Shown: one piece after another, positions 1-64,000 of the stretch
Numbering within the stretch: the stretch's first letter is position 1
How the letters are laid out: every line of letters begins with the position of its first letter
Assembly (NCBI RefSeq): GCF_000265295.1
Contig: NC_018002.1
Span: forward strand, 744,001 to 808,000
Source: Sulfurospirillum barnesii SES-3
GTDB lineage: Bacteria; Campylobacterota; Campylobacteria; Campylobacterales; Sulfurospirillaceae
Length of the DNA stretch: 64,000 nt
Direction: 5' to 3'
Program-made: the position numbers and the translations under genes
The notes under the pieces: generated by a model
What the model saw: only the letters and a program-made list of their open reading frames with translations
Database searches by the model: none
What the model was told of the DNA's origin: nothing

Positions 1-2260
1 TGCTTTTTGTTTTACATGCCATCAGCATAAGGCTTAAAAGACCAAGCAGTGCTCCTAAGCCTAAAAAACCATAACTCGCTGTAATCACAGAGACGTGAAT
101 ACTCAGCCAATACGATTTTAAGACAGGGACTAAATTGGTCATTTGAGGGTTGACAAAGCTCATGTGAGAGACCAGCATCATAATGCCCGCAAAAATGGAA
201 GCAGCACACAGTGAGAGCATGGAACGCCTAAAAACAACAAGCCCCGCAAAGGCAGCAGACCAGCCAATATAAACCATAGATTCATACGAATCACTCCAGG
301 GTGCATGCCCTGAAACATACCAGCGAAGCCCTAAAGCAAAGGTATGCATAAGCAGTCCTAGGCTAAAAGCAGCGATGAGAATGGTCTCTACGTGCTTAAA
401 CTGTTTTTGGGTAAACAAAGAAAACAAGGCAAGAAAAAAGGCGGCAAAACCAAGCGTAAAATAGACCCCAATGAGTTTTTGAAAGAGGGCTAAGCGGTTG
501 TATAAGAGCTCTGCTTGAATGCGTGCTTGAGAGGGAATAACCTCTTGCGCATAGAGTTTTTGGTGGCTTTTAAGTGTGTAAAGTGCCTGTGAGGCTTTTG
601 TCCATTCATTGCGATTAATGCCCTCTTGCAATCCTGAGAAATAGGTGCTAATTGCATTTTTTATCTCTACAGAGATGAGCGGATGTTGCAAGGCATCATT
701 GGGAGTGAGCCATGTATGATTTTTATCGTTAGGTAGTGGAATAAATTTAAACAATACCCCCTTAAAGGTAAGGTAGGCAATATTGAGTTTTTCATCAAAT
801 TTGATGAGGTCATTTTCAAACGTTCCTCGCTTTGATTGTGGTTTTTGATTGGCTTCATTGATGGCATGCGCTAATTTATACGCTCCATTGGCATCAAAAA
901 CCTGAGAAAACGAGACAAAAGTTTGCGTAGGAGGAAGATTAAGCAGTTCTTTAATGTGTGCGTTATTGAGTTTTACCAAAGGAATCTCTTGCCACATTTG
1001 AGGCTGTGCGCTCATCCCTAAAATTATTTGTTCTGCACTTAGATGGTATAAAGAGCTTTCAGAGGTAAGCTTATGCACAATATCCAGCGCTTCGGTGCTA
1101 AACGGTTTGATGCGCCCTTGCATATCTTGTATCAAGAGGCTACTGAGGTCTTCTTTAGCATGCACCGCACTGTTGTGTGCTAAGTGCTCTAAATACAGGG
1201 TCGTATTGGCTTTGGCATCTATGCCACATAACGAAAAACAGAGTAAAAGCCACAGAAGTTGAACATTTTTGAGATAGGCTCTTAATTTTAAAAAGCGGCT
1301 TCCTTGTGTGAAAAAATTGCTAAGAAAGCCTAGGGTTAATAGAAAATAGCCTGCATAGGTTGGCCATTTTCCAGGGTCTTTGTTGATTTCTAGCACCGTT
1401 CCTTGCTCATCCAAATCATAGGAAGATTGAAAAAAGGTATAGCCTGCATAGTGCAAAGGGTGATTCATAAAAATTTGGTACGCAAAAAGTGTGTTGTGGT
1501 TTGCGTCTAAGACCTCAATGTCACTGCTGTAGGAAGAGGGACTCATGGAGCCTGCATAGCGTTTTAGTTCAAAGTCACGAAGTGCAAGTGAAAAGGGCAA
1601 ATCCATGACTTTTGAGCCCCATGTTAAAGCAAGCTCTAAGCCTTCAAAGGAGGCAATAACGGGCTCTTCAACCCATCCCGCACCTCCTTTAAGAAGCAGG
1701 GTGCGCATTTGGCTTCCATATGTCACATACACTTCTAGGTTTGCACGTTCTCCCTTCCCTTTGTAGTGGTAGTCTTTATAGGTGATATTCAAGGGTTTTC
1801 CATGGATTACATGTAAAAAAGAAAAATCATTTTTTCCTAATTGCCCTAAAACCAGTGGGTGTTCAAACGATGTTTCGTGGGTTTGAATGTGTAGATAAGG
1901 TACGACGGTTATCATCTCCTTTTCATGTTGCCCCTCTCGAATATGAATAATCCCCTCATAGCCAAAATAACGGGTAAGCCCAGCACCTATAAGAATGACA
2001 ATAAACGAGAGATGGATTAAAAAAGAGCCCATGCGTTTCCACATACGTGTTTTATAGATTAATCCTATTAGGCTTAGGGTTGAAAGCACCATGACCGCTT
2101 CATACCACCTTGCATCGTAGATGAGTATTTTAGCGGTTTGCGTATCGTATGCGCTCTCAATAAAGGTGGCAATTGCCCCACCTATACCCAAAATAGCCAG
2201 TAAAATTAGCACCATTGTGTACGAACAAAAACGACGTACCATCTCTCTTAAACCCTGCAT
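1..2260 (-). CDS. ccsA1: CcsBA-type cytochrome c synthase for the sulfite reductase (3' part outside window)
   Basis: Membrane cytochrome c synthase that exports heme and attaches it to apocytochromes on the periplasmic side. The frame is open from ATG 2260 to the window edge, about 753 codons, and resembles NrfI at 11696-14074. The N-terminus has a ResB-like start (membrane segment, then GAGLTRYFGYEG, matching GSGLSRYFGVEG in NrfI). Near position 285 the CcsA-half motif RWYVSGHAPWSDSYESM is seen. The tryptophan-rich heme-handling motif should lie beyond the edge. It starts 9 nt after mccD behind AAGGGG and is the last visible gene of the mcc operon. In Wolinella the gene at this place (CcsA1) is dedicated to the CX15CH heme of MccA; that role is inferred here from position and from the CX15CH site in this MccA. 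The gene contains one TTACATGTAA copy at 1807. Confidence 0.88.
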   Translation of the reverse strand, partial: MQGLREMVRRFCSYTMVLILLAILGIGGAIATFIESAYDTQTAKILIYDARWYEAVMVLSTLSLIGLIYKTRMWKRMGSFLIHLSFIVILIGAGLTRYFGYEGIIHIREGQHEKEMITVVPYLHIQTHETSFEHPLVLGQLGKNDFSFLHVIHGKPLNITYKDYHYKGKGERANLEVYVTYGSQMRTLLLKGGAGWVEEPVIASFEGLELALTWGSKVMDLPFSLALRDFELKRYAGSMSPSSYSSDIEVLDANHNTLFAYQIFMNHPLHYAGYTFFQSSYDLDEQGTVLEINKDPGKWPTYAGYFLLTLGFLSNFFTQGSRFLKLRAYLKNVQLLWLLLCFSLCGIDAKANTTLYLEHLAHNSAVHAKEDLSSLLIQDMQGRIKPFSTEALDIVHKLTSESSLYHLSAEQIILGMSAQPQMWQEIPLVKLNNAHIKELLNLPPTQTFVSFSQVFDANGAYKLAHAINEANQKPQSKRGTFENDLIKFDEKLNIAYLTFKGVLFKFIPLPNDKNHTWLTPNDALQHPLISVEIKNAISTYFSGLQEGINRNEWTKASQALYTLKSHQKLYAQEVIPSQARIQAELLYNRLALFQKLIGVYFTLGFAAFFLALFSLFTQKQFKHVETILIAAFSLGLLMHTFALGLRWYVSGHAPWSDSYESMVYIGWSAAFAGLVVFRRSMLSLCAASIFAGIMMLVSHMSFVNPQMTNLVPVLKSYWLSIHVSVITASYGFLGLGALLGLLSLMLMACKTKS

Positions 2261-2269
2261 CAAAACCCC

Positions 2270-3229
2270 TTAAGCGCTAAACGTCTGTCCAGCATATAAA
2301 ATAAATAGGCGTAACGATAAAACACCTAAAACACTTGCTATACCACTGAGATAAAAGCTTATACGGCTATGTGCCACCGTTTTTCCGAGTAAAAAATTGA
2401 GTACCAAAGGCACGCCAAATCCAACACCTACAACACCGATCCAAAACAAAGGAGGATATGCGCCCTCAAAAAAAGCAGCCGCTGCGTGTTTATCGACGTT
2501 TGTGCCCACGATCAATGAAACAAAAAGCATAAACAGCAACAACATTTCTATCGCCATAACGGGCCATTCTACGGTGTGAAGGGTTTTCATATCACCGTGG
2601 TGTGGCTCTGCTTGAAAGTAATACGACGCAATGATGCTTGAAAATGCTGTTCCTGCAGAGAGTCCTGAGATCACAAACAACGCAGGTAAAATGGCGGTAT
2701 TTAAGAGAGGAAAGCGCACCAAAACCGAGATAAGAAAGCCTGTATACGCACACACCACCAACGCAAAAATAAACGCCAAAAGATGAATCAATGGGCGCAA
2801 AGGTCTCAAGAGTGCAAAGAGAAAAAAGAGCTTTGAAAGGGGTGTGTGTCCTAAATGCTCTTTTATCCATGCCTCAAACACCAACACAACAATTAAAAAG
2901 GTGAGAGGTATGTACAGACACAATGCCAACACACCAATAGACATCACCGATGTAAAATTGTAGTTGATGAGAATTTTCCAAAAGTAAAGCGGTTTTTCCA
3001 AATCACCCACTAGAAAAATCATTCCCAGTGCAATGGTGACAAAGGAGACAAGTGAGGCAGCTTTTAACAAAGGCGTCTCTTGCGTTTGATTTTTATAATA
3101 TCGAAGCGCTAAAGCGATCATCAGCGCACCTCCTGAAATACCAGCCAGTAGCAAATACACACCAATAGGCCAGCCCCATTCTACACCGTGTGAAAAGCCT
3201 ACATTAAATTCTATGGATTCATTCATCAT
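2270..3229 (-). CDS. mccD: NrfD/PsrC-like membrane quinol dehydrogenase subunit MccD
   Basis: A polytopic membrane protein of 319 residues in the NrfD/PsrC family, which oxidises menaquinol and hands electrons to a partner iron-sulfur protein. At least eight hydrophobic segments are visible, and the N-terminal HGVEWGWPIGVYLLLAG stretch is typical of the family. It overlaps the stop of mccC by one base, so the two are translationally coupled, as expected for an NrfC/NrfD-type pair. In sulfite respiration it would be the entry point of electrons that pass through MccC to the periplasmic MccA. The length matches the family. The assignment to MccD rather than a generic NrfD comes from the neighbouring mccA, mccB, mccC and ccsA1. 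Confidence 0.88.
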   Translation of the reverse strand: MMNESIEFNVGFSHGVEWGWPIGVYLLLAGISGGALMIALALRYYKNQTQETPLLKAASLVSFVTIALGMIFLVGDLEKPLYFWKILINYNFTSVMSIGVLALCLYIPLTFLIVVLVFEAWIKEHLGHTPLSKLFFLFALLRPLRPLIHLLAFIFALVVCAYTGFLISVLVRFPLLNTAILPALFVISGLSAGTAFSSIIASYYFQAEPHHGDMKTLHTVEWPVMAIEMLLLFMLFVSLIVGTNVDKHAAAAFFEGAYPPLFWIGVVGVGFGVPLVLNFLLGKTVAHSRISFYLSGIASVLGVLSLRLFILYAGQTFSA

Positions 3230-3903
3230 TAAACTCCTGTCTTAACAATAGGAATGTAGCGAAGGCTCGGTTGTGTCCCAAACGAGGGCTTCATACGCAC
3301 CGCATCTTTTACATGTAAAAGCTGGTTGATATACGATGCCTCATCGTTTAAATCACCAAAGACCAAGGCTTTATATTTACACGCTTGTACACATGCGGGT
3401 TCTTCATTTTTGGCAAAATTGGTATTAAAGCAAAAATTGCAATTTTCTGCGGATTTGGTTTCGTGGTTGATAAAACGCACATCATACGGACAGGCAACAA
3501 TGCAATATTTGCATGCAATACAATCCTTTGTATTCATGGTGACAATGCCCGTTTTTTCATCCTTGTAACAGGCATTTGTGGGACAGACGTTGACACAAGG
3601 TGCGTCCACACATTGTTGACATGAAACACGGGTGTAGCGTTTTTCCATGGGTGTAGCAGGGTTTGTCTTATTTTGAACATAGAGTCTTGCTTGCGTTTTA
3701 GGAACCGCATTGGTGGTACGACACGCCACCTCACATTCTGTACATCCCACACATTTGTTTTGATCAAATATCATGCCATAGTGTGGTTTTTTAGGAGAAC
3801 TTTCTTCCTCTTGCGTTTGACTACCGTGCCCAACAGTACCCAAAACAAGAGAACTTGCTCCTAAATATTTTAAAAAATTCCTTCGTGTATTGGTTTGTTC
3901 CAT
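3229..3903 (-). CDS. mccC: Periplasmic four-cluster iron-sulfur protein MccC (NrfC-like)
   Basis: An electron-transfer protein of 224 residues. The N-terminus carries a twin-arginine signal (RRNFLK at residues 7-12, then a short hydrophobic stretch), so it should be exported folded. Four cysteine groups suited to [4Fe-4S] clusters follow: CVGCTECEVAC, CQQCVDAPCVNVCP, CIACKYCIVACP and a split CNFC...CVQAC. This is the NrfC/PsrB/DmsB pattern. It sits between mccB and mccD and should carry electrons from MccD to MccA. A 16-bp extended copy of the palindrome lies inside the gene at 3306-3321. Confidence 0.88.
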   Translation of the reverse strand: MEQTNTRRNFLKYLGASSLVLGTVGHGSQTQEEESSPKKPHYGMIFDQNKCVGCTECEVACRTTNAVPKTQARLYVQNKTNPATPMEKRYTRVSCQQCVDAPCVNVCPTNACYKDEKTGIVTMNTKDCIACKYCIVACPYDVRFINHETKSAENCNFCFNTNFAKNEEPACVQACKYKALVFGDLNDEASYINQLLHVKDAVRMKPSFGTQPSLRYIPIVKTGV

Positions 3904-3936
3904 TCTCGTCTCCCCTTTTTGTGTGACTATGAACTT

Positions 3937-4734
3937 CTACAGTTTTTTAAGCGGTTGTTTGGTCTCTGACATCTCTTTTTTTGTCTCTTCACTGAGTGCT
4001 TTTGCACTGTTATTTAATTCACCAGGTTTTAACACTTTGATGAGTTCTACTTCAAAAATAACCGTGGAACCTGCTGGAATGGCTTGCACATCTGCGTTGC
4101 CATAGGCCAGTTCACTGGGAATGACTATTTTTGCTTTTTCGCCCTCACTCATCAGCATTAACCCCTCTTGCAAGCCATCAATCACATTAATCATGGAAAG
4201 ATGGGCAGGTTGTTTACGCTCATAGGTGTTATCAAAGAGTGTTCCATCGAGTAAGCTTCCTTTGTAATGAATCAACACAATGCTCTCTGGTTTGGGTTTA
4301 ACCCCTTTACCTTCGGCAATTTTTTCGTATTGAAGACCCGATTTGGTGGTGATGACTTTCTTATTTTTAGCGTTGTTCGCAAGGTATTTTTTGCCCGCAT
4401 CTAAATTGGCATTGAGTTGTTGGCTAAATCTCTCTTGGCTGATTTTATTTAAACCCTCTGCTCGATTGTTAAGATGGGTGATAATCTCTTCATCACTGAG
4501 TTTTTGCTTTTTCTTTAAGGCATCCACAAAGCCATCAATCAGTGCATCAATATCTGCTTTGATACCAAATTCATTTTGCTCAAAAAGTTGATTAGAAATA
4601 TAAGCACCTGTAGATGCACCTATACTGTAAGACTCTTTTTGTACATTTGTTTTGAGTTCGACTGCAAATCCCTGTGCTACAAAACAAAGAGATACAAATA
4701 ACCCAATAGAGATTTTTTTACCACACATTATCAT
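3937..4734 (-). CDS. mccB: FKBP-type peptidyl-prolyl isomerase MccB
   Basis: A secreted peptidyl-prolyl cis-trans isomerase of 265 residues. It has an N-terminal signal peptide, a helical dimerisation-type region (about residues 30-140) as in FkpA/Mip proteins, and a C-terminal FKBP domain with VLIHYKGSLLDGTLFDNTY and GEKAKIVIPSELAYG. It lies between mccA and mccC on the same strand; a 75-bp gap separates it from mccA and 33 bp from mccC. In Wolinella the second gene of the sulfite reductase operon is also such an isomerase, thought to help fold the multiheme enzyme. The C-terminal tail after the FKBP domain is rich in K, S and E and has no recognised function. Confidence 0.87.
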   Translation of the reverse strand: MIMCGKKISIGLFVSLCFVAQGFAVELKTNVQKESYSIGASTGAYISNQLFEQNEFGIKADIDALIDGFVDALKKKQKLSDEEIITHLNNRAEGLNKISQERFSQQLNANLDAGKKYLANNAKNKKVITTKSGLQYEKIAEGKGVKPKPESIVLIHYKGSLLDGTLFDNTYERKQPAHLSMINVIDGLQEGLMLMSEGEKAKIVIPSELAYGNADVQAIPAGSTVIFEVELIKVLKPGELNNSAKALSEETKKEMSETKQPLKKL

Positions 4735-4809
4735 GCCTTTACCATAAAAATCATGGGCTAAACTAAGTGCTTAGCCCAATCTGTTCATCGCCTATGCGAC
4801 ACCTTGTTT

Positions 4810-6882
4810 TTAGAGATTTTTCTTCATAATGCGTTGGGCTTCGTTAATATATTCAACCGCAGCATCTAAGCGTTGTTTGGTGTATTTGAAACCATGCACA
4901 CCCCATGAACCGTCTTTCTCCACTAAATCAACAGTTACTTGGGCTTTTTCAATCAACTCATACACCCGTGCTTTATCCGAAGGCGCTAATTTTTTCACTT
5001 CGAGTAAAGAATAAAGCCCTTGAATGCCCACTTTCACCTGAGTAAATTGATCTTTTACAGGTGTTTGCCATCCCATGACTTCGTTATAGACTTGTTTTTG
5101 GTCTTTGAAATGAAGGGTCTCTTTGAGTTCAGAGTTAACAGGACTGTGGCACCCTTTGGCATCGGCTTGGTCTTTATCTGCCCAGGTGGTACGTGCACAT
5201 GCCCACATCAAGTCAACATAATTTCGTCCCTCTTTGTTGCGCTCAAAATGCCAATCTTTTGTATCACGAGGACCTGTTGCTGCAGCGCTAGCTACCATTG
5301 TTTTCATTTTTGGATCGACTTCGATTTTCCAAATGTGAGAACGGCGTTGGGTATCAAAACCTGCTTGATCTTGAAATTGGATAGCATAGAAGTTTTCACA
5401 ACTCATCAAGAATGGCATATGGCAGGTTGCACAACTGTTTTTGCTGTGTGTGTCTGATTTTGCATGAATATAGGCTTGTTCTTTATGACAATCCGCACAC
5501 TGTTTTTTCAGTTTAGGTTTGCTGTAAAATGAACTTAAATAGCCTTGATTAGGATTGTAATTCATCCCTTTCACATCTTTTTCGCCTGTTAAATCACCCG
5601 TAACATCGTGTGGATCATGGCAGGTTGCACAGCGCATTCCTTTATCATAGTGTGCTGAAAAATAAGTTTGTGCACCCTCAGTACCACATCCAGGTCCCAT
5701 TGATTTGAATTTTGAACTAAATGCCAAATCAGGTTTACCGACATTGAGTGGGTTACTTCTGGCTAAATCAGGACTGTAGGAGAAGCGTTGATGACAGCGT
5801 TCACAATTGGAGATTAAAAGACCAGAACCTCCTTCTAAGTGACCACCTGCACCATGACACTCTTCGCATGAAATACCTTTGGAAATGGTGTGTTTTTGAA
5901 GCTCTTTGGCATTGCCTAAGGCTGCAAAAAATTCGCCTTGATTTTTAAAATCAAACTTCCACGGATGGCAGACTTCACAATACGATGTTGAGGCTTGAAA
6001 CGACATCGATTTTTTGTACTTAGCCGCATAGGAAGCAAGACCTCTTACATAGCCACCATTGTCACCATACTCTTCAAGCGTGACAGGAAAGTCAGGTACC
6101 CATTTTTTGATTTTCTTCGCCACTTCAGGAGATAAATTATACGCCCATGTGCGTTGCCATTGATTACCACCTGCTACGATTTGACCTGTGCCATTTTTAA
6201 GCATACCTCCTTCAACATGGTACGTTCCACGTAGTAACCACGCATCAAAGAAGCCAAATTTAGTTCTAATGTGACCTATAGTACAATAGATGACATCAGG
6301 TGTAATACCTTGAGGTAAAATAGATGCGGTGTCTTTGTCAAAGACAGGCTCATTTAATTTATTATTCACCTCAGGGTGTTCGCCTGGAAAACGGATTGTG
6401 GATGAGTGTCGTGACCTGCTCCAAGTCTCATATTGCGCAGGGTGACACTCGCCACACTTCTCAGGCCCTATAAATTTATTCGGATATTGCAAGGTTGAAG
6501 CCCGTGCAACCCGATACATCATAGAGCTAAAGCCCTCACCATCACTTCGTTTAGAGGCTTTGGACATCTCATAGCCATGTCCCTCTTCAAGCCACTCTTT
6601 ACCACGATCGTTGACAACCAGTTTGCCCACTGTTTTGCCACCGTATTTGGTAAAAATAGGATGGTTTTTGAAGAGCCAGTCATACATCGCCTTCTCTTCA
6701 ACAATATAGTCTTGCAAGGAGATAACGCCTCTGCTTTCCTTTGTCCCCTTAGGATGCGCAATGACTTCTCTGGCCTCTTGACTCATCTGCATGCCTTCCA
6801 TAGCCCCAGCGCTCGTCGCACCGATGGCACAAAAGCTTGTGCACATGAATAAACCAAGTAACACTTTGTCCCATTTTCTCAT
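4810..6882 (-). CDS. mccA: Octaheme copper sulfite reductase MccA with a CX15CH heme site
   Basis: Periplasmic enzyme that reduces sulfite to sulfide with six electrons. The 690-residue product has a signal peptide ending near AGA (residue 27). Seven ordinary heme sites are seen: C143GECH, C302EVCH, C339EECH, C360ERCH, C418ATCH, C462ADCH and C484ATCH. An eighth, unusual site is formed by C562 and C578-H579 with exactly 15 residues between the cysteines. This CX15CH heme is the hallmark of MccA and marks the active site. C399 (GPGCGTEG) and C495 (MSCENF) fall at the positions of the two Cu(I) ligands known in Wolinella MccA. A strong AAAGGAGGG ribosome site precedes ATG 6882. It is the first gene of the mcc operon, directly after a two-component system. 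Confidence 0.96.
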   Translation of the reverse strand: MRKWDKVLLGLFMCTSFCAIGATSAGAMEGMQMSQEAREVIAHPKGTKESRGVISLQDYIVEEKAMYDWLFKNHPIFTKYGGKTVGKLVVNDRGKEWLEEGHGYEMSKASKRSDGEGFSSMMYRVARASTLQYPNKFIGPEKCGECHPAQYETWSRSRHSSTIRFPGEHPEVNNKLNEPVFDKDTASILPQGITPDVIYCTIGHIRTKFGFFDAWLLRGTYHVEGGMLKNGTGQIVAGGNQWQRTWAYNLSPEVAKKIKKWVPDFPVTLEEYGDNGGYVRGLASYAAKYKKSMSFQASTSYCEVCHPWKFDFKNQGEFFAALGNAKELQKHTISKGISCEECHGAGGHLEGGSGLLISNCERCHQRFSYSPDLARSNPLNVGKPDLAFSSKFKSMGPGCGTEGAQTYFSAHYDKGMRCATCHDPHDVTGDLTGEKDVKGMNYNPNQGYLSSFYSKPKLKKQCADCHKEQAYIHAKSDTHSKNSCATCHMPFLMSCENFYAIQFQDQAGFDTQRRSHIWKIEVDPKMKTMVASAAATGPRDTKDWHFERNKEGRNYVDLMWACARTTWADKDQADAKGCHSPVNSELKETLHFKDQKQVYNEVMGWQTPVKDQFTQVKVGIQGLYSLLEVKKLAPSDKARVYELIEKAQVTVDLVEKDGSWGVHGFKYTKQRLDAAVEYINEAQRIMKKNL

Positions 6883-7041
6883 GTTCCCTCCTTTGAAACA
6901 TTCAACCTAAATTGCGTTTGTAACCTCTAAGCGTGGAGTTCTTGAAGTGTTATAACGCAACTAAAGCACACGCATGCGCTTGCTTCGAAGGAAATGGTAA
7001 CACTAAAAAAGGGGGGAAAAGGGGGAAGTATTAAATTTATG
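6883..7041 (-). promoter_or_regulatory. Probable mccA promoter/operator region
   Basis: 159 bp between the sensor kinase stop and mccA. It holds GTTATAAC (a short palindrome near 6947) and CGCATGCG (near 6973), either of which could be part of an operator, plus runs of G on the kinase side. I see no convincing -35/-10 pair or terminator. The distance from the regulator genes suggests mccA has its own promoter here. Confidence 0.4.
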
Positions 7042-8469
7042 TTAAATTATTGGATTAAAAATAATTGTAAAGATAACGCCATCTTGCAGATTGTTTACAT
7101 GTAAACGTGCGCCATTTTTTTGAACAATCATTTGACTCATGTACAATCCTAACCCACTGCTAGACTCTTTGGTACTCACATAAGGGTCAAAAATGGTCTC
7201 TATAAGAGCATTATCAATACATCCAGCATTATTGGCAATGGTGATTTTTGGGGTAGATTCTTCAACAAAGGCGACAATTTTGATAAGACGTAAAGCCGTA
7301 TTGTTCGCTATAAATGCCTCTTTTGCGTTGTTCATAATATTTAAGAGCACTTGGACAATTTCATTGGCGTAGCCTAGGATGGTAAAGTTTTCTTGAATGT
7401 GAATGTGCACTTCTATGGCATCTTTTTCAAAAGAAGCACTGAGCAAGCGTTTTGCTTGATGGATAATCTCGTGTGCACTAAACGCTTGTTTTGCTTTTTG
7501 AGGGGCAAAAAAGTTTTTGAAATCATCAATGGTATGGGACATGAAACGAAGTTGTTCATTGGCTTCTTCTATTTTTTGTGAAAGCTTTTCTTTGGTGAGT
7601 TTGTCTTTTTCACTGTGCAGTTCAAGATTGATTAAGATGGCACTTACTTGTGCTAAGGGTTGTCGCCATTGGTGAGAAATATTGCCAATCATCTCTCCCA
7701 TGGAAGCAAGTCTGTTTTGGCTCATCATGAGCATTTTGGTCTTCTCTTGAAGCTTTAATTCCCCTTGATAAATTTTGTACAAAAAGAGAATAAACAGGAC
7801 AAAAACAATAAACATCACCGCACCACCCACAATAAACTCTTTGACATGGTAGGTTAAGATGCTTAAAACAGGTATTTTAAAGGTAATCATCGCAATCACA
7901 TCACCCACCTTAGAATCAAAATCAGGAATGACATGGTACTGCTCTACCATCCGTTTGGGTGCGCTGTTTGCGACATGACACTCTAGGCATGAGGGATGAG
8001 AGTTGCGAATAGGAAGTCCTACAAAAAAATAGGGTGTTTTGTTTTCTGTAATAATATGCGCATACTCATCGTAAAGCCCCTCTTTAAAATCATCTAAAAT
8101 CTCATGTTCAAAATCATTGCCCTCATGAGCAGGATTAAGCGGATTATAGGCAATGAGTTTGTAGTCATAGTTGATGTTCTTTTTCATCCGCTGAATCTCA
8201 TAAATGGAGCGAGCAATGTAGGTCGATGAAAGCAAGCGTGGGTCAAAAAAATCGTGCACCAACATCTTTTTTTCTTTGAGCTCTTCTATCAGAGGACGTT
8301 GTACAATGGAGACATAATCTCGAATGGCATTCATGGTATCTAGCACAATTATAGCTTCTTGTTTCGCATCTTTAAGGGCAAGCTCTCGATAGAAATTGAA
8401 AAACAAAAGGGTGATAATCGTATAGAGTAAAACAAACAGTGCTACAACGATTTTAAATTTGAATTTCAC
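7042..8469 (-). CDS. Membrane sensor histidine kinase with periplasmic c-heme motif (MccS-like)
   Basis: A sensor kinase of 475 residues: TM1 about residues 8-26, a periplasmic sensor domain 27-205, TM2 about 212-232, and a cytoplasmic kinase with H-box SHQWRQPL (His266), N-box NIMNNAKEAF and G-box GLGLYMSQ. The sensor contains C161-L-E-C164-H165, a c-type heme attachment motif, in a layout like the DUF3365 (Tll0287-type) heme-binding fold, so it probably senses redox state, a gas or an oxyanion through heme. It overlaps the upstream regulator gene by 17 bp and lies just before mccA, so the sulfite reductase operon is the likely target. Wolinella has a comparable MccR/MccS pair; I did not assign the symbol because identity cannot be measured here. 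Confidence 0.85.
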   Translation of the reverse strand: MKFKFKIVVALFVLLYTIITLLFFNFYRELALKDAKQEAIIVLDTMNAIRDYVSIVQRPLIEELKEKKMLVHDFFDPRLLSSTYIARSIYEIQRMKKNINYDYKLIAYNPLNPAHEGNDFEHEILDDFKEGLYDEYAHIITENKTPYFFVGLPIRNSHPSCLECHVANSAPKRMVEQYHVIPDFDSKVGDVIAMITFKIPVLSILTYHVKEFIVGGAVMFIVFVLFILFLYKIYQGELKLQEKTKMLMMSQNRLASMGEMIGNISHQWRQPLAQVSAILINLELHSEKDKLTKEKLSQKIEEANEQLRFMSHTIDDFKNFFAPQKAKQAFSAHEIIHQAKRLLSASFEKDAIEVHIHIQENFTILGYANEIVQVLLNIMNNAKEAFIANNTALRLIKIVAFVEESTPKITIANNAGCIDNALIETIFDPYVSTKESSSGLGLYMSQMIVQKNGARLHVNNLQDGVIFTIIFNPII

Positions 8470-9151
8470 ACAAATACCCTACGCCGTACAGATTTTTAAT
8501 AAAATCGCTGTGGATTTTTTTACGTAACTCTTTCACAATAGATTTTAAAGCCTCTTTGCTTGGTTGTTCAAACTCCCACATGTACTCAAAAAGTTGCTCG
8601 TATGTAATGGTCTGATTGGGACGTTTGAGAAAATATTCCAGCAAACGGCTCTCACTTTTTGAAAGATGCAGTATCTGCTCATTGGCGGTAATGGTTTTAC
8701 GGCAATAATCATACACACAAGAGGGCATAATCTGCACACAGGGTTGATGCTCTACCAGTTCTAGGGCAACATCTTCAAGGGCTTTTATGAGGCTATTTTT
8801 ATCGTAAGGTTTGCAAAGGTAGCGTGTAATCTTAAGCTCCACCGCACGCCAAAGGTACTCTTGTTCGCTGTGTGCAGAGAGGATGATAATAGGAATTTTT
8901 TTATTAACCTGACGAATTTTTTTAACCACATCCAATCCATCGATGTAGGGAATGGAAATATCAAGCATCAAAACATCGTAGAGATTGCCCAATGCTTCAT
9001 CCAGTGCCTCACGTCCATCTTTGACGCCTACGACTTTTCCAAAAAAAAGCTCTAAAGACTCCATAATATTACTCAAAATAATCGCTTCATCTTCAACGCA
9101 TAAGACTTTTTTATTGGACAAAATATCTAAAGGATTGCAAGTTACCATCAT
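8453..9151 (-). CDS. OmpR-type response regulator (MccR-like)
   Basis: A DNA-binding response regulator of about 232 residues. The receiver domain starts at KVLCVEDEAI; the phosphorylated Asp is in VLMLDISIP and the conserved Lys in YLCKPYD. The C-terminal winged helix (SKSESRLLEYFLKRPNQTITYEQLFEYMW...) is of the OmpR/PhoB kind. The frame is open upstream to 9238, but ATG 9151 has AAAGG five bases before it and begins just ahead of the receiver, so I prefer it. The gene is divergent from nrfH and is followed by the heme-sensor kinase with overlap. It most likely controls mccA; the shared upstream region means nrf could also be a target. Confidence 0.82.
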   Translation of the reverse strand: MMVTCNPLDILSNKKVLCVEDEAIILSNIMESLELFFGKVVGVKDGREALDEALGNLYDVLMLDISIPYIDGLDVVKKIRQVNKKIPIIILSAHSEQEYLWRAVELKITRYLCKPYDKNSLIKALEDVALELVEHQPCVQIMPSCVYDYCRKTITANEQILHLSKSESRLLEYFLKRPNQTITYEQLFEYMWEFEQPSKEALKSIVKELRKKIHSDFIKNLYGVGYLCEIQI

Positions 9152-9422
9152 GTGTGCCTTTGAATGCATCTTCGCTTTGATACAAAGTAAGAGAAAAATG
9201 GTATCTGATTTTTTCTTAAGAAGCTTGATATAAGTCAAGGCTTTTTTCTTCTATTCTTTATACAATCACTCTATTCTTAGTCTTATATTTTAATTTAATT
9301 TAAAATTAATGTTGAGGAGGTTTGTTGGTCTTACAAGAGGATGAGCTAAAGGATAATGGGTTGGGCGTTGTTGCTTTTACATGTAAAGATGAAAAGTTAA
9401 CGAAAAGAATAAAGGAGGAAAT
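9152..9422. promoter_or_regulatory. Divergent promoter region between the mcc regulators and nrf
   Basis: About 270 bp shared by the minus-strand response regulator and plus-strand nrfH. The middle (about 9250-9310) is very AT-rich and should hold promoters in both directions. TTACATGTAA occurs at 9377 and a small frame with its own ribosome site at 9325-9426. No clear Fnr-type palindrome (TTGAT-N4-ATCAA) is visible. Confidence 0.4.
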
Positions 9423-9426
9423 GTGA
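9325..9426 (+). CDS. Possible 33-residue leader or remnant ORF overlapping the nrfH start
   Basis: A small frame starting at TTG 9325 behind a strong GAGGAGG (9314-9320), encoding MVLQEDELKDNGLGVVAF... of 33 residues and ending in TGA 9424-9426, which overlaps the GTG start of nrfH. The arrangement would allow translational coupling. The product is charged, with no signal peptide, and I do not recognise it. A TTACATGTAA copy lies inside it. The TTG start makes it uncertain; it may be a remnant. Confidence 0.3.
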   Translation: MVLQEDELKDNGLGVVAFTCKDEKLTKRIKEEM

Positions 9427-9956
9427 AAAAGAGTAATTTCCTAAAATACGCAGCATTGTGTGCGTTTGTGGTCGCCATTGGTTTTTTTGCCTACATGGTG
9501 AACGCATCCAAAGCGCTGTCGTATCTCTCCAGTGATCCAAAAGCGTGTATCAACTGTCACGTCATGAACACGCAGTATGCGACATGGCAACACAGTTCGC
9601 ATGCTGAGCGGGCCACCTGTATTGATTGTCACTTACCACGGGATAACATGGTAAACAAGTACATCGCAAAAGCCATTGATGGGTACAACCACAGTGTGGC
9701 ATTTACCTTTAATACGTACAAAAATGCGATTCAAATCAGTGACAATGGTGCACAAAGAGTTCAGGACAATTGTATTGCGTGTCATGCAAGTTTAAGCTCT
9801 CAAATGGTGAGCAACGCCGATGTCAATCATCACTATGATGACCCAAGTGTTGCAACGGGCAGACGATGTTGGGAGTGTCATAAGGGTGTACCGCATGGAA
9901 AAGTAAGAGGTCTTACCACAACACCTAATGCCTTAGGCGTTAAAGAAGTGAAGTAA
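9423..9956 (+). CDS. nrfH: Tetraheme cytochrome c quinol dehydrogenase NrfH
   Basis: Membrane-anchored NapC/NirT-type cytochrome that oxidises menaquinol and passes electrons to NrfA. The 177 residues hold one N-terminal membrane anchor (about residues 8-27) and four heme sites: C42INCH, C66IDCH, CIACH and CWECH. The start is GTG 9423, because the ATG two bases earlier is followed at once by a stop; AAGGAGG lies four to five bases upstream. The length is normal for NrfH. It heads nrfHAIJ, which together make the ammonifying nitrite reductase complex on the periplasmic face of the membrane. Confidence 0.95.
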   Translation: MKKSNFLKYAALCAFVVAIGFFAYMVNASKALSYLSSDPKACINCHVMNTQYATWQHSSHAERATCIDCHLPRDNMVNKYIAKAIDGYNHSVAFTFNTYKNAIQISDNGAQRVQDNCIACHASLSSQMVSNADVNHHYDDPSVATGRRCWECHKGVPHGKVRGLTTTPNALGVKEVK

Positions 9957-9960
9957 CTCT

Positions 9961-10027
9961 GCCTCAACGAGGCAAGCTTTAGCGCCTCAGCGGCTAGCGT
10001 CGTTTCAAGAGCTTTGCTTTTGAAACG
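9961..10027 (+). promoter_or_regulatory. Hairpin cluster between nrfH and nrfA
   Basis: The 97-bp spacer holds GCCTC-AAC-GAGGC (9961-9973) and a 12-bp stem CGTTTCAAGAGC / GCTTTTGAAACG (10001-10027) with one G-U pair and a TTT loop. There is no T-tract after it, so it is more likely an mRNA processing or stability element that sets the NrfA:NrfH ratio than a terminator. Confidence 0.45.
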
Positions 10028-10053
10028 TGTAAGAATATAGAAAAGGAGAGAAA

Positions 10054-11601
10054 ATGAATAAATTTAAAGTGTTATTGGTTGGCTCATTGGTAGCCATTGG
10101 TGCGATGGCGCTTTTAGCGAGTAACATCAATGAAAGAGAAAAACAGCGTGTGGAGCTTGCAAAAGCACCCAGTGAAGCGGGCATTGCCAATAAAGCCAAA
10201 AGTGAAGAGTGGGCAAAATATTACCCCCGTCAGTTTGACTCATGGAAAAAAACAAAAGAGTACGATAGTTTCACAGATATGCTTGAAAAAGATCCAGCCT
10301 TAGTCATTGCGTGGGGTGGGTATGCGTTTTCAAAAGATTATAACTCTCCACGTGGGCACTATTATGCGGTGCAGGACAATGTCAATAGTCTTCGAACGGG
10401 TGCTCCTGTGGATGAAAAAACAGGGCCTTTGCCAACGGCGTGTTGGACATGTAAATCGCCTGATGTGCCTCGTCTGATTGAAGAAGACGGTGAGTTGGAG
10501 TATTTTACAGGTAAGTGGGCAAAGTATGGCTCTCAAGTGGTCAATTCCATTGGTTGTGCGAACTGCCATGATGATAAAACAGCAGAGCTTAAAGCAACCG
10601 TACCACAACTCAATCGTGCCTTAGTTGCAGCAGGACTTAAACCTTTTGAAGAATCAACCCATCAAGAAAAACGCTCTTTGGTCTGTGCGCAATGCCACGT
10701 AGAGTATTATTTCAAAAAAACCGAATGGAAAGATGCCAAAGGTGTGGATAAAACAGCAATGGTGGTAACGTATCCGTGGGCAAATGGCATTGGTAAAGAG
10801 GGAAATTCAGGTACCGAGGGCATGATTAAGTATTACGATGAAATTGGTTTTTCTGATTGGACGCATAACATTTCAAAAACACCCATGCTAAAGGCGCAAC
10901 ATCCTGATTATGAGTTTTGGAAAACAGGTATTCATGGTCAAAAAGGTGTCTCGTGTGCGGATTGTCATATGCCGTATACACAAGAGGGTTCAGTGAAGTA
11001 TTCTGATCATCAAGTGCTTGAAAACCCACTCAATGAGATGGACAGAACATGTATGAACTGCCACAGAGAGAGTGAGTCAAAGTTAAGAGGCATCGTGCAT
11101 CAAAAATACGAGCGCAAAGAGTTCTTAAACAAAATTGCCTTTGACAACATCGCAAAAGCCCACCTTGAGACAGGAAAAGCAATGGAAGTGGGTGCGAGTG
11201 ATGAGGAGCTAAAAGAAGTGCGTAGACTCATTCGTCATGGACAGTTTAAAGGTGACATGGCAATTGCAGCGCACGGTAACTACTTCCATGCACCTGAAGA
11301 GACCCTTCGTTTATTATCCGCTGCCAATGAAGACGCACAAAGTGCACGTCTTTTGTTGGTGAGGATTTTAGCAAAACACGGTGTGATGGATTACAGTGCA
11401 CCTGATTTTGATACCAAAGCAAAGGCTCAAAAATTAGTCAAAGTCGATATGGCTGCCTTATCTGCTGAAAAAATGAAATTTAAACAAACGCTAGAACAAG
11501 CGTGGAAACAAGAGGCGGTTGCAAAAGGTAGGTTGCACCCAAGTATGTACAAAGATGCTGATACCATTAACGATGGCAAATCGTCATGGAATAAAAAGTA
11601 A
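10054..11601 (+). CDS. nrfA: Pentaheme ammonifying nitrite reductase NrfA
   Basis: Periplasmic cytochrome c nitrite reductase that converts nitrite to ammonium; the family also reduces hydroxylamine, nitric oxide and sulfite. The 515-residue product has a signal peptide (to about residue 22). The active-site heme is bound by C130WTCK134, the lysine-ligand motif of NrfA, at the same residue number as in Wolinella. Four ordinary sites follow: C168ANCH, C211AQCH, CADCH and CMNCH. The CXXCK motif needs a special heme synthase in this group, supplied by NrfI two positions downstream. ATG 10054 has AAAAGGAGAG before it. Confidence 0.97.
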   Translation: MNKFKVLLVGSLVAIGAMALLASNINEREKQRVELAKAPSEAGIANKAKSEEWAKYYPRQFDSWKKTKEYDSFTDMLEKDPALVIAWGGYAFSKDYNSPRGHYYAVQDNVNSLRTGAPVDEKTGPLPTACWTCKSPDVPRLIEEDGELEYFTGKWAKYGSQVVNSIGCANCHDDKTAELKATVPQLNRALVAAGLKPFEESTHQEKRSLVCAQCHVEYYFKKTEWKDAKGVDKTAMVVTYPWANGIGKEGNSGTEGMIKYYDEIGFSDWTHNISKTPMLKAQHPDYEFWKTGIHGQKGVSCADCHMPYTQEGSVKYSDHQVLENPLNEMDRTCMNCHRESESKLRGIVHQKYERKEFLNKIAFDNIAKAHLETGKAMEVGASDEELKEVRRLIRHGQFKGDMAIAAHGNYFHAPEETLRLLSAANEDAQSARLLLVRILAKHGVMDYSAPDFDTKAKAQKLVKVDMAALSAEKMKFKQTLEQAWKQEAVAKGRLHPSMYKDADTINDGKSSWNKK

Positions 11602-11610
11602 GACTTTCAG

Positions 11611-11632
11611 GAAGGGGATGCATTTCCCCTTC
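11611..11632 (+). terminator. Hairpin between nrfA and nrfI
   Basis: GAAGGGGA / TCCCCTTC, a perfect 8-bp stem with a 6-nt loop, 10 bp after the nrfA stop and followed by GTCTTTAT. The weak T-tract suggests partial termination or 3' end protection, which would keep nrfI expression below that of nrfHA. Confidence 0.55.
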
Positions 11633-11695
11633 GTCTTTATGTTATACTAAAGTGACGTAGACCATAGGTTGTTTTCGTATTATATAAAGGATTTT

Positions 11696-14074
11696 ATGGT
11701 GTTGCTTAACATGTTGCATTCGTATAAAACCATGCTGTTTTTGCTCATCGCTTTAGCCCTAGGTGCAGCGGTTGCGACCTTTTTAGAAAACGATTTTGGC
11801 ACAGCGTTTGCAAGGTCTTATGTCTATGATGCGCTGTGGTATGAAGCACTGTTGTGTTTGGCCGCACTTCATTTGGCATGGGTGATGTATGCGAGTAAAA
11901 TGGTGTTACATGTAAGCCGTTTTCTCTTTCATGGGGCGTTTATTTTTATTTTGATTGGCTCAGGATTGAGCCGTTATTTTGGGGTAGAGGGTGTCATGAA
12001 AATTCGTGAAAACACGAGTGTTAACACCTTTTTTTCGAGTGATAAAAATAGAGAAATTACCTTACCTTTTTTTGTGCATTTAAAAGATTTTGAAGTAGAG
12101 CGTTATTATGGAAGCAAAGCTCCCTCTTCGTATACCAGCGATGTGCGTATTATAGATGGCAATGTAAGTTTTGATGCGAAAATTTACATGAACCATACGC
12201 TAAGCTACAAAGGGTACAAATTTTTTCAAACTTTTTATGACCCTGATGAAAAAGGAACCATTCTCTCTCTTAGCAAAGACCCTGGGGTGGAAGTCACGTA
12301 TGTGGGTTACGCACTGCTTTTTTTAGGGCTTATTCTCAACCTTTTTGATAAAAAATCACGCTTTAGAAAACGCATAGAACAGCTCAAAAACAGCTCTTTT
12401 ATCTTGCTTTTTTTGCTCATGTCACACACGCCGCTTTTTTCTCATAGCGAGTATGTTCAGACCTATTTGGATGAGCATCGCACTAAGAGTGTCGAAGTGG
12501 CAGCGGATTTTGGAAAACTGGTTGTGCAATCACGTATGGGACGTATGAAACCTTTTGATACGCTCAGCCAAGAAGTGCTCTATAAACTCAGCGGTAAAAG
12601 TACGTTGTATGACATGAACCCGACGCAAATTGCCTTAGGGATGCTCTCGCATCCTAGTTTGTGGAAAACCTTGCCGATGATTCAAACAAAAACACCAAAA
12701 CTTAGGGAGTTTGTTGGTGTTTCACCCACACAAAAATTGCTTCGTTTTGAGGACTTTTTTGAGGGGCATCGCTACAAACTTGAAGAGGCGTTGCACAAAG
12801 CCTTAGCGCTAAAACCCAGCCAAAGAGGCACTTTTGAAAATGATGTCATTAAAGTCGATGAGAGGCTTAGCATTGCGTTTATGATGTATCAAGGGGTGTT
12901 GTTTAAACTCTTCCCTGTGATAGGTGATGAGAACCATACGTGGGTGGCGTTTGAACAGCTCATTATGAAAGAAAAGGGTGAAGAACTCAAAGAGGTGCAA
13001 GAGGCTTCGGTACGTTTTGCCAATGCTTTGTTTGAGCGAAACTATGAAAAAGCCTCTTTACATGTAAAAACATTTGAGGCGTTTCAAGAGAAGCATGGTG
13101 CTTTGATTATGCCCTCAAAAACGCATGTAAAGGTAGAGATTTTCTACAATCAGATGAAGATTTTTGAGCGTTTAACCTTAGCCTATGTTGTGGTGAGTAG
13201 TCTCTTATTGCTTGTTGCATTTGGGCAGGTTTTTGCGCCACAGATTGTTACATGTAAACGAACAAAACCTCTGTTTTATGGAGTGTTTTTACTCTTTATC
13301 CTCCACACGTTGGGATTGGTTTTGCGGTGGTATGTAAGCTCTCATGCTCCCATGAGCGATACCTATGAGTCGATGATTTACATTGCATGGTCGTGTTTGT
13401 TGTTTTGTATGCTCTTTATGCGCCACTCTCTTTTTGCCCTTGCTGGCTCTGTGCTGATGGCAGGCATTTTTATGTTTGTGGCACATTTGGGAAACATTGA
13501 CCCTGAGATTACCAATCTTGTGCCTGTTTTAAAATCTTTTTGGCTCAGCCTTCATGTCTCAATTATTACGGCGAGTTATGGTTTTTTTGCGCTTGCGTGT
13601 GCACTGGGCGTTTTTACCTTGATTTTGTTTACATGTAAAACCTCAGAGCGCATTAAAATGGCGATTTCTAACATCACCGCAATCAATGAAATCTGCCTGA
13701 TTTTAGGGCTTTCTCTTTTAGTTATCGGTAATTTTTTAGGCGCTATTTGGGCGAATGAGTCGTGGGGGCGTTATTGGGGATGGGATCCTAAGGAGACATG
13801 GGCGTATATTAGCATTTTGGTGTATACGATCATTTTACATGTAAGGCTTATGGGCAAGCTCTACTCAGAGTATCTGTTTGCCATTTTGAGTGTTGTGGGA
13901 TTTAGTGCTATTTTGATGACCTATTTTGGGGTTAATTTTTATCTAGCAGGGATGCACTCGTACGCCACAGGTGATCCTCTGCCTATTCCCACTTGGGTCT
14001 ATGTGTGTGGTGGTGTAATGTTAGGATTGATGATACTTTCTTATAAAAACAAACAACAAAAGGAACAACCATGA
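11696..14074 (+). CDS. nrfI: CcsBA-type cytochrome c synthase NrfI
   Basis: Fused ResB-CcsA membrane protein (about 792 residues) that exports heme and attaches it to apocytochrome c. In Wolinella NrfI is the synthase needed for the CXXCK heme of NrfA, and the same role is inferred here from position. The N-terminal ResB half includes GSGLSRYFGVEG; the C-terminal CcsA half has RWYVSSHAPMSDTYESM and the tryptophan-rich heme motif WGRYWGWDPKETWA. ATG 11696 with AAAGG six bases upstream is preferred over the open TTG at 11669. It overlaps nrfJ by four bases. The gene holds five TTACATGTAA copies (11906, 13058, 13248, 13629, 13835), the densest cluster in the window. A second synthase of this family, CcsA1, lies at 1-2260. 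Confidence 0.94.
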   Translation: MVLLNMLHSYKTMLFLLIALALGAAVATFLENDFGTAFARSYVYDALWYEALLCLAALHLAWVMYASKMVLHVSRFLFHGAFIFILIGSGLSRYFGVEGVMKIRENTSVNTFFSSDKNREITLPFFVHLKDFEVERYYGSKAPSSYTSDVRIIDGNVSFDAKIYMNHTLSYKGYKFFQTFYDPDEKGTILSLSKDPGVEVTYVGYALLFLGLILNLFDKKSRFRKRIEQLKNSSFILLFLLMSHTPLFSHSEYVQTYLDEHRTKSVEVAADFGKLVVQSRMGRMKPFDTLSQEVLYKLSGKSTLYDMNPTQIALGMLSHPSLWKTLPMIQTKTPKLREFVGVSPTQKLLRFEDFFEGHRYKLEEALHKALALKPSQRGTFENDVIKVDERLSIAFMMYQGVLFKLFPVIGDENHTWVAFEQLIMKEKGEELKEVQEASVRFANALFERNYEKASLHVKTFEAFQEKHGALIMPSKTHVKVEIFYNQMKIFERLTLAYVVVSSLLLLVAFGQVFAPQIVTCKRTKPLFYGVFLLFILHTLGLVLRWYVSSHAPMSDTYESMIYIAWSCLLFCMLFMRHSLFALAGSVLMAGIFMFVAHLGNIDPEITNLVPVLKSFWLSLHVSIITASYGFFALACALGVFTLILFTCKTSERIKMAISNITAINEICLILGLSLLVIGNFLGAIWANESWGRYWGWDPKETWAYISILVYTIILHVRLMGKLYSEYLFAILSVVGFSAILMTYFGVNFYLAGMHSYATGDPLPIPTWVYVCGGVMLGLMILSYKNKQQKEQP

Positions 14075-14721
14075 GACGATTTAAACTGCTGTGTGCAAGC
14101 CTTGCCTGTAGCGTTGCCTTGCATGCAGGCATCATTCACGAGGGTGTGATTAAAGAGGGGATTCAAGGCGGAGGGTATACGTACCTTGAGATTGAAGAAG
14201 CAGGAAAAACGTATTGGATTGCGGTGGAGGGAATAGAGATTGTCAAAGGGATGGAAGTGCGTTTTGAAGAGGAAATGCGTGCAAAAAACTTCAAAAGTAA
14301 AGCACTCAATCGCAGCTTTGATGAACTGGTCTTTGCCTCAAATCTGCAACACCGCACCGATGTTTCAAACAAGGGTAATGTAGAGCTAATTCAAAACAAG
14401 GTTGAGCAATCTCCCTATCAGCAAAAAGGAACACTGAGCATTCAAGAGGCCTTGCAAAAACGCCCAACACTAGCGGGCAAAGAGATTGCTATTCGTGGCA
14501 AGGTGGTCAAAGCTTCACAAAATATTATAGGGCGAAATTGGATTCACATTCAAGATGGAACAGGTGAGGGGAGTGAGGTTGGGCGCATTGTGTTTACCTC
14601 AAAAGAGCTTCCAAAGGTAGGCGATATTGTCACGGCAAAAGGTGTTGTCGCTATTGATAAAGATTTTGGCTCAGGCTATTTTTATAAGATGATTGTTGAA
14701 AACGCTACGTTTAGCCATTAG
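14071..14721 (+). CDS. nrfJ: NrfJ-like periplasmic protein
   Basis: A 216-residue product with a signal peptide (KLLCASLACSVALHAG). The first half has two-strand segments resembling a small beta domain (GGGYTYLEIEEAGKTYWIAVEG), and the second half (about residues 130-215) looks like an OB-fold: GKEIAIRGKVVKASQNIIGRNW, IHIQDGTG, and GDIVTAKGVVAIDKDFGSGY. The start overlaps the nrfI stop by four bases. It occupies the place of nrfJ in Wolinella nrfHAIJ. Its function is not established; the OB-fold is of the exported kind, so nucleic-acid binding should not be assumed. Confidence 0.75.
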   Translation: MRRFKLLCASLACSVALHAGIIHEGVIKEGIQGGGYTYLEIEEAGKTYWIAVEGIEIVKGMEVRFEEEMRAKNFKSKALNRSFDELVFASNLQHRTDVSNKGNVELIQNKVEQSPYQQKGTLSIQEALQKRPTLAGKEIAIRGKVVKASQNIIGRNWIHIQDGTGEGSEVGRIVFTSKELPKVGDIVTAKGVVAIDKDFGSGYFYKMIVENATFSH

Positions 14722-14737
14722 TGGATAAGGCGTAACA

Positions 14738-15400
14738 ATGTCACGTGAGCACTTAGATCTTATTGCTTCATTGCCACTGTTTCAATCGTTGCAAAAAGAG
14801 GATATTGCAACCATAGCCTCTTTTTGTACGGTGCATTCCCATAAAGGTGGTGATGTGCTCTTTTATGAGAAAGACAGCAAAGATGCTATTTTTTATATTA
14901 TTTCAGGATCGGTCAAATTTTATAAGGTAGACCGCTTCGATAATGAGATTTTTCTTTATAAACTTTACTCACACTCACTGATTTTTAATGTCTCTAAACT
15001 CATTGATAGCTTTTTTATCAGTTGTTATGCCAATGCAGAATTTTTGGAAGACAGTCTTGTTTTGCACATTAAAAGTACTCCTTTTCGGGAGATGATTTAT
15101 TCTAATCAGCGTTTGATGCAAAAGATTTTAGAAGAGTCTTTTTTGATGATTCAGCAGATGCAGTGTATTATCAGTCGGGATGTGGTGTTTGATGGTACGG
15201 CTAAAGTAGCGCATATGTTGGTCAATGAGCTTGAGACGTTTAACAAACTCAAAAAACATGAAATCGCCTATATGCTACACATTCAACCCGAAACGCTTTC
15301 TCGCATTCTTAATAAACTCACCCGTAATGGTACAATAGCGATTGAAAAAAACAGTGTTGAGGTTTTGAATATTCAAGAACTCAAAGACATTTATGAATAG
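14738..15400 (+). CDS. Crp/Fnr-family transcriptional regulator
   Basis: A 220-residue regulator with an N-terminal cyclic-nucleotide-type beta barrel (about residues 10-125), a dimer helix and a C-terminal winged helix (HEIAYMLHIQPETLSRILNKLTRNG). There is no N-terminal cysteine cluster, so it is not an oxygen-sensing Fnr. Cys residues are few (HSFCTVH, ISCYANAE). It follows nrfJ by 16 bp and precedes the PilJ sensor gene by 9 bp, so all may be one transcript. A role in nitrite or nitrosative-stress control, like NssR of Campylobacter, is plausible from context only. Confidence 0.85.
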   Translation: MSREHLDLIASLPLFQSLQKEDIATIASFCTVHSHKGGDVLFYEKDSKDAIFYIISGSVKFYKVDRFDNEIFLYKLYSHSLIFNVSKLIDSFFISCYANAEFLEDSLVLHIKSTPFREMIYSNQRLMQKILEESFLMIQQMQCIISRDVVFDGTAKVAHMLVNELETFNKLKKHEIAYMLHIQPETLSRILNKLTRNGTIAIEKNSVEVLNIQELKDIYE

Positions 15401-15409
15401 GCATAAGCG

Positions 15410-16789
15410 ATGATAAAACCAACCACGATTAGCATGAAAATGCGTTTAGCAGGGAGTCTGCTCTCTTTTATTATCATTTTTATTATTTCTCTAACGGTGA
15501 TGATGAATCAGATGAGCAAAAAAGATTCGTATATTATTAACATTGCGGGTAAACAGCGCATGCTTTCTCAAAAGATGAGCAAAGAGGCGTTTTTTATTGC
15601 GCATCGTCATTCCAATGACTTTCGAGAGCTCAATACTGCGGTCAATTTGTTTGAAAATAGCTTGAATGATTTACTTTATGGCAATGAAGCCACAGGGATT
15701 TATGCGCCTCAAAATGAGAAAATAAAAACAAAACTTGAAGAAGTCATGGAGTATTGGAAGCCGTTTCGTCTTCATGTTGAGGGGTTTAAAAGTGACATTG
15801 AAGCGGTACGTCCTGATATGGATGTGTTAGCAGGACGCATTGAGAAATTGCTGGTTCTTTCCGATACTGTGGTACAACGCATGGTGCATGCCAACTTAAG
15901 CAATATTCACATTGACCTCTCAGGTCGCCAACGCATGCTCTCTCAGCGTATGGGACTCTATGTGAGTCGTTACTTAAGTACTGCCAATGGGCAAGATTTG
16001 CTTGTGTATGCCGATGCTAAAGCACTGTATGAAAAAACCATTCAAAGCTTTTTAGATGACCCTGCGGTGAAAAATGCCCCTGAGGTGTATAGCATTGTCA
16101 AAGAGAATTATGCTTATTGGGAAGCGTACACTGTTTTTCTTGAACAGTTGTTAGCCAAAGAGGCACAGATTAACAAACATTTGGCATTTATTTATGAAAA
16201 AAATATTCAGCTTCTCAATGCCATGGATGAAGCGGTTTGGCTCTATACAGACCACAGCGAACATAAAAATGACACCTTCTTAAAATTTCAGTACATTGCA
16301 CTTTTGGTGGGAATGATTATTATGCTGTATGCGTTTGTGATGAGCAGGGAAATTATCGAGCATTTAGAGCATTTTGTTCAAAAAGCCAAAGAGTTAGCGC
16401 AAAGCGATTTAAGTGTTCTTACCAAACAAAGTGTCAATCTCTCCTCCCACAGCGAAGATGAGCTCAAAGAGGCATCCTCGCACATTTCTCAGTTTGTTTA
16501 CAAGGTGAATCAAGCCATGCAAGAGAGCGAAGAAGCCCTTAAAAAAGCAGAGAGTGCGGTTTCTCAGCTTCAGCAAATTGCTTTGGATGTGGAAGATGCC
16601 ATTGATGAGATGGGCATTGATGAGCAAGAGAAAAAAACCTTCGATAAAAATGTAAACGCAACCGAAGATATTGCCATTCAATCGGCTGAAAATCTCATTC
16701 ATGTCAACAAAATGCTTCAAAAACTCAAAAAAAGCCTCAATGCAATGGTGGAAAACAGTCAAACGCAACACGAGAAAAAAAAGATTTAA
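15410..16789 (+). CDS. Orphan nitrate/nitrite-type (PilJ) membrane sensor without output domain
   Basis: A 459-residue protein: TM1 about residues 13-32, a periplasmic region with two PilJ/NarX-type modules, TM2 about residues 294-315, a HAMP-like linker and a long cytoplasmic coiled coil. Each module carries the motif of nitrate-binding sensors: GKQRMLSQKMS at about 47-57 and GRQRMLSQRMG near 172-182. No kinase, methyl-accepting, GGDEF or EAL domain follows; the protein ends after the coiled coil. It lies 9 bp after a Crp/Fnr regulator and in the nrf cluster, so it may sense nitrate or nitrite and act through a protein partner. The family assignment is firm; the output is unknown. Confidence 0.8.
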   Translation: MIKPTTISMKMRLAGSLLSFIIIFIISLTVMMNQMSKKDSYIINIAGKQRMLSQKMSKEAFFIAHRHSNDFRELNTAVNLFENSLNDLLYGNEATGIYAPQNEKIKTKLEEVMEYWKPFRLHVEGFKSDIEAVRPDMDVLAGRIEKLLVLSDTVVQRMVHANLSNIHIDLSGRQRMLSQRMGLYVSRYLSTANGQDLLVYADAKALYEKTIQSFLDDPAVKNAPEVYSIVKENYAYWEAYTVFLEQLLAKEAQINKHLAFIYEKNIQLLNAMDEAVWLYTDHSEHKNDTFLKFQYIALLVGMIIMLYAFVMSREIIEHLEHFVQKAKELAQSDLSVLTKQSVNLSSHSEDELKEASSHISQFVYKVNQAMQESEEALKKAESAVSQLQQIALDVEDAIDEMGIDEQEKKTFDKNVNATEDIAIQSAENLIHVNKMLQKLKKSLNAMVENSQTQHEKKKI

Positions 16790-16831
16790 TGTTACATGTA
16801 AAGCCTACACACGAATAAAAGAAGCTAAAAT

Positions 16832-16857
16832 ACCCCTTTTTTATGTGAGAAGGGGGT
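16832..16857 (+). promoter_or_regulatory. Hairpin that contains the ribosome site of the next gene
   Basis: ACCCCTT (16832-16838) pairs with AAGGGG (16850-16855); TTTTT follows and then ATG 16862. It could end the upstream transcript, or hide the GGGGG ribosome site of the next gene, or both. A similar arrangement precedes ychF. Confidence 0.4.
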
Positions 16858-16861
16858 TTTT

Positions 16862-17119
16862 ATGGATATGTATCATGCCATTGGTACTGTGGGAATGGCG
16901 ATGGTTGTGTATGCTTACTTTTTACTGCAATCAGACCGTGTGAAAAATGATTCACTCAAATTTCAATATTTAAATCTAATAGGTGCAATTTTACTGATTA
17001 TTTCGCTCTTTTTTCATTTTAATTTAGGCTCATTTTTAATTGAAGTATTTTGGATTATGATTACGGTGTATGGTCTTTTGAAGCATCAATGGAAAAAAAA
17101 GCGTCAAAAGAAGCTTTGA
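16862..17119 (+). CDS. Small three-helix membrane protein (CBU_0592-like)
   Basis: An 85-residue protein with three hydrophobic segments (about residues 5-22, 38-55 and 58-75) and a very basic tail (KHQWKKKRQKKL). The pattern of IGTVGMAMVVYAYFLLQ followed by a second helix with LNLIGAILL resembles the small CBU_0592 family of membrane proteins, whose function is unknown. Its ribosome site lies inside a hairpin. It stands alone between the PilJ sensor and a convergent chemoreceptor gene. Confidence 0.65.
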   Translation: MDMYHAIGTVGMAMVVYAYFLLQSDRVKNDSLKFQYLNLIGAILLIISLFFHFNLGSFLIEVFWIMITVYGLLKHQWKKKRQKKL

Positions 17120-17129
17120 TAAAAGGGGT

Positions 17130-17160
17130 AAAGAGAGGCTCAGCTCTCTTTACATGTAAA
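17130..17160. terminator. Bidirectional terminator between convergent genes, with palindrome
   Basis: A perfect 8-bp stem AAAGAGAG-GCTCAG-CTCTCTTT (17130-17151) is overlapped by TTTACATGTAAA (17149-17160), then GGCTTTTTTAGG. It separates the small membrane protein gene from the minus-strand chemoreceptor. Confidence 0.6.
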
Positions 17161-17167
17161 GGCTTTT

Positions 17168-18856
17168 TTAGGTTCTAAACTCGGAGAGTTTGAGGTTGAG
17201 GGTCTCAGTCATACGGCTGAGGTGTTCTGCCGCACTGGCTATCTCTTGAACACTTCTGGCATTTTGGGAAGAGATCTCATTTATTTGCGAAACATCGCTA
17301 ATCATATGCTCAATATCATCACTGGTTTTAAGGTAGTTTTCTGCCGTTTTATCAGAGACATTGGCGGCATTGCTCATGACGTGAAACATATTGTTTATTT
17401 TTGACTCAACTTCGCTAGCCGTACTAGCAAGGGATTCGACTTTTTTAGAGTTAGCGGTCATCTGATCACTGCTATTTGCAATGGCTTGCACAATCACATT
17501 AATTGTGGCATTAATCTCTTGTAAACTTTTTTGGGTTCGCTCGGCTAACTTTCGTACTTCATCTGCAACCACGGCAAATCCACGACCATGTTCTCCCGCC
17601 CGTGCGGCTTCAATGGCAGCATTGAGGGCTAAAAGATTGGTTTGATCCGCAATGTCCCCAATGACGATTAAGATGTCTTTCACCTGAGAAGCATCGGAGC
17701 TTAGTTGTTGGATAGCATGTGCGAGTTCAATTTCAGTTGCCACACTGGTTTGAATATCTTTTGTAAGGTTCAAAATAGCGCTGTTTGCTTCTTTTAAGAA
17801 GTGGTTGGCTTTGGTGAGTTCTTCTTTGCCTTCTTTTGCCTCTTTCGTACCTGATTTCATGACTTCTTTAAGGGTATTGGCTTTGTCTGTGGTCGTGCTC
17901 ACAATTTTCATGGAGGTTTCCACCGCACGCCCAACGCCTAGAGAGGTTGAAGAGAGCTCATGGGAGACAGAAGAGTTTTCATGGGAGAGGTTTTTGGCCT
18001 CACTGATGAGGATGCGCACCTTCTCAATAAAACGGTTGATACTTTTACTCGCTTGCGCAATCTCATCGTTGCCAACAATCGCAAGGCTACGGGTCAAATC
18101 GCCATCACCACTGGAGAGGTCATCTGCTTTAAGCACAAGTTCATTTAAAGGATTCGAGATGTTTTTACGAATAATAAAGGTAGTACCTAGGATGCTAAGA
18201 AGCACTAAAAGTGCAGAAATCAAGAAAAATGAGCGCATTTCTGAAGCCAATTCATCGGCAATTTGAATCTCTAGTTTTTTAACCTCTTCTTCTACATTGT
18301 CTACAAACACACCCACGGTGATAACCCAATTGTAGGGTTTAAATTCTAAAGAATAGGCAAACTTTCTAAGAGCTGGGCCATCTTTGACTTTGGGGAAGTC
18401 ATAGGCAACAATACCACCACCTTTTTTAGCAGAGACAATCATGTTTTGTAAAAATAAGTTGCCATTTTTATCTTTAATATCAATAATATTTTTTCCATGC
18501 AACGATTTATTGGCAGGTTGCAAAATGGCAATGCCCTCAACACTGTTGACAATCACATAGCCTGAGGGGTCATCAAACTTGAGGGCATCAAGTTTTTCAA
18601 CCAGACGTTTTTGTATTTCATCGTCCCCAAACCCTTGCGCTTTAAGCTCTTTGTAAAAAGCCTGAGCGGAACTGTTGACCACTTCAACAAGATGTTTGAG
18701 CTCTTTTTCGTAAAACATATAAGAATTTTTTCGGTATTCCTCGATGAACATAGAAGCATTCTTTTTGGTATTGGCATAAGCAATGCCTATAATAGAACCT
18801 CCTAAAAGTAAGAGCGATAGCACAAGCGCTATCAAGATACGGGTTGATATTTTCAT
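17168..18856 (-). CDS. Methyl-accepting chemotaxis protein with single Cache sensor
   Basis: A 562-residue chemoreceptor. TM1 is about residues 7-27, a periplasmic sCache-type sensor runs to about 185 (with [13 protein letters not shown] and [16 protein letters not shown]), TM2 is about 205-226, then HAMP and the signalling domain with the hairpin core [42 protein letters not shown] (shown here by its known ends only in the protein, residues about 395-436). No CheB/CheR pentapeptide tether is seen at the C-terminus. Cache sensors of this type often bind small organic acids; the ligand cannot be told. It is transcribed alone. Confidence 0.93.
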
Positions 18857-19197
18857 TGCTAACTCCTTAATGGCAACCTTCCCGCTTTGGTATGACGGAT
18901 ATAGGCATTATGTATTATTTTACCCTAGTATCTTATCCATAAAACAGAAGGAAAGAAAGAGGAAAAAATCGTATTTATATGCAATATATCGGAATTAGCT
19001 TTATGAGGAGAAAAAAAGAGAACTATAAGTTTATAAAATAGTACTCGCATGAATTTTAGCGTTGTAAAAATAGAAGCTTCTTAGTATTTATTTAAAAGCG
19101 TGCGTTATATTCTTGAGTGTTTTATAGCAGATGTAACGTTTAGTTTTTCGCATTTTATCCGATATAACTACGGGGCAATTTTTGTAAGGAGATGGAG
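18857..19197. other. Intergenic region between divergent genes
   Basis: About 340 AT-rich bases between the minus-strand chemoreceptor and the next plus-strand gene. CCGATATA at 19159-19166 resembles the -10 element of flagellar sigma-28 promoters, but no well-spaced -35 is visible. No RNA gene or additional coding frame is apparent. Confidence 0.35.
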
Positions 19198-19656
19198 ATG
19201 AATACCATTGGTTCAGTATCCTATGAAACACAGGTTTCTTTAGGACAAACAGTGCAAGGCAATGTGTCTGCTGGGGTTGATTCTAAAGAAGATGAGACTA
19301 CGCAGGTATCATCATCAAGTATGCCTGTTGATCGTGTTGAAATTTCAGAAGAAGCGCAAGCCTTAGCATTAAGTAGTGCTGCAAGTGCAACAACTTCAGA
19401 AGAGAGTACGACACAAAGTAGCCAAAGTGGGGGCACGGGCGCTACATCTGCTACTGCAAGCAGTAGCAATACATTAGAAGCACAAATTGAAGTGTTAGAG
19501 AAAAAAATAGCCGCACTTCAAAAAGAGATTGCAGCGTCACAATCCAGTAGTGATGAAGAAAGTATGAAAGATGTACAGGGTAAGCAAACACTTCTTGCAT
19601 CGTATCAAGCACAGCTTATAACACTAGAGGCGCAAGCTTCCGAAACAACATCATAA
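19198..19656 (+). CDS. FlxA-like serine/threonine-rich coiled-coil protein
   Basis: A product of about 152 residues. ATG 19198 is chosen because TAAGGAG lies seven bases before it; ATG 19192 would be only one base away. It has a low-complexity S/T/Q/E region (about 30-95), the motif VDRVEISEEAQAL, close to the short motif found in FlgM and other flagella-linked proteins, and a C-terminal coiled coil with heptads (LEAQIEVLEKKIAALQKEI). The layout is like FlxA-family proteins, which are often co-expressed with flagella. There is no signal peptide. The function is unknown. Confidence 0.6.
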   Translation: MNTIGSVSYETQVSLGQTVQGNVSAGVDSKEDETTQVSSSSMPVDRVEISEEAQALALSSAASATTSEESTTQSSQSGGTGATSATASSSNTLEAQIEVLEKKIAALQKEIAASQSSSDEESMKDVQGKQTLLASYQAQLITLEAQASETTS

Positions 19657-19678
19657 ACTCTCCTGATTTGGCTTGGGA

Positions 19679-19710
19679 ACCCTTACCGAGGTAGGAAGTG
19701 TGGTAAGGGT
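19679..19710 (+). terminator. Intrinsic terminator
   Basis: ACCCTTACC (19679-19687) pairs with GGTAAGGGT (19702-19710) around a 14-nt loop and is followed by CTTCTTTC, 22 bp after the FlxA-like gene. Confidence 0.6.
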
Positions 19711-19754
19711 CTTCTTTCATTGATGCTCTCAATATACACGTACATGTAACATTC

Positions 19755-20510
19755 TTAGAGAAAATGCACAGCAAGTGGGAGTAAAATAGCCATTAAAACC
19801 CCACTAAATCCCATTGCAAGCGCACCAAAAGCAGCCGCTTTCTCACTGATTTCTACCGCACTAGACGTTCCTAATGCGTGAGCAATAAGTCCTAAAGCAA
19901 ATCCTTTTGCTGCATCACTTTTAATACGAAAGAGTTTAAAAGCACTATTGCGAAACAAAACACTGAGCAATCCTGTAAAGGTAATAAAGGCAATAGAGAG
20001 GGAAACCACCGCTCCAATATCTTGTGCAATAATAATACCAATAGGTGCAGTAATGGATTTGGTGCTCATGGAAAGCATGGTCGTATGCGAAGCGCCCAAT
20101 ACCCATAAAATAAACACAGCACTGATAATCGCAAAAACGCCTCCTGCCACAAGCGTGATGAGTATCGGCACAAAATAAGCTTGAATGTGTTTGAGATTTT
20201 TATACAAAGGCAAGGCCAGTGCTACGGTTGCAGGTCCTAGAAAAAAGTGTAAAAAATTCAAGGAAGAAAAGTACGTTTGATAGGGAATATCGCTGTGTAC
20301 CAAAACAGGTAAAATTAATAATAAGGCAATGATGATGGGCTGAAAAAGGGGACGTTTGCCTGTTTTTTCATAGATAAACATGCCTATCTTATAAGCGCCA
20401 ATGGTTACAATCAGCCACGTTAACGGGGTAGATGAAACATAAAGAAAGAGGGCTTCAGTGTTCATGGCGTTGCTCGTGTTTAGTAATGAGTATATCCATG
20501 AGTTTTGCAC
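19755..20510 (-). CDS. lrgB: LrgB/CidB-family membrane protein
   Basis: A 251-residue polytopic membrane protein with the LrgB/YohK signature (HFFLGPATVALALPLYKN, SVTAPIG-like SITAPIGIIIAQDIGA, and the C-terminal GLIAHALGTSSAVEISEKAAAFGALAMGFSG). The family works with LrgA in control of murein hydrolase export or, as more recently shown in several bacteria, in transport of small metabolites such as pyruvate or glycolate. It overlaps the lrgA gene by more than 50 bp at its start if the first ATG is used. The substrate cannot be told from sequence. Confidence 0.88.
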   Translation of the reverse strand: MQNSWIYSLLNTSNAMNTEALFLYVSSTPLTWLIVTIGAYKIGMFIYEKTGKRPLFQPIIIALLLILPVLVHSDIPYQTYFSSLNFLHFFLGPATVALALPLYKNLKHIQAYFVPILITLVAGGVFAIISAVFILWVLGASHTTMLSMSTKSITAPIGIIIAQDIGAVVSLSIAFITFTGLLSVLFRNSAFKLFRIKSDAAKGFALGLIAHALGTSSAVEISEKAAAFGALAMGFSGVLMAILLPLAVHFL

Positions 20511-20811
20511 TCAACCCCAATGCAATAAATGTTGAGACAATCAACGAACAGGTAATAGCAAATGCTTCATCTCGTAGGGTATCAAATTGGGTCATAATGC
20601 CCACCGCTGAGGGAAAAATAAACAGAGGCAAATAACGCAGTAACCAAAAAACAGAGTTATCAAGCGCATGAAAACTGCTCTTTTTAACCATTAAGAAAAG
20701 AAGCAGTAAAATCATCCCGATAATCGCCCCAGGAATCTTGAACTCAAAAAGCTTCACCAAACACTCACCGATAAACTGAAACACTAACAGTGTCAATATA
20801 CCTTTTAACAT
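20455..20811 (-). CDS. lrgA: LrgA/CidA-family membrane protein
   Basis: A small holin-like membrane protein (118 residues from ATG 20811, which has GAGG six bases upstream; the frame is open from GTG 20823). Four hydrophobic segments and the motif FKIPGAIIGMILLLLFLM and RYLPLFIFPSAVGIM identify LrgA/CidA. It is the first gene of an lrgAB pair, with the coding regions overlapping. Confidence 0.86.
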   Translation of the reverse strand: MLKGILTLLVFQFIGECLVKLFEFKIPGAIIGMILLLLFLMVKKSSFHALDNSVFWLLRYLPLFIFPSAVGIMTQFDTLRDEAFAITCSLIVSTFIALGLSAKLMDILITKHEQRHEH

Positions 20812-20880
20812 GAAAATCCTCACTCAAAATAAAAGGAGGATTATACTCCAAAGTTTTAAATACAAGGGTTCTTTAGTGCC

Positions 20881-20912
20881 TTTACATGTAAAAAAAGTCT
20901 TTTACATGTAAA
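20881..20912. repeat. Tandem pair of TTTACATGTAAA palindromes
   Basis: Two perfect 12-bp copies at 20881-20892 and 20901-20912, 20 bp apart centre to centre, in the gap between lrgA and the rubrerythrin-like gene. The pair can also fold as a longer hairpin. It is the only such close tandem pair in a non-coding stretch apart from the ychF terminator. Confidence 0.8.
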
Positions 20913-20919
20913 GAACTTT

Positions 20920-21435
20920 TTAATGAATGGTTTGTCCAAAAATGGTTTTTCCACCATCCATCTGATTAAACTCCGCATTTTCCAACCAACGCTGAGGAAA
21001 GGAGATATATTCAATCAGGTTTTCTAAAAGTACCATATGCTGTCGCTCTTCTTCTGCAATACGCATAAAAATAGCCTTTTGCTCTTCATCTTCAAGCATG
21101 GATGCTTTTTCAACGTAAAATTTATAACTGTTTTCTTCTGAGCGCAGGGCACTTTTATAAAAATCAATTTGGTCATCACTAAAGGTACAGGCTTTATTTT
21201 CTTCACGCAGTTTTTCAAAAATGGTTTTCGCACTTTTGAAAACATCAACACTGGCTTGGGTTGGCATTGCTTCTTTTTTGTTCATTTTATCAAACACAAT
21301 GTAGTGCTTTACTTCTTCTTCTGCAAGCATGGTTAAGATGGATTTTAAGCCAACATCATCGGTCTTACTCGCCAAATCTCGGTAGTACTTCTCGCCATCT
21401 TTCTCAACCTTCATGGCATATTCGTAGACATTCAT
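20920..21435 (-). CDS. Rubrerythrin-like ferritin-superfamily protein
   Basis: A 171-residue four-helix protein with two ferritin-like half-motifs: EKYYRDLA with EEEVKHYIVFD, and ENSYKFYVEKA with AEEERQHMVLLENL. These supply the Glu and His ligands of a diiron site. The C-terminal rubredoxin domain of classical rubrerythrin is missing, so it is of the short kind. Such proteins usually detoxify peroxide or handle iron in microaerobic bacteria. It is monocistronic. A small inverted repeat lies about 45 bp upstream. Confidence 0.8.
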   Translation of the reverse strand: MNVYEYAMKVEKDGEKYYRDLASKTDDVGLKSILTMLAEEEVKHYIVFDKMNKKEAMPTQASVDVFKSAKTIFEKLREENKACTFSDDQIDFYKSALRSEENSYKFYVEKASMLEDEEQKAIFMRIAEEERQHMVLLENLIEYISFPQRWLENAEFNQMDGGKTIFGQTIH

Positions 21436-21479
21436 AGTATACCCCCTAATAATATAAATTTCTAAGTATGTTATAGGAA

Positions 21480-21496
21480 ATCTATAATAAATAGAT
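21480..21496. promoter_or_regulatory. Inverted repeat upstream of the rubrerythrin-like gene
   Basis: ATCTAT-AATAA-ATAGAT, a perfect 6-5-6 inverted repeat 45 bp before the start codon. Its position suits an operator for a Fur/PerR-type regulator, but an AT-rich palindrome of this size can arise by chance. Confidence 0.3.
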
Positions 21497-21715
21497 GATA
21501 AATATTTTATATTAATTTAAGGCAAGAGATGCTGTTTCGCTTTGGTGCAAGAAGCATTTTAGCGTTACATGTAACGCATTTGAGCGCTTTTTCTCTGTAC
21601 ATTAGCCATTCTTTTTAGTGAGAATTAATGAATAAATAATTACTATATACCTTATTTGGGTACTAAGGCTTCTTGTTTTCAAAAGACGTCTGTGAAAAAT
21701 CACGAAAGGTTTAAA

Positions 21716-23347
21716 ATGTTTCAGAGTAGTTTGCGTGCTAAAATCATGGCTGCCACCCTTTTTACCGTGAGTATTACGAGTTTTTTGTTTATGGTTTTTA
21801 TCTATACCGCACAAAAAAATCTCTACATTTCCCATGTCAATGAAAAACTCAAAGTTGCTGCACAAGCCGCCGCACTCTATTTAGGCAATGATTTTGTGGA
21901 TAGGTATGACACAACAAAGCCTCTTGAGCCTAAAGAACATGAAACGCTTGTTAAACAACTCAGTGCATATGCGCACGAAAATGGCGTAGAATATATTTAT
22001 CTGATGGTCAAAGAGGGCAATAAAATCTATACGCTTGTGAGCAGTGCCAGTGTTGAAGAGCTGAAAAAAAACGCTTATGATCCTTTTTATAAAGAGTATG
22101 AAGCCAGTGAGGGCATTCAAAATGGATTTAAAGAAAACAATCGCTTTTACGAGGATACGACCGATGCCTATGGCAATTTTCGCTCTTACGTACAGATAAA
22201 CCGCTCCGTGGGAGGCAAACTTTATATGGTCGGTGCTGATGTAAAAACCGATGCCATTAGGGCTGACTTAAATGCGCTCTTGCTTCAAAGTATTTTTATC
22301 TTTTTAGGGGTGTTTTTTGTGGCGGGTGTAATTGCGTGGTGGATTTCAGCACGTATATCAGAGCGCTTAAGTACGTTAACCCTGCAAGTTGTAACGCTTT
22401 CTCAAACCCTTGATTTGACAACGGCGTTTAAGCATATTGGAAACGATGAAATTGCTCGTTTATCTGAGGCGTTAAAGAACTTTCTTAGCACCATTCGCAC
22501 GGTTATTTTTCAAGCGGTTGATGTTTCAAAAGAAAATGTTGCGCTCTCTTTCGAAACCGTGCAAGATGCCAATGCCGTGATGGTAAAAGTGGTGAACAGT
22601 AAAGCGTTGGTACAACAAAATCTTGCGTTTATGGGTGACATTGGCAATCAACTCAATACAATGTCTCAAAGCACGCATGAGGTTGTCACCTCATTGAAAA
22701 AAGCCGATGAAGAGCTGGAGATGACCAAAGAGAGTATTCATAGTGTTGCTGAAAATGCGAAGGAGAGTGCGGCAAATGGAGAAGCCATTTCACAAAACCT
22801 TCACGCTTTAGAAAAAGATGCAACACAAATTCGCTCTATTTTAGGCATTATTGGCGATATTGCCGACCAGACCAATCTTTTAGCCCTCAATGCCGCCATT
22901 GAAGCGGCAAGGGCGGGTGAAAATGGACGAGGCTTTGCGGTGGTCGCAGATGAGGTGCGAAAGCTAGCGGAGAAAACACAATCAAGTTTGACAGAAATTC
23001 GAGCCACCACGGAGGTTATTGTTCAATCCATCGGCGATATTGCCGATAAAACCATTGCTTCCTCAAAGGGCATTATCACCCTTGCTCAAACCTCTGAGAG
23101 TTCAGAAGTGTTGATTGAAAAGGCATCCGAAGCGATGCGTCAAGCCATTGAGGCGATGAATGAAGCACAGCTAGGTTATCGTGCGCTTCAAAAAAATGGT
23201 ACCTCTGCTTCTGAGAAAATGTCCCATATGGACAAGGACGCACAGAGCAATCTTGAAACCATGCAACGCATGGAAGAAAAAATTACACGACTGAGTTCTC
23301 TTTCGAATGCCCTTGGCGAAAAACTAAGCGTGTGTAAAAGCAGTTAG
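21716..23347 (+). CDS. Methyl-accepting chemotaxis protein with Cache-like sensor
   Basis: A chemoreceptor of 543 residues from ATG 21716, which has GAAAGG nine bases upstream; the frame is open from 21656. TM1 is at about residues 8-26, a periplasmic domain follows with [11 protein letters not shown] and [22 protein letters not shown]2 is around 188-208, then HAMP and the signalling hairpin [21 protein letters not shown]. The sensor looks like a single Cache domain. The C-terminal signalling region diverges from that of the receptor at 17168-18856, for example in [20 protein letters not shown]. The ligand is unknown. Confidence 0.92.
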
Positions 23348-23411
23348 GTTACGTTTTTGTGCACGATGTGCTTTACATGTAACGCCATGGAAACAATAAA
23401 AGGTGGAAAAA

Positions 23412-23849
23412 ATGGATAAATTTTTAGAAGCAGCCATGCAAGAAGCCCAAAAAGGTTTGGATGAGGGTGGAATACCAATAGGTTCTGTTTTGGTCATAGA
23501 TGGGAAAATCGTAGGGCGAGGGCACAACCAAAGGGTTCAAAAAGGCAGTGCGGTCTTGCATGCGGAGATGGACTGTTTGGAAAATGCAGGACGCTTGAGT
23601 GCTGTGGATTATCAAAGAGCAACCTTGTATTCTACCTTATCACCGTGTGATATGTGCAGTGGTGCGATTTTGCTTTATGGCATACCAAAAGTAGTGATTG
23701 GGGAAAACCAAACATTTTGCGGACCTGAAGCGTATGTACGCTCACGAGGCGTAGATGTGAGCGTACTTAACGAGCCAAAATGTCGTGAACTGATGGAAGC
23801 ATTTATCCAAAAGCATCCCCAACTTTGGAATGAAGATATTGGTGTATAA
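23412..23849 (+). CDS. Cytosine deaminase of the fungal (Fcy1) type
   Basis: A zinc-dependent deaminase of 145 residues. ATG 23412 behind AAAGGTGG is preferred over GTG 23403. The zinc and catalytic residues are seen in H50AE52 and PC79DMC82. Beyond the general CDA fold, it shares with yeast Fcy1 the segments GRGHNQRVQKGSAVLH, TLSPCDMCSGAI, YGIPKVVIGEN and the ending PQLWNEDIG, so it more likely deaminates free cytosine to uracil than CMP, guanine or tRNA adenosine. This is a comparison from memory. The gene stands alone after a chemoreceptor gene. Confidence 0.8.
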   Translation: MDKFLEAAMQEAQKGLDEGGIPIGSVLVIDGKIVGRGHNQRVQKGSAVLHAEMDCLENAGRLSAVDYQRATLYSTLSPCDMCSGAILLYGIPKVVIGENQTFCGPEAYVRSRGVDVSVLNEPKCRELMEAFIQKHPQLWNEDIGV

Positions 23850-23899
23850 AACCAAAAAAGGAACTCATCCTTATCCAAAAGCCTTAGCCTTTTAAAAGA

Positions 23900-24667
23900 C
23901 TAAGGCTTGAGTGCATGAAAGTAACTGGGGTATGAAAAAACCTCTTCCCAATTGTTTTTCAATAAAGCCTCTTTGTAGCCACTGTTCAATTTCATGGACG
24001 TAAGGTGTGTTATCCCTGTTTTTTCAAACCATGATGGGTGTGCTCCTGCTGAAAAACCAGCCAAAATGCGAATAGAATCTTTTGGGCTTAATGCAAGGAG
24101 TGCATCAAGCGTTGAGCCAATCAGTGTTGCGCCCGTGATGATAGCAATGGGTGCGGTTTGTATCGCTTCGTACTCAAAAATATCGCTGTAAATTGCTTCG
24201 GCATAGTGTTGTTTTTGGCGACAAAAAACAATTGGCTTTCGTCCATGCTCTTTGAGTTTGGCAACCACAGGGGCTAAATTCCCCACAAACACAACTTCAT
24301 CGCCCACTTTTGTGAAATCTAAAATTTTCTCGACCAATACGGAGCGTGTTCCATTTTCGCAAAATTCAAACGCCTTTTTTGACTCTATGGCGTGTTGTCC
24401 AAGAGCATTGATGAGGGCTAAAGCAAACGCTCGTTGCAGTGGATGAAATGCTTTTGAATATTCAAAAATATCTTCAATATTTGTGCCTTGCAATGCCCCA
24501 AAGTTTCCCTCTCCATGCGGAACCAATGTTACACCTAAAGCTTTTCGCTCTTCGTTGGAAACCCTTACATAAATCATCGTCGCACTAACCCCAAAATCAT
24601 CAATTTTTACACTGTTTTGTACAGCATAGGCTCTTGCATGTTCTGTTAATGTTTGTAAAATAGTCAT
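23900..24667 (-). CDS. DUF364/DUF4213 family protein in a TonB operon
   Basis: A 255-residue cytoplasmic protein. The N-terminal part matches the DUF4213 kind (VSNEERKALGVTLVPHGEG) and the C-terminal half is a DUF364 Rossmann-like domain (VVFVGNLAPVVAKLKEHG, PIAIITGATLIGSTLDALLALS, LAGFSAGAHPSWFEKTGITHLTSMKL). The family has been proposed to chelate a metal, without proof. It is the last gene after tonB, 26 bp downstream, in an operon with an outer-membrane receptor, so a role with the imported metal complex is inferred. Confidence 0.72.
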   Translation of the reverse strand: MTILQTLTEHARAYAVQNSVKIDDFGVSATMIYVRVSNEERKALGVTLVPHGEGNFGALQGTNIEDIFEYSKAFHPLQRAFALALINALGQHAIESKKAFEFCENGTRSVLVEKILDFTKVGDEVVFVGNLAPVVAKLKEHGRKPIVFCRQKQHYAEAIYSDIFEYEAIQTAPIAIITGATLIGSTLDALLALSPKDSIRILAGFSAGAHPSWFEKTGITHLTSMKLNSGYKEALLKNNWEEVFSYPSYFHALKP

Positions 24668-24693
24668 CTTATCTCTCCTTAATTCTTAGGTTA

Positions 24694-25323
24694 TTATAGT
24701 AAATTAAATCTAACTGGAAGCACTATTTCTACCGATGCATTGCTAGGTGGAAACTCTTTTGAAGCGGTGGTGATGAGTTCAAAAATATATTCATTTAAAA
24801 GGGAATGTTTAGAAGGTTTAATAATTTTTAACTCAGATAAACCGTATGGTGACCATAAAAAAGAGACGATAATCTCACCCTCCATTCCTTCACGTTGAGC
24901 CCGTTTTGGGTAGCGCTTGTGGTGGGCAATGGCTGCTTGTATAGCGGTGTATAGCGTAACTTCCGTACTCTTTTCAGCCTTTACATGTAACGCTTCTGGT
25001 GTTGTGCTAAGAAGTTGGGTTGATACGTCCGTTTGAGCTGGTTTTGGGGCTGTTTGTGTTGTTCTAGGTTGCAAGATACGCTGAGGTTTTGTACGAGGTT
25101 TTGGAGCTACTTTAGGCTCGATGGTTGTTGGTGAGGTTTGAGGTTTTTGGGATACTGCTTGTGGCGAAGAAGGCGGTGGGGCAATGTGAATGGTTTGAAT
25201 ATCCAAAGCCAGTGAGTGTGGCTTGCTTTGCATGGTTTTTGTGGGTAGGTGTATCTGATGTAAAAGAGCAAAAAGGCTTACATGTAAAAAAAGTGAGAGG
25301 GCAAAAAAGGAGCAAAAACGCAT
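24694..25323 (-). CDS. tonB: TonB energy-transducing protein
   Basis: A TonB protein of 209 residues with an N-terminal membrane anchor (FCSFFALSLFLHVSLFALL), a Pro/Lys/Thr-rich periplasmic spacer (about 50-120) and a C-terminal TonB domain (about 135-209) with KRYPKRAQREGMEGEIIVSFLW. ATG 25323 sits one base after the exbD stop; ATG 25344 is possible and would overlap exbD. It links the inner-membrane ExbBD motor to the receptor encoded in the same operon. Two TTACATGTAA copies lie in the gene (24981, 25278). Confidence 0.9.
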   Translation of the reverse strand: MRFCSFFALSLFLHVSLFALLHQIHLPTKTMQSKPHSLALDIQTIHIAPPPSSPQAVSQKPQTSPTTIEPKVAPKPRTKPQRILQPRTTQTAPKPAQTDVSTQLLSTTPEALHVKAEKSTEVTLYTAIQAAIAHHKRYPKRAQREGMEGEIIVSFLWSPYGLSELKIIKPSKHSLLNEYIFELITTASKEFPPSNASVEIVLPVRFNLL

Positions 25324-25324
25324 C

Positions 25325-25705
25325 TTATTTTTTCTGTACCACAATATTTATATGCGGATGATGGATGCGTTTCAGCGCATCCACCACCTCGATGAAAACA
25401 CCAAAAGTAGCTTTGGTATCGGCTTTTAAAATGAGTTCATCTTCTTTTGAAAGTGTGTTCAAGTTTTCATACAATGCTTCCAACGCTAAAGGTTTCTCAT
25501 CCCAGTAAAGCAGACCCTGTGCGTCAATGACCACCTCATGCGAGCGCTTTTGTGTCAGCGCTTCGTTGGTATCGGTTTTTGGAATATCCAAAACCAAAGA
25601 GCGATGTGCCATAAAGGTTGAGACACTTAACACAATGGTGAGTAAAACCAGCATAATATCAATGAAGGGGATAATATTCATCCCCTCAGGACGCTTAAGC
25701 CGCAT
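25325..25705 (-). CDS. exbD: ExbD proton-channel subunit
   Basis: A 126-residue ExbD/TolR protein: a short cytoplasmic N-terminus, one membrane helix (NIIPFIDIMLVLLTIVLSVSTFM) with the conserved Asp in PFIDIML, and a periplasmic domain ending VDALKRIHHPHINIVV. It overlaps exbB by 11 bp and is followed directly by tonB. Confidence 0.93.
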   Translation of the reverse strand: MRLKRPEGMNIIPFIDIMLVLLTIVLSVSTFMAHRSLVLDIPKTDTNEALTQKRSHEVVIDAQGLLYWDEKPLALEALYENLNTLSKEDELILKADTKATFGVFIEVVDALKRIHHPHINIVVQKK

Positions 25706-26123
25706 GTTGATGTGCTTTCCAATGCCCCATCAAGACATCGCATTTACGTAAACACGCACTATACGCCATTAAAGAGGGGATGGCGACAACAAGCCCCAAA
25801 GCGGTTGCTTTAAGTGCCAAAGAGAGTCCTATCAAAATCACATTGCTCTCTATCTCGCCTGCTTGTCCCATGTCATAAAAGGTGATCATAATGCCAACAA
25901 CCGTTCCTAAAAGCCCAATATACGGAGCATTTGAGCTGATGATGGAGAGTGCTGTGAGGTTTTTGGTAAGGTCATTTTCCAGTATTTCCATCACCGTATA
26001 CGTCGTGACATTGATACGGCGATAAAAAAACCATCGCTCAAGCGCATAGGTAAGCGCTAAAAGGCTCATCAGCCCCAAAATACCAAAAATAGCATAATCA
26101 ACAATGAGTTTTATCTCTTCCAT
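25695..26123 (-). CDS. exbB: ExbB proton-channel subunit
   Basis: An ExbB/TolQ protein of 142 residues with three membrane helices. The conserved core SSNAPYIGLLGTVVGIMITFYDMGQAG and the following helix GLSLALKATALGLVVAIPSLMAY identify the family; this is the short form common in Campylobacterota. ATG 26123 has AAGGGG eight bases upstream; the frame opens at GTG 26132, three bases after the receptor stop. It forms the proton-driven motor with ExbD. Confidence 0.92.
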   Translation of the reverse strand: MEEIKLIVDYAIFGILGLMSLLALTYALERWFFYRRINVTTYTVMEILENDLTKNLTALSIISSNAPYIGLLGTVVGIMITFYDMGQAGEIESNVILIGLSLALKATALGLVVAIPSLMAYSACLRKCDVLMGHWKAHQHAA

Positions 26124-26135
26124 CTTTTTCACCCC

Positions 26136-28328
26136 TTAAAATTTGAGTCCAACGCTGAGCATGACAGAGCGTGGAGCGCCTTGGCTGTAAGTGGTTGTAC
26201 CTGTTTCATAATCACTCGCATTAATCACAGAGATGTACTCTTTATTAAAAATATTATCCAGTTCAAGGCTAACTTTCAGGGTCGATTTTTCGTAGAAATT
26301 TTTCTGTGTGTAGATGGCTTTAAAATCCGCCAACCATGCTTCTTCGACCTTTTCGGTGTTGGTGGCATTGCCATAGCGCTCACCTAAAAAGCGAACCATG
26401 GGCACCAATTCAAAATTGCCTATTTTATAGATTATGCCACTGCGTGCCATCCATTTTGGGGTATCGACCAACTGTTTCCCTTTGGTTTTCATCCCGATAA
26501 TATCTTCATCATACGTAAAATCTGTATACGTTGGGTTGATAAAAAGAGTGGTGCTGTCGTTCATAAAAAAATTAATCTCCGTCTCAATTCCATAGCTGGT
26601 CGCTTTGCCCACATTTTGTTGGTAACTGAGCGTTGCATCTAAGGGATTGATGATGGTGGTTAAAAGGTTTTTATGTTTACCATAAAAAAGTGTCGGTGCA
26701 ATTTCTAGCATCTCGCCTTTAAAGCGCACACCCACATCAAAATTGTGAGACTCTTCAATACCATACCCATCAAATAGATCTTGCGCATTCATGCCAATCG
26801 CTTGAAATTTCGCACGATTGTTCTGATAATAATTCACAAGAGGCATGTAGGAATAGGGTCGAATAAAGTTTTTGCCATAATTGGCATAGGCTTGCCATGA
26901 GGCATCCACATCGTATGACACACCTAGTGTTGGAAGCCAAAGGGCATGACTCTTAGCTTCCCTGTCCAAATCAGGTGTACGAATCAAATCATACGCAGGG
27001 GCTGCTCCACTGCGATAGCCCAGTGATTTAGAATCCTCAAAACGAAAATACTTTAAGCCCGCTTGCCAATGAAAATCCCCCTCATCACCTGAAATTTTCG
27101 CATAGGGACTGTGAATATACGTATCGCCCGTGGTCGCCACAACGCCCATACCTGCATACGCCCCTGCGGTGGTGTAGTTTTTGGTAGAAATATCCATAGC
27201 AGAGCTTTCGTAGTGATACCCCAACGCCATTTTAAAGTGCTCTAATTTTGCATCGACTTCACTAATCATGCCATAACGTTCAATGTCACGAACACGCTCT
27301 TGAATCCGCCCGCCACCGCTGGTAACTCCTTGTGAAATGACGCTATCTTCAAGAGCATAGTAGGGCTTAAAAATCAGCTCAAAGGTATCATCAATCTCGT
27401 AATTGATCACAGCGAAAAGGTCATCGTTTTTATAGCTCCCTTTGTTGTTTTTGTAGTAGTAAATATCCTGAGCAGGAACACCTGTGAGATTGCTGTTGTA
27501 GTCATTTTTATAGTTACGGCTTAAATTGCCACCAGAAATTTGAGCGTAACTAAGAGGTCGGTAAAGGTACTGTTCTTGGTCGTTGTGGTTGTACCAAAGT
27601 TTTAGGGTTGCCTTATCGCCTAAGGGTTGAACTAACGAGACATTGCCATTGATTCTAGGGCCTAACTCTCCTTCCCCTCGCCATTTATCTGCTTGCGCAT
27701 AGGAGAGTGCGCCTGAAAAACGTGTGCCACTTTCATTGATCGTGCCACTGTCCATCCTGAAGTAACTTTTGGTATAGTCATGACTTCCTAGACTTTGGGC
27801 TACTTCAAACCCAAACTCTTTTTGCGCCCATTTAGGATGCAAGGTAATGGCTCCTCCACGAGAACCAACCCCCGCTCCAATATCAGAGGGAACGCCACCT
27901 TTGTACACCGATACAGAGTCCATATTTTCCATATCATACAGATAATCCCGTGGGCCTATGGGGTTGCCACCATAGTTAGGAATGCCCTCAACACTCAAAG
28001 CCCCCATAGAGCTTCTCACCCCTCGCATACGCACACTGCTTTGCTCTACCGCCAGTCCACTGCTATCCACATTTTCAACATTGACCCCAGGTAAAACACT
28101 GATGGCTTCATACACACTCGTACTCGCTTTCACCCCTTGAAGCTCAATCCCTTTAGAGGTGACTTCACTGCCTGTATAAACGCTTTCATTGGCTTGTTTG
28201 GTAGGGGTGATGAGTTTTTCAGCCTCAATGCTTACCGCTTCAAGGGTTTGCGCTGAGGCAAAATTAGAGCAGAGCAGGGATGCGGCAACACAGGAGAAAA
28301 GGCATTTTTTTTGGTGAATTGAGAACAT
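26136..28328 (-). CDS. TonB-dependent outer-membrane receptor
   Basis: A 730-residue outer-membrane transporter. It has a signal peptide ending at ASA (about residue 26), a plug domain (about 45-165) with KGIELQGVKASTSVYEAISVLPGVNVENVD and VRMRGVRSSMGALSVEGIP, and a 22-strand-type barrel ending in SVMLSVGLKF, with a C-terminal aromatic residue. A clear TonB box is not certain; the segment LEAVSIEAE just after the signal peptide is the best candidate. It heads the operon with exbB, exbD, tonB and the DUF364 gene. General resemblance is to ferric-siderophore or ferric-citrate receptors (FecA-like), but the ligand cannot be fixed. Confidence 0.88.
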   Translation of the reverse strand: MFSIHQKKCLFSCVAASLLCSNFASAQTLEAVSIEAEKLITPTKQANESVYTGSEVTSKGIELQGVKASTSVYEAISVLPGVNVENVDSSGLAVEQSSVRMRGVRSSMGALSVEGIPNYGGNPIGPRDYLYDMENMDSVSVYKGGVPSDIGAGVGSRGGAITLHPKWAQKEFGFEVAQSLGSHDYTKSYFRMDSGTINESGTRFSGALSYAQADKWRGEGELGPRINGNVSLVQPLGDKATLKLWYNHNDQEQYLYRPLSYAQISGGNLSRNYKNDYNSNLTGVPAQDIYYYKNNKGSYKNDDLFAVINYEIDDTFELIFKPYYALEDSVISQGVTSGGGRIQERVRDIERYGMISEVDAKLEHFKMALGYHYESSAMDISTKNYTTAGAYAGMGVVATTGDTYIHSPYAKISGDEGDFHWQAGLKYFRFEDSKSLGYRSGAAPAYDLIRTPDLDREAKSHALWLPTLGVSYDVDASWQAYANYGKNFIRPYSYMPLVNYYQNNRAKFQAIGMNAQDLFDGYGIEESHNFDVGVRFKGEMLEIAPTLFYGKHKNLLTTIINPLDATLSYQQNVGKATSYGIETEINFFMNDSTTLFINPTYTDFTYDEDIIGMKTKGKQLVDTPKWMARSGIIYKIGNFELVPMVRFLGERYGNATNTEKVEEAWLADFKAIYTQKNFYEKSTLKVSLELDNIFNKEYISVINASDYETGTTTYSQGAPRSVMLSVGLKF

Positions 28329-28410
28329 TAATTTCCTTTTAGTATTTTTAAATCATACGAAATTAAATAAAATATTATATAAATTAATGTTTATTATTTA
28401 TTAAATTTAA

Positions 28411-28580
28411 GTAATACTTTGGCGTTCATTTTTGTTTTATGATAAAACAAGCTCTCTGCGTATCTTTGTCGATGGGAAAGAAGAGGTTAAAGTAGAAGCC
28501 AATAAGCTAGATATTCGGTGTCAGTCGTATATTGAAATGATTATTGTACAAGGGTTAAAAGGGCGAATGGCGAATGGCTA
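28411..28580 (+). pseudogene. Possible gene remnant ending in the heptamer array
   Basis: An open frame reading ...DKTSSLRIFVDGKEEVKVEAN... and ending ...IVQGLKGRMANG at TAA 28578-28580. Its composition looks like real coding sequence, but there is no good ATG or ribosome site (only TTG 28432), and it stops at the edge of the tandem repeat. I do not recognise the family. A decayed gene fragment is the best reading. Confidence 0.35.
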
Positions 28581-28670
28581 AAAGTTAAAAGTTAAAAGTT
28601 AAAAGTTAAAAGTTAAAAGTTAAAAGTTAAAAGTTAAAAGTTAAAAGTTAAAAGTTAAAAGTTAAAAGTT
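28579..28670 (+). repeat. Tandem array of the 7-bp unit TAAAAGT, 13 copies
   Basis: Thirteen perfect head-to-tail copies of TAAAAGT without spacers (28579-28669) plus one base. The array follows GGCGAATGGCGAATGGC. Length changes by slipped-strand copying are likely. It lies outside any intact gene. Confidence 0.97.
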
Positions 28671-28863
28671 TAGCTCTGCCCCCCTAAATTTCTAAATTTG
28701 AGATGAATAGGTTCATAAAGCTAGATAAAAAAAGGTAGCTTGAAATGAAAAAATTCTTAAGATTTAAGGGAGGTGAAAGGTGGAAACCATCCCCATTAAT
28801 TCCAAGGTTTTGTTAGGTTTTAAATATTGGCAGAACTAAACCGCTTACAATTGCCACAACGAG

Positions 28864-30174
28864 GGGAGCGTTAGAAATTCTGTGTCAATCAGGTAGTATT
28901 TCAAATACACAAGGATTGAACGATGGAATTTCAGATAGACACAGAGGCAATATTACAGCACATACGTGAGGGCAAAGCCCTTGGAGGGAAAGATGGAGCA
29001 CTGGCTCCTCTTATTAAACAACTAACAGAAGCAGCACTTCAAGCAGAGATAGAATCGCACCTTACCCAAGATTTGCAAAAGAATCGTAAAAATGGATTTA
29101 GCTCTAAAACAATGAAGAGTGAAGTAGGTAACTTCGAACTCGATGTTCCAAGAGATCGAACTGGTAGATTCGAGCCTCAAATCGTGAAGAAAAATCAAAC
29201 CCATATGTCGGATCAAATAGAGCAAAAGATACTCTCACTCTATGCCCTTGGCAACAGTTATAGCCAAATAGTTGACCTTATTGAAGAAATATACGGTGTA
29301 GGCTTCTCTAAAGCCACCATAAGCGCCGTAACCGATAAAATCCTACCCATGTTACAAGAGTGGCGCGTTCGCCCCTTGGAAGAGCTGTATCCCTTTATAT
29401 TCTTAGATGCCATTCACTATAAAGTGAAAGATGAAGGCAAATATATTTCCAAAGCATTTTATACCGTGCTTGGTGTTAAAACCGATGGTAAAAAAGAGAT
29501 ATTAGGTCTTTATTTAGGTGAAAGTGAAGGAGCAAAGTTCTGGTTACAAGTGCTCACAGATCTGCAAAACCGTGGAGTGAAAGATATATTGATTGCCTCA
29601 GTCGATGGACTTAAAGGATTTCCTGAAGCGATTAACTCAGTATTTCCCAATACAGAAGTTCAGCTGTGTATCGTCCATCAAATACGCAATTCCCTCAGGT
29701 TTATAGGCTCAATCAATCAAAAGCAATTTGCTAGTGAACTTAAAGCAGTCTATCAAGCATTTTCCAAAGAAGAAGCTGAAAATGAACTGGATAAACTGGA
29801 AGAAAAATGGGGTAAAAAATACCCTATTGTTTTTCAATCATGGCGCAACAAATGGGATAACCTCTCACTGTATTTTCAGTACCCTGAAGATATTAGACGT
29901 GTTATTTATACCACCAATATTATTGAATCCGTTCATCGCCAGTTTAGAACATTGACAAAGACTAAAGGGGCTTTTCCAAATGATGATAGCTTACTCAAAC
30001 TTCTTTTTATGGGTATTAAAAATGCAGAAAAAAAATGGACAATGCCTATACGAAATTGGAGTCTAACCCTCTCACAACTCTCAATTTATTTCGAGGGTAG
30101 ACTCAACAAGGCTTTAAATTTATGATACAATTTTAGGAACTACTTGGTGCTGACACAGATTTTTGAACACTCCC
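28864..30174 (+). mobile_element. IS256-family insertion sequence, copy 1 (1311 bp)
   Basis: Imperfect terminal inverted repeats begin GGGAGCGTTAGAAATTCTGTG (left) and GGGAGTGTTCAAAAATCTGTG (right, on the other strand), differing in a few bases. ACAACGAG is duplicated on both sides (28856-28863 and 30175-30182), the 8 bp expected for IS256 insertions. It holds one transposase gene. Confidence 0.95.
28923..30125 (+). CDS. IS256-family (mutator-type) transposase, copy 1
   Basis: A 400-residue transposase. The acidic catalytic residues are visible in FLDAIHYKVKD (first Asp), ASVDGLKGFPEAI (second Asp) and NIIESVHRQFR (Glu). CIVHQIRNSLRF is also a family motif. The length is full and no frameshift is seen, so it may be active. 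It differs from copy 2 at about 13 residues, so the two copies were not made from one another recently. Confidence 0.95.
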   Translation: MEFQIDTEAILQHIREGKALGGKDGALAPLIKQLTEAALQAEIESHLTQDLQKNRKNGFSSKTMKSEVGNFELDVPRDRTGRFEPQIVKKNQTHMSDQIEQKILSLYALGNSYSQIVDLIEEIYGVGFSKATISAVTDKILPMLQEWRVRPLEELYPFIFLDAIHYKVKDEGKYISKAFYTVLGVKTDGKKEILGLYLGESEGAKFWLQVLTDLQNRGVKDILIASVDGLKGFPEAINSVFPNTEVQLCIVHQIRNSLRFIGSINQKQFASELKAVYQAFSKEEAENELDKLEEKWGKKYPIVFQSWRNKWDNLSLYFQYPEDIRRVIYTTNIIESVHRQFRTLTKTKGAFPNDDSLLKLLFMGIKNAEKKWTMPIRNWSLTLSQLSIYFEGRLNKALNL

Positions 30175-30353
30175 ACAACGAGTGCTATTACTGAAATAAT
30201 AAAAGTCCATTTTTCATATGAAAATGTTCTATCATTTTTACCAGACAAACTAATCCAGACATATGGAAATATTTTTTGGAAAAAAATCAAGATTGATATA
30301 ACTACAAGAGTTACAGTCATAGCAAACCAAAATATACCTTCAATACTTTTATC

Positions 30354-31664
30354 GGGAGTGTTCAAAAATCTGTGTCAGCACCAAGTAGCTCCTAAAATTG
30401 TATCATAAATTTAAAGCCTTGTTGAGTCTGCCCTCAAAATAAATTGAGAGTTGTGAGAGGGTTAGACTCCAATTTCGTATAGGCATTGTCCATTTTTTTT
30501 CTGCATTTTTGATTCCCATAAACAATAATTTGAGTAAGCTATCATCATTTGGAAAAGCCCCTTTAGTCTTTGTGAGGGTTCTAAATTGGCGATGAACGGA
30601 TTCAATAATATTGGTGGTATAAATAACACGTCTAATATCTTCTGGATACTGAAAGTACACTGAGAGATTCTCCCATTTGTTACGCCAAGATTGAAAAACA
30701 ATAGGGTATTTTTTACCCCATTTTTCTTCCAGTTTATCCAGTTCATTTTCAGCTTCTTCTTTGGAAAATGCTTGATAGACTGCTTTAAGTTCACTAGCAA
30801 ATTGCTTTTGATTGATTGAGCCTATAAACCTGAGGGAATTGCGTATTTGATGGACGATACACAGCTGAACTTCTGTATTGGGAAATACTGAAGTGATGGC
30901 TTCAGGAAATCCTTTAAGTCCATCGACTGAGGCAATCAATATATCTTTCACTCCACGGTTTTGCAGATCTGTGAGCACTTGTAACCAGAACTTTGCTCCT
31001 TCACTTTCACCTAAATAAAGACCGAGTATCTCTTTTTTACCATCGGTTCTAACACCTAGTACGGTATAAAAGGCTTTAGAGATATAACGTCCTTCATCTT
31101 TGACTTTATAGTGAATGGCATCTAAAAATATAAAGGGATAGAGCTCTTCCAAGGGACGAACTCGCCATTCTTGTAGCATGGGTAGGATTTTATCGGTTAC
31201 TGCACTTATCGTGGCTTTAGAGAAGCCCACTCCATAAATCTCTTCTATATGATCTGCTATTTGGCTATAACTGTTGCCAAGGGCATAGAGTGAGAGTATC
31301 TTTTGTTCTATTTGATCTGACATATGGGTCTGATTTTTCTTTACAATTTGAGGCTCGAATGTGCCTGCTCTATCTCGTGGGACATCCAGTTCAAAACTGC
31401 CTACTTCACTCTTCATTGTTTTAGAGCTACTGCCATTTTTACGGTTTTTTACTAAATCCTGTGTGAGATGGGATTCTATCTCTGCTTGAAGCGCTGCTTC
31501 TGTCAGTTGTTTAATCAATGGAGCCAGTGCTCCATCTTTCCCACCAAGGGCTTTACCCTCACGAATCTGTTGTAATATTGCCTCTGTGTCTATCTGAAAT
31601 TCCATCGTTCAATCCTTGTGTCTTTGAAATACTACCTGATTGACACAGAATTTCTAACGCTCCC
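30354..31664 (-). mobile_element. IS256-family insertion sequence, copy 2 (1311 bp), inverted
   Basis: Same length and end sequences as copy 1 but in opposite orientation. CTTTTATC is duplicated on both sides (30346-30353 and 31665-31672), different from the duplication around copy 1, so this was a separate insertion. The two copies are 179 bp apart and could recombine or form a cruciform. Confidence 0.95.
30403..31605 (-). CDS. IS256-family (mutator-type) transposase, copy 2
   Basis: Full-length 400-residue transposase with the same catalytic motifs as copy 1. Replacements include LQQIREG for LQHIREG, LVKNRKNGSS for LQKNRKNGFS and ADHIEEI for VDLIEEI. No stop or frameshift is present. Confidence 0.95.
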   Translation of the reverse strand: MEFQIDTEAILQQIREGKALGGKDGALAPLIKQLTEAALQAEIESHLTQDLVKNRKNGSSSKTMKSEVGSFELDVPRDRAGTFEPQIVKKNQTHMSDQIEQKILSLYALGNSYSQIADHIEEIYGVGFSKATISAVTDKILPMLQEWRVRPLEELYPFIFLDAIHYKVKDEGRYISKAFYTVLGVRTDGKKEILGLYLGESEGAKFWLQVLTDLQNRGVKDILIASVDGLKGFPEAITSVFPNTEVQLCIVHQIRNSLRFIGSINQKQFASELKAVYQAFSKEEAENELDKLEEKWGKKYPIVFQSWRNKWENLSVYFQYPEDIRRVIYTTNIIESVHRQFRTLTKTKGAFPNDDSLLKLLFMGIKNAEKKWTMPIRNWSLTLSQLSIYFEGRLNKALNL

Positions 31665-32128
31665 CTTTTATCACTTTTTATCAAGTCTATTGAATGTTGA
31701 AAGCTAGTAATTACTGCAATAGGAGATAAAAAAAGTGAAAACCTTTGAATTGGTGAATACCAAGGTCTTTTGGCTTTAAAGAATTTTCTTAACTTTGAGT
31801 TGGTTCCTAAGAACCATGTCTCATTTTTTGAGTGTAATTGGTAACTTATATTATTGTGGTTAAAGCTTACTGATAAACCTGATACAATATTCCGTTCCTT
31901 CCATACGAGAATTTTAAGGCTCATATAGTCTGTAGGAGGAATATCCGAAATCAAATTTAATGATTCAATATCAGTTATTTTTATACTTTCTTCATTGTTT
32001 TTATATTCGATTTCTATATTTTTTTCTTCGTTGGACTGAATTTCAATTAGTGCACACAATTCTAATATATCCTCTCGATACATTAGAACAGGTTTTACTG
32101 ACACATTATTTCTATATTCTTTTTCCAT

Positions 32129-32614
32129 GTTTCCTCTTAAGATAAAACTTAACTATTTATTCAACGAACATTATATATCAATCAGTCTGTTATTCTTAGA
32201 TAAACGAACATAAAAAATGTTCGTTTATTGAATTAAAATGCTTTAAAATGCGATTTTTTTCACCGTTTTATAGTCAAAAGCACTAAAATTTTTCTAATAT
32301 CAATGTACATTTAAAAATATATTTGGCGTTATTTGAACATAGTGTCGTTTAATCGGAAGAAAAAAGTGTTAAATGGTCATTGTGTCGTTTAATGTTTAGG
32401 CGTTTATAATGAAAATATAGAAAGTGAAAGGCTACTTTTTTATCTGCCACAACCCCATAGAATTCTTGCACATAACGTTACATCTCTCTTTTACATGTAA
32501 CCTAAAAATCCTTAAAAAATTAAAATTTCTAAACTAAATTATTGACTTAAGTCATAGATTGGATTTTTGCTAAGTGATAGAATCTCCTCGTAACTCAAAT
32601 CAGGAGGTATCGAT
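32129..32614. promoter_or_regulatory. Upstream region of the nap operon with inverted and direct repeats
   Basis: 486 bp without a gene. It holds a perfect 12-bp inverted repeat at 32200-32228, a third related half-site ACGAACATT near 32165, the direct repeats GTGTCGTTTAAT at 32342-32353 and 32382-32393, and TTACATGTAA at 32491. The nap promoter should lie here; a sigma-70 -10 is not obvious. A strong CAGGAGG precedes napA. Confidence 0.5.
32200..32228. promoter_or_regulatory. Perfect 12-bp inverted repeat
   Basis: ATAAACGAACAT-AAAAA-ATGTTCGTTTAT. It lies 72 bp before the broken membrane-protein gene and about 390 bp before napA. It could be an operator for the former gene, or a hairpin. The half-site ACGAACAT occurs once more nearby. 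Confidence 0.55.
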
Positions 32615-35404
32615 ATGTCGCTTTCAAGAAGAGACTTTCTAAAAACAACTGCCGCTGCTAGTGCTGCGGCTGCGGTGGGTATTGGTGTACCCGCTGAGCT
32701 TAAGGCTGCTGGTGAGCAAGCGGAAGCTAATTGGCGATGGGACAAATCTGTGTGCCGTTTCTGTGGTACCGGTTGTGGTATTATGGTGGCGACCAAAGAG
32801 GGTAAAATTGTCGCTGTCAAAGGTGATCCAGCCGCTCCCGTCAATCGTGGACTTAACTGTATCAAAGGCTATTTTAACGCCAAAATTATGTACGGTGCGG
32901 ACAGATTAAAACAACCCCTTCTTCGTATGAACGATAAAGGTGAGTTTGACAAAAAAGGTCAGTTTAAACCTGTTTCATGGAAGCGTGCGTTTGATGAGAT
33001 GGAAAAACACATCAAAGCAGCACTTAAAGTGGGTGGGCCAGAGGCGATTGGTGTGTTTGGTTCAGGTCAGTACACCATTCAAGAAGGGTATGCGGCTGCT
33101 AAGATGATGAAGGCTGGTTTTCGTGCCAACGGAATTGATCCTAATGCACGTCACTGTATGGCTTCAGCGGTTGCAGGCTTTATGCAAACCTTTGGTATTG
33201 ATGAGCCAGCAGGGTGTTATGATGATATTGAAATTACCGATACTATCATTACATGGGGCGCTAATATGGCAGAGATGCACCCGATTTTATGGTCACGTGT
33301 GAGTGATAGAAAACTTACCTCACCTGATCGTGTCAAAATCGTTAACCTCTCAACCTATACCCACCGCTGTTCTGACCTTGCGGACCTTGAAATCATCTTC
33401 TCTCCAAGTACCGATTTGGCAATTTGGAACTATATCGCTCGTGAGATTGTCTACAATCATCCAGAAGCGATTGATTGGGATTTTGTTAAGAAAAATACCA
33501 TTTTTACAACAGGTTTTGCGAACATTGGTTATGGTATGCGAACCGAGGCTGAGGCTAAAAAATTAGGCTATTCTGCAAAAGAACTTGAAGTCATTAAAAA
33601 AGAAGATGCCAAAGTCATTTCTGAAAAAGAAGCTCCAGGTCTTGCACACTTAGGTGTCAAAGCAGGCGATGTTATGAAAATGGACAAAGCAGATGCAGCT
33701 GGTGCACATTGGGAAATTAGCTTTGAAGATTTCAAAAAAGCTTTAGAGCCTTATACGCTGGAGTATGTCGCAAAGATTTCTAAAGGTAATCCCGATGAAA
33801 AACTAGAAGATTTCAAAGTTAAACTTCAAGAACTTGCCAATCTTTATATTGAAAAAAATAGAAAAGTCGTTAGTTTCTGGACAATGGGCTTTAACCAGCA
33901 CCAAAGAGGCACATGGGTTAATGAGCAGTCCTACATGGTTCACTTCCTTTTAGGCAAACAAGCCAAACCAGGTGATGGAGCGTTTTCTCTTACAGGACAG
34001 CCAAGTGCATGTGGAACTGCACGTGAAGTAGGTACCTTTACACACCGACTCCCCGCAGATATGGATGTTTCCATTCCCAAACATAGAGAAGTGAGTGAAA
34101 AAATTTGGAAGCTACCTGCTGGCACACTCAACCCAATGGGTTACCAACACATTATGAACATTCACCGTCAAATTGAGAGTGGAAAAATCAAATTTGCATG
34201 GGTAAACGTCTGTAATCCTTACCAAGATACTGCCAATGCCAATCACTGGATTAAAGCAGCACGAGAGCTCGATAACTTTATTGTTTGTTCCGATGCGTAT
34301 CCTGGGATTTCTGCCAAAGTATCTGACCTTATTCTTCCCTCAGCAATGATTTATGAAAAATGGGGCTCTTACGGTAATGCCGAGCGAAGAACACAACACT
34401 GGAGACAGCAAGTCTTACCTGTTGGCGATGCGATGAGCGATACATGGCAGTGGGTTGAACTTTCAAAACGCTTTACGATTAAAGACGTGTGGGGTGAGCA
34501 ACCGATTAAAGGTGGCAAGTTACCAAACGTCATTGAAGCGGCAAAAGCAATGGGCTACAAAGAGACTGACACCATGTATGATGTTCTTTTTGCCACACCA
34601 TTTGCAAAACAATTTAAAGCAGATGATGCCATTGGTAAAGGGTTCGATAACAGTGAAGTCTTTGGTGATGCTCGAAAAGTCATGGGCAGTGATGGCAAAG
34701 AGTGGACGGGTTATGGCTTCTTTATTCAAAAATCGATTTGGGAAGAGTACCGTCAGTTTGGATTAGGACATGGACATGACCTTGCAGACTTTGATACGTA
34801 TCATAAAGTAAGAGGTTTAAAATGGCCTGTTGTGGATGGTAAAGAGACCCAATGGCGTTTTAATGCAAAATACGACCCGTATGCTGCAAAAGCAGGCAAT
34901 GGTGATTTTGCTTTCTATGGTGATTTTGCAAAAGCCCTTAAAAAAGGTAACTTAGTAAAACCAACCACAGAAGAGACTTATTCACTTAAAAATAAAGCAA
35001 AAATCTTCTTTAGACCGTACATGGATCCATGTGAAATGCCAGATCGTGAGTACGATACATGGCTATGTACAGGACGTGTGTTAGAGCACTGGCATAGTGG
35101 TACGATGACCATGAGGGTACCTGAACTTTACCGTGCCGTTCCTGAAGCGCTTTGCTACATGCACCCAGAAGATGCAAAAGCAAAAGGGTTTAAACAAGGC
35201 GATATGATTTGGTTAGAGAGTCGTCGAGGTTCATGTAAAGCCCGTGTTGAAACCAGAGGACGTAATAGAACGCCTCGTGGATTGGTGTTTGTTCCATGGT
35301 TTGATGAGAAGGTTATGATTAATAAAGTCTGCCTTGATGCAACGTGCCCGATTTCAAAACAGACCGATTATAAAAAATGTGCTGTTAAGCTCTATAAAGC
35401 CTAA
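32615..35404 (+). CDS. napA: Periplasmic nitrate reductase catalytic subunit NapA
   Basis: Molybdenum enzyme that reduces nitrate to nitrite in the periplasm. The 929-residue protein begins with a twin-arginine signal ([17 protein letters not shown]). One [4Fe-4S] cluster is bound by C47, C50, C54 and C82; C181 in ARHCMASAV is the molybdenum ligand. The bis-molybdopterin domains run to the C-terminus ([11 protein letters not shown]). The length matches epsilonproteobacterial NapA, which is longer than that of E. coli. ATG 32615 is preceded by CAGGAGG. It heads napAGHBFLD, and there is no napC, as usual in this group, where NapGH deliver electrons. Confidence 0.98.
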
Positions 35405-35441
35405 TAGATACGTTATTAATGCGTGATATAAAGGAGCGTTT

Positions 35442-36257
35442 GTGAGCAATCATGAAACACAACACATCACAGCCAGACGAAAGTTCTTGACACTAATGGC
35501 ACAAAGCGTTGGATTTTCTGCACTGGGGGGTATGGTATGGAGTGGGTATATCGCTGAAGCAAAAGCAACCCCACTGATTCTTCGCCCACCAGCAGCTGTT
35601 GGTGAGATGGATTTTTTACGTTTATGTATTAAGTGTGGGCAATGTGTGGAAGCGTGTCCTTACGATACGCTTAGCCTTGCCAAACCTGGTGATAATAAAC
35701 CTTTAGGAACGCCATTTTTTACACCCAGAAACATTCCGTGTTATATGTGTACGGATATTCCTTGTGTGCCTGTGTGTCCCACAGGAGCACTTGAAAAGAG
35801 TCGTGTTTCTCGTGTTATAGAAGGGGTGAATGAGCTTGATATTACCAAAGCTCGTATGGGGTTAGCTGTGGTGGATGTTGAATCGTGTATTGCTTTTTGG
35901 GGAATTCAATGCGATGCGTGTTATAGAGCCTGTCCTGTGATGGATAGTGCAATTGTTTTAGAGTATCGCCGTAATGAGCGTACGGGAAAACATGCGTATT
36001 TGGTTCCTATCGTCAACAGCACCATGTGTACAGGATGTGGTCTTTGTGAACATGCCTGTGTCACAGAAAAAGCGGCGATTCATGTGTTGCCTTTAGAGAT
36101 TGCTAAGGGGGCTATTGGAGGGCATTACATTAAAGGTTGGGATACCTCAGATGAAAAACGCTTAGAGACACAAAGTTCAGATGTAACAACACGCACAAAG
36201 CGCAGTGAAAAAAGCGCTCAAGATTATCTCAATGCGGACGAGGAGGTGTTCAAATGA
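35442..36257 (+). CDS. napG: Iron-sulfur protein NapG
   Basis: A 271-residue exported protein with a twin-arginine-like signal (ARRKFLTLMAQ) and four [4Fe-4S] sites (CIKCGQCVEACP, CYMCTDIPCVPVCP, CIAFWGIQCDACYRACP, CTGCGLCEHAC). With NapH it forms a menaquinol dehydrogenase that feeds NapB and NapA. Translation starts at GTG 35442 behind AAAGGAG. It overlaps napH by four bases. Confidence 0.95.
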   Translation: MSNHETQHITARRKFLTLMAQSVGFSALGGMVWSGYIAEAKATPLILRPPAAVGEMDFLRLCIKCGQCVEACPYDTLSLAKPGDNKPLGTPFFTPRNIPCYMCTDIPCVPVCPTGALEKSRVSRVIEGVNELDITKARMGLAVVDVESCIAFWGIQCDACYRACPVMDSAIVLEYRRNERTGKHAYLVPIVNSTMCTGCGLCEHACVTEKAAIHVLPLEIAKGAIGGHYIKGWDTSDEKRLETQSSDVTTRTKRSEKSAQDYLNADEEVFK

Positions 36258-37093
36258 AAACATGGATTCGAACGCATCGGTTTACGCTTGCAAGACGTGT
36301 GGTGCAACTAAGCATTTTGAGCCTTTATGTGGCAGCGAATGCTTATGGCTTTATGTTCTTAAGTGGAAATCTAAGCTCTTCTTTGGTGATGGGAACACTG
36401 CCTTTGGCTGATCCGTTTGCGATTCTTCAAATGTTCGCAGCAGGTGCGCTGGTCGGCATTGATGTTCTTTTAGGCGCTTTAGTGATTTTGCTTTTTTATA
36501 TGGTTGTTGGCGGACGTGCGTTTTGCTCATGGGTTTGTCCTATGAATATTATTACTGATGCTGCGAATTGGACACGAAAATTTTTCTTACTCGATAAAAG
36601 TGTTGAACGAAAAATTTGGCTCAGTCGCAATGTGCGTTACTATGTCTTAGCCTTGAGCTTGATACTCTCATTTGTGATGGGTGTGAGTGCTTTTGAGCTG
36701 GTAAGTCCCATAGGAATGCTTCATCGTGGTATTATTTTTGGTATGGGCATGGGTGGCGCAGCGTTACTTTGTATCTTTTTATTTGATCTGTTTGCCATAA
36801 AGCATGGCTGGTGCGGGCATATCTGTCCTTTGGGAGGCTTTTACTCTCTGGTTGGGCGCTTGAGTTTGGTACGTGTTAAACACGACCATACCGTATGTAC
36901 TTCATGTATGAAATGTAAAGAAGTATGTCCTGAGAAGCATGTATTGGGCATTGTTTCAAAAAGCAGTGGAACGATTGTCTCAGGAGAGTGTACCAATTGT
37001 GGCAGATGTGTTGAGGTGTGTGAGAGTCATGCGCTCTTTTTTGGTGTAAGAAATTACATTAACACAAATGTAGGAGAAAAGAATGATGAGTAG
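36254..37093 (+). CDS. napH: Membrane iron-sulfur quinol dehydrogenase subunit NapH
   Basis: A 279-residue membrane protein with four helices, the cysteine motifs CSWVCP and CGHICP near the membrane face, and two C-terminal ferredoxin-type clusters (CTSCMKCKEVCP and CTNCGRCVEVCE). It takes electrons from menaquinol and passes them to NapG. It overlaps both napG and napB. Confidence 0.95.
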   Translation: MKTWIRTHRFTLARRVVQLSILSLYVAANAYGFMFLSGNLSSSLVMGTLPLADPFAILQMFAAGALVGIDVLLGALVILLFYMVVGGRAFCSWVCPMNIITDAANWTRKFFLLDKSVERKIWLSRNVRYYVLALSLILSFVMGVSAFELVSPIGMLHRGIIFGMGMGGAALLCIFLFDLFAIKHGWCGHICPLGGFYSLVGRLSLVRVKHDHTVCTSCMKCKEVCPEKHVLGIVSKSSGTIVSGECTNCGRCVEVCESHALFFGVRNYINTNVGEKNDE

Positions 37094-37607
37094 AAAAACA
37101 TTAATATTAGCCTCTTTATTAGGTATTTTAGTTGCCTCAGGATGTGCCGTGTCACAATCGTATAAAGAGGAAGAGTTAGGGCTTAGAAAGGTGGACCTAT
37201 ACAGTGAAAAAACAGTAGTAGCTGAATCAACAGCCTACTCAAGTGTCGCTGCAGGTGAGTCTAAAGTATTTGAGCGCTCTTTTGAAAATGCTCCTCCAAT
37301 GATTCCTCATGATGTTGAGGGTATGTTGGATATGACAAAAGAGAGTAATGCGTGTACAGGGTGTCACCTTCCAGAAGTGGCAGAAGCAGTGAATGCTACA
37401 CCGATTCCAAAATCGCATTTCTTTGATATGCGTACACAAAAAGTTTTAACAGAGATGAGTCAAGCTCGTTATAACTGTAATGCATGCCATGCACCGCAAT
37501 CGAACAATCAGCCTTTGGTCAAAAATGAGTTTGAACCAGAGTATCGTTCCAAAGAGGGTGTGGCACGCTCAAACCTTCTTGATACCCTTAATGAGGGCGT
37601 GAAGTAG
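37083..37607 (+). CDS. napB: Diheme cytochrome c NapB
   Basis: Small periplasmic electron carrier to NapA, with two heme sites (CTGCH and CNACH). The N-terminus has a signal with LVASGCAVS, which looks like a lipobox (LVASGC), so it may be lipid-anchored in this organism; ordinary cleavage is also possible. Length is 174 residues. The start overlaps the napH end by 11 bp. Confidence 0.94.
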   Translation: MMSRKTLILASLLGILVASGCAVSQSYKEEELGLRKVDLYSEKTVVAESTAYSSVAAGESKVFERSFENAPPMIPHDVEGMLDMTKESNACTGCHLPEVAEAVNATPIPKSHFFDMRTQKVLTEMSQARYNCNACHAPQSNNQPLVKNEFEPEYRSKEGVARSNLLDTLNEGVK

Positions 37608-37609
37608 TC

Positions 37610-37927
37610 ATGCAAGAGCGTGGCAGAAGAGAGGTCTTTACCTCTCTTTTTGGTAAGAAGGACGCAGAAAAACATCGTGCAACATCTTCTTTTACATGTA
37701 AGGATTCAGAGGGCTTACATGTAAAAGCTAAAATTGATATATTAGCCTGTATGGCATGGCACCATAATATGTGTCAGAGTTGTTTGGATGCATGTGATGT
37801 AAGAGCTATTTCGTTTTTAGGGCTGTTTCGTCCACACATCAATGAGGCACTGTGCAATGGATGCGATAGGTGCACAAAGCTGTGTCCTAGTAATGCAATA
37901 CACTTGTATCAAAAGGAGGAGTCATGA
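37610..37927 (+). CDS. napF: Ferredoxin-type protein NapF
   Basis: A cytoplasmic iron-sulfur protein of 105 residues with two cluster motifs: C-X8-CQSCLDAC and CNGCDRCTKLCP. It is shorter than E. coli NapF, which has four clusters. NapF is thought to help maturation of NapA before export. The N-terminal region holds two TTACATGTAA copies 23 bp apart (37692, 37715), read as FTCK and LHVK in different frames, in a stretch that looks poorly conserved. It starts two bases after napB and overlaps napL. Confidence 0.85.
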   Translation: MQERGRREVFTSLFGKKDAEKHRATSSFTCKDSEGLHVKAKIDILACMAWHHNMCQSCLDACDVRAISFLGLFRPHINEALCNGCDRCTKLCPSNAIHLYQKEES

Positions 37928-38871
37928 AGTATTTTGGTGCTTTCTTTCTTTTTATAGGAGCCCTTTTTGGAGCAGAACTTGCACCCTTTTACACCATAGA
38001 AGCCAGTGGTATTGTCTACCAGATTGAGATTAAAGGGGATGAACTTTTAGCAGGGACGAGTGCAGGGAGTATTGATGTGTATCACCTTAAAAATGCTTCG
38101 CTTCAAAACAGAATTCTTTTTCCCAAAATAAAAGATTTTACAGGCGATGAGGTTGCTCCTAAGATTTTCTCAGTCGATAAATTTGAAAACCACTATTTGG
38201 CAGTAGTACAAGCGAGCAGTGGCGCAAGAGAGCTTTACGTCGTTGAAGAGGGTAAGCCTCGAGTGTTGATTGATTCTAAGGCAAATATGATGATTGCCAA
38301 AGCAAAATTTGTCGATAAAAATCGCATTTTAGTGGCACTTTTGAGTAATGAGCTCATCTTATGGGATAGTGCAAAAAATAAAGCTTTGTATCAAACGCAA
38401 CTCAACCCTTCTCATTTTAGTGATTTTGCACTCAATGAGAGTCGAAGTATGGTGGCGAGTTCGGGTGAATCGGGTGAAATTACCATTAATGATGTTAATA
38501 GCGGTAAAATGATTAAGGTACTTAAAGGCGCAAATGTTGATAATGTCTATAAGGTAGACTTTAAACAAGAGAAAATTTTGTGTGCGGGACAAGATAGACG
38601 AGGGGTGATTTACACCTTAAGTGATGCTTCTCATATACGTTTTGATGCCCCCTTTTTAATTTATGCAGGAGCTATTTCTCCTTCTCTTACGTATGCAGCG
38701 TTTGCGTTTAATCAGGAAAATGACATTGTTCTTTTTAACCTTGCGACTAAAAGCAAAACGCACACTCTAAAAGGGCAGAAAAGTACGTTAAATACCATTC
38801 TTTTTGCCTCAGAAAAAGAGCTAGTCAGTTCTAGCGATGATAAATTTATTATGATTTGGAGACTCCCATGA
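37924..38871 (+). CDS. napL: NapL, exported WD40-like protein
   Basis: A 315-residue protein with a signal peptide (YFGAFFLFIGALFGAEL) and about six WD40-like blades (for example NDVNSGKMIKVLKGANVDNVYKVDF and SSDDKFIMIWRL at the end). NapL is found only in the nap operons of Campylobacterota and close relatives; its exact role is unresolved. It overlaps napF and napD by four bases each. Confidence 0.88.
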   Translation: MKYFGAFFLFIGALFGAELAPFYTIEASGIVYQIEIKGDELLAGTSAGSIDVYHLKNASLQNRILFPKIKDFTGDEVAPKIFSVDKFENHYLAVVQASSGARELYVVEEGKPRVLIDSKANMMIAKAKFVDKNRILVALLSNELILWDSAKNKALYQTQLNPSHFSDFALNESRSMVASSGESGEITINDVNSGKMIKVLKGANVDNVYKVDFKQEKILCAGQDRRGVIYTLSDASHIRFDAPFLIYAGAISPSLTYAAFAFNQENDIVLFNLATKSKTHTLKGQKSTLNTILFASEKELVSSSDDKFIMIWRLP

Positions 38872-39221
38872 ATATATCCAGCATTGTTGTACAAGCAAAA
38901 CCTTTACATGTAAAAGCCTTGATTGAACTTTTTGATGCCAGTGACTTTTGTGATTATCATTTTAGCGATGAAAATACAGGAAAAATTGTACTCACCATTG
39001 AGGGTGAAAACATCGATGAAGAGATGAAAAAACTCAAAAAAATCGAAGCCACACCGCATGTCATTAGTGCCACGATGATGATGGCATACAGTGAAGATGA
39101 ACTAGACTTAGAGAGAGAAAAGCTCCAAAATGCCGATGCTGTGCCTTCTGTTTTGAATGATGAAAACGTCAAAATTGAAGATATTGTCTACCGAGGCGAC
39201 CTTAAAAAGAAGATACATTAA
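38868..39221 (+). CDS. napD: NapD chaperone for NapA export
   Basis: A small cytoplasmic protein of 117 residues with the NapD fold: MNISSIVVQAKPLHVKALI at the start and HVISATMMMAY near residue 68. It binds the twin-arginine signal of NapA to hold back export until the cofactor is inserted. The start overlaps the napL stop (ATGA). The last codons and stop are part of a 26-bp direct repeat (39205-39230) found again at 40425. TTTACATGTAAA occurs at 38903. Confidence 0.9.
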   Translation: MNISSIVVQAKPLHVKALIELFDASDFCDYHFSDENTGKIVLTIEGENIDEEMKKLKKIEATPHVISATMMMAYSEDELDLEREKLQNADAVPSVLNDENVKIEDIVYRGDLKKKIH

Positions 39222-39230
39222 GCGCATAAG
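39205..39230 (+). repeat. 26-bp direct repeat, left copy (end of napD)
   Basis: AAAAGAAGATACATTAAGCG plus CATAAG, identical at 39205-39230 and 40425-40450. The left copy covers the last codons and stop of napD. The two copies bound the AbiEii-like module exactly. Confidence 0.97.
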
Positions 39231-39252
39231 GACTGAAATAACATTTGATTGT

Positions 39253-39906
39253 TTAAGATAATTTTTCCAGTAGCATTTTAGGTGCAGTGAATGCTAGATT
39301 TTGATACAGTGGTGCAGGGTTGATAAAGGCTATTTCCATTTCATAGATTTGCATCAAGTCTTTTGATGAAACAATACTTTTGAGTGCTTTTTTGAAACCA
39401 TCAAGATGGTCGTATGAAAAAGCTTCGCACCTCAGAGCCTCTTCAATAAAGGAAGGGTGTTTAGAAATGCCTAGGGCTATATCAAAAATATCACGGGTAT
39501 TGCCTTTTTCCCCTCTAAAACGTATCTTTTTAGCAAGAATTTCCTCTACACTTTCGATGTAAATATTTTGAAATCCCCACAACTCTGTGCAAACACAAGG
39601 TGCTTTAGTGCGTGGTGATGTTTCAAAAAATTGTATTTTTTCAGTTGAGCTTAGATGGATTTCTACATAATGCCCAGGAAATCGAATGTCATAGTTTACA
39701 TGTAACGATGCAAAATAGGTACGTATGTCATTCAAAGTATTCGCATTGTTGATAAATATATCAATATCCGTTGAATAACGATGCTCCCAATAATAGGCAC
39801 TCAGTGCCGTACCACCACCCAAACTAGCCTCTTTGTCAATGCCAATGGATTTTAGTGCATCAAGAGTGAGTCCTAACATATGCGCTTGTTTGGAAAAGTC
39901 ATACAT
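39253..39906 (-). CDS. AbiEii/AbiGii-type nucleotidyltransferase (putative toxin)
   Basis: A 217-residue protein with the nucleotidyltransferase fold of the AbiEii (DUF1814) group: GGGTALSAYY at about 31-40, STDIDIFINN at about 49-58 with the two catalytic Asp residues, then AKKIRFRGEKGNTRDIFDIA. AbiEii proteins are toxins that transfer nucleotides, for example to tRNA, and act in phage defence with an AbiEi antitoxin. It overlaps the partner gene by eight bases. The partner is not a recognisable AbiEi. The pair sits between 26-bp direct repeats. One TTACATGTAA copy lies in the gene (39696). Confidence 0.8.
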   Translation of the reverse strand: MYDFSKQAHMLGLTLDALKSIGIDKEASLGGGTALSAYYWEHRYSTDIDIFINNANTLNDIRTYFASLHVNYDIRFPGHYVEIHLSSTEKIQFFETSPRTKAPCVCTELWGFQNIYIESVEEILAKKIRFRGEKGNTRDIFDIALGISKHPSFIEEALRCEAFSYDHLDGFKKALKSIVSSKDLMQIYEMEIAFINPAPLYQNLAFTAPKMLLEKLS

Positions 39907-40348
39907 GTGCTATCTCGTGTGTTAATATCTCTTCAAATGAAGAAAAGGCATCAAGCTTTGCAAAGGGTGAGCCATGAAAAAGGTGCAAGAATGCTTTTTG
40001 TGTTGTAATTTTATGAGCATAAAACTCTTGGAGGAGTTCGTAGGTATCTACTTCTCGTACCACTTTCGCAAAAGCAACACGTTCCCTCATGGTAAGTTTG
40101 GCGTAACTTTTTTTAGAAAAGAGTTTAAAGATTTCATCATTTTTGAACTGTTCTTCCTCTTTGATATTGCGATTGAGCCGTGTTAAAAGAGAAGCAGGAA
40201 TGCTTTGCGTTATGGCTTGAAGGGCACGTTTTGTATCTGTGTTTTTGATCAGCAGGTACAGCTTATGTTTTGCGTGTTGAGGTTTACTCCACTCCTTAAG
40301 GGTACTTCTAGGGATATTTAACAGCCTAAAGGCTTCAGTTTCTTGCAT
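39899..40348 (-). CDS. Small helical partner of the AbiEii-like protein (putative antitoxin)
   Basis: A 149-residue protein starting at ATG 40348, which has AGGAGG five bases upstream; the frame is open further but without a ribosome site. The N-terminus looks like a helix-turn-helix (AFRLLNIPRSTLKEWSK), so it may bind its own promoter, where an inverted repeat is seen. The rest is helical and charged. It lies first in the pair and overlaps the nucleotidyltransferase gene, the usual order for an antitoxin. The assignment is from position. Confidence 0.6.
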   Translation of the reverse strand: MQETEAFRLLNIPRSTLKEWSKPQHAKHKLYLLIKNTDTKRALQAITQSIPASLLTRLNRNIKEEEQFKNDEIFKLFSKKSYAKLTMRERVAFAKVVREVDTYELLQEFYAHKITTQKAFLHLFHGSPFAKLDAFSSFEEILTHEIAHV

Positions 40349-40372
40349 AAAAGCCTCCTGTTTTTTTGAAAT

Positions 40373-40393
40373 TATAGCCGAATATAGGCTATA
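40373..40393. promoter_or_regulatory. Inverted repeat at the AbiE-like module promoter
   Basis: TATAGCC-GAATATA-GGCTATA, perfect 7-bp arms, 25 bp before the partner gene. Its place over the expected promoter suits autoregulation by the helix-turn-helix protein. Confidence 0.5.
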
Positions 40394-40424
40394 TATCAAG
40401 TAGGAAAACTTAGGGATAAAGAAT

Positions 40425-40450
40425 AAAAGAAGATACATTAAGCGCATAAG
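40425..40450 (+). repeat. 26-bp direct repeat, right copy (before ychF)
   Basis: Perfect copy of 39205-39230, 34 bp before ychF. Removing 39231-40450 would place napD directly before ychF, the likely older arrangement. Confidence 0.97.
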
Positions 40451-40456
40451 CGGTAC

Positions 40457-40483
40457 AATACCCCTAAAAAATTAAAGGGTATT
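40457..40483 (+). promoter_or_regulatory. Hairpin holding the ychF ribosome site
   Basis: AATACCC (40457-40463) pairs with GGGTATT (40477-40483), one base before ATG 40485. AAAGGG, the likely ribosome site, forms part of the right arm. It could limit ychF translation. Confidence 0.4.
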
Positions 40484-40484
40484 T

Positions 40485-41585
40485 ATGGGTTTAGGTGTTG
40501 GTATTGTAGGGCTTCCAAACGTAGGAAAGTCCACCACGTTTAATGCGCTCACCAAAGCGCAAAATGCAGAATCTGCGAATTATCCGTTTTGTACGATTGA
40601 ACCAAATAAAGCAGTTGTTCCTGTTCCAGATGCAAGACTTGACGAGCTTGCAAAAATTGTCAATCCTGAGCGTATTCAGCACTCCACGGTTGATTTTGTG
40701 GATATTGCAGGTTTGGTAAAGGGTGCGAGTGCAGGAGAGGGTCTTGGCAATCAGTTTCTCTCTAACATCCGTGAAGTTGAAGTCATTTTGCATATGGTGC
40801 GTTGTTTTGAAGATGAAAACATTACTCACGTTGAAAACAGCATTAATCCCCTTCGTGACATTGAAATTATCGAGAGTGAGCTTATTTTTGCAGACGTGCA
40901 ACAACTCGATAAAAAACTAGACCGCCTCAAACGTCAGGCTAAACTTGAAAAGGGTGCGCAAGCCCTAGCAGAAGTTGCCACAGAACTACGTGCGCATTTA
41001 GATGAAATCAAGCCTGTGAGCACTTTTGCTAAAAAAGACGATGAAAATTTTCAAGCTTTAGATAAAGAGCTACGTTTTCTCTCCAATAAAACCATCATTT
41101 ACGGTGCCAATGTCGATGAAGCAGGACTGTTAGAAGAGAATGAACACGTCAAAGCACTCAAAGCGCATGCTAAAGTGGTCGGTGCGGATGTGGTGGTTTT
41201 GTGCGCCAAAGTGGAAGAAGAGATGGTCGCCCTTGAAGAGGAAGAGGCGGAGGAGTTTTTAAAGGAGCTTGGCATTGAAGAATCTGGCTTAAAACAGATT
41301 ATTCGCTTAGCGTTTGAAAAACTAGGACTGGCTTCTTATTTTACAGCAGGCATCAAAGAGGTGCGTGCATGGACAATTGTCAAAGGTTGGAAAGCGCCAA
41401 AAGCCGCTTCTGTGATTCACAACGACTTTGAAAAAGGCTTTATTCGAGCAGAGGTCATTGGCTATGATGATTTTATTGCTTACAAAGGTGAGGCAGGCTC
41501 AAAAGAAGCAGGTAAAATGCGCTTAGAGGGCAAAGAATACGTCGTTCAAGATGGCGATGTAATGCACTTTAGATTTAACGTTTAA
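40485..41585 (+). CDS. ychF: Ribosome-associated ATPase YchF
   Basis: Conserved Obg-related P-loop ATPase of 366 residues. G1 is GLPNVGKST, G3 is DIAGLVKGASAGEGLGNQFL, and the G4 position has NVDE rather than NKXD, which explains the preference for ATP over GTP. A coiled-coil domain (about 125-210) and a C-terminal TGS domain (TAGIKEVRAWTIVKGWKAPKAA... VIHNDFEKGFIRAEV) follow. It binds ribosomes and acts in stress responses. Full length, and conserved in most bacteria. Confidence 0.98.
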   Translation: MGLGVGIVGLPNVGKSTTFNALTKAQNAESANYPFCTIEPNKAVVPVPDARLDELAKIVNPERIQHSTVDFVDIAGLVKGASAGEGLGNQFLSNIREVEVILHMVRCFEDENITHVENSINPLRDIEIIESELIFADVQQLDKKLDRLKRQAKLEKGAQALAEVATELRAHLDEIKPVSTFAKKDDENFQALDKELRFLSNKTIIYGANVDEAGLLEENEHVKALKAHAKVVGADVVVLCAKVEEEMVALEEEEAEEFLKELGIEESGLKQIIRLAFEKLGLASYFTAGIKEVRAWTIVKGWKAPKAASVIHNDFEKGFIRAEVIGYDDFIAYKGEAGSKEAGKMRLEGKEYVVQDGDVMHFRFNV

Positions 41586-41595
41586 TGAATATTTG

Positions 41596-41635
41596 AAGTT
41601 TACATGTACAATGCTTACATGTAAACTTTTTTTGG
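41596..41635 (+). terminator. ychF terminator built from two palindrome copies
   Basis: AAGTTTACATGTA (41596-41608) and TACATGTAAACTT (41616-41628) form a 13-bp stem with a 7-nt loop, followed by a run of T. Each arm holds most of the TTTACATGTAAA motif, so the motif itself makes the terminator. Confidence 0.85.
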
Positions 41636-41645
41636 AGTGCGTGTG

Positions 41646-42212
41646 ATGAAATGGATACTCAGCCTTTTGTGTTCGGCGCTCATGCTTTATGCCTCAGAGC
41701 GGTATTACAGTGTTGAAGAGTTAGATGTTCGTGAAGATGGACTATTGCTTGAGTCAAAAACCAAAAAACCTGCCAATGGTGTGGGACAATTTTTTTACGA
41801 ATCAGGACAAGTCAAAAGCCAAACCCCTTTTAAAAATGGTTTACGAGAGGGCATGGGAAAAACCTTTTACGAATCAGGACGCCTTCGTAGCGAAACCCCT
41901 TTTGTAAACGATAAAATTGAGGGTTTAAAGAGAGAATATTACGAATCGGGTGTGGTTCAAACGGAAATTTATTTTAAAAATGACGAAGCCAACGGTCTTG
42001 CAAAGTTCTACTACCCCTCAGGTACCTTGCAAGGAGAAACCCCTTTTTCAAAAAACAAAGCCAATGGCATTGCCAAGCTCTACAGCCCTAGCGGAAAGTT
42101 GATGCGTAGCATTGAATTTAAAGAGGGCGAAGTGCTCAAGGGGCTTGATTATGATGCCAAAGGCAATAAAAAAGAGCTCAGCATTGAAGCCTTGAGTGAA
42201 GCGACAAAGTAG
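41646..42212 (+). CDS. Exported YwqK/MORN-type repeat protein
   Basis: A protein of 188 residues from ATG 41646, with GGAG eight bases upstream; two GTG codons precede it in frame. It has a signal peptide (WILSLLCSALMLYASE) and five repeats of about 23 residues of the form FYESGQVKSQTPFKNGLREG, the MORN_2 or YwqK pattern. Such repeats form an extended beta sheet. Although this domain is often labelled as antitoxin after YwqK, no toxin gene is next to it. A strong terminator overlaps its stop codon. Confidence 0.75.
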   Translation: MKWILSLLCSALMLYASERYYSVEELDVREDGLLLESKTKKPANGVGQFFYESGQVKSQTPFKNGLREGMGKTFYESGRLRSETPFVNDKIEGLKREYYESGVVQTEIYFKNDEANGLAKFYYPSGTLQGETPFSKNKANGIAKLYSPSGKLMRSIEFKEGEVLKGLDYDAKGNKKELSIEALSEATK

Positions 42213-42226
42213 CTTCACTCTTTTTT
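42194..42226 (+). terminator. Intrinsic terminator overlapping the gene end
   Basis: GAGTGAAGC (42194-42202) pairs with GCTTCACTC (42212-42220), a perfect 9-bp stem, followed by TTTTTT (42221-42226). The left arm lies in the last codons of the YwqK-type gene. The structured repeat starts at its T-tract. Confidence 0.85.
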
Positions 42227-42347
42227 ATTAGGGTTCTTACAGAACTCTTAACACGCCTTTAAAGCAAAGCTCTAAAGGCTACGCTAACGCTGAGTTTTCC
42301 TCGGCGGAATGCCCACGCACCTTTGGTGCTTTTCCTTCTTGCAAAAT
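42221..42347 (+). repeat. Structured dispersed element, copy A
   Basis: About 127 bp, matching 59221-59337 at about 85% identity after allowing one 10-nt insertion (hand alignment). Three hairpins are seen: 42255-42279, 42297-42309 (stem TTCC/GGAA, loop TCGGC) and 42317-42329 (GCACC-TTT-GGTGC). It starts at the T-tract of an intrinsic terminator. No coding frame is evident. Confidence 0.8.
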
Positions 42348-42362
42348 GAGTTTTGCAAGAAG
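42335..42362. terminator. Hairpin between convergent genes
   Basis: CTTCTTGCAAAA-TGAG-TTTTGCAAGAAG, a perfect 12-bp stem just after the stop of the minus-strand gene. It overlaps the right end of the structured element and probably ends the minus-strand transcript. Confidence 0.65.
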
Positions 42363-42367
42363 TCTAG

Positions 42368-43117
42368 TTACTCTCCGCTTTCACACTCTCCATAAAATGC
42401 CATAATGCCATACTCAAGATTGAGGACGGTTTTAAAGCCCATGTGTTTTAAAATCCGTTGGCAATACGCACTTCGGCTTCCACTGTAGCAGTACAAAATA
42501 AGCGGTGTTTCTTCTTTGCCATTCAATTGGGAGAGGGCGTTGTGAAAGCTTGTTGTTGGAATAAGCACATCGGTTCCTTTGATACGGTTTCCTACCCACT
42601 CCATCCACTCTCTGGTATCGACCAGAAGAAAATTCACACTTCCTTGACCCCTAGCTTCCAATAACGCTTCGAGTTCATCGCCATCGAGTTGCTCTTTTTT
42701 CATTAAGAGCGCACACTCTTCTTGGCTTAAGCCTCGTGCGTGGGTGTGAGCGACTTCTTCAACATTTTCTTCTTGCGCAAGCTCTTTGGCATGTTCAGGG
42801 GTGCAAAAAATGGTACAGTGGCATTTTCCTTCGTTAGGAATCTCCTCTGTGAGTGCGGGGGTACAGGGGCAGAGACGATTTCCTGCTTTGATTTGTTCCT
42901 CTTTGGTTGCGCCAATGACCATAAAACAGGGGCAGTAGCGTTTGCCATAAATGAGTTTATTGCGGGTTAATCCTTGCTGAATAGACTCTTTAACATCATC
43001 TAAAGGCGTGTAGGCAAAGCCAAATTGTGCACACACTTTGTCGGTAAATGCTTCTGTTTTCTCTAATTCTGCCATAAATTCAGGTGAATTCATATCTATT
43101 TTAGTTATCAATGCCAT
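42368..43117 (-). CDS. Ferredoxin:thioredoxin reductase catalytic domain fused to rhodanese
   Basis: A 249-residue fusion. The N-terminal half (about 10-110) is the catalytic chain of ferredoxin:thioredoxin reductase: C62PC64, C83PC85 and C99HC101 supply the [4Fe-4S] ligands and redox-active disulfide; an extra Cys105 follows. The C-terminal half (about 160-245) is a rhodanese domain with a complete active-site loop C210YSGSRSA. The fusion suggests that electrons from ferredoxin are used in sulfur transfer or to reduce a persulfide or thioredoxin-like partner. The genes around it give no pathway. A palindromic terminator facing this gene lies in its leader region. Confidence 0.83.
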   Translation of the reverse strand: MALITKIDMNSPEFMAELEKTEAFTDKVCAQFGFAYTPLDDVKESIQQGLTRNKLIYGKRYCPCFMVIGATKEEQIKAGNRLCPCTPALTEEIPNEGKCHCTIFCTPEHAKELAQEENVEEVAHTHARGLSQEECALLMKKEQLDGDELEALLEARGQGSVNFLLVDTREWMEWVGNRIKGTDVLIPTTSFHNALSQLNGKEETPLILYCYSGSRSAYCQRILKHMGFKTVLNLEYGIMAFYGECESGE

Positions 43118-43304
43118 TCCTTTTAATTATTTTTTTATGGCGTATTATAGGAAGTTTGCATTGCAGAGAAATTAAAAAAAGGCTTTACATGTAAAGCCTT
43201 AAGAAAAGAGAAACAAGGTTCATTGAAAGGGTTACTTTTTTTTAATTTACTTTTATGGTATTGTTTTGCCCTCATGATACTACAGTTTTATGGAGAGTTA
43301 AAAT
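43118..43304. promoter_or_regulatory. Divergent promoter region with a 22-bp palindrome
   Basis: Between the minus-strand fusion gene and the plus-strand flavoprotein gene. It holds AAGGCTTTACATGTAAAGCC plus TT (43179-43200), a perfect 22-bp palindrome. Read on the minus strand the stem is followed by seven T, a proper intrinsic terminator lying in the leader of the fusion gene, so premature termination is possible if the promoter is upstream of it. Confidence 0.5.
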
Positions 43305-43904
43305 ATGCGACGTTTAGAATTTAGTTGTGAAGAGAAAACGCTTCGTGATGAGATACTCCAATCGTGTGAGTATGGTATTCTCTCTTTGAGCGTAGATAAT
43401 CTGCCTTATGGTGTGCCTCTTAATTTTGTCTGGCACAAGGAAGCCCTTTACTATCACGGAGCGGATGAAGGTCGAAAAGTAGAGCTCATCCATGCCAATG
43501 CTAACGCTTCCTTTAGCGTTGTTAAACCTTTGTCGCTCATCCCTTCTCACTTTAGTAACACACGTTCTGCCTGTCCTGCTACGCAATTTTTCCTTTCTCT
43601 TATTTTAGAGGGTAAAATTGAATGGGTACCCTGCATGGATGAAAAAGCAGAAGCGCTCAATGCACTGATGCAAAAGCTCCAACCTGAGGGTGGCTACGAT
43701 ATGATTGATGCCAAAAATGCAATGTATCAAAAAATGCTCTCAACGCTTGGTGTGTATAAACTCATGCCATCTGCCATTTCGTTCAAACTGAAAGCAGGGC
43801 AAAACCTCTCAGAAGAGCGTAAAAAAGTGTTGATAGAAAAGCTTCTTGAGCGAGGAACGAAGCTCGATGAGCTCACCATTAAGATGATAAAGCGTTACAT
43901 GTAA
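43305..43904 (+). CDS. Pyridoxamine 5'-phosphate oxidase-like flavin-binding protein
   Basis: A 199-residue protein of the NimA/PNPOx-like split-barrel family: YGILSLSVDNLPYGVPLNFVW and LYYHGADEGRKVELIHAN are typical, and ATQFFLSLILEGKIEWV follows. Members bind FMN or heme and include nitroimidazole reductases. The final codons TAC ATG TAA are a TTACATGTAA copy, so the palindrome supplies the stop codon. It is monocistronic. The substrate is unknown. Confidence 0.78.
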   Translation: MRRLEFSCEEKTLRDEILQSCEYGILSLSVDNLPYGVPLNFVWHKEALYYHGADEGRKVELIHANANASFSVVKPLSLIPSHFSNTRSACPATQFFLSLILEGKIEWVPCMDEKAEALNALMQKLQPEGGYDMIDAKNAMYQKMLSTLGVYKLMPSAISFKLKAGQNLSEERKKVLIEKLLERGTKLDELTIKMIKRYM

Positions 43905-43928
43905 AGATTTGTGAGCGTTGAAAAAAGC

Positions 43929-44585
43929 TCACGAATCTTTTAATCCGTCCAAACGATACCCCACTTCTTTAATGGTTTTAATAGCCCCCTCAGGCAGTTT
44001 GGAGCGTAAGCGTTTCACCAGTGCTCGAATATTAAAAATAGTGGTCTCTTCCCCTTGCCAAACGTATTCATCAATCTCGAAAAAAGGAACGGTTCGGGTG
44101 GTGTCTTTGATGAATAAATCTAAAAAAAGATACTCTTTTCTACCTAGAAAAATCTCCTCTTTTTGGGGATTGAAGAGGCGTTGGTTTTTAAAATCATAGA
44201 TATATCCTTGCCATAATTCAATGGTTGAACTCTCAACGTGACACAGTTTTTTAATTTTATGCACCAGCTCGTAAATAAAAAAAGGTTTTTTCAAGTAGTC
44301 ATTACAGCCTATCTCATAGGAGGTTTGAATCTTTTCCAAATCGTGATTGGAGCTGATGATAATGACAGGGACTTCTTTATTGAACAGACGAATGGACTCT
44401 AAAATGCTAATACCATCAAGGGAAGGGACGTTGATGTCGATGATAAAACAGTGGTATCCTTTGTTAATCTCTTCAAGTGCCCTCTCCCCATCGTTAAAGA
44501 CTCTCACATCATACCCGTGTTGGGTGAGTACATCGCTAATCACATCGCACAGCGATGCATTGTCTTCAAGGAGTAAAAGTTTCAT
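43929..44585 (-). CDS. OmpR-type response regulator
   Basis: A 218-residue regulator: receiver with phosphorylatable Asp in FIIDINVPS and Lys in YLKKPFF, then a winged-helix DNA-binding domain (LGRKEYLFLDLFIKDTTRTVPFFEIDEYVW). The start overlaps the stop of the upstream kinase gene by four bases, so they form a pair. The target genes are unknown. Confidence 0.9.
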   Translation of the reverse strand: MKLLLLEDNASLCDVISDVLTQHGYDVRVFNDGERALEEINKGYHCFIIDINVPSLDGISILESIRLFNKEVPVIIISSNHDLEKIQTSYEIGCNDYLKKPFFIYELVHKIKKLCHVESSTIELWQGYIYDFKNQRLFNPQKEEIFLGRKEYLFLDLFIKDTTRTVPFFEIDEYVWQGEETTIFNIRALVKRLRSKLPEGAIKTIKEVGYRLDGLKDS

Positions 44586-46432
44586 ACCACGTTTCCTAAG
44601 GTAATGCTAAAGCGTGCCCCCATTGGGGTATTGTCTGCTTTGATGGTTCCATTCATTTTATTTTCCAAAATAATTTTTGACATATAAAGACCAATACCAT
44701 GCCCATGCTCTTTAGTGGTGTAGTACGCATCAAAAATATAAGGCAGTTTTTCCTCAGGTATGCCTCCTGCGTTATCACTGATTTCGATAATAACAGTGTG
44801 CGCATGGTTGTAAACCACAATAGCAATTAAGCCTCGTTTGATTTTTTTGGCCTCTCTTTGATGCACAATTTGCTCTTTAGCGTTATTGACAATGTTGAGC
44901 AGGGTTTGCATAAACTCATTTTTATAGCCCAGCACGCTTAAATTGGTTGCATGGCTAATATCGATGGTAACATCAATATAGTTGTATTTAATCGTATGCG
45001 AAATAATGCCCATCATGGTCTCAATCGCCTCATTGACATCAAAAACCGTTTTGGTCGTGGAGGGCATAATAAAGGCTTGAAAACTGTTGATGGTATCGGT
45101 CATGTAGCGTACTTGTACCATAATGTCATGGATGTATTTATCGTTTTTTTCATCAAAGGCACTGCCTACACTAAAGGCGTGTTTTTGCACCAAAGCGGTG
45201 ATCTCAACGAGTGGATTTTTCCACTGATGGGCAATGGAGGAAAAAATATCCCCAATTTCAGCCAGTTTAGATTGTTGGATGATGAATTGTTGATGTTTGT
45301 TCTTTTGAAGTTCACTTTCACGGTACTTTTTCTCATCTTTAATACGCATGTAAATGTTGTGAATCAGCGCTAAAATAAGCAAAATGAGTAGGGGTAAAAT
45401 GAGTAAAATGGCATCCACATATTTTTTATGTTTGTCTAAAAAGCGCACAGGCGTGTTGACAAAACGCAAAGATTGTGTGAGCAAAAAAGGCTCTAGTTTG
45501 AATTTGTTGATTTTTTCATGGTTAAAAATGTATTCGTGGTTTTTATCGGTGATGATTTTATTGGAAGCGGTGGGATTGCGTAGAATGTCTCGTGCTAAAT
45601 TGCCCGTGGTTTCTCCTAATTTGTAGGTTAAAATGGACTTGCCACCCACAATACCTCGGGTGATAAAAAAAGAGTCCGTGGCAAAGACAGGAATTTCAAA
45701 CAGATCAATCGTATAAGCGATTTTATAATTTTTATAAAATTGGTCGTAATTGCCCCCGTAAAAAGGGATAAACAAAATGGTTTCATCGGGCGTAAAGATA
45801 GAAAACTTCTCTCTCATCTCTTGCAGGCTCAAATCCCCAATGTACTCAACCTCGCAGTTTAAACGCATGGCATCAAGGGTGTTTTTGATGGAAATATTGG
45901 TTTTATCTTCTGGATTTTTTTCGTTTAAAATATAGAGCTTTTTGAGGGAAGGGATCATGGTTAAAATAATATTAACATTATCCTCAATCGCTCTTTCTTT
46001 AATGACCCCTGAAATTTTATTGGCAAGTCCTTGTTTGAGCGCATCTTCGTAGGAAAAAAACTCCATACTGGAAAATAAAATACGCTCGTTCACAAAAAAG
46101 TCATAGTAGTGGTGCAGTAAAAAAGTATAGGCATGTTTGTCCACAGGAATAATCAAATCATAATGGGTATGTTTGAGTTTGATCTCTAAAAGATTGCGAA
46201 GCGTGGTGTAATCCTCTTTGCTTTTGGCTGCTTTCCCACTCATATAGATAACATCCGCATCCATGTCAGACTTTGCTAAAACATCTTTGATGCCTAGGAT
46301 AATATCATTGCTCCATTTAAAATTTTTAGGATACGAGTCAATAATGAGCACACGTTTTTCCTCCTGCGCCATCAGAGTATGACTAAAAAATAAGAAGAGA
46401 TAAAAAGCATAGAAAAAAGCGTAATGTCGCAT
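44582..46432 (-). CDS. Sensor histidine kinase with substrate-binding-protein-like sensor
   Basis: A membrane kinase of 616 residues. ATG 46432 has AAGG six bases upstream and begins directly at the signal sequence (RHYAFFYAFYLFLFFSHTLMAQ); the frame is open to 46459. The periplasmic part (about 25-320) resembles ABC-type substrate-binding proteins of the BMP/TrpX-like kind: KRVLIIDSYPKNFKWSNDIILGIKDVL, DLIIPVDKHAY, LFIPFYGGNY. A membrane helix (about 335-355), H-box (AHQWKNPLVEIT), N-box (NIVNNAKEQI) and G-box (GHGIGLYMSK) follow. It may sense a small ligand directly. It lies downstream of the amidohydrolase operon, separated by a hairpin. Confidence 0.85.
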   Translation of the reverse strand: MRHYAFFYAFYLFLFFSHTLMAQEEKRVLIIDSYPKNFKWSNDIILGIKDVLAKSDMDADVIYMSGKAAKSKEDYTTLRNLLEIKLKHTHYDLIIPVDKHAYTFLLHHYYDFFVNERILFSSMEFFSYEDALKQGLANKISGVIKERAIEDNVNIILTMIPSLKKLYILNEKNPEDKTNISIKNTLDAMRLNCEVEYIGDLSLQEMREKFSIFTPDETILFIPFYGGNYDQFYKNYKIAYTIDLFEIPVFATDSFFITRGIVGGKSILTYKLGETTGNLARDILRNPTASNKIITDKNHEYIFNHEKINKFKLEPFLLTQSLRFVNTPVRFLDKHKKYVDAILLILPLLILLILALIHNIYMRIKDEKKYRESELQKNKHQQFIIQQSKLAEIGDIFSSIAHQWKNPLVEITALVQKHAFSVGSAFDEKNDKYIHDIMVQVRYMTDTINSFQAFIMPSTTKTVFDVNEAIETMMGIISHTIKYNYIDVTIDISHATNLSVLGYKNEFMQTLLNIVNNAKEQIVHQREAKKIKRGLIAIVVYNHAHTVIIEISDNAGGIPEEKLPYIFDAYYTTKEHGHGIGLYMSKIILENKMNGTIKADNTPMGARFSITLGNVV

Positions 46433-46530
46433 CAAAAACCTTAAGAACATAATAAACAATATAACGCAATTTTAGTGACTCTGGGTTGAATCTTTGCATA
46501 AAAACAACCCGATCAAGCAGGTAAATTCTT

Positions 46531-46569
46531 TTTACATGTAAAGATATGCAGAGGAGAATGCCTCTGCAT
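46531..46569 (-). terminator. Terminator after the dcuC-amidohydrolase operon
   Basis: ATGCAGAGG-AGAATG-CCTCTGCAT (46546-46569), a perfect 9-bp stem next to the abgA-like stop, followed on the minus strand by TTTACATGTAAA (46531-46542). Confidence 0.55.
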
Positions 46570-46572
46570 GGT

Positions 46573-47886
46573 TTATTTGGCGCTAAGCATGTAGGCTGAG
46601 CGTAAAAAGAGATCAACGCCTGTCACCAAACAGCTCTCATCAAAGTCAAAACATTGGTTATGGTGTCCTGCTTCAAGTTTTGCACCTATCATCATATAAC
46701 CGCTTTGTCCCCCTTGATTTTGTACCGCTTGCATAAAATGTGCAAAGTCTTCGCATGCCCCAAAATCGCAGGTTTTCACGATGGCATCCTTTTCAATGAA
46801 CGGTGATTCAAGAGCCACTTTTTCATAAAGTTCGGTAATAAACGCTGAACTATCGCCACCACTGGTTCCTCCGACATCTTTTACACGGTAACCCACTGAG
46901 TGAATTTTTGAGACTCCCTCTAGGATGTTCATGCATTTTTCTTTCATAAAGGCATTGAGTTCTGTGGTCACGCCTCTGGTTTCACACGCCATAAAGGCAT
47001 TGGGTGCAATGACATTGCGTCCTTCACCTGCTCTTAAAACGCCCACATTCACACGGGTAATACCCTGACTGTGGCGGGTAATGCCATGCATTAAAAGGGC
47101 GGCTTCTGCGGCAGCTAAAAGCGCGTTTGCTCCCTCTTCCGGTGCGCCTGCTGCATGGGCAGATGTGCCATGAAACGTCACATCAAATTTGGAAGTGGCG
47201 AGGAAGTTATTAACTCCGCAAATAAGACCTCCGCTTTTTTTAGACTGAAAGCCTATGTGTGCGCCCAAAAGATAATCGACTCCCTTTAAAATGCCCGCTT
47301 TTTCCATAGCAACCGCACCTCTGGTTCCCTCCTCAGCCGTTTGGAAAATAAAGCGAAACACTCCTTTAAAATCCTCTTTGTGTTCGCTAATGAGTTTGGC
47401 GAGCCCTAAACCGATGGTAATGTGCCCATCATGCCCACATGTATGCGCAATCCCATCAATGTCCGCACGAAATCCCTCTTTAAACGGGCGGTGGGCTAAA
47501 TCTTTGCTCTCGGTAACATCCACGGCATCAATGTCAAAGCGAAATGCCACGCAAGGGCCAGGACGCCCTGTGTCAAGCTCTGCTACCACGCCTGTGAGCC
47601 CATCTTCCATGACATTTAAGAGAGCATACTCTTCAGGACAGAGCAGTTTTTTGGCACGAAGCAGTGCTTCATCCAGTGCTTCTTTTGAGCCTACTCCTTG
47701 CCTTGCATCTGCCACCATAATGTCTCGTCCCATCTTAAGTGTGTACCCATAACTTTTGAGTTTTTCAATAATTTTGACGGTGGTAAAAAAGGTAAACCAG
47801 CCCGTTTCAGGGTGTTGGTGAAAAAATCGACGTGTCTCTATCAGTTCTTTTTCTAAACTTTTTGCTCTTTGTGCAATGCTATCCAT
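46573..47886 (-). CDS. M20-family amidohydrolase (AbgA-like)
   Basis: A 437-residue zinc peptidase-fold hydrolase. Motifs: VAFRFDIDAVDV, AHTCGHDGHITIGLGLA (metal-binding), FQTAEEGTRGAVAMEKAG and FHGTSAHAAGAPEEGANALLAAA (dimerisation domain). It is closest in style to AbgA, the p-aminobenzoyl-glutamate hydrolase subunit, and to related N-acyl amino acid hydrolases. No AbgB is adjacent; its neighbour is a different M20 amidase. It is last in an operon with a DcuC-like carrier. The substrate is probably an acylated or carbamoylated amino acid. Confidence 0.82.
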   Translation of the reverse strand: MDSIAQRAKSLEKELIETRRFFHQHPETGWFTFFTTVKIIEKLKSYGYTLKMGRDIMVADARQGVGSKEALDEALLRAKKLLCPEEYALLNVMEDGLTGVVAELDTGRPGPCVAFRFDIDAVDVTESKDLAHRPFKEGFRADIDGIAHTCGHDGHITIGLGLAKLISEHKEDFKGVFRFIFQTAEEGTRGAVAMEKAGILKGVDYLLGAHIGFQSKKSGGLICGVNNFLATSKFDVTFHGTSAHAAGAPEEGANALLAAAEAALLMHGITRHSQGITRVNVGVLRAGEGRNVIAPNAFMACETRGVTTELNAFMKEKCMNILEGVSKIHSVGYRVKDVGGTSGGDSSAFITELYEKVALESPFIEKDAIVKTCDFGACEDFAHFMQAVQNQGGQSGYMMIGAKLEAGHHNQCFDFDESCLVTGVDLFLRSAYMLSAK

Positions 47887-47889
47887 TTT

Positions 47890-49131
47890 TTATCCTTCGT
47901 TTGCTAAGGTAATGAGGGTTTTAGTAATCACTTCTGTAGCGTACATAACATCATCCATATTCACTTCTTCAGCGATATTGTGGCTAATGCCCTCTTTGCA
48001 CGGCACAAAGACCATCCCTGTATGCGTTGAAACATAAGGCATATGCATCGCATCGTGTCCTGCTCCGCTTGGAAGTTTTAGGGTTGGAATGTGAAGTTTT
48101 TTTGCTTCATTTTCAAGGGTTTCTATGATTTTTTTATCGAGGCTTACAGGTATGTCATGGGTGAGCACTTTGAGGGTATAAATCAGACCCCTATCGTGCG
48201 TAATTTTTTCGATACCTTTTTCAATCAATAAGGCTGCTTTTTCAAGATTTGCATGGTCAATATCTCGAATATCAATACCCAAACTCACACTGCCTGGAAT
48301 GACATTCAGCACACCAGGAGTTGCATTGGCAAAGCCTACCGTTGCTACGGTGGTTTCACCCGCTTTTTCTTTGGCAACATTTTCTACATGTAAAATAATT
48401 TCCGCCGCACACGCAAGTGCGTCAGCGCGCATGTTCATGGGTGTTGCCCCTGAGTGGTCAGCTCTGCCTTGCAGGGTTAAGGCGTAGCGAATGGGGGCAG
48501 CAATGCCTGTGACAATGCCCACAGGAATATTTTTGTTCTCCAACACAGGGCCTTGTTCTATGTGCAATTCTAAGTAGGCATAAAAGGTATCTGGAGGAAG
48601 TGTGGCATTGTCCATCGTCTCAACCGCACATCCAAACTCCTTAGCTGCTTCATAAAGGCTGATTCCCTCTTTGTCTTTCAGGTTTTCAAGCGCCTCTGTG
48701 GAGAGTTTGCCTGCCATGACTTTGCTTCCCACGGTTGCCATGTTAAAACGGCTAGACTCTTCGCAGGAGAAAATAATGAGCTCAAACGGACGTTTATGAG
48801 AAATTTTCTGCTCTTTAATGGCACGAATGGCTTCAAGACCGCACATCACCCCTAGCGTGCCATCAAAACAGCCACCCAAAGGAACGCTATCTAAGTGAGA
48901 GCCAATGGCAACGGCAGGCAGGGGAAGTTCCCCCTCAATACGCCCAAAAATATTGCCAATGGCATCTTCACGAATAGTCATACCCACGGCTTGCATGAGT
49001 GTTTTGACATACTCACGTGCGTGGGCTTCCTCTTTGGAGAAAGCCAAACGGGTAATGCCTCCTTGAGGGAGGGCTCCAAAACGGCTAATGGTCTTTATCT
49101 CCTCACTGAGACGTGTTGCATTTATCATCAC
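47890..49131 (-). CDS. M20 hydantoinase/carbamoylase-family amidase
   Basis: A 413-residue zinc hydrolase of the AllC/HyuC/AmaB group: AIGSHLDSVPLGGCFDGTLGVMCGLEAI with the metal ligands, FSCEESSRFNMATVGSKVMAG, LELHIEQGPVLENKNIPVGIVTGIAAPIRYAL, GRADHSGATPM and LPSGAGHDAMHM. Enzymes of the group remove a carbamoyl or ureido group from N-carbamoyl amino acids, allantoate or ureidoglycine. It is three bases upstream of the AbgA-like gene and seven downstream of dcuC, so the three act together. The exact substrate cannot be told. Confidence 0.86.
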   Translation of the reverse strand: MMINATRLSEEIKTISRFGALPQGGITRLAFSKEEAHAREYVKTLMQAVGMTIREDAIGNIFGRIEGELPLPAVAIGSHLDSVPLGGCFDGTLGVMCGLEAIRAIKEQKISHKRPFELIIFSCEESSRFNMATVGSKVMAGKLSTEALENLKDKEGISLYEAAKEFGCAVETMDNATLPPDTFYAYLELHIEQGPVLENKNIPVGIVTGIAAPIRYALTLQGRADHSGATPMNMRADALACAAEIILHVENVAKEKAGETTVATVGFANATPGVLNVIPGSVSLGIDIRDIDHANLEKAALLIEKGIEKITHDRGLIYTLKVLTHDIPVSLDKKIIETLENEAKKLHIPTLKLPSGAGHDAMHMPYVSTHTGMVFVPCKEGISHNIAEEVNMDDVMYATEVITKTLITLANEG

Positions 49132-49137
49132 TACTCC

Positions 49138-50406
49138 TTAAAATGCGAGCATAAAATAGGCAGTTGTAAGAGCTAAAATCATACCTAAAGCGGTACGTTT
49201 AACCATATCAAGGGTAGAGACTTTCGCAAAGCCCGCACAAATAATGGCAGCGCCTGCAAGCGGTGACATCGTGCGACCAATAGCACCACTAAGGGCGGCT
49301 AAAGAGCCCATACGCTCTATCGTTGTTCCAAACTCCACCGCAAATGGCGTGACGGCTTTGTTAAACGCAAAGGCTGCAGCATCGCCTGAACCTGTCACCA
49401 CAGCCAGTAAAAAAGGTCCAACGGTTGCGCCAATGGATGCCATGCTAGGATTGGAAATTAAAACGGAAATAAAAGCATCAACCGCACCTAAGGCTTGAAG
49501 TCCTGAAACAAAAACAGTAGCAGCGATGATAATACCAAAGATTTGTCCATACGCTCCACCCATACCATTAAAGAAACCTTCTGAAACTTTTGTGGGGTTG
49601 GTACGTGTGATGATGACCGCTAAAAAAGCACCAATAAGCATCGCTTCAGGCACACCCATTTTAAGCATAGGCACCCATCCTGTAAAACCAACCACCAAAA
49701 TTGCCAATGGAATGATGTTCACAAGCGCAAAAAGAGGGTTAATTTTGAAGCTGGTATCAATGTGGAAGTCTTTATCTTCAGAAACATACCCTTTGTGCTC
49801 TTTAAGATAAATGGCTAAGAGTCCAATGGCAATGGATGCTACAACAATACTGCTAATCGTCGCAAATTTGTGGGTATTGATAACATCCAATACCGTCACT
49901 TTTGCCAAATCCGCCACAAAAGGGTTGTGCGAAAGCCCTGGGCTTAGCATACTACCATACGTTCCACTAAACACAGCAGCTGCAGCCATAGCAGGACGTA
50001 CGCCTGAGTGAATCAATAAAGGAATAAAAATCGCACCCACTGCCGCCGCACAGCCTGCTGCTGAGGGAAGGGCGATGTTAATGGCAAAGGTCAGTAGGGT
50101 TGCTACTGGAACCAGAAAAATGCCTGCACGTTTTAAGACGTTACCAAGCAGGGCGACTAAATGTTTGTCGCATCCTGTCATTTTAAGCACAGCGGCAAAA
50201 CCTAGAACCGAACAAATCGCTTGAATGAGCCCACCTGAGACCATCACTTTTGAAAAGGATTCAAACGCTTTCATCGGCGCTAGGGCAAAACATGCCATAA
50301 AAACACCTGCAACCAAAAGTACGAGTTTTGTGTCGTATTTTTTGACTAAAAAATAGACGACTGCCACTATGGTGAGTAGGGCGACTGCAATCTTTAATAT
50401 CTCCAT
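49138..50406 (-). CDS. DcuC-family carboxylate transporter
   Basis: A 422-residue membrane carrier with about 12 helices, resembling DcuC: VFSGTYGSMLSPGLSHNPFVADLAKV and GSGDAAAFAFNKAVTPFAVEFG are typical. DcuC proteins move C4-dicarboxylates such as fumarate, succinate and aspartate. Since the next two genes encode amidases of acylated or carbamoylated amino acids, this carrier may import such a derivative, for example N-carbamoyl-aspartate, instead. AAGGAG precedes ATG 50406. Confidence 0.83.
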   Translation of the reverse strand: MEILKIAVALLTIVAVVYFLVKKYDTKLVLLVAGVFMACFALAPMKAFESFSKVMVSGGLIQAICSVLGFAAVLKMTGCDKHLVALLGNVLKRAGIFLVPVATLLTFAINIALPSAAGCAAAVGAIFIPLLIHSGVRPAMAAAAVFSGTYGSMLSPGLSHNPFVADLAKVTVLDVINTHKFATISSIVVASIAIGLLAIYLKEHKGYVSEDKDFHIDTSFKINPLFALVNIIPLAILVVGFTGWVPMLKMGVPEAMLIGAFLAVIITRTNPTKVSEGFFNGMGGAYGQIFGIIIAATVFVSGLQALGAVDAFISVLISNPSMASIGATVGPFLLAVVTGSGDAAAFAFNKAVTPFAVEFGTTIERMGSLAALSGAIGRTMSPLAGAAIICAGFAKVSTLDMVKRTALGMILALTTAYFMLAF

Positions 50407-50539
50407 TTTGAACGCTCCTTAAAGGGTAAGTATCCTAGAAGTTTAAACTTTTAAGGAGATTTCTACATAATGTAATTTCTTAAAAAAATATTAACATATC
50501 TGAATTTTCTGAGGAACCTTTACATGTAAACTCAAGATG

Positions 50540-52528
50540 CTATAAGTGTTTAGGTTTTCCAAAATAATACCCTTGCGAATAATCAATTCCCATATCACGT
50601 ACCATTTTGTAGATAATTTCATTTTCGACATACTCCGCAACGGTTGAGAGTTTTTGTTTTTTGGCAAATAAAATGATTGTTTCGACAATATTCTGGTTCA
50701 CTTCATTGGTGTGGATGTTCTTGATTAAGCTACCATCAATTTTTAAAATATCAGGTTCAAAAAAGAGCAAGCGCTCAAAATTGGAATAGCCTGTTCCAAA
50801 GTCATCAATCGCAATTTTAACCCCTTGTGCTTTCACATCCTGGATAAAGCGTTTAATAGCGTTTATATCTTTCATATTTTCACTCTCTAAAATCTCAAAA
50901 ATAAGCCGAGGAGCGTGCTTTTTGTAGATTTGCAAAAGGGAGTGAATATGCTCAAGAATGCTCTCTTGCTCAATATCTTGCATGGAAAGATTAATAGAAA
51001 TGGAAGCATTAGGAACTTTATGCAGTGCTTCAAAAGAGTTGTTGAGCACAATTTTAGTGATTTTATTGGAGTAGCGTCCTTTTTTGGCAACATCTAAAAA
51101 ACAAGCAGGGGAGAGAAGTTTTCCCTCTTCATTGACGAGGCGCACAAGCGATTCGTATTTTTCGATTTCTTGGGTTTGGTTGTTAATAATAGGCTGAAAA
51201 TAGGAGATAATTTTTTGGTTATCAATAGCCGTTTTAATCATATAGAGCGTTTCAATATTGCGCAGAGCATTGTCGTATTCGATGTCATTGAGCCCATCGG
51301 CATAGACAATGGGCTTTTTGCTAGCCATTGCATGGTCAATACCAATCTTAGCATCTTCAAAAATCTTAAAAACCCCATAGGTGTAACTGCACACCACGGA
51401 GATGTCATATTCAATGCCATCGATTCGAACAACATACTCTTTGACATTGGCAAGAAAGCGCTCTAGGGTCTCATACAGTTCTTCTCTGGTGGCTTGACAT
51501 GTGCGTCTATCTATCACAAAAGCATAGAGCCCATTTTCCAAAAAATAGACTTTTTGAAAGCCACACATGGAAGGCATAAGGTATAAGAGGGCTTTGTAAA
51601 AAGCGCTTTCTATTTTTTCCACACTGCTTTTGTTGTAAAATTTTTCCAAAATCGCATAATCTTCAATTTGTACCAGAATTAAGACGGAGAGTTTATTGGC
51701 TTCTAAAAAATCAAAGAGCTGTTTTTTATCGCTCATAATCGCAGTAACATCATGGCGCAAGGAAATATACTCTTCGATGTCACCGTGTGCATTTAAAATC
51801 GGCTGAATGGTTGTTTTCACATAATAACTTTCACCATTCTTGTTGCGATTTTTAACAATGCCCTGCCATGTTTTTTTCTCCTCTTTAATGGTATGCCACA
51901 ACTCTTCAAAGGTGCTTTTAGGCACATCAGGGTGACGAATAATATTATGATTTTTGCCAAGCAATTCTTCTTCGCTGTAGCCAGAAATACGGCAAAATTG
52001 CTCATTAACATAGGTGATGCGCCCTTGCGGGTCACTTTTGGAGATAATGGCACTAAGGTTGGTGATGTTTTCATATTGTTGGAGCAAGAGGCTTTTTTTT
52101 GCGTGTTCTTTTTTTAGACTCATTTTCTCAAGGAGTTTTCCCAGAGTCGCACCAAATTGGCTAAGGCTTAAAGGTTTAAAGAGGTAGCCATCCACCCCAC
52201 AATCAACCGTTTTAGGAAAATGGTGCGCTTCATGCAATTCAGATAGGACAATAATAGCTATATCTGGATTGTGCTTGCGAATCTTCTCAATAAGCTCCAC
52301 ACCATGCATAAACGGAAGATTTAAGGTGGTAATAATTAAGTCAATGGTGCTGTGGTGGCGTAGGTAAAGACTGAGTCCCTCCTTGCCATCTTGCGCCATT
52401 ATTACATGGTCAAAAAATTTTGAAAAGAGGTGTGTGGCACTCTCTTTAGCATGTTCATCATGCTCAATGTATAAAAGACGCATCTCCTTGCTCAATTGCC
52501 TCAGTGTTGCAATGTGTGCTCTTTCCAC
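50540..52528 (-). CDS. Receiver-PAS-GGDEF-EAL protein
   Basis: A 662-residue c-di-GMP-type signalling protein. A response-regulator receiver is at about 15-130 with Asp in LIITTLNLP, a degenerate version in which the acidic residue is replaced by Thr. A PAS domain follows (about 150-265, ITYVNEQFCRISGYSEEELLGKNHNIIRHPD), then a degenerate GGDEF region without a GGDEF motif, and an EAL domain (about 420-660) with ESLVRL, NLSMQD, EILES, DDFGTGYSNF, KIDGS and QGYYFGKP. The last looks able to break down c-di-GMP. GTG 52528 with AGGAG seven bases before it is preferred; ATG 52483 is the alternative. The start lies within the end of psd. Confidence 0.87.
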   Translation of the reverse strand: MERAHIATLRQLSKEMRLLYIEHDEHAKESATHLFSKFFDHVIMAQDGKEGLSLYLRHHSTIDLIITTLNLPFMHGVELIEKIRKHNPDIAIIVLSELHEAHHFPKTVDCGVDGYLFKPLSLSQFGATLGKLLEKMSLKKEHAKKSLLLQQYENITNLSAIISKSDPQGRITYVNEQFCRISGYSEEELLGKNHNIIRHPDVPKSTFEELWHTIKEEKKTWQGIVKNRNKNGESYYVKTTIQPILNAHGDIEEYISLRHDVTAIMSDKKQLFDFLEANKLSVLILVQIEDYAILEKFYNKSSVEKIESAFYKALLYLMPSMCGFQKVYFLENGLYAFVIDRRTCQATREELYETLERFLANVKEYVVRIDGIEYDISVVCSYTYGVFKIFEDAKIGIDHAMASKKPIVYADGLNDIEYDNALRNIETLYMIKTAIDNQKIISYFQPIINNQTQEIEKYESLVRLVNEEGKLLSPACFLDVAKKGRYSNKITKIVLNNSFEALHKVPNASISINLSMQDIEQESILEHIHSLLQIYKKHAPRLIFEILESENMKDINAIKRFIQDVKAQGVKIAIDDFGTGYSNFERLLFFEPDILKIDGSLIKNIHTNEVNQNIVETIILFAKKQKLSTVAEYVENEIIYKMVRDMGIDYSQGYYFGKPKHL

Positions 52529-53351
52529 GTAATGCTCCTAATGTTTGTCCAAATTTAACGTGCGAAACGCTTTCTAGTTCAAGGGAAATGGATTCTTTTT
52601 CAAAGAGCATGACGATGGTTGAGCCCATCTCAAACATGCCTAACTCTTCACCTTTTTTAAGCCAAAGATTGTCATAGCTATAGCACTGTTGAAGGTTTCC
52701 TTTGGCATTGGTTTGGATGGTTTTATCAAAGTTAAATGCCATTTTACCAACATTTAATGCCCCTACAAAAACCATGTAAAAAAGTTGATTTTCTTTGGTG
52801 TAGCACTCTAAAACGACACGCTCATTTTCCACAAAAAGTCCTTCAATTTTTCGAAGCCACTTAAAATTGACAGGGTAGAGTTTACCTGGAATATGCACTG
52901 CCTTAGCCACACGCATTTCAAGAGGAACGTGGTAACGATGGTAATCACGAGGCGAGAGGTAAAAGTTTACAAAATCACCACCCTCAAGGCGGTCTTTCTC
53001 TTTTTTAGCAATATAATCACCTAAAAGTTCACGAACACTGTAGGTAAAGCCTTTAATTTGAAGGGCAAGGGAATGTTCAATTTTTCCATACGCACTGATA
53101 AGGCTATCGCAAGGAGAAATCAGTGTTTGTTCATTCATACTAAAAAGGCGTTTGGTTTTAAAGGGACGTGTAAAAAGTTTGTTCAAACTTTTGTAGTGGT
53201 CTGCCTCTTCAAATTCACCCAAATCCACACGCATCATGGAAACATAACTTTTGTTAATAATGGTTTGCACAGAAGTTGGGAACTCTTTTGACGCAAAAAC
53301 GCCAAAAAGGCGAGACGCAATAGAACTTTTAAATTTTGGATAACGTTGCAT
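52464..53351 (-). CDS. psd: Phosphatidylserine decarboxylase proenzyme
   Basis: Makes phosphatidylethanolamine. The 295-residue proenzyme has G243-S244-T245, the self-cleavage site that creates the pyruvoyl group at Ser, and FVNFYLSPRDYHRYHVP, which holds the conserved His and Asp residues. It is of the longer, non-E. coli type. The 3' end overlaps the signalling gene at 52528 by 65 bp, so translation of the two may be coupled. Confidence 0.96.
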   Translation of the reverse strand: MQRYPKFKSSIASRLFGVFASKEFPTSVQTIINKSYVSMMRVDLGEFEEADHYKSLNKLFTRPFKTKRLFSMNEQTLISPCDSLISAYGKIEHSLALQIKGFTYSVRELLGDYIAKKEKDRLEGGDFVNFYLSPRDYHRYHVPLEMRVAKAVHIPGKLYPVNFKWLRKIEGLFVENERVVLECYTKENQLFYMVFVGALNVGKMAFNFDKTIQTNAKGNLQQCYSYDNLWLKKGEELGMFEMGSTIVMLFEKESISLELESVSHVKFGQTLGALRGKSTHCNTEAIEQGDASFIH

Positions 53352-53440
53352 AGCACTCTTTCATGTATGAAGTAGATTTAAGAAATGATTATACCAAATG
53401 AATGTAAGGTTTTTATAAAAAAATGTGATATATTTTCACC

Positions 53441-54832
53441 ATGAAAACACATACACCTCACCCATTTAATCATCTGATTCACCATCCATCCATGTTAGAA
53501 ACACTAGAACGTCTAGGCTATCAGCGTATGACACCCATTCAAGAAGCCTCATTGCCTCTTGCTTTAGAGGGACGTGACGTTGTTGCACAAGCCAAAACAG
53601 GCAGTGGAAAGACCGCTGCATTTGGACTACCTTTGCTTTTGAGCTTACATGTAAACTCCATGCGCATCCAATCAGTGGTGCTGTGTCCCACACGAGAGCT
53701 TGCCGAACAAGTCAGCAATGAATTACGACGTTTGGCGCAATTTACCCATAATATTAAAATTGTCACGCTCTGTGGCGGGACTCGTTTTGTGCCTCAGTGC
53801 ATCAACCTCGAGCATGGTGCGCACATCGTAGTAGGAACTCCAGGGCGCATTTTGCAACATTTGCAAGAAAAAACCATTGACTTTTCGCATATCAAAACAC
53901 TCGTTCTTGATGAAGCCGATCGTATGCTTGACATGGGCTTTTACGAAGACATCGAGAAGATTATCGCCAAAATGCCAAGTAAGCGTCAAACCTTGCTCTT
54001 CTCCGCTACTTTTCCCAAAGAGATTGAGCGTATGTGCAAGGAAGTGCAAAATGACGCTTTACATGTAAGCATCGAAGAAGAAGCGCACACGTCACCCAAT
54101 ATCACACAAGTCTGCTATAAGGTAGAGGCAAGTGAAAAAGAAAAAGCACTCAAAGGCGTTTTACTGCAAAGCGATGCCAAGTCGGTCATCATCTTTTGCA
54201 AAACCAAAATAGGCGTGGCGGAACTTCAAGGCTATCTGTTAGATGAAGGCTTTGACGCACTCTCTTTGCATGGCGATTTAGAGCAAATCGACCGTGACGA
54301 ACACCTCTTACTTTTTGCCAACGGAAGTGCGCAAATCTTAGTTGCTACAGACCTTGCCTCTCGTGGGCTGGACGTCAAAGATGTCGAGATGGTCATCAAC
54401 TACGAACTCCCTCAAACGATGGAAATCTACACCCATCGCATTGGTCGAACAGGACGCATGGACAAAGAAGGCATGGCAGTAAGTTTTGTCACACCACGAG
54501 AAGAGAGCTTTTTTGAAGAGCTTACAGAGGCGAATTTTGCCTTTACATGTAAAAGCATTGGCGACTTAAATCCAACCCAAACAAAACCCAAAAAAGCCCT
54601 CTATATCACGCTTTGCATTGACGCAGGCAAAAAGCACAAAATGCGTGCTGGTGACATCTTAGGAACGCTGACCAAAGACTTAGGTTTGGAAGCAAATGTT
54701 ATCGGTAAAATCGACATCTTAGAAAAATTCTCCTACGTCGCCATAGCCAGAGAATACGCTGATAAAGCGTTTGATGGGCTGTGTGCTACGACCATTAAAA
54801 ATCGACGGTTTAAGATATGGAAGTTGGGGTAA
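53441..54832 (+). CDS. dbpA: DEAD-box RNA helicase DbpA
   Basis: An ATP-dependent RNA helicase of 463 residues. Q-motif (about 20-35), Walker A AKTGSGKT, LDEADRML, SAT in LFSATF and HRIGRTGR are all present. The C-terminal 75 residues (KKALYITLCIDAGKKHKMRAGDILG...) match the DbpA RNA-binding domain that recognises hairpin 92 of 23S rRNA, so it acts in large-subunit assembly. Three TTACATGTAA copies lie within it (53645, 54059, 54543). Confidence 0.93.
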   Translation: MKTHTPHPFNHLIHHPSMLETLERLGYQRMTPIQEASLPLALEGRDVVAQAKTGSGKTAAFGLPLLLSLHVNSMRIQSVVLCPTRELAEQVSNELRRLAQFTHNIKIVTLCGGTRFVPQCINLEHGAHIVVGTPGRILQHLQEKTIDFSHIKTLVLDEADRMLDMGFYEDIEKIIAKMPSKRQTLLFSATFPKEIERMCKEVQNDALHVSIEEEAHTSPNITQVCYKVEASEKEKALKGVLLQSDAKSVIIFCKTKIGVAELQGYLLDEGFDALSLHGDLEQIDRDEHLLLFANGSAQILVATDLASRGLDVKDVEMVINYELPQTMEIYTHRIGRTGRMDKEGMAVSFVTPREESFFEELTEANFAFTCKSIGDLNPTQTKPKKALYITLCIDAGKKHKMRAGDILGTLTKDLGLEANVIGKIDILEKFSYVAIAREYADKAFDGLCATTIKNRRFKIWKLG

Positions 54833-54837
54833 AAAGC

Positions 54838-55602
54838 ATGGAAGAGAAAGAAATAAAAGACAATAAAATCTTAAACTCAAGATCAAATCAAAATAAGCCT
54901 TCTTTGCAAACAATTTTAACGATTGTTGGGCTTGGCTTAACAATCATTGCATATATTATGGGGAAAGCTTATTATGATACCTATATGTACAGTTTTGGAT
55001 TGAGTAGTGACTTCTTCCCTATATCCACGCAAGATATTTATTTTTATTCATATGGTGCTGTTTTATACGGATTTTCAGCTCTCATGGAGATTTTAAAGCG
55101 TAATCTATTGTCTATAATAATAAGTGCAACGTTTGTAATAGGGATAATGGTTTTTCTTGCATTACGCCCGAAAAATGAAAAATCTATATTGGTAAAATTT
55201 CCATTTTTAGAAAAATTTTTTTCATCTACAAAAATACAATTTTTTATACAATTATTGACGACGACATTTGCGGGAGTTTATCTTTTTACATTGTTTATAT
55301 ATGTTCTAACTTTGGTTTTAATGTTTGCATTATATCTGTATGTTGGACCACAGTCAGTAGGTGAAAAAATGGCAGCTAAAAAGATAAATGAATATCGAGA
55401 ACACGGTTGTTACGTACCTGAAAATAGCCAAGCAAATACTTGCATCCAAATTTTGAATAAAGATAATCAAGAAGTAGCAAAAGGCGTATTAATAGCTTAC
55501 GATAATAACAAAATTGCTTTTTTAAATGATAAAGGTAGCCAAATTATCACATTTCCAACGGATGGAAAAATTATAGTGGATGTAAATATAACAAAGAAAT
55601 AA
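54838..55602 (+). CDS. Membrane protein of unknown function
   Basis: A 254-residue protein, ATG 54838 with GGGG eight bases upstream, six bases after the dbpA stop; ATG 54817 inside dbpA is possible. It has a polar N-terminus, three hydrophobic segments (about residues 24-41, 88-106 and 133-170) and a soluble C-terminal domain (about 180-254) ending VDVNITKK. I recognise no family. Its base use is markedly more AT-rich than dbpA before it, as in acquired or fast-evolving genes. Confidence 0.7.
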   Translation: MEEKEIKDNKILNSRSNQNKPSLQTILTIVGLGLTIIAYIMGKAYYDTYMYSFGLSSDFFPISTQDIYFYSYGAVLYGFSALMEILKRNLLSIIISATFVIGIMVFLALRPKNEKSILVKFPFLEKFFSSTKIQFFIQLLTTTFAGVYLFTLFIYVLTLVLMFALYLYVGPQSVGEKMAAKKINEYREHGCYVPENSQANTCIQILNKDNQEVAKGVLIAYDNNKIAFLNDKGSQIITFPTDGKIIVDVNITKK

Positions 55603-55603
55603 G

Positions 55604-56188
55604 ATGCCACACATTCTTTTAGCCACCGACATTTTTGGTTACACAAAAGCCATAGAAACACTCAAGCACCGTTTTGAGTCTTTGGGTGAGGTGATACATA
55701 TTCTTGATCCTTACGATGCAAAGCAGATGAATTTTCACGATGAAGAGCAAGCCTATAAGTCATTTAACCAATTGTGTGGACTTGAAAGCTATGCCAAAGC
55801 GTGCATGCAAGCTCTGGATGCATGTTCAAACGAAGAGGTGGTAATAATTGGTTTTAGCATGGGTGCATCGGCGTTTTGGAAAGCGCTTGATGGATGTGAA
55901 AACGCCAAAATAAAACACTTTTTTGGGTTTTACTCCTCTCAGATTCGTCATTGCTTAGATGCTAACGTGCTTGTGCCGTGCACACTGATATTTCCACAAT
56001 ATGAAAAACACTTTGACGTAGATGAGGTGATAACAAAGCTTGTAAAACATGCGAACATCACCTGTTTGAAAACAGCGTATTTACATGGCTTTATGAATCC
56101 GTTGTCTGCACATTATGATGCCCAAGGGTATGCTACGTATTATCAGTTTTTAGAAAATATTTTCCATACTATGCGTCAGGAAAGCTAA
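55604..56188 (+). CDS. Alpha/beta-hydrolase-like protein
   Basis: A 194-residue protein. VVIIGFSMGASAFWKAL at about 82-98 holds the nucleophile elbow GFSMG, and HGFMNPLS near 165 gives a possible catalytic His, as in the dienelactone hydrolase group. The start DIFGYTKAIETLKHRFESLG also fits that family. It lies one base after the preceding gene and directly before the AraC regulator. Substrate unknown. Confidence 0.7.
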   Translation: MPHILLATDIFGYTKAIETLKHRFESLGEVIHILDPYDAKQMNFHDEEQAYKSFNQLCGLESYAKACMQALDACSNEEVVIIGFSMGASAFWKALDGCENAKIKHFFGFYSSQIRHCLDANVLVPCTLIFPQYEKHFDVDEVITKLVKHANITCLKTAYLHGFMNPLSAHYDAQGYATYYQFLENIFHTMRQES

Positions 56189-56956
56189 ATGATCTATTAT
56201 TGTAAAACGGCATATGCTGATTTAGAATTTATTGTTTTAAAAGAGGCGATTTTTTCATATCCCAGACACAATCATATCTCCAGTTATACCATAGGTATTG
56301 TTCAAAATGGCGCACTTTCTCTTTGTTCTAATGGTGAAAAAAAGGTGTATAAAAAAGATATGTCTTTTACCATCAATCCTTATGATGTCCATGAAATAGA
56401 AAGTTTAGAAGTGTATGATATGATAGTCTTAAGTCTAAAAAGGAATTTTTTAAAATCTTATGAACTGCTTGAAGCACAAGTGATTGTTGGTCGGTATGCA
56501 CGTATTTTAGAGGAGATGGAATACTTAGAAGAGAGCCATGGTGCGCTTTTTGATGATATATTGCGTGGGGTGTATGCGCATTGTGATTCTATGCATGAAA
56601 AACACCGCACGCTTGATAGAATTAAAACCTTTTTAGAAGAGTACCCAGAAGTTCAGATTGATGGTGAACATTTATCACGGTATAGTGCTCTGAGCAAATA
56701 CCATTTTATACGCAAGTTTGATGAAAATGTCGGGATGACACCGCATAAATTTCACATTCAAAATCGTGTACGAAAAGCGAAAGGTTTGATAGAAAACAGT
56801 ACGTCGATGACCGATGTGGGTTTGAGTGCAGGATTTTATGACCAAAGCCACTTTATAAGGCATTTTAAAAAACTTTTTCAAATTTCTCCCTCGTCTTATA
56901 AAGCAGCGTGTCTTGATTTGGATGCGTTAGCAAAGAGCGGGAAAAAACTTCGCTAA
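56189..56956 (+). CDS. AraC-family transcriptional regulator
   Basis: A 255-residue regulator: an N-terminal cupin-like ligand domain (FSYPRHNHISSYTIGIVQNGAL, FTINPYDVHEIES) and a C-terminal double helix-turn-helix (ALSKYHFIRKFDENVGMTPHKFHIQNRVRKAK... STSMTDVGLSAGFYDQSHFIRHFKKLFQISPSSYK). The start directly follows the hydrolase gene. Its 3' end overlaps the convergent cupin gene by 30 bp. Confidence 0.92.
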   Translation: MIYYCKTAYADLEFIVLKEAIFSYPRHNHISSYTIGIVQNGALSLCSNGEKKVYKKDMSFTINPYDVHEIESLEVYDMIVLSLKRNFLKSYELLEAQVIVGRYARILEEMEYLEESHGALFDDILRGVYAHCDSMHEKHRTLDRIKTFLEEYPEVQIDGEHLSRYSALSKYHFIRKFDENVGMTPHKFHIQNRVRKAKGLIENSTSMTDVGLSAGFYDQSHFIRHFKKLFQISPSSYKAACLDLDALAKSGKKLR

Positions 56957-57322
56957 AAGATATAAACCCTTTTCATCTGCATGGATGGAGTGTTCTGTCT
57001 TTTTAGGAAAAATGCTCATGGTTCCTGTTGCATAAGAAAATGTAGAACCCTCTTTGATACAGTACCCACTGCCACCGATGACTTCATGTGTCTCTAACTC
57101 ATTTTCATGGACATGCGTTTGGATGGCTTTATGCGGAGCGATGCGTACTAGATGAAAGCTAAACGCCCCTTCGCTTTGAGCAGAAGTGACAAGATGCTTT
57201 AATGCCACACCTTCAAATTTTGGGTGATTCCACCAGTCAAGTTTTCCTAGATGAACACTTTTCCCCTCTACTAAAAGCGTACCGTGTTCAAATGCTTCAA
57301 AAAATTGTGTGTCTGTTTTCAT
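56927..57322 (-). CDS. Cupin-domain protein
   Basis: A 131-residue single cupin: PHKAIQTHVHENELETHEVIGGSGYCIKEGS holds the first metal-binding motif with His, Glu and His, and MSIFPKKTEHSIHADEKGL the second. It may bind a metal. Function unknown. It is convergent with the AraC regulator, with which it overlaps. Confidence 0.8.
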   Translation of the reverse strand: MKTDTQFFEAFEHGTLLVEGKSVHLGKLDWWNHPKFEGVALKHLVTSAQSEGAFSFHLVRIAPHKAIQTHVHENELETHEVIGGSGYCIKEGSTFSYATGTMSIFPKKTEHSIHADEKGLYLLAKFFPALC

Positions 57323-57394
57323 GATGAACTCCTATTGATTTTCAAGGAGTATTATAAAAAAGAGTCTATTTTTTGGATTGTATAAAATTGCGTT

Positions 57395-58006
57395 TTAAGC
57401 TCTCACCACCTTCAACCAATTATAAATCGTAGCCTTTGAGACATTTAAAACCGAGCAGATATACCCTACGACATTGCGAATGGCGAAGATGCCTTCACGT
57501 TCTAAAAAAATGACCAACTCTTTTTTATCGTCGCTTGAAAGACCCGATAGGGCGATGTTTTTAGCGCTTAAGTATTTTTCTATCGTCTCATCGGTGTGTT
57601 CTCTCCAACTTTGTGAAAAAAGTACCGCAGGTTTAGGCTCAGAGTCGTTTACATGTAAAAAGCCTTTGAGCGACTCGAAGAGCGTTTCGATGGGCTCTGT
57701 GTTGTAGTTGATGCAGATCATTCCAATGGGCTTTTCCTCCACGTCTCGCACGATGATGCTCACCGCTTTGAGGCGTTTGCCCTCACTGCTGGTTTTATCA
57801 TACGGTCCAACCCAGTTCTCTTTGATGCTGTTGAAATCTTTGAGCTCACTCAGCATCACATCACCGACGCGGCGTTTGGAGAAGGCATTGACAATGTGAA
57901 TGAGTTTTTTCGCTTCCAAATCGTGCATGACGACTTCGACATTGGGGTAAAAGAGTTTGGCTATGGCGTCGCACAAGGCGATGTAGGGTTTGAGTACTTT
58001 TTTCAT
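57395..58006 (-). CDS. YheO-like PAS/helix-turn-helix regulator
   Basis: A 203-residue regulator with an N-terminal YheO-type PAS domain (YIALCDAIAKLFYPNVEVVMHDLEAKKLIHIVN; IGMICINYN) and a C-terminal helix-turn-helix (REGIFAIRNVVGYICSVLNVSKATIYNWLK), as in DauR. It is divergent from the dehydrogenase gene at 58087, which is a likely target. TTTACATGTAAA occurs at 57648. Confidence 0.87.
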   Translation of the reverse strand: MKKVLKPYIALCDAIAKLFYPNVEVVMHDLEAKKLIHIVNAFSKRRVGDVMLSELKDFNSIKENWVGPYDKTSSEGKRLKAVSIIVRDVEEKPIGMICINYNTEPIETLFESLKGFLHVNDSEPKPAVLFSQSWREHTDETIEKYLSAKNIALSGLSSDDKKELVIFLEREGIFAIRNVVGYICSVLNVSKATIYNWLKVVRA

Positions 58007-58086
58007 GGCAAAATTATAACACGAATTTAAAGATAATTTGTCTAATTTAGACTATAATTCTAAAAAATAATGCAAAGGAGTCAAGA

Positions 58087-58938
58087 ATGGCAATCGGTTT
58101 TATAGGATTAGGCAATTTAGGAACAGCTATCGCAAAGCGTTTAGCAAGCATGGGTGAAGAGGTTTTGGTATGGAATCGAACAAAGGCGAAAGCGGAAGCC
58201 AAAGGGTTTGTGTGTGAAAGCTCACCCAAAGCGCTCTTGGAGAAGTGCGACACAGTGCTCATGTGTCTGTTTGACTCGGATGGCGTACGCAATGTTTTAA
58301 TGATGGAGAATGGGCTTTTAAGTGCAAACCTCAAAGGTAAAACCATCATCGACCTTACGACCAACCATTTCACCGATGTCATAGAGTTTCACACCATGGT
58401 GGAAGCCAAAGGCGGTGACTACCTTGAATCACCCGTACTTGGAAGTGTTGTACCTGCGAGCAAAGGCGAACTCACCGCTGTTTGTGCAGGACGCCAGAGC
58501 GTTTTTCTTACATGTAAGCCTCTATTAGAGAAGTTTGCCTCCACGATTTTTCATTTGAAAGAAGCTGGATTTGCGGCAAAGATGAAGCTTATCAATAACC
58601 TATGCCTTGGCTCATTCATGGCGACGATTGCGGAGTGTACGGCTCTTGGTGAAGCGTGCGGGATTGATAAAAAAGAGCTTTTAGAGATTTTAGGAGCAGG
58701 GGGCGGAAAGTCACTCGTGCTTGCGGCTAAAACGCAAAAGCTCATCGATGAAGACTTTAGTCCGCATTTTAGCACGGCGGCTATCACTAAAGATTTGCAT
58801 TGTCTGCAAGACTTGGCGTACAGTTTAAATCGTCCGCTTTACACCGCAAGTGTCACTAAAGAGCTTTTCTCCAAAATGAAAATGATGGGAAAGGGCGATG
58901 AGGACTTTAGTGCTATCTACCAGCTTTTCAAAGCGTAA
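58087..58938 (+). CDS. Beta-hydroxyacid dehydrogenase family NAD(P)-dependent enzyme
   Basis: A 283-residue dehydrogenase: an N-terminal Rossmann domain with GFIGLGNLGTAIAKRLASMG, the substrate segment SPVLGSVVPASKGELT and the catalytic Lys in MKLINNLCLG. It belongs with 3-hydroxyisobutyrate, tartronate semialdehyde and glyoxylate/succinic semialdehyde reductases (GLYR type). The substrate is not clear. AAAGGAG precedes ATG 58087. It is divergent from the YheO-like regulator. Confidence 0.87.
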   Translation: MAIGFIGLGNLGTAIAKRLASMGEEVLVWNRTKAKAEAKGFVCESSPKALLEKCDTVLMCLFDSDGVRNVLMMENGLLSANLKGKTIIDLTTNHFTDVIEFHTMVEAKGGDYLESPVLGSVVPASKGELTAVCAGRQSVFLTCKPLLEKFASTIFHLKEAGFAAKMKLINNLCLGSFMATIAECTALGEACGIDKKELLEILGAGGGKSLVLAAKTQKLIDEDFSPHFSTAAITKDLHCLQDLAYSLNRPLYTASVTKELFSKMKMMGKGDEDFSAIYQLFKA

Positions 58939-58946
58939 CCCTTCAA

Positions 58947-58970
58947 GGGCGTTTTACATGTAAAGCGCCC
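58947..58970. terminator. Terminator-like stem containing the palindrome
   Basis: GGGCG-T-TTTACATGTAAA-G-CGCCC: 24 nt that pair throughout with one U-G, just after the dehydrogenase gene. No T-tract follows on either strand. Confidence 0.55.
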
Positions 58971-59036
58971 ACCCTTTACAATTGGGAAAAACCTGTGCTA
59001 TACTTTGCGTTACAAATTTTTCAAAAGGAGAACAAG

Positions 59037-59138
59037 ATGGAAACTTTTATCACCCATCAAACCATACACCAACCTCAGAGCATTGCGCAATTTTCTAACG
59101 CATCACTCCTCGTCGTCCTCCTAAAAAAGCTCCGATAA
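59037..59138 (+). CDS. Leader peptide for leuA with Leu-Leu-Val-Val-Leu-Leu
   Basis: A 33-residue frame, ATG 59037 with AAAAGGAG six bases upstream, ending at TAA 59136. Near its end the codons CTC CTC GTC GTC CTC CTA read Leu-Leu-Val-Val-Leu-Leu, then Lys-Lys-Leu-Arg. Runs of branched-chain codons in a short frame before leuA are the hallmark of transcription attenuation: ribosome stalling when charged tRNA-Leu or tRNA-Val is short. A terminator-like structure follows at 59175. Confidence 0.75.
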   Translation: METFITHQTIHQPQSIAQFSNASLLVVLLKKLR

Positions 59139-59174
59139 CTTTTAACCCCTTTTATTTTTCACTGTTCATTGTTT

Positions 59175-59227
59175 AAATTGGCTTTTTAGCCCTGAGGATA
59201 CCTCTACCTAATTAGCACAATTTTTTA
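59175..59227 (+). terminator. Candidate leu attenuator
   Basis: AAATTGGCT (59175-59183) can pair with AGC-A-CAATTT (59214-59223, one bulged A), enclosing a small GAGG-ATA-CCTC hairpin (59194-59204); T residues run to 59226. It lies 36 bases after the leader peptide stop. I could not identify the alternative antiterminator fold. Confidence 0.4.
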
Positions 59228-59337
59228 TTAGAGTTCTTTAACACGCTTTTAAAGCAAAGCTTTAAAAACTACGTTAACACTGTGTTCTCTTCGGCAGAGT
59301 GCCCACGCACCCTTGGTGCTTTGAGCTCTTGCAAAAT
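59221..59337 (+). repeat. Structured dispersed element, copy B
   Basis: About 117 bp, related to copy A at 42221-42347. Hairpins: 59245-59269, 59287-59299 (stem CTCT/AGAG, loop TCGGC) and 59307-59319 (GCACC-CTT-GGTGC). Two paired positions in the second stem and one in the first are changed on both sides relative to copy A. It starts at the T-tract of the attenuator-like structure and ends 25 bp before leuA. Confidence 0.8.
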
Positions 59338-59362
59338 TTTATTGTAAAACAAGGATATTTCT

Positions 59363-60679
59363 ATGCAAACTACACAAACATTTAAAAAATACAAACCGTA
59401 CCCGTTGGTACCTTTAGCTCACCGTGAGTGGGCAAGCAACATTATCACACAAGCGCCTATTTGGGTGAGCACGGACTTGAGGGATGGCAATCAAGCCCTT
59501 GTTGAACCGATGAATGCGACCAAAAAATTGGCGTATTTTCAAAAATTGGTGGAGATGGGATTTAAAGAGATCGAGATTGCGTACCCGAGTGCTTCGCAAA
59601 CGGATTTTGACTTTTGTCGTATGTTAATCGAGCAGAATTTAATCCCTGATGATGTGAGGGTTGCGGTTTTGATGCCTTCCATCGAAAAACACATCAAAAG
59701 AACCTTTCAAGCGATGAGCGGGGCTAAAAAAGTAACGATGCACCTTTACAATCCAACGGCGGATAATCAGCGCAAAATTGTGTTTGACAAAAGTAAAGTG
59801 GAGATTATTGCTTTAGCGGTTGAGGGTACACGCATCATCAAAGAAGAGGCGGCAAAATTTAAAGGCGATGTGATGTTTCAGTACTCACCCGAGAGCTTTT
59901 CACAAACGGAGTTGGCGTTCGCACGTGATGTGGTAAATGCGGTTATCAGCGAGTGGATGCCAAGTAAAAATGCGCCGATGGTGATTAATTTGCCCAACAC
60001 CTTAGAAGCCTGCACGCCCAATATCTATGCCGATAGAATCGAGTGGATGAGCAAACAGATGTTAGAACGTGACGCCGTTATTTTAAGCGTTCACCCACAC
60101 AATGACAGAGGCACAGCCGTAGCCAGTGCGGAGATGGCAATGTTAGCAGGGGCGCAAAGAGTTGAGGGCACTTTGATGGGGAATGGTGAGAGAGCGGGCA
60201 ATGTTGACTTGATTACGATGGCGTTTAACCTCTATTCGCAAGGGATTGATCCGATGTTAGACATCTATAACATCGATACGATTTTGCAGGAGATCATCAC
60301 GTTGACGCACAGCAGTATTCCTCCCCGTCACCCTTATGTGGGCTCTATGATCTACACAGCTTTTTCTGGGACGCATCAAGACGCTATAAAGAAGGGTATG
60401 GAGTACCAGAAGGTGAGCTTAGATGGCTATTGGCACGTGCCGTACCTCGTGATCGACCCAAAGGACATTAAGCGGGATTACCGTGATGTGGTGCGCATTA
60501 ATTCGCAGTCGGGTAAAAGTGGCGTGGCGTATGTACTGAAGGAATTTTATGGCATTGAGACGACCAAAGAAATGCAAACGCAAATTGCTTTGGAAGTTCA
60601 AAAATTGTGCGATGAAAAGGGCATTGAGGTCAATGCGGAAGAGATTTTTAACGTCTTTCGCCAAATGTGCAAGCTTTGA
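59363..60679 (+). CDS. leuA: 2-isopropylmalate synthase-type enzyme lacking the C-terminal regulatory domain
   Basis: First step of leucine synthesis: acetyl-CoA plus 2-oxoisovalerate. The 438 residues show the type-II LeuA catalytic barrel: STDLRDGNQALVEPM (metal-binding), HPHNDRGTAVA and GTLMGNGERAGNVDLI. Family members of this type are usually about 550 residues with a C-terminal allosteric dimer domain that binds leucine; here the protein ends at about the linker (EEIFNVFRQMCKL) with a clean stop. Either this form is naturally short or it has lost feedback control. The Leu/Val leader peptide upstream supports the leucine role. AAGGA precedes ATG 59363. Confidence 0.85.
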   Translation: MQTTQTFKKYKPYPLVPLAHREWASNIITQAPIWVSTDLRDGNQALVEPMNATKKLAYFQKLVEMGFKEIEIAYPSASQTDFDFCRMLIEQNLIPDDVRVAVLMPSIEKHIKRTFQAMSGAKKVTMHLYNPTADNQRKIVFDKSKVEIIALAVEGTRIIKEEAAKFKGDVMFQYSPESFSQTELAFARDVVNAVISEWMPSKNAPMVINLPNTLEACTPNIYADRIEWMSKQMLERDAVILSVHPHNDRGTAVASAEMAMLAGAQRVEGTLMGNGERAGNVDLITMAFNLYSQGIDPMLDIYNIDTILQEIITLTHSSIPPRHPYVGSMIYTAFSGTHQDAIKKGMEYQKVSLDGYWHVPYLVIDPKDIKRDYRDVVRINSQSGKSGVAYVLKEFYGIETTKEMQTQIALEVQKLCDEKGIEVNAEEIFNVFRQMCKL

Positions 60680-60680
60680 G

Positions 60681-60698
60681 ATCTTTACATGTAAAGAT
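60681..60698. terminator. Palindromic terminator after leuA
   Basis: ATCTTTACATGTAAAGAT, a perfect 18-bp palindrome two bases after the leuA stop, followed by TTTGAGG. Confidence 0.5.
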
Positions 60699-60763
60699 TT
60701 TGAGGTAAAGAAAATAGGTCTTGTGGTACACTAAACCAATCATTTTAAGCAGGAGTTACCGTT

Positions 60764-61381
60764 ATGATAAGCATTGAATTTCTGATTACCTCTTTGATTG
60801 TGGTGCTGATTCCTGGTACGGGTGTGCTGTTTACCATCTCAACAGGATTGGCGCAAGGTCGAAAAGCCAGTGTGTATGCCGCTCTTGGATGCACCGCAGG
60901 GATTGTGCCGCATCTTTTGGCAACGGTTTTTGGGCTTGCTGCCATTATGCACACGAGTGCGCTGGCGTTTGAAGTCTTAAAAATTGTGGGTGTTTTGTAC
61001 CTGTTCTATCTAGCGTACATGACATGGAAGGACAAAAGTGGTTTTGAAGCGCAGGCGATCTCTTCGCATTCGAGTGCGCTCTCTTTGGCGATTAAGGCGT
61101 TTTTGCTGAATATTCTCAATCCAAAATTGACCATTTTCTTTTTGGCATTTTTACCGCAATTTGTCTCTCCTGAAACAACATCACCACTGGGTGATATGGT
61201 GGTTTTGAGTGTCGTATTTATGCTGATGACATTTATTGTTTTTGTGATTTACGGTCTTTTGGCACATGGCTTTCGCCACAGTGTTATAGAATCACATCGT
61301 GTACAAACATGGCTACGACGTGGTTTTGCGCTGACCTTTGCAGGGCTTGGTATACAGTTAGCTTCATCATCACAGAAATAA
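60764..61381 (+). CDS. LysE/RhtB-family exporter
   Basis: A 205-residue membrane protein with about six helices. Motifs: IPGTGVLFTISTGLAQGRKASVYAALGCTAGIVPH and LLNILNPKLTIFFLAFLPQFV, both typical of LysE/RhtB amino-acid exporters. It is downstream of leuA, so export of an amino acid such as leucine or homoserine is possible, but the substrate is not evident. GCAGGAG precedes the start. Confidence 0.9.
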   Translation: MISIEFLITSLIVVLIPGTGVLFTISTGLAQGRKASVYAALGCTAGIVPHLLATVFGLAAIMHTSALAFEVLKIVGVLYLFYLAYMTWKDKSGFEAQAISSHSSALSLAIKAFLLNILNPKLTIFFLAFLPQFVSPETTSPLGDMVVLSVVFMLMTFIVFVIYGLLAHGFRHSVIESHRVQTWLRRGFALTFAGLGIQLASSSQK

Positions 61382-61384
61382 AAA

Positions 61385-61406
61385 GGAGCTTTACATGTAA
61401 AGCTCC
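61385..61406. terminator. Perfect 22-bp palindromic terminator between convergent genes
   Basis: GGAGCTTTACATGTAAAGCT plus CC, symmetrical over 22 bp, 3 bp after the exporter stop and 9 bp from the stop of the minus-strand chemoreceptor. On the minus strand it is followed by TTTT. Confidence 0.75.
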
Positions 61407-61415
61407 CAAAGTTGT

Positions 61416-63017
61416 TTAGGTGGTTTTGAATTGTGAGAGGGTAAGGCTTAAATTTTCAGAAAGCTTTGCAAGGTGTTCGGCTGCACCTGCTATCTCTTCT
61501 ACGCTACGAGCATTCGAGTGTGAAATGGTGCTAATGCTTCGAATACGCTCAATCACCTTCAACGCTTGTTCACGCCCTAAATTGGCTTCATTGGCAGTTT
61601 TAATAACAATTGCTTTAGCATTACTCATGTTTGTAACGGTTTGAAGCATAAGTGTTTGGGTGTTTTGTGCACGATCACCCAAATGCTCAATATCTTTGGC
61701 ACTCAGACGCATAATTTCAGAAGCGGTGCTGACCGATTGGACAATCACTGCTACGGTTGCATTACTCTCAATTAAGCTTTTTTGTGTGCGTTCTGCAAGT
61801 TTACGTACTTCATCGGCAACCACAGCAAATCCTCGTCCATGTTCCCCCGCACGTGCGGCTTCTATGGCGGCATTGAGCGCTAAAAGATTGGTCTGTTCTG
61901 CAATGTCAGCAATGACTGATAGAACTTGTTTTACTTGTTGAACATCTTGATCCAAATGCTCCAATCGTGCCGAAAGTTCTGTTTGCTGCACAACCACATT
62001 TTTAAGATCACTCGAGACTGAAAGCACTTCTGTGGAGGCATTGGTAAGCTCGTTTGAGACAGATTCGATGAGTGTACCTGAGGTAGAAGAACTTTGTGCA
62101 CTGAGTTCTAAAATAGCAACCACAGATTCTGTGGCTTGTGTGGTTTCTTCAATTTCTCTTGCAGACTGTTCAGTGCTTCGTCCAATATGCAAGGAGGTGC
62201 TTGACAACTCTTCTGAAACGGCGGCATTTTCATGGGCACTTTGTTTTGCACCATGAATGGCTTGTGAGAGTTGGTCTAAGAGTGCATTGAAAATATTCAT
62301 CATATGGGCGATTTCATCTTCATCATCGGTTTTGATTTTGTAGTGTAAATCTTTGTGCTGTGCTATGTAACTACATCCATCAGAGGCTTTTTGAATGGAT
62401 TTTTGAATTTTATGAATAATAAAAAAGAATAATAAACTAACAATAATCGTTAAAAGAACAGAACTCACAATGCCTAGTGTTTTTGCACTTTCCAGTGCTT
62501 CAAACTCTGTTTCTTCGACTTTATTGGTTAAATCATCAATCATTTCTTGAAGTTTAAAATAGTGTGTAGCCCCTTCATCACTCAATTTTTTAAGTGTATT
62601 TCCATGGGGTGTTGAGACAAAGTCTGGCTGATGGATGGTATACGTATGCTCTTTAATAATAACAAAACGACCCTCATTGGCTTTTTTATAGTTCAAAATT
62701 TCTTGTGTAATGTTTTCCAAGAGCAAGACTTGATTTTCATCGCTAAGATAGCTTTTTAAACTCTTTATACGATTGAGCAAAAGATCATGTGTTTTAAAAT
62801 AGCCATCATAACTTTTCACATCATAAAAAAGTTGATAACCCCTTGTGTAAGTACCAAGCATAGCACTGAGTGAACGTATTTCGCCTATCGTATCAATTGT
62901 CATTGCAGCTTTTTTTGCATGGGACGTATTGCTAATAAGTAAAAAGGTGAGGCTTCCTGTTGTCAGTAAAAACAAGAGAAGCAGAAAAATAAGTTTAGCC
63001 CGAATGGTTGATAACAT
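61416..63017 (-). CDS. Methyl-accepting chemotaxis protein with helical periplasmic sensor
   Basis: A chemoreceptor of 533 residues from ATG 63017, which has AAGGG six bases upstream; the frame is open to 63083. TM1 is at about residues 8-28, the periplasmic region (about 30-180) is mostly helical and resembles a four-helix bundle, TM2 is around 184-205, followed by HAMP and the signalling hairpin ([24 protein letters not shown]). The C-terminus [10 protein letters not shown] matches the endings of the other receptors. The ligand is unknown. Confidence 0.92.
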
Positions 63018-63179
63018 GTATGCCCTTTTTAATAAAAATCTAATAAAGCTAAGAATTATACATGAAAGCAATTTAAACGTCAATGCCCCAGAGGACTTTG
63101 ACGTTTTGCATCTATCGTTATATGCTAATAGGTTATGGTCTTATTTTTTATTATGAAAAGAGAACGGGGGTATGTTTTA

Positions 63180-63437
63180 ATGTATATTTATGACATCGAG
63201 ACGATACATGTACGCATTCGCTATAACATAAAACGCTTGCGAGAAATACAATCTAAGAGTCAGCTTGAGATGGCGTTAGCCATTGGGCATTCTTCTGCTG
63301 GTTTTTATGCAAAGGCAGAATTGGGCATTCAAAATAAGAAGTTTAATATAGAACACTTATGTAAAATAGCGGAGGTGTTAGATGTAGATATTTATGAGTT
63401 TTTTAAAGAAATTATTCATGATGAAAACGCAGTATAA
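63180..63437 (+). CDS. XRE-family helix-turn-helix protein
   Basis: An 85-residue DNA-binding protein. The helix-turn-helix is at about residues 15-65 (YNIKRLREIQSKSQLEMALAIGHSSAGFYAKAELG...), followed by CKIAEVLDVDIYEFFKE, the usual end of short XRE regulators. ATG 63180 is a likely start, with GGGGG ten bases upstream; ATG 63153 is possible. It stands alone between two chemoreceptor genes. Target unknown. Confidence 0.8.
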   Translation: MYIYDIETIHVRIRYNIKRLREIQSKSQLEMALAIGHSSAGFYAKAELGIQNKKFNIEHLCKIAEVLDVDIYEFFKEIIHDENAV

Positions 63438-63449
63438 AAAAAGAAGAGC

Positions 63450-63491
63450 TTTACATGTAAAGAGAGGTTTTCCTTCTTTACACGTAAAGAT
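63450..63491. terminator. Palindrome pair between convergent genes
   Basis: TTTACATGTAAA at 63450-63461 and the one-base variant CTTTACACGTAAAG near 63476-63489, between the XRE gene and the minus-strand receptor. They can pair with each other as well as fold singly. Confidence 0.5.
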
Positions 63492-63499
63492 TATTTCGT

Positions 63500-64000
63500 T
63501 TACTGAAACTGCCCTAATTTCATATTGAGATTTTCTGCTAGCTTTGAGAGATGATCAGCGGCACTTGCGATCTCCTCTACACTTCTGGCATTCTCAGAGG
63601 TAATGGAATTGATGTTGGTGACAAGATCGACGATCTTATCGGTATCTTTTGCGATTTGATTGGAGTTATTCGCACTAGTTGTCACCGATTTTACACTCTC
63701 ATCCATTACCGACGTGGTACTGATGATGGTCTCTTCTACCGTTGTTGAAACTCCAGCCAATCGTTTAATGTTTTGAGCATTTTTAGTCATCTTATCGGAT
63801 GAGTTGACGATGGATTGAACAATGATATTAATGGTCGCATTAATCTCGGTTAAAGAGGTTTGCGTACGTTCTGCTAACTTTCTCACTTCATCGGCAACAA
63901 CCGCAAAGCCACGTCCATGATCTCCTGCTCTGGCTGCTTCAATGGCGGCATTAAGGGCGAGTAAGTTCGTTTGATCGGCAATATCAGAGATAACAGTCAA
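63500..64000 (-). CDS. Methyl-accepting chemotaxis protein, C-terminal part
   Basis: The last 166 residues of a chemoreceptor whose start lies outside the window. The signalling hairpin [26 protein letters not shown] is followed by the adaptation helix and the ending [10 protein letters not shown]. It closely resembles the receptor at 17168-18856 in this part (TINVIVQAI... and [18 protein letters not shown]). The sensor domain is not visible. Confidence 0.93.

Follow-up and report, generated by a model that had tools for sequence, protein, structure and literature searches.

The bcr1 repeat of Bacillus cereus combines mobility with a conserved RNA fold, and in this combination it resembles, going by its general description alone, the element that we describe here. 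The GTAG superfamily of REPs comprises grouped, intergenic units of 20-40 bp, in which GTAG accompanies a variable hairpin with compensatory changes in its stem, and in which GT pairing has also been noted (PMC3733652). The repeat studied in this work, from Sulfurospirillum barnesii SES-3, parallels these REPs in having a GTAG before a variable hairpin with compensatory stem changes and in its grouped, intergenic copies; however, its core is of ~80 nt, places two pseudoknots upstream of the GTAG, has a low copy number and is not linked to a Y1 transposase. A second affinity is with the MITEs of the IS5 family (DDE_Tnp_4): like them, the repeat is short, non-coding, intergenic and polymorphic, and it has its terminal repeats and a 3-bp AWT target duplication in common with a 916-bp IS. 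In contrast to them, it carries a conserved pseudoknotted core, which other genera have without such ends. The literature that we searched, with partial coverage, contained no account of such a repeat from Sulfurospirillum. We hold, with a probability of about 0.8, that both sites described below are insertions of a non-autonomous IS5-family MITE carrying an older core that folds on the minus strand.

The window analysed is a stretch of 64,000 nucleotides (NC_018002.1, positions 744,001 to 808,000), in which an initial annotation had recognised a structured element of ~120 bp at two places. Both copies lie where it had put them and align well across the core, and a 20-base core probe matches at these two alone, against a chance expectation of 0. 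Copy 1 extends to 42365 rather than 42347, and a divergent third core copy at 9960-10031 had escaped it. Comparison with an empty site in the genome G015 (L226), together with the end consensus of 79 copies, delimits copy 1 as a full-length 136-bp MITE at 42230-42365, with the folded strand being the minus strand. It ends in AGGGTTCTTACA and TGCAAGAAGTCT and is flanked on the left by the target duplication ATT (42227-42229), as read from the letters, the empty site and the end consensus, and on the right by AGT (42366-42368), with one mismatch to ATT, as read from the letters and the end consensus. Its structured core (42250-42330, minus strand) matches our covariance model R1, which is written in plus orientation, with 104.4 bits (E 3e-25), and presents on the minus strand, in this order, hairpin 3 (HP3), pseudoknot 1 with P2, pseudoknot 2 with a mini-hairpin, the GTAG and hairpin 1 (HP1). 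No ORF of at least 60 aa is listed inside 42230-42365, and 136 bp are too short for a transposase. On one side of copy 1 lies a MORN-repeat gene; on the other, a convergent gene encoding FeThRed_B and rhodanese domains ends, its stop codon being two bases away. The corresponding position in G015 and in other species has no such copy.

Copy 2, which sequence comparison identifies as the same MITE, occupies the leuA leader at 59230-59350 (minus strand; end approximate). It has lost ~10 bp of the left hairpin and its right end has decayed near 59350; comparison with the end consensus recognises the left target duplication ATT (59227-59229) and finds the right one unrecognisable. Its core (59240-59320, minus strand) matches R1 with 98.8 bits (E 8.6e-24). 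The element lies between leuA and a leucine-rich leader peptide (59037-59138), likely the leu leader peptide METFITHQTIHQPQSIAQFSNASLLVVLLKKLR, which is conserved upstream of leuA in relatives. In these relatives a CTTG...CAAG hairpin with a T-run follows the leader peptide and precedes leuA, whereas S. barnesii has lost this hairpin at copy 2; several relatives that keep the hairpin and T-run lack copy 2. A change in leuA attenuation is conceivable in S. barnesii. In three other leuA leaders (L150, L155 and L144), a core without IS5 ends stands just before leuA in the opposite orientation, apparently having reached this leader independently. The third copy in the window (9960-10031, folded strand plus) matches R1 on the minus strand with 39.6 bits (E 1.5e-8) and has GAGGCAAGCTTTAGYGCC where the second module usually stands, a type of core also seen in L046, L055/L178, L205 and L218. 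It lies, with its folded strand in sense, between genes that we read from their ORFs as NrfH-like (9423-9956) and NrfA-like (10054-11601).

The unit of the family within the genus is the 136-bp MITE, most copies of which are bounded by inverted AGASTTCTTGCA. Exactly 136 bp separate the outer limits of 41 of the 79 end-bounded copies, and identical 3-bp flanks are present in 49 of them (30 ATT, 11 AAT), compared with 21 in shuffles (maximum 30). When the joined flanks of 25 copies were searched against five close genomes, many matches ran unbroken across the junction, revealing empty sites for more than 10 insertions in G000 (S. barnesii), G003, G005, G015 and G022. Some of these sites had drifted; several others are clean (L190, L186 and L003 among them), with a net gain of 139 bp, i.e., the 136-bp element plus 3 bp of an extra ATT or AAT. 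These empty sites set the duplication as AWT, in place of the 3-bp TAW or 1-bp duplications that we had also considered. Thus, given the clean empty sites in relatives and the ends and duplication shared with an IS5-family IS, comparison of filled and empty sites establishes the mobility of the element at the level of genome sequences.

The IS in question emerged from an end scan of the sister genome G008, which found five inverted pairs 916 bp apart. All five units have the inverted ends AGACATCTTGCAAAACTCA with ATT or AAT on both sides (5/5), and their two overlapping ORFs match HTH_Tnp_4, DDE_Tnp_4 and the NCBIfam IS5 transposases. Against the 19-bp IS end, the right ends of the MITE match at up to 18 positions and the left ends mostly at 14-15. 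From the shared ends and shared target, we infer that the MITE moves in trans by an IS5-type transposase: the enzyme of the 916-bp IS would cut and paste it by these ends, and insertion into an AWT target would leave the 3-bp duplication. The annotation's suggestion of a small mobile element is thereby upheld, with empty sites, a target duplication and a matching autonomous IS to its credit. The terminal repeats, the target duplication, the presence-absence polymorphism and the lack of coding capacity are all those of an IS5-family MITE; the exception is the transposase itself, which is found in 6 of 24 same-genus genomes, with 0 in a search of the S. barnesii genome. Since it was not detected there, the S. 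barnesii copies may now be immobile or be moved by another enzyme. In a 265-bp unit (L408, G019:C1:1124092-1124356), which has similar ends (AGACTTCTTGCATAA) and is flanked by AAT, no core is visible by eye, indicating that the core is cargo and not needed in every such element.

A search for further copies, which the initial annotation had suggested, located ~16 in the S. barnesii genome (2,510,109 bp), copies at varied places in all 23 sampled same-genus genomes, and the core in 79 of 397 genomes of the phylum from several families. The core is intergenic in 160 of 172 cases, numbers at most tens of copies per genome, and occurs without IS5 ends in other families of Campylobacterota. In several genera (L282, L253, L011, L268 and L287), core copies are strung head to tail at a spacing of ~86 to 107 bp. 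As the core spreads more widely than the MITE, and without these ends in other genera, it is probably the older of the two; we propose that a dispersed structured repeat, scattered through other genera of Campylobacterota, would have been trapped between two IS5 ends and then amplified in Sulfurospirillum. By the same token, the lack of these ends in other genera means that IS5 does not account for the dispersal of the core there.

The fold of this core is supported by covariation. The hairpin 2 change from TTCC/GGAA to CTCT/AGAG around the loop TCGGC, from which it was first argued that the folded form matters, is present as one of four pairs, all of which covary in the larger alignment, and the signal grows there. 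In the mostly new alignment A4, which was aligned to the model and so favours the modelled hairpins and not the pseudoknots, 91.6% of cells are paired, once the pseudoknot pairs are included, compared with 69.5% in shuffles, and 657 double changes stand against 202, with 25 of 28 pairs showing double changes; 0 of 500 shuffles reach either the paired share or the double-change count, and the signal collapses when columns are slid by one to three. A mutual-information pair search without imposed structure, on an alignment of 92 distinct copies fitted to R1 (which has the hairpins and other pairs where the pseudoknots lie), recovered the three hairpins and both pseudoknots. Pairs 35-40 and 37-47 are among those recovered, and pair 54-64 is GC in 73 copies and AT in 19, with no exceptions.

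The folded strand, taken as plus in the initial annotation, is probably the minus strand, because G-U exceeds A-C when 178 distinct copies are read on it (266 versus 43). The asymmetry is strong, but 111 of the 266 G-U come from two HP1 columns, and with copies that share ancestry the counts do not stand for 266 independent events. On the minus strand pseudoknot 1 has loops of 1 and 2 nt, as in the classic H-type, and the plus-strand order fits less easily; single-sequence folding of copy 1 is no better on the minus strand (z -2.7 on minus, -4.1 on plus). Early pairs of a plus-strand fold, such as column 50 with 66, were replaced by pseudoknot pairs in the larger alignment. The predicted minus-strand fold would thus begin with hairpin 3, continue with a short H-type pseudoknot, in which RGC pairs with the GCY inside a GCYGA loop, and a second knot, in which AAC pairs with the GUU inside a GUUA loop, and close with GUAG and hairpin 1; the GTAG and HP1 are present in the folded-strand consensus. 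Highly conserved unpaired bases occupy model positions 31, 32, 33, 36, 42, 52 and 53 on the same strand. The proposal of a structured-RNA family is borne out to the extent that the fold is specific to one strand and covaries strongly: it is conserved on a single strand, in whose letters RNA and single-stranded DNA are inseparable. Rfam 15 gives nothing above the gathering score in the window. On the plus strand, a short sequence similar to CUAACRCUG recalls the twister ribozyme. We rejected this candidate, as covariation places the fold on the opposite strand and Rfam returned only a weak twister match elsewhere (E 8.8), with none at the core.

What the core does, as distinct from what carries it, admits several readings. 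As a minus-strand transcript it could be a functional RNA, such as a ribozyme or a ligand- or protein-binding RNA, useful to the host or to the element, with the MITE as one of several carriers; the two short pseudoknots, the highly conserved unpaired bases on one strand and the asymmetry of G-U over A-C speak for this, as does one orthologous pair (L028/L034) with three double changes and none breaking a pair, a pattern that could reflect selection or conversion. However, in the closest orthologous pairs the core differs mostly by single pair-breaking changes at about the rate of the flanks, which looks like decay after insertion. With orthologues thus behaving like decaying insertions, it may be chiefly the still-spreading copies that keep the fold conserved. 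In none of 8 loci, moreover, does Rfam yield a relative at the core, even with E raised to 10, and the core shows no orientation bias to same-strand neighbours, with 25 sense and 19 antisense in the genus and 35 and 23 elsewhere (p 0.45 and 0.15; genes called by a simple ORF rule). We therefore regard a functional RNA as conceivable and somewhat unlikely. The bolder version, that two consecutive H-type pseudoknots and the GUAG-hairpin define a new class of structured RNA with its own activity (e.g., self-cleavage or protein binding), spread within Campylobacterota by several unrelated carriers including the IS5 MITE, we consider rather doubtful. The same counts, which total 60 sense and 42 antisense when the two groups are pooled, make a cis-acting riboswitch or leader controlling the next gene most improbable and lead us to reject it, and with it the earlier idea of read-through leaders: copy 2 does lie in the leuA leader, and in one genus (f17 g18) many copies stand just upstream of the ribosome-binding site, but the neighbouring genes are unrelated, and most leuA leaders of the genus lack copy 2, whose folded strand is antisense to leuA.

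Two further readings concern how the element moves and where it lands. The core could be a REP-type element that a tyrosine (Y1, RAYT) transposase moves in the form of folded single-stranded DNA, the REP unit being the GTAG with hairpin 1. The GTAG tag followed by a variable hairpin, the tandem arrays, the intergenic sites and the strand-specific fold fit the GTAG superfamily (PMC3733652), and most same-genus genomes have a Y1_Tnp gene. Nevertheless, the surroundings of 60 Y1_Tnp loci, out to ~1.5 kb, contain no core, Y1_Tnp is missing from several genomes with many copies, among them single-contig genomes of genus g53, the unit measures ~80 bp rather than 20-40, and insertion in Sulfurospirillum obeys IS5 rules; this lack of linkage, along with the genomes that lack the enzyme, led us to set the reading aside as improbable. 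Specific targeting of transcription terminators, as originally suspected, drew on the T-runs that precede both window copies. At copy 1 a plausible terminator stem does precede the T-tract, which is host DNA also present in the close relative's empty site; at copy 2 the T-run does not directly follow a strong stem and no terminator-like site was found. As what the copies have in common is an AWT target, and many insertion sites lack a terminator, with left flanks such as CTCTAAT or TATTGTTCAAT, we accord such targeting next to no credence.

The preferred reading, an IS5-family MITE with an older folded core, thus describes a short non-coding transposon that carries, in place of a gene, a conserved pseudoknotted strand, with this cargo appearing older than its carrier. 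If the fold is active, transposition would have spread a new RNA or single-stranded DNA motif, whose effect on neighbouring genes could be tested directly by comparing the sites that are filled with those that are empty among close species.

No match was found in plasmid or phage collections. A pattern scan of named genomes returned, among the matches listed, almost only Campylobacterota, with the genera Sulfurospirillum, Sulfurimonas, Sulfurovum, Sulfuricurvum and Hydrogenimonas and one Arcobacter MAG. Pattern matches in Flavobacteriales (L244) and Microbacterium (L285) have no model match and are due to chance, whereas L262 (labelled Proteobacteria) and L296 (Malikia) do match the model; the latter two records may be mislabelled or contaminated bins. 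Among five pattern matches in viral contigs, the model matches one alone, L359 (IMGVR_UViG_3300032212_000702), a contig labelled viral in which the core scores 70.4 bits.
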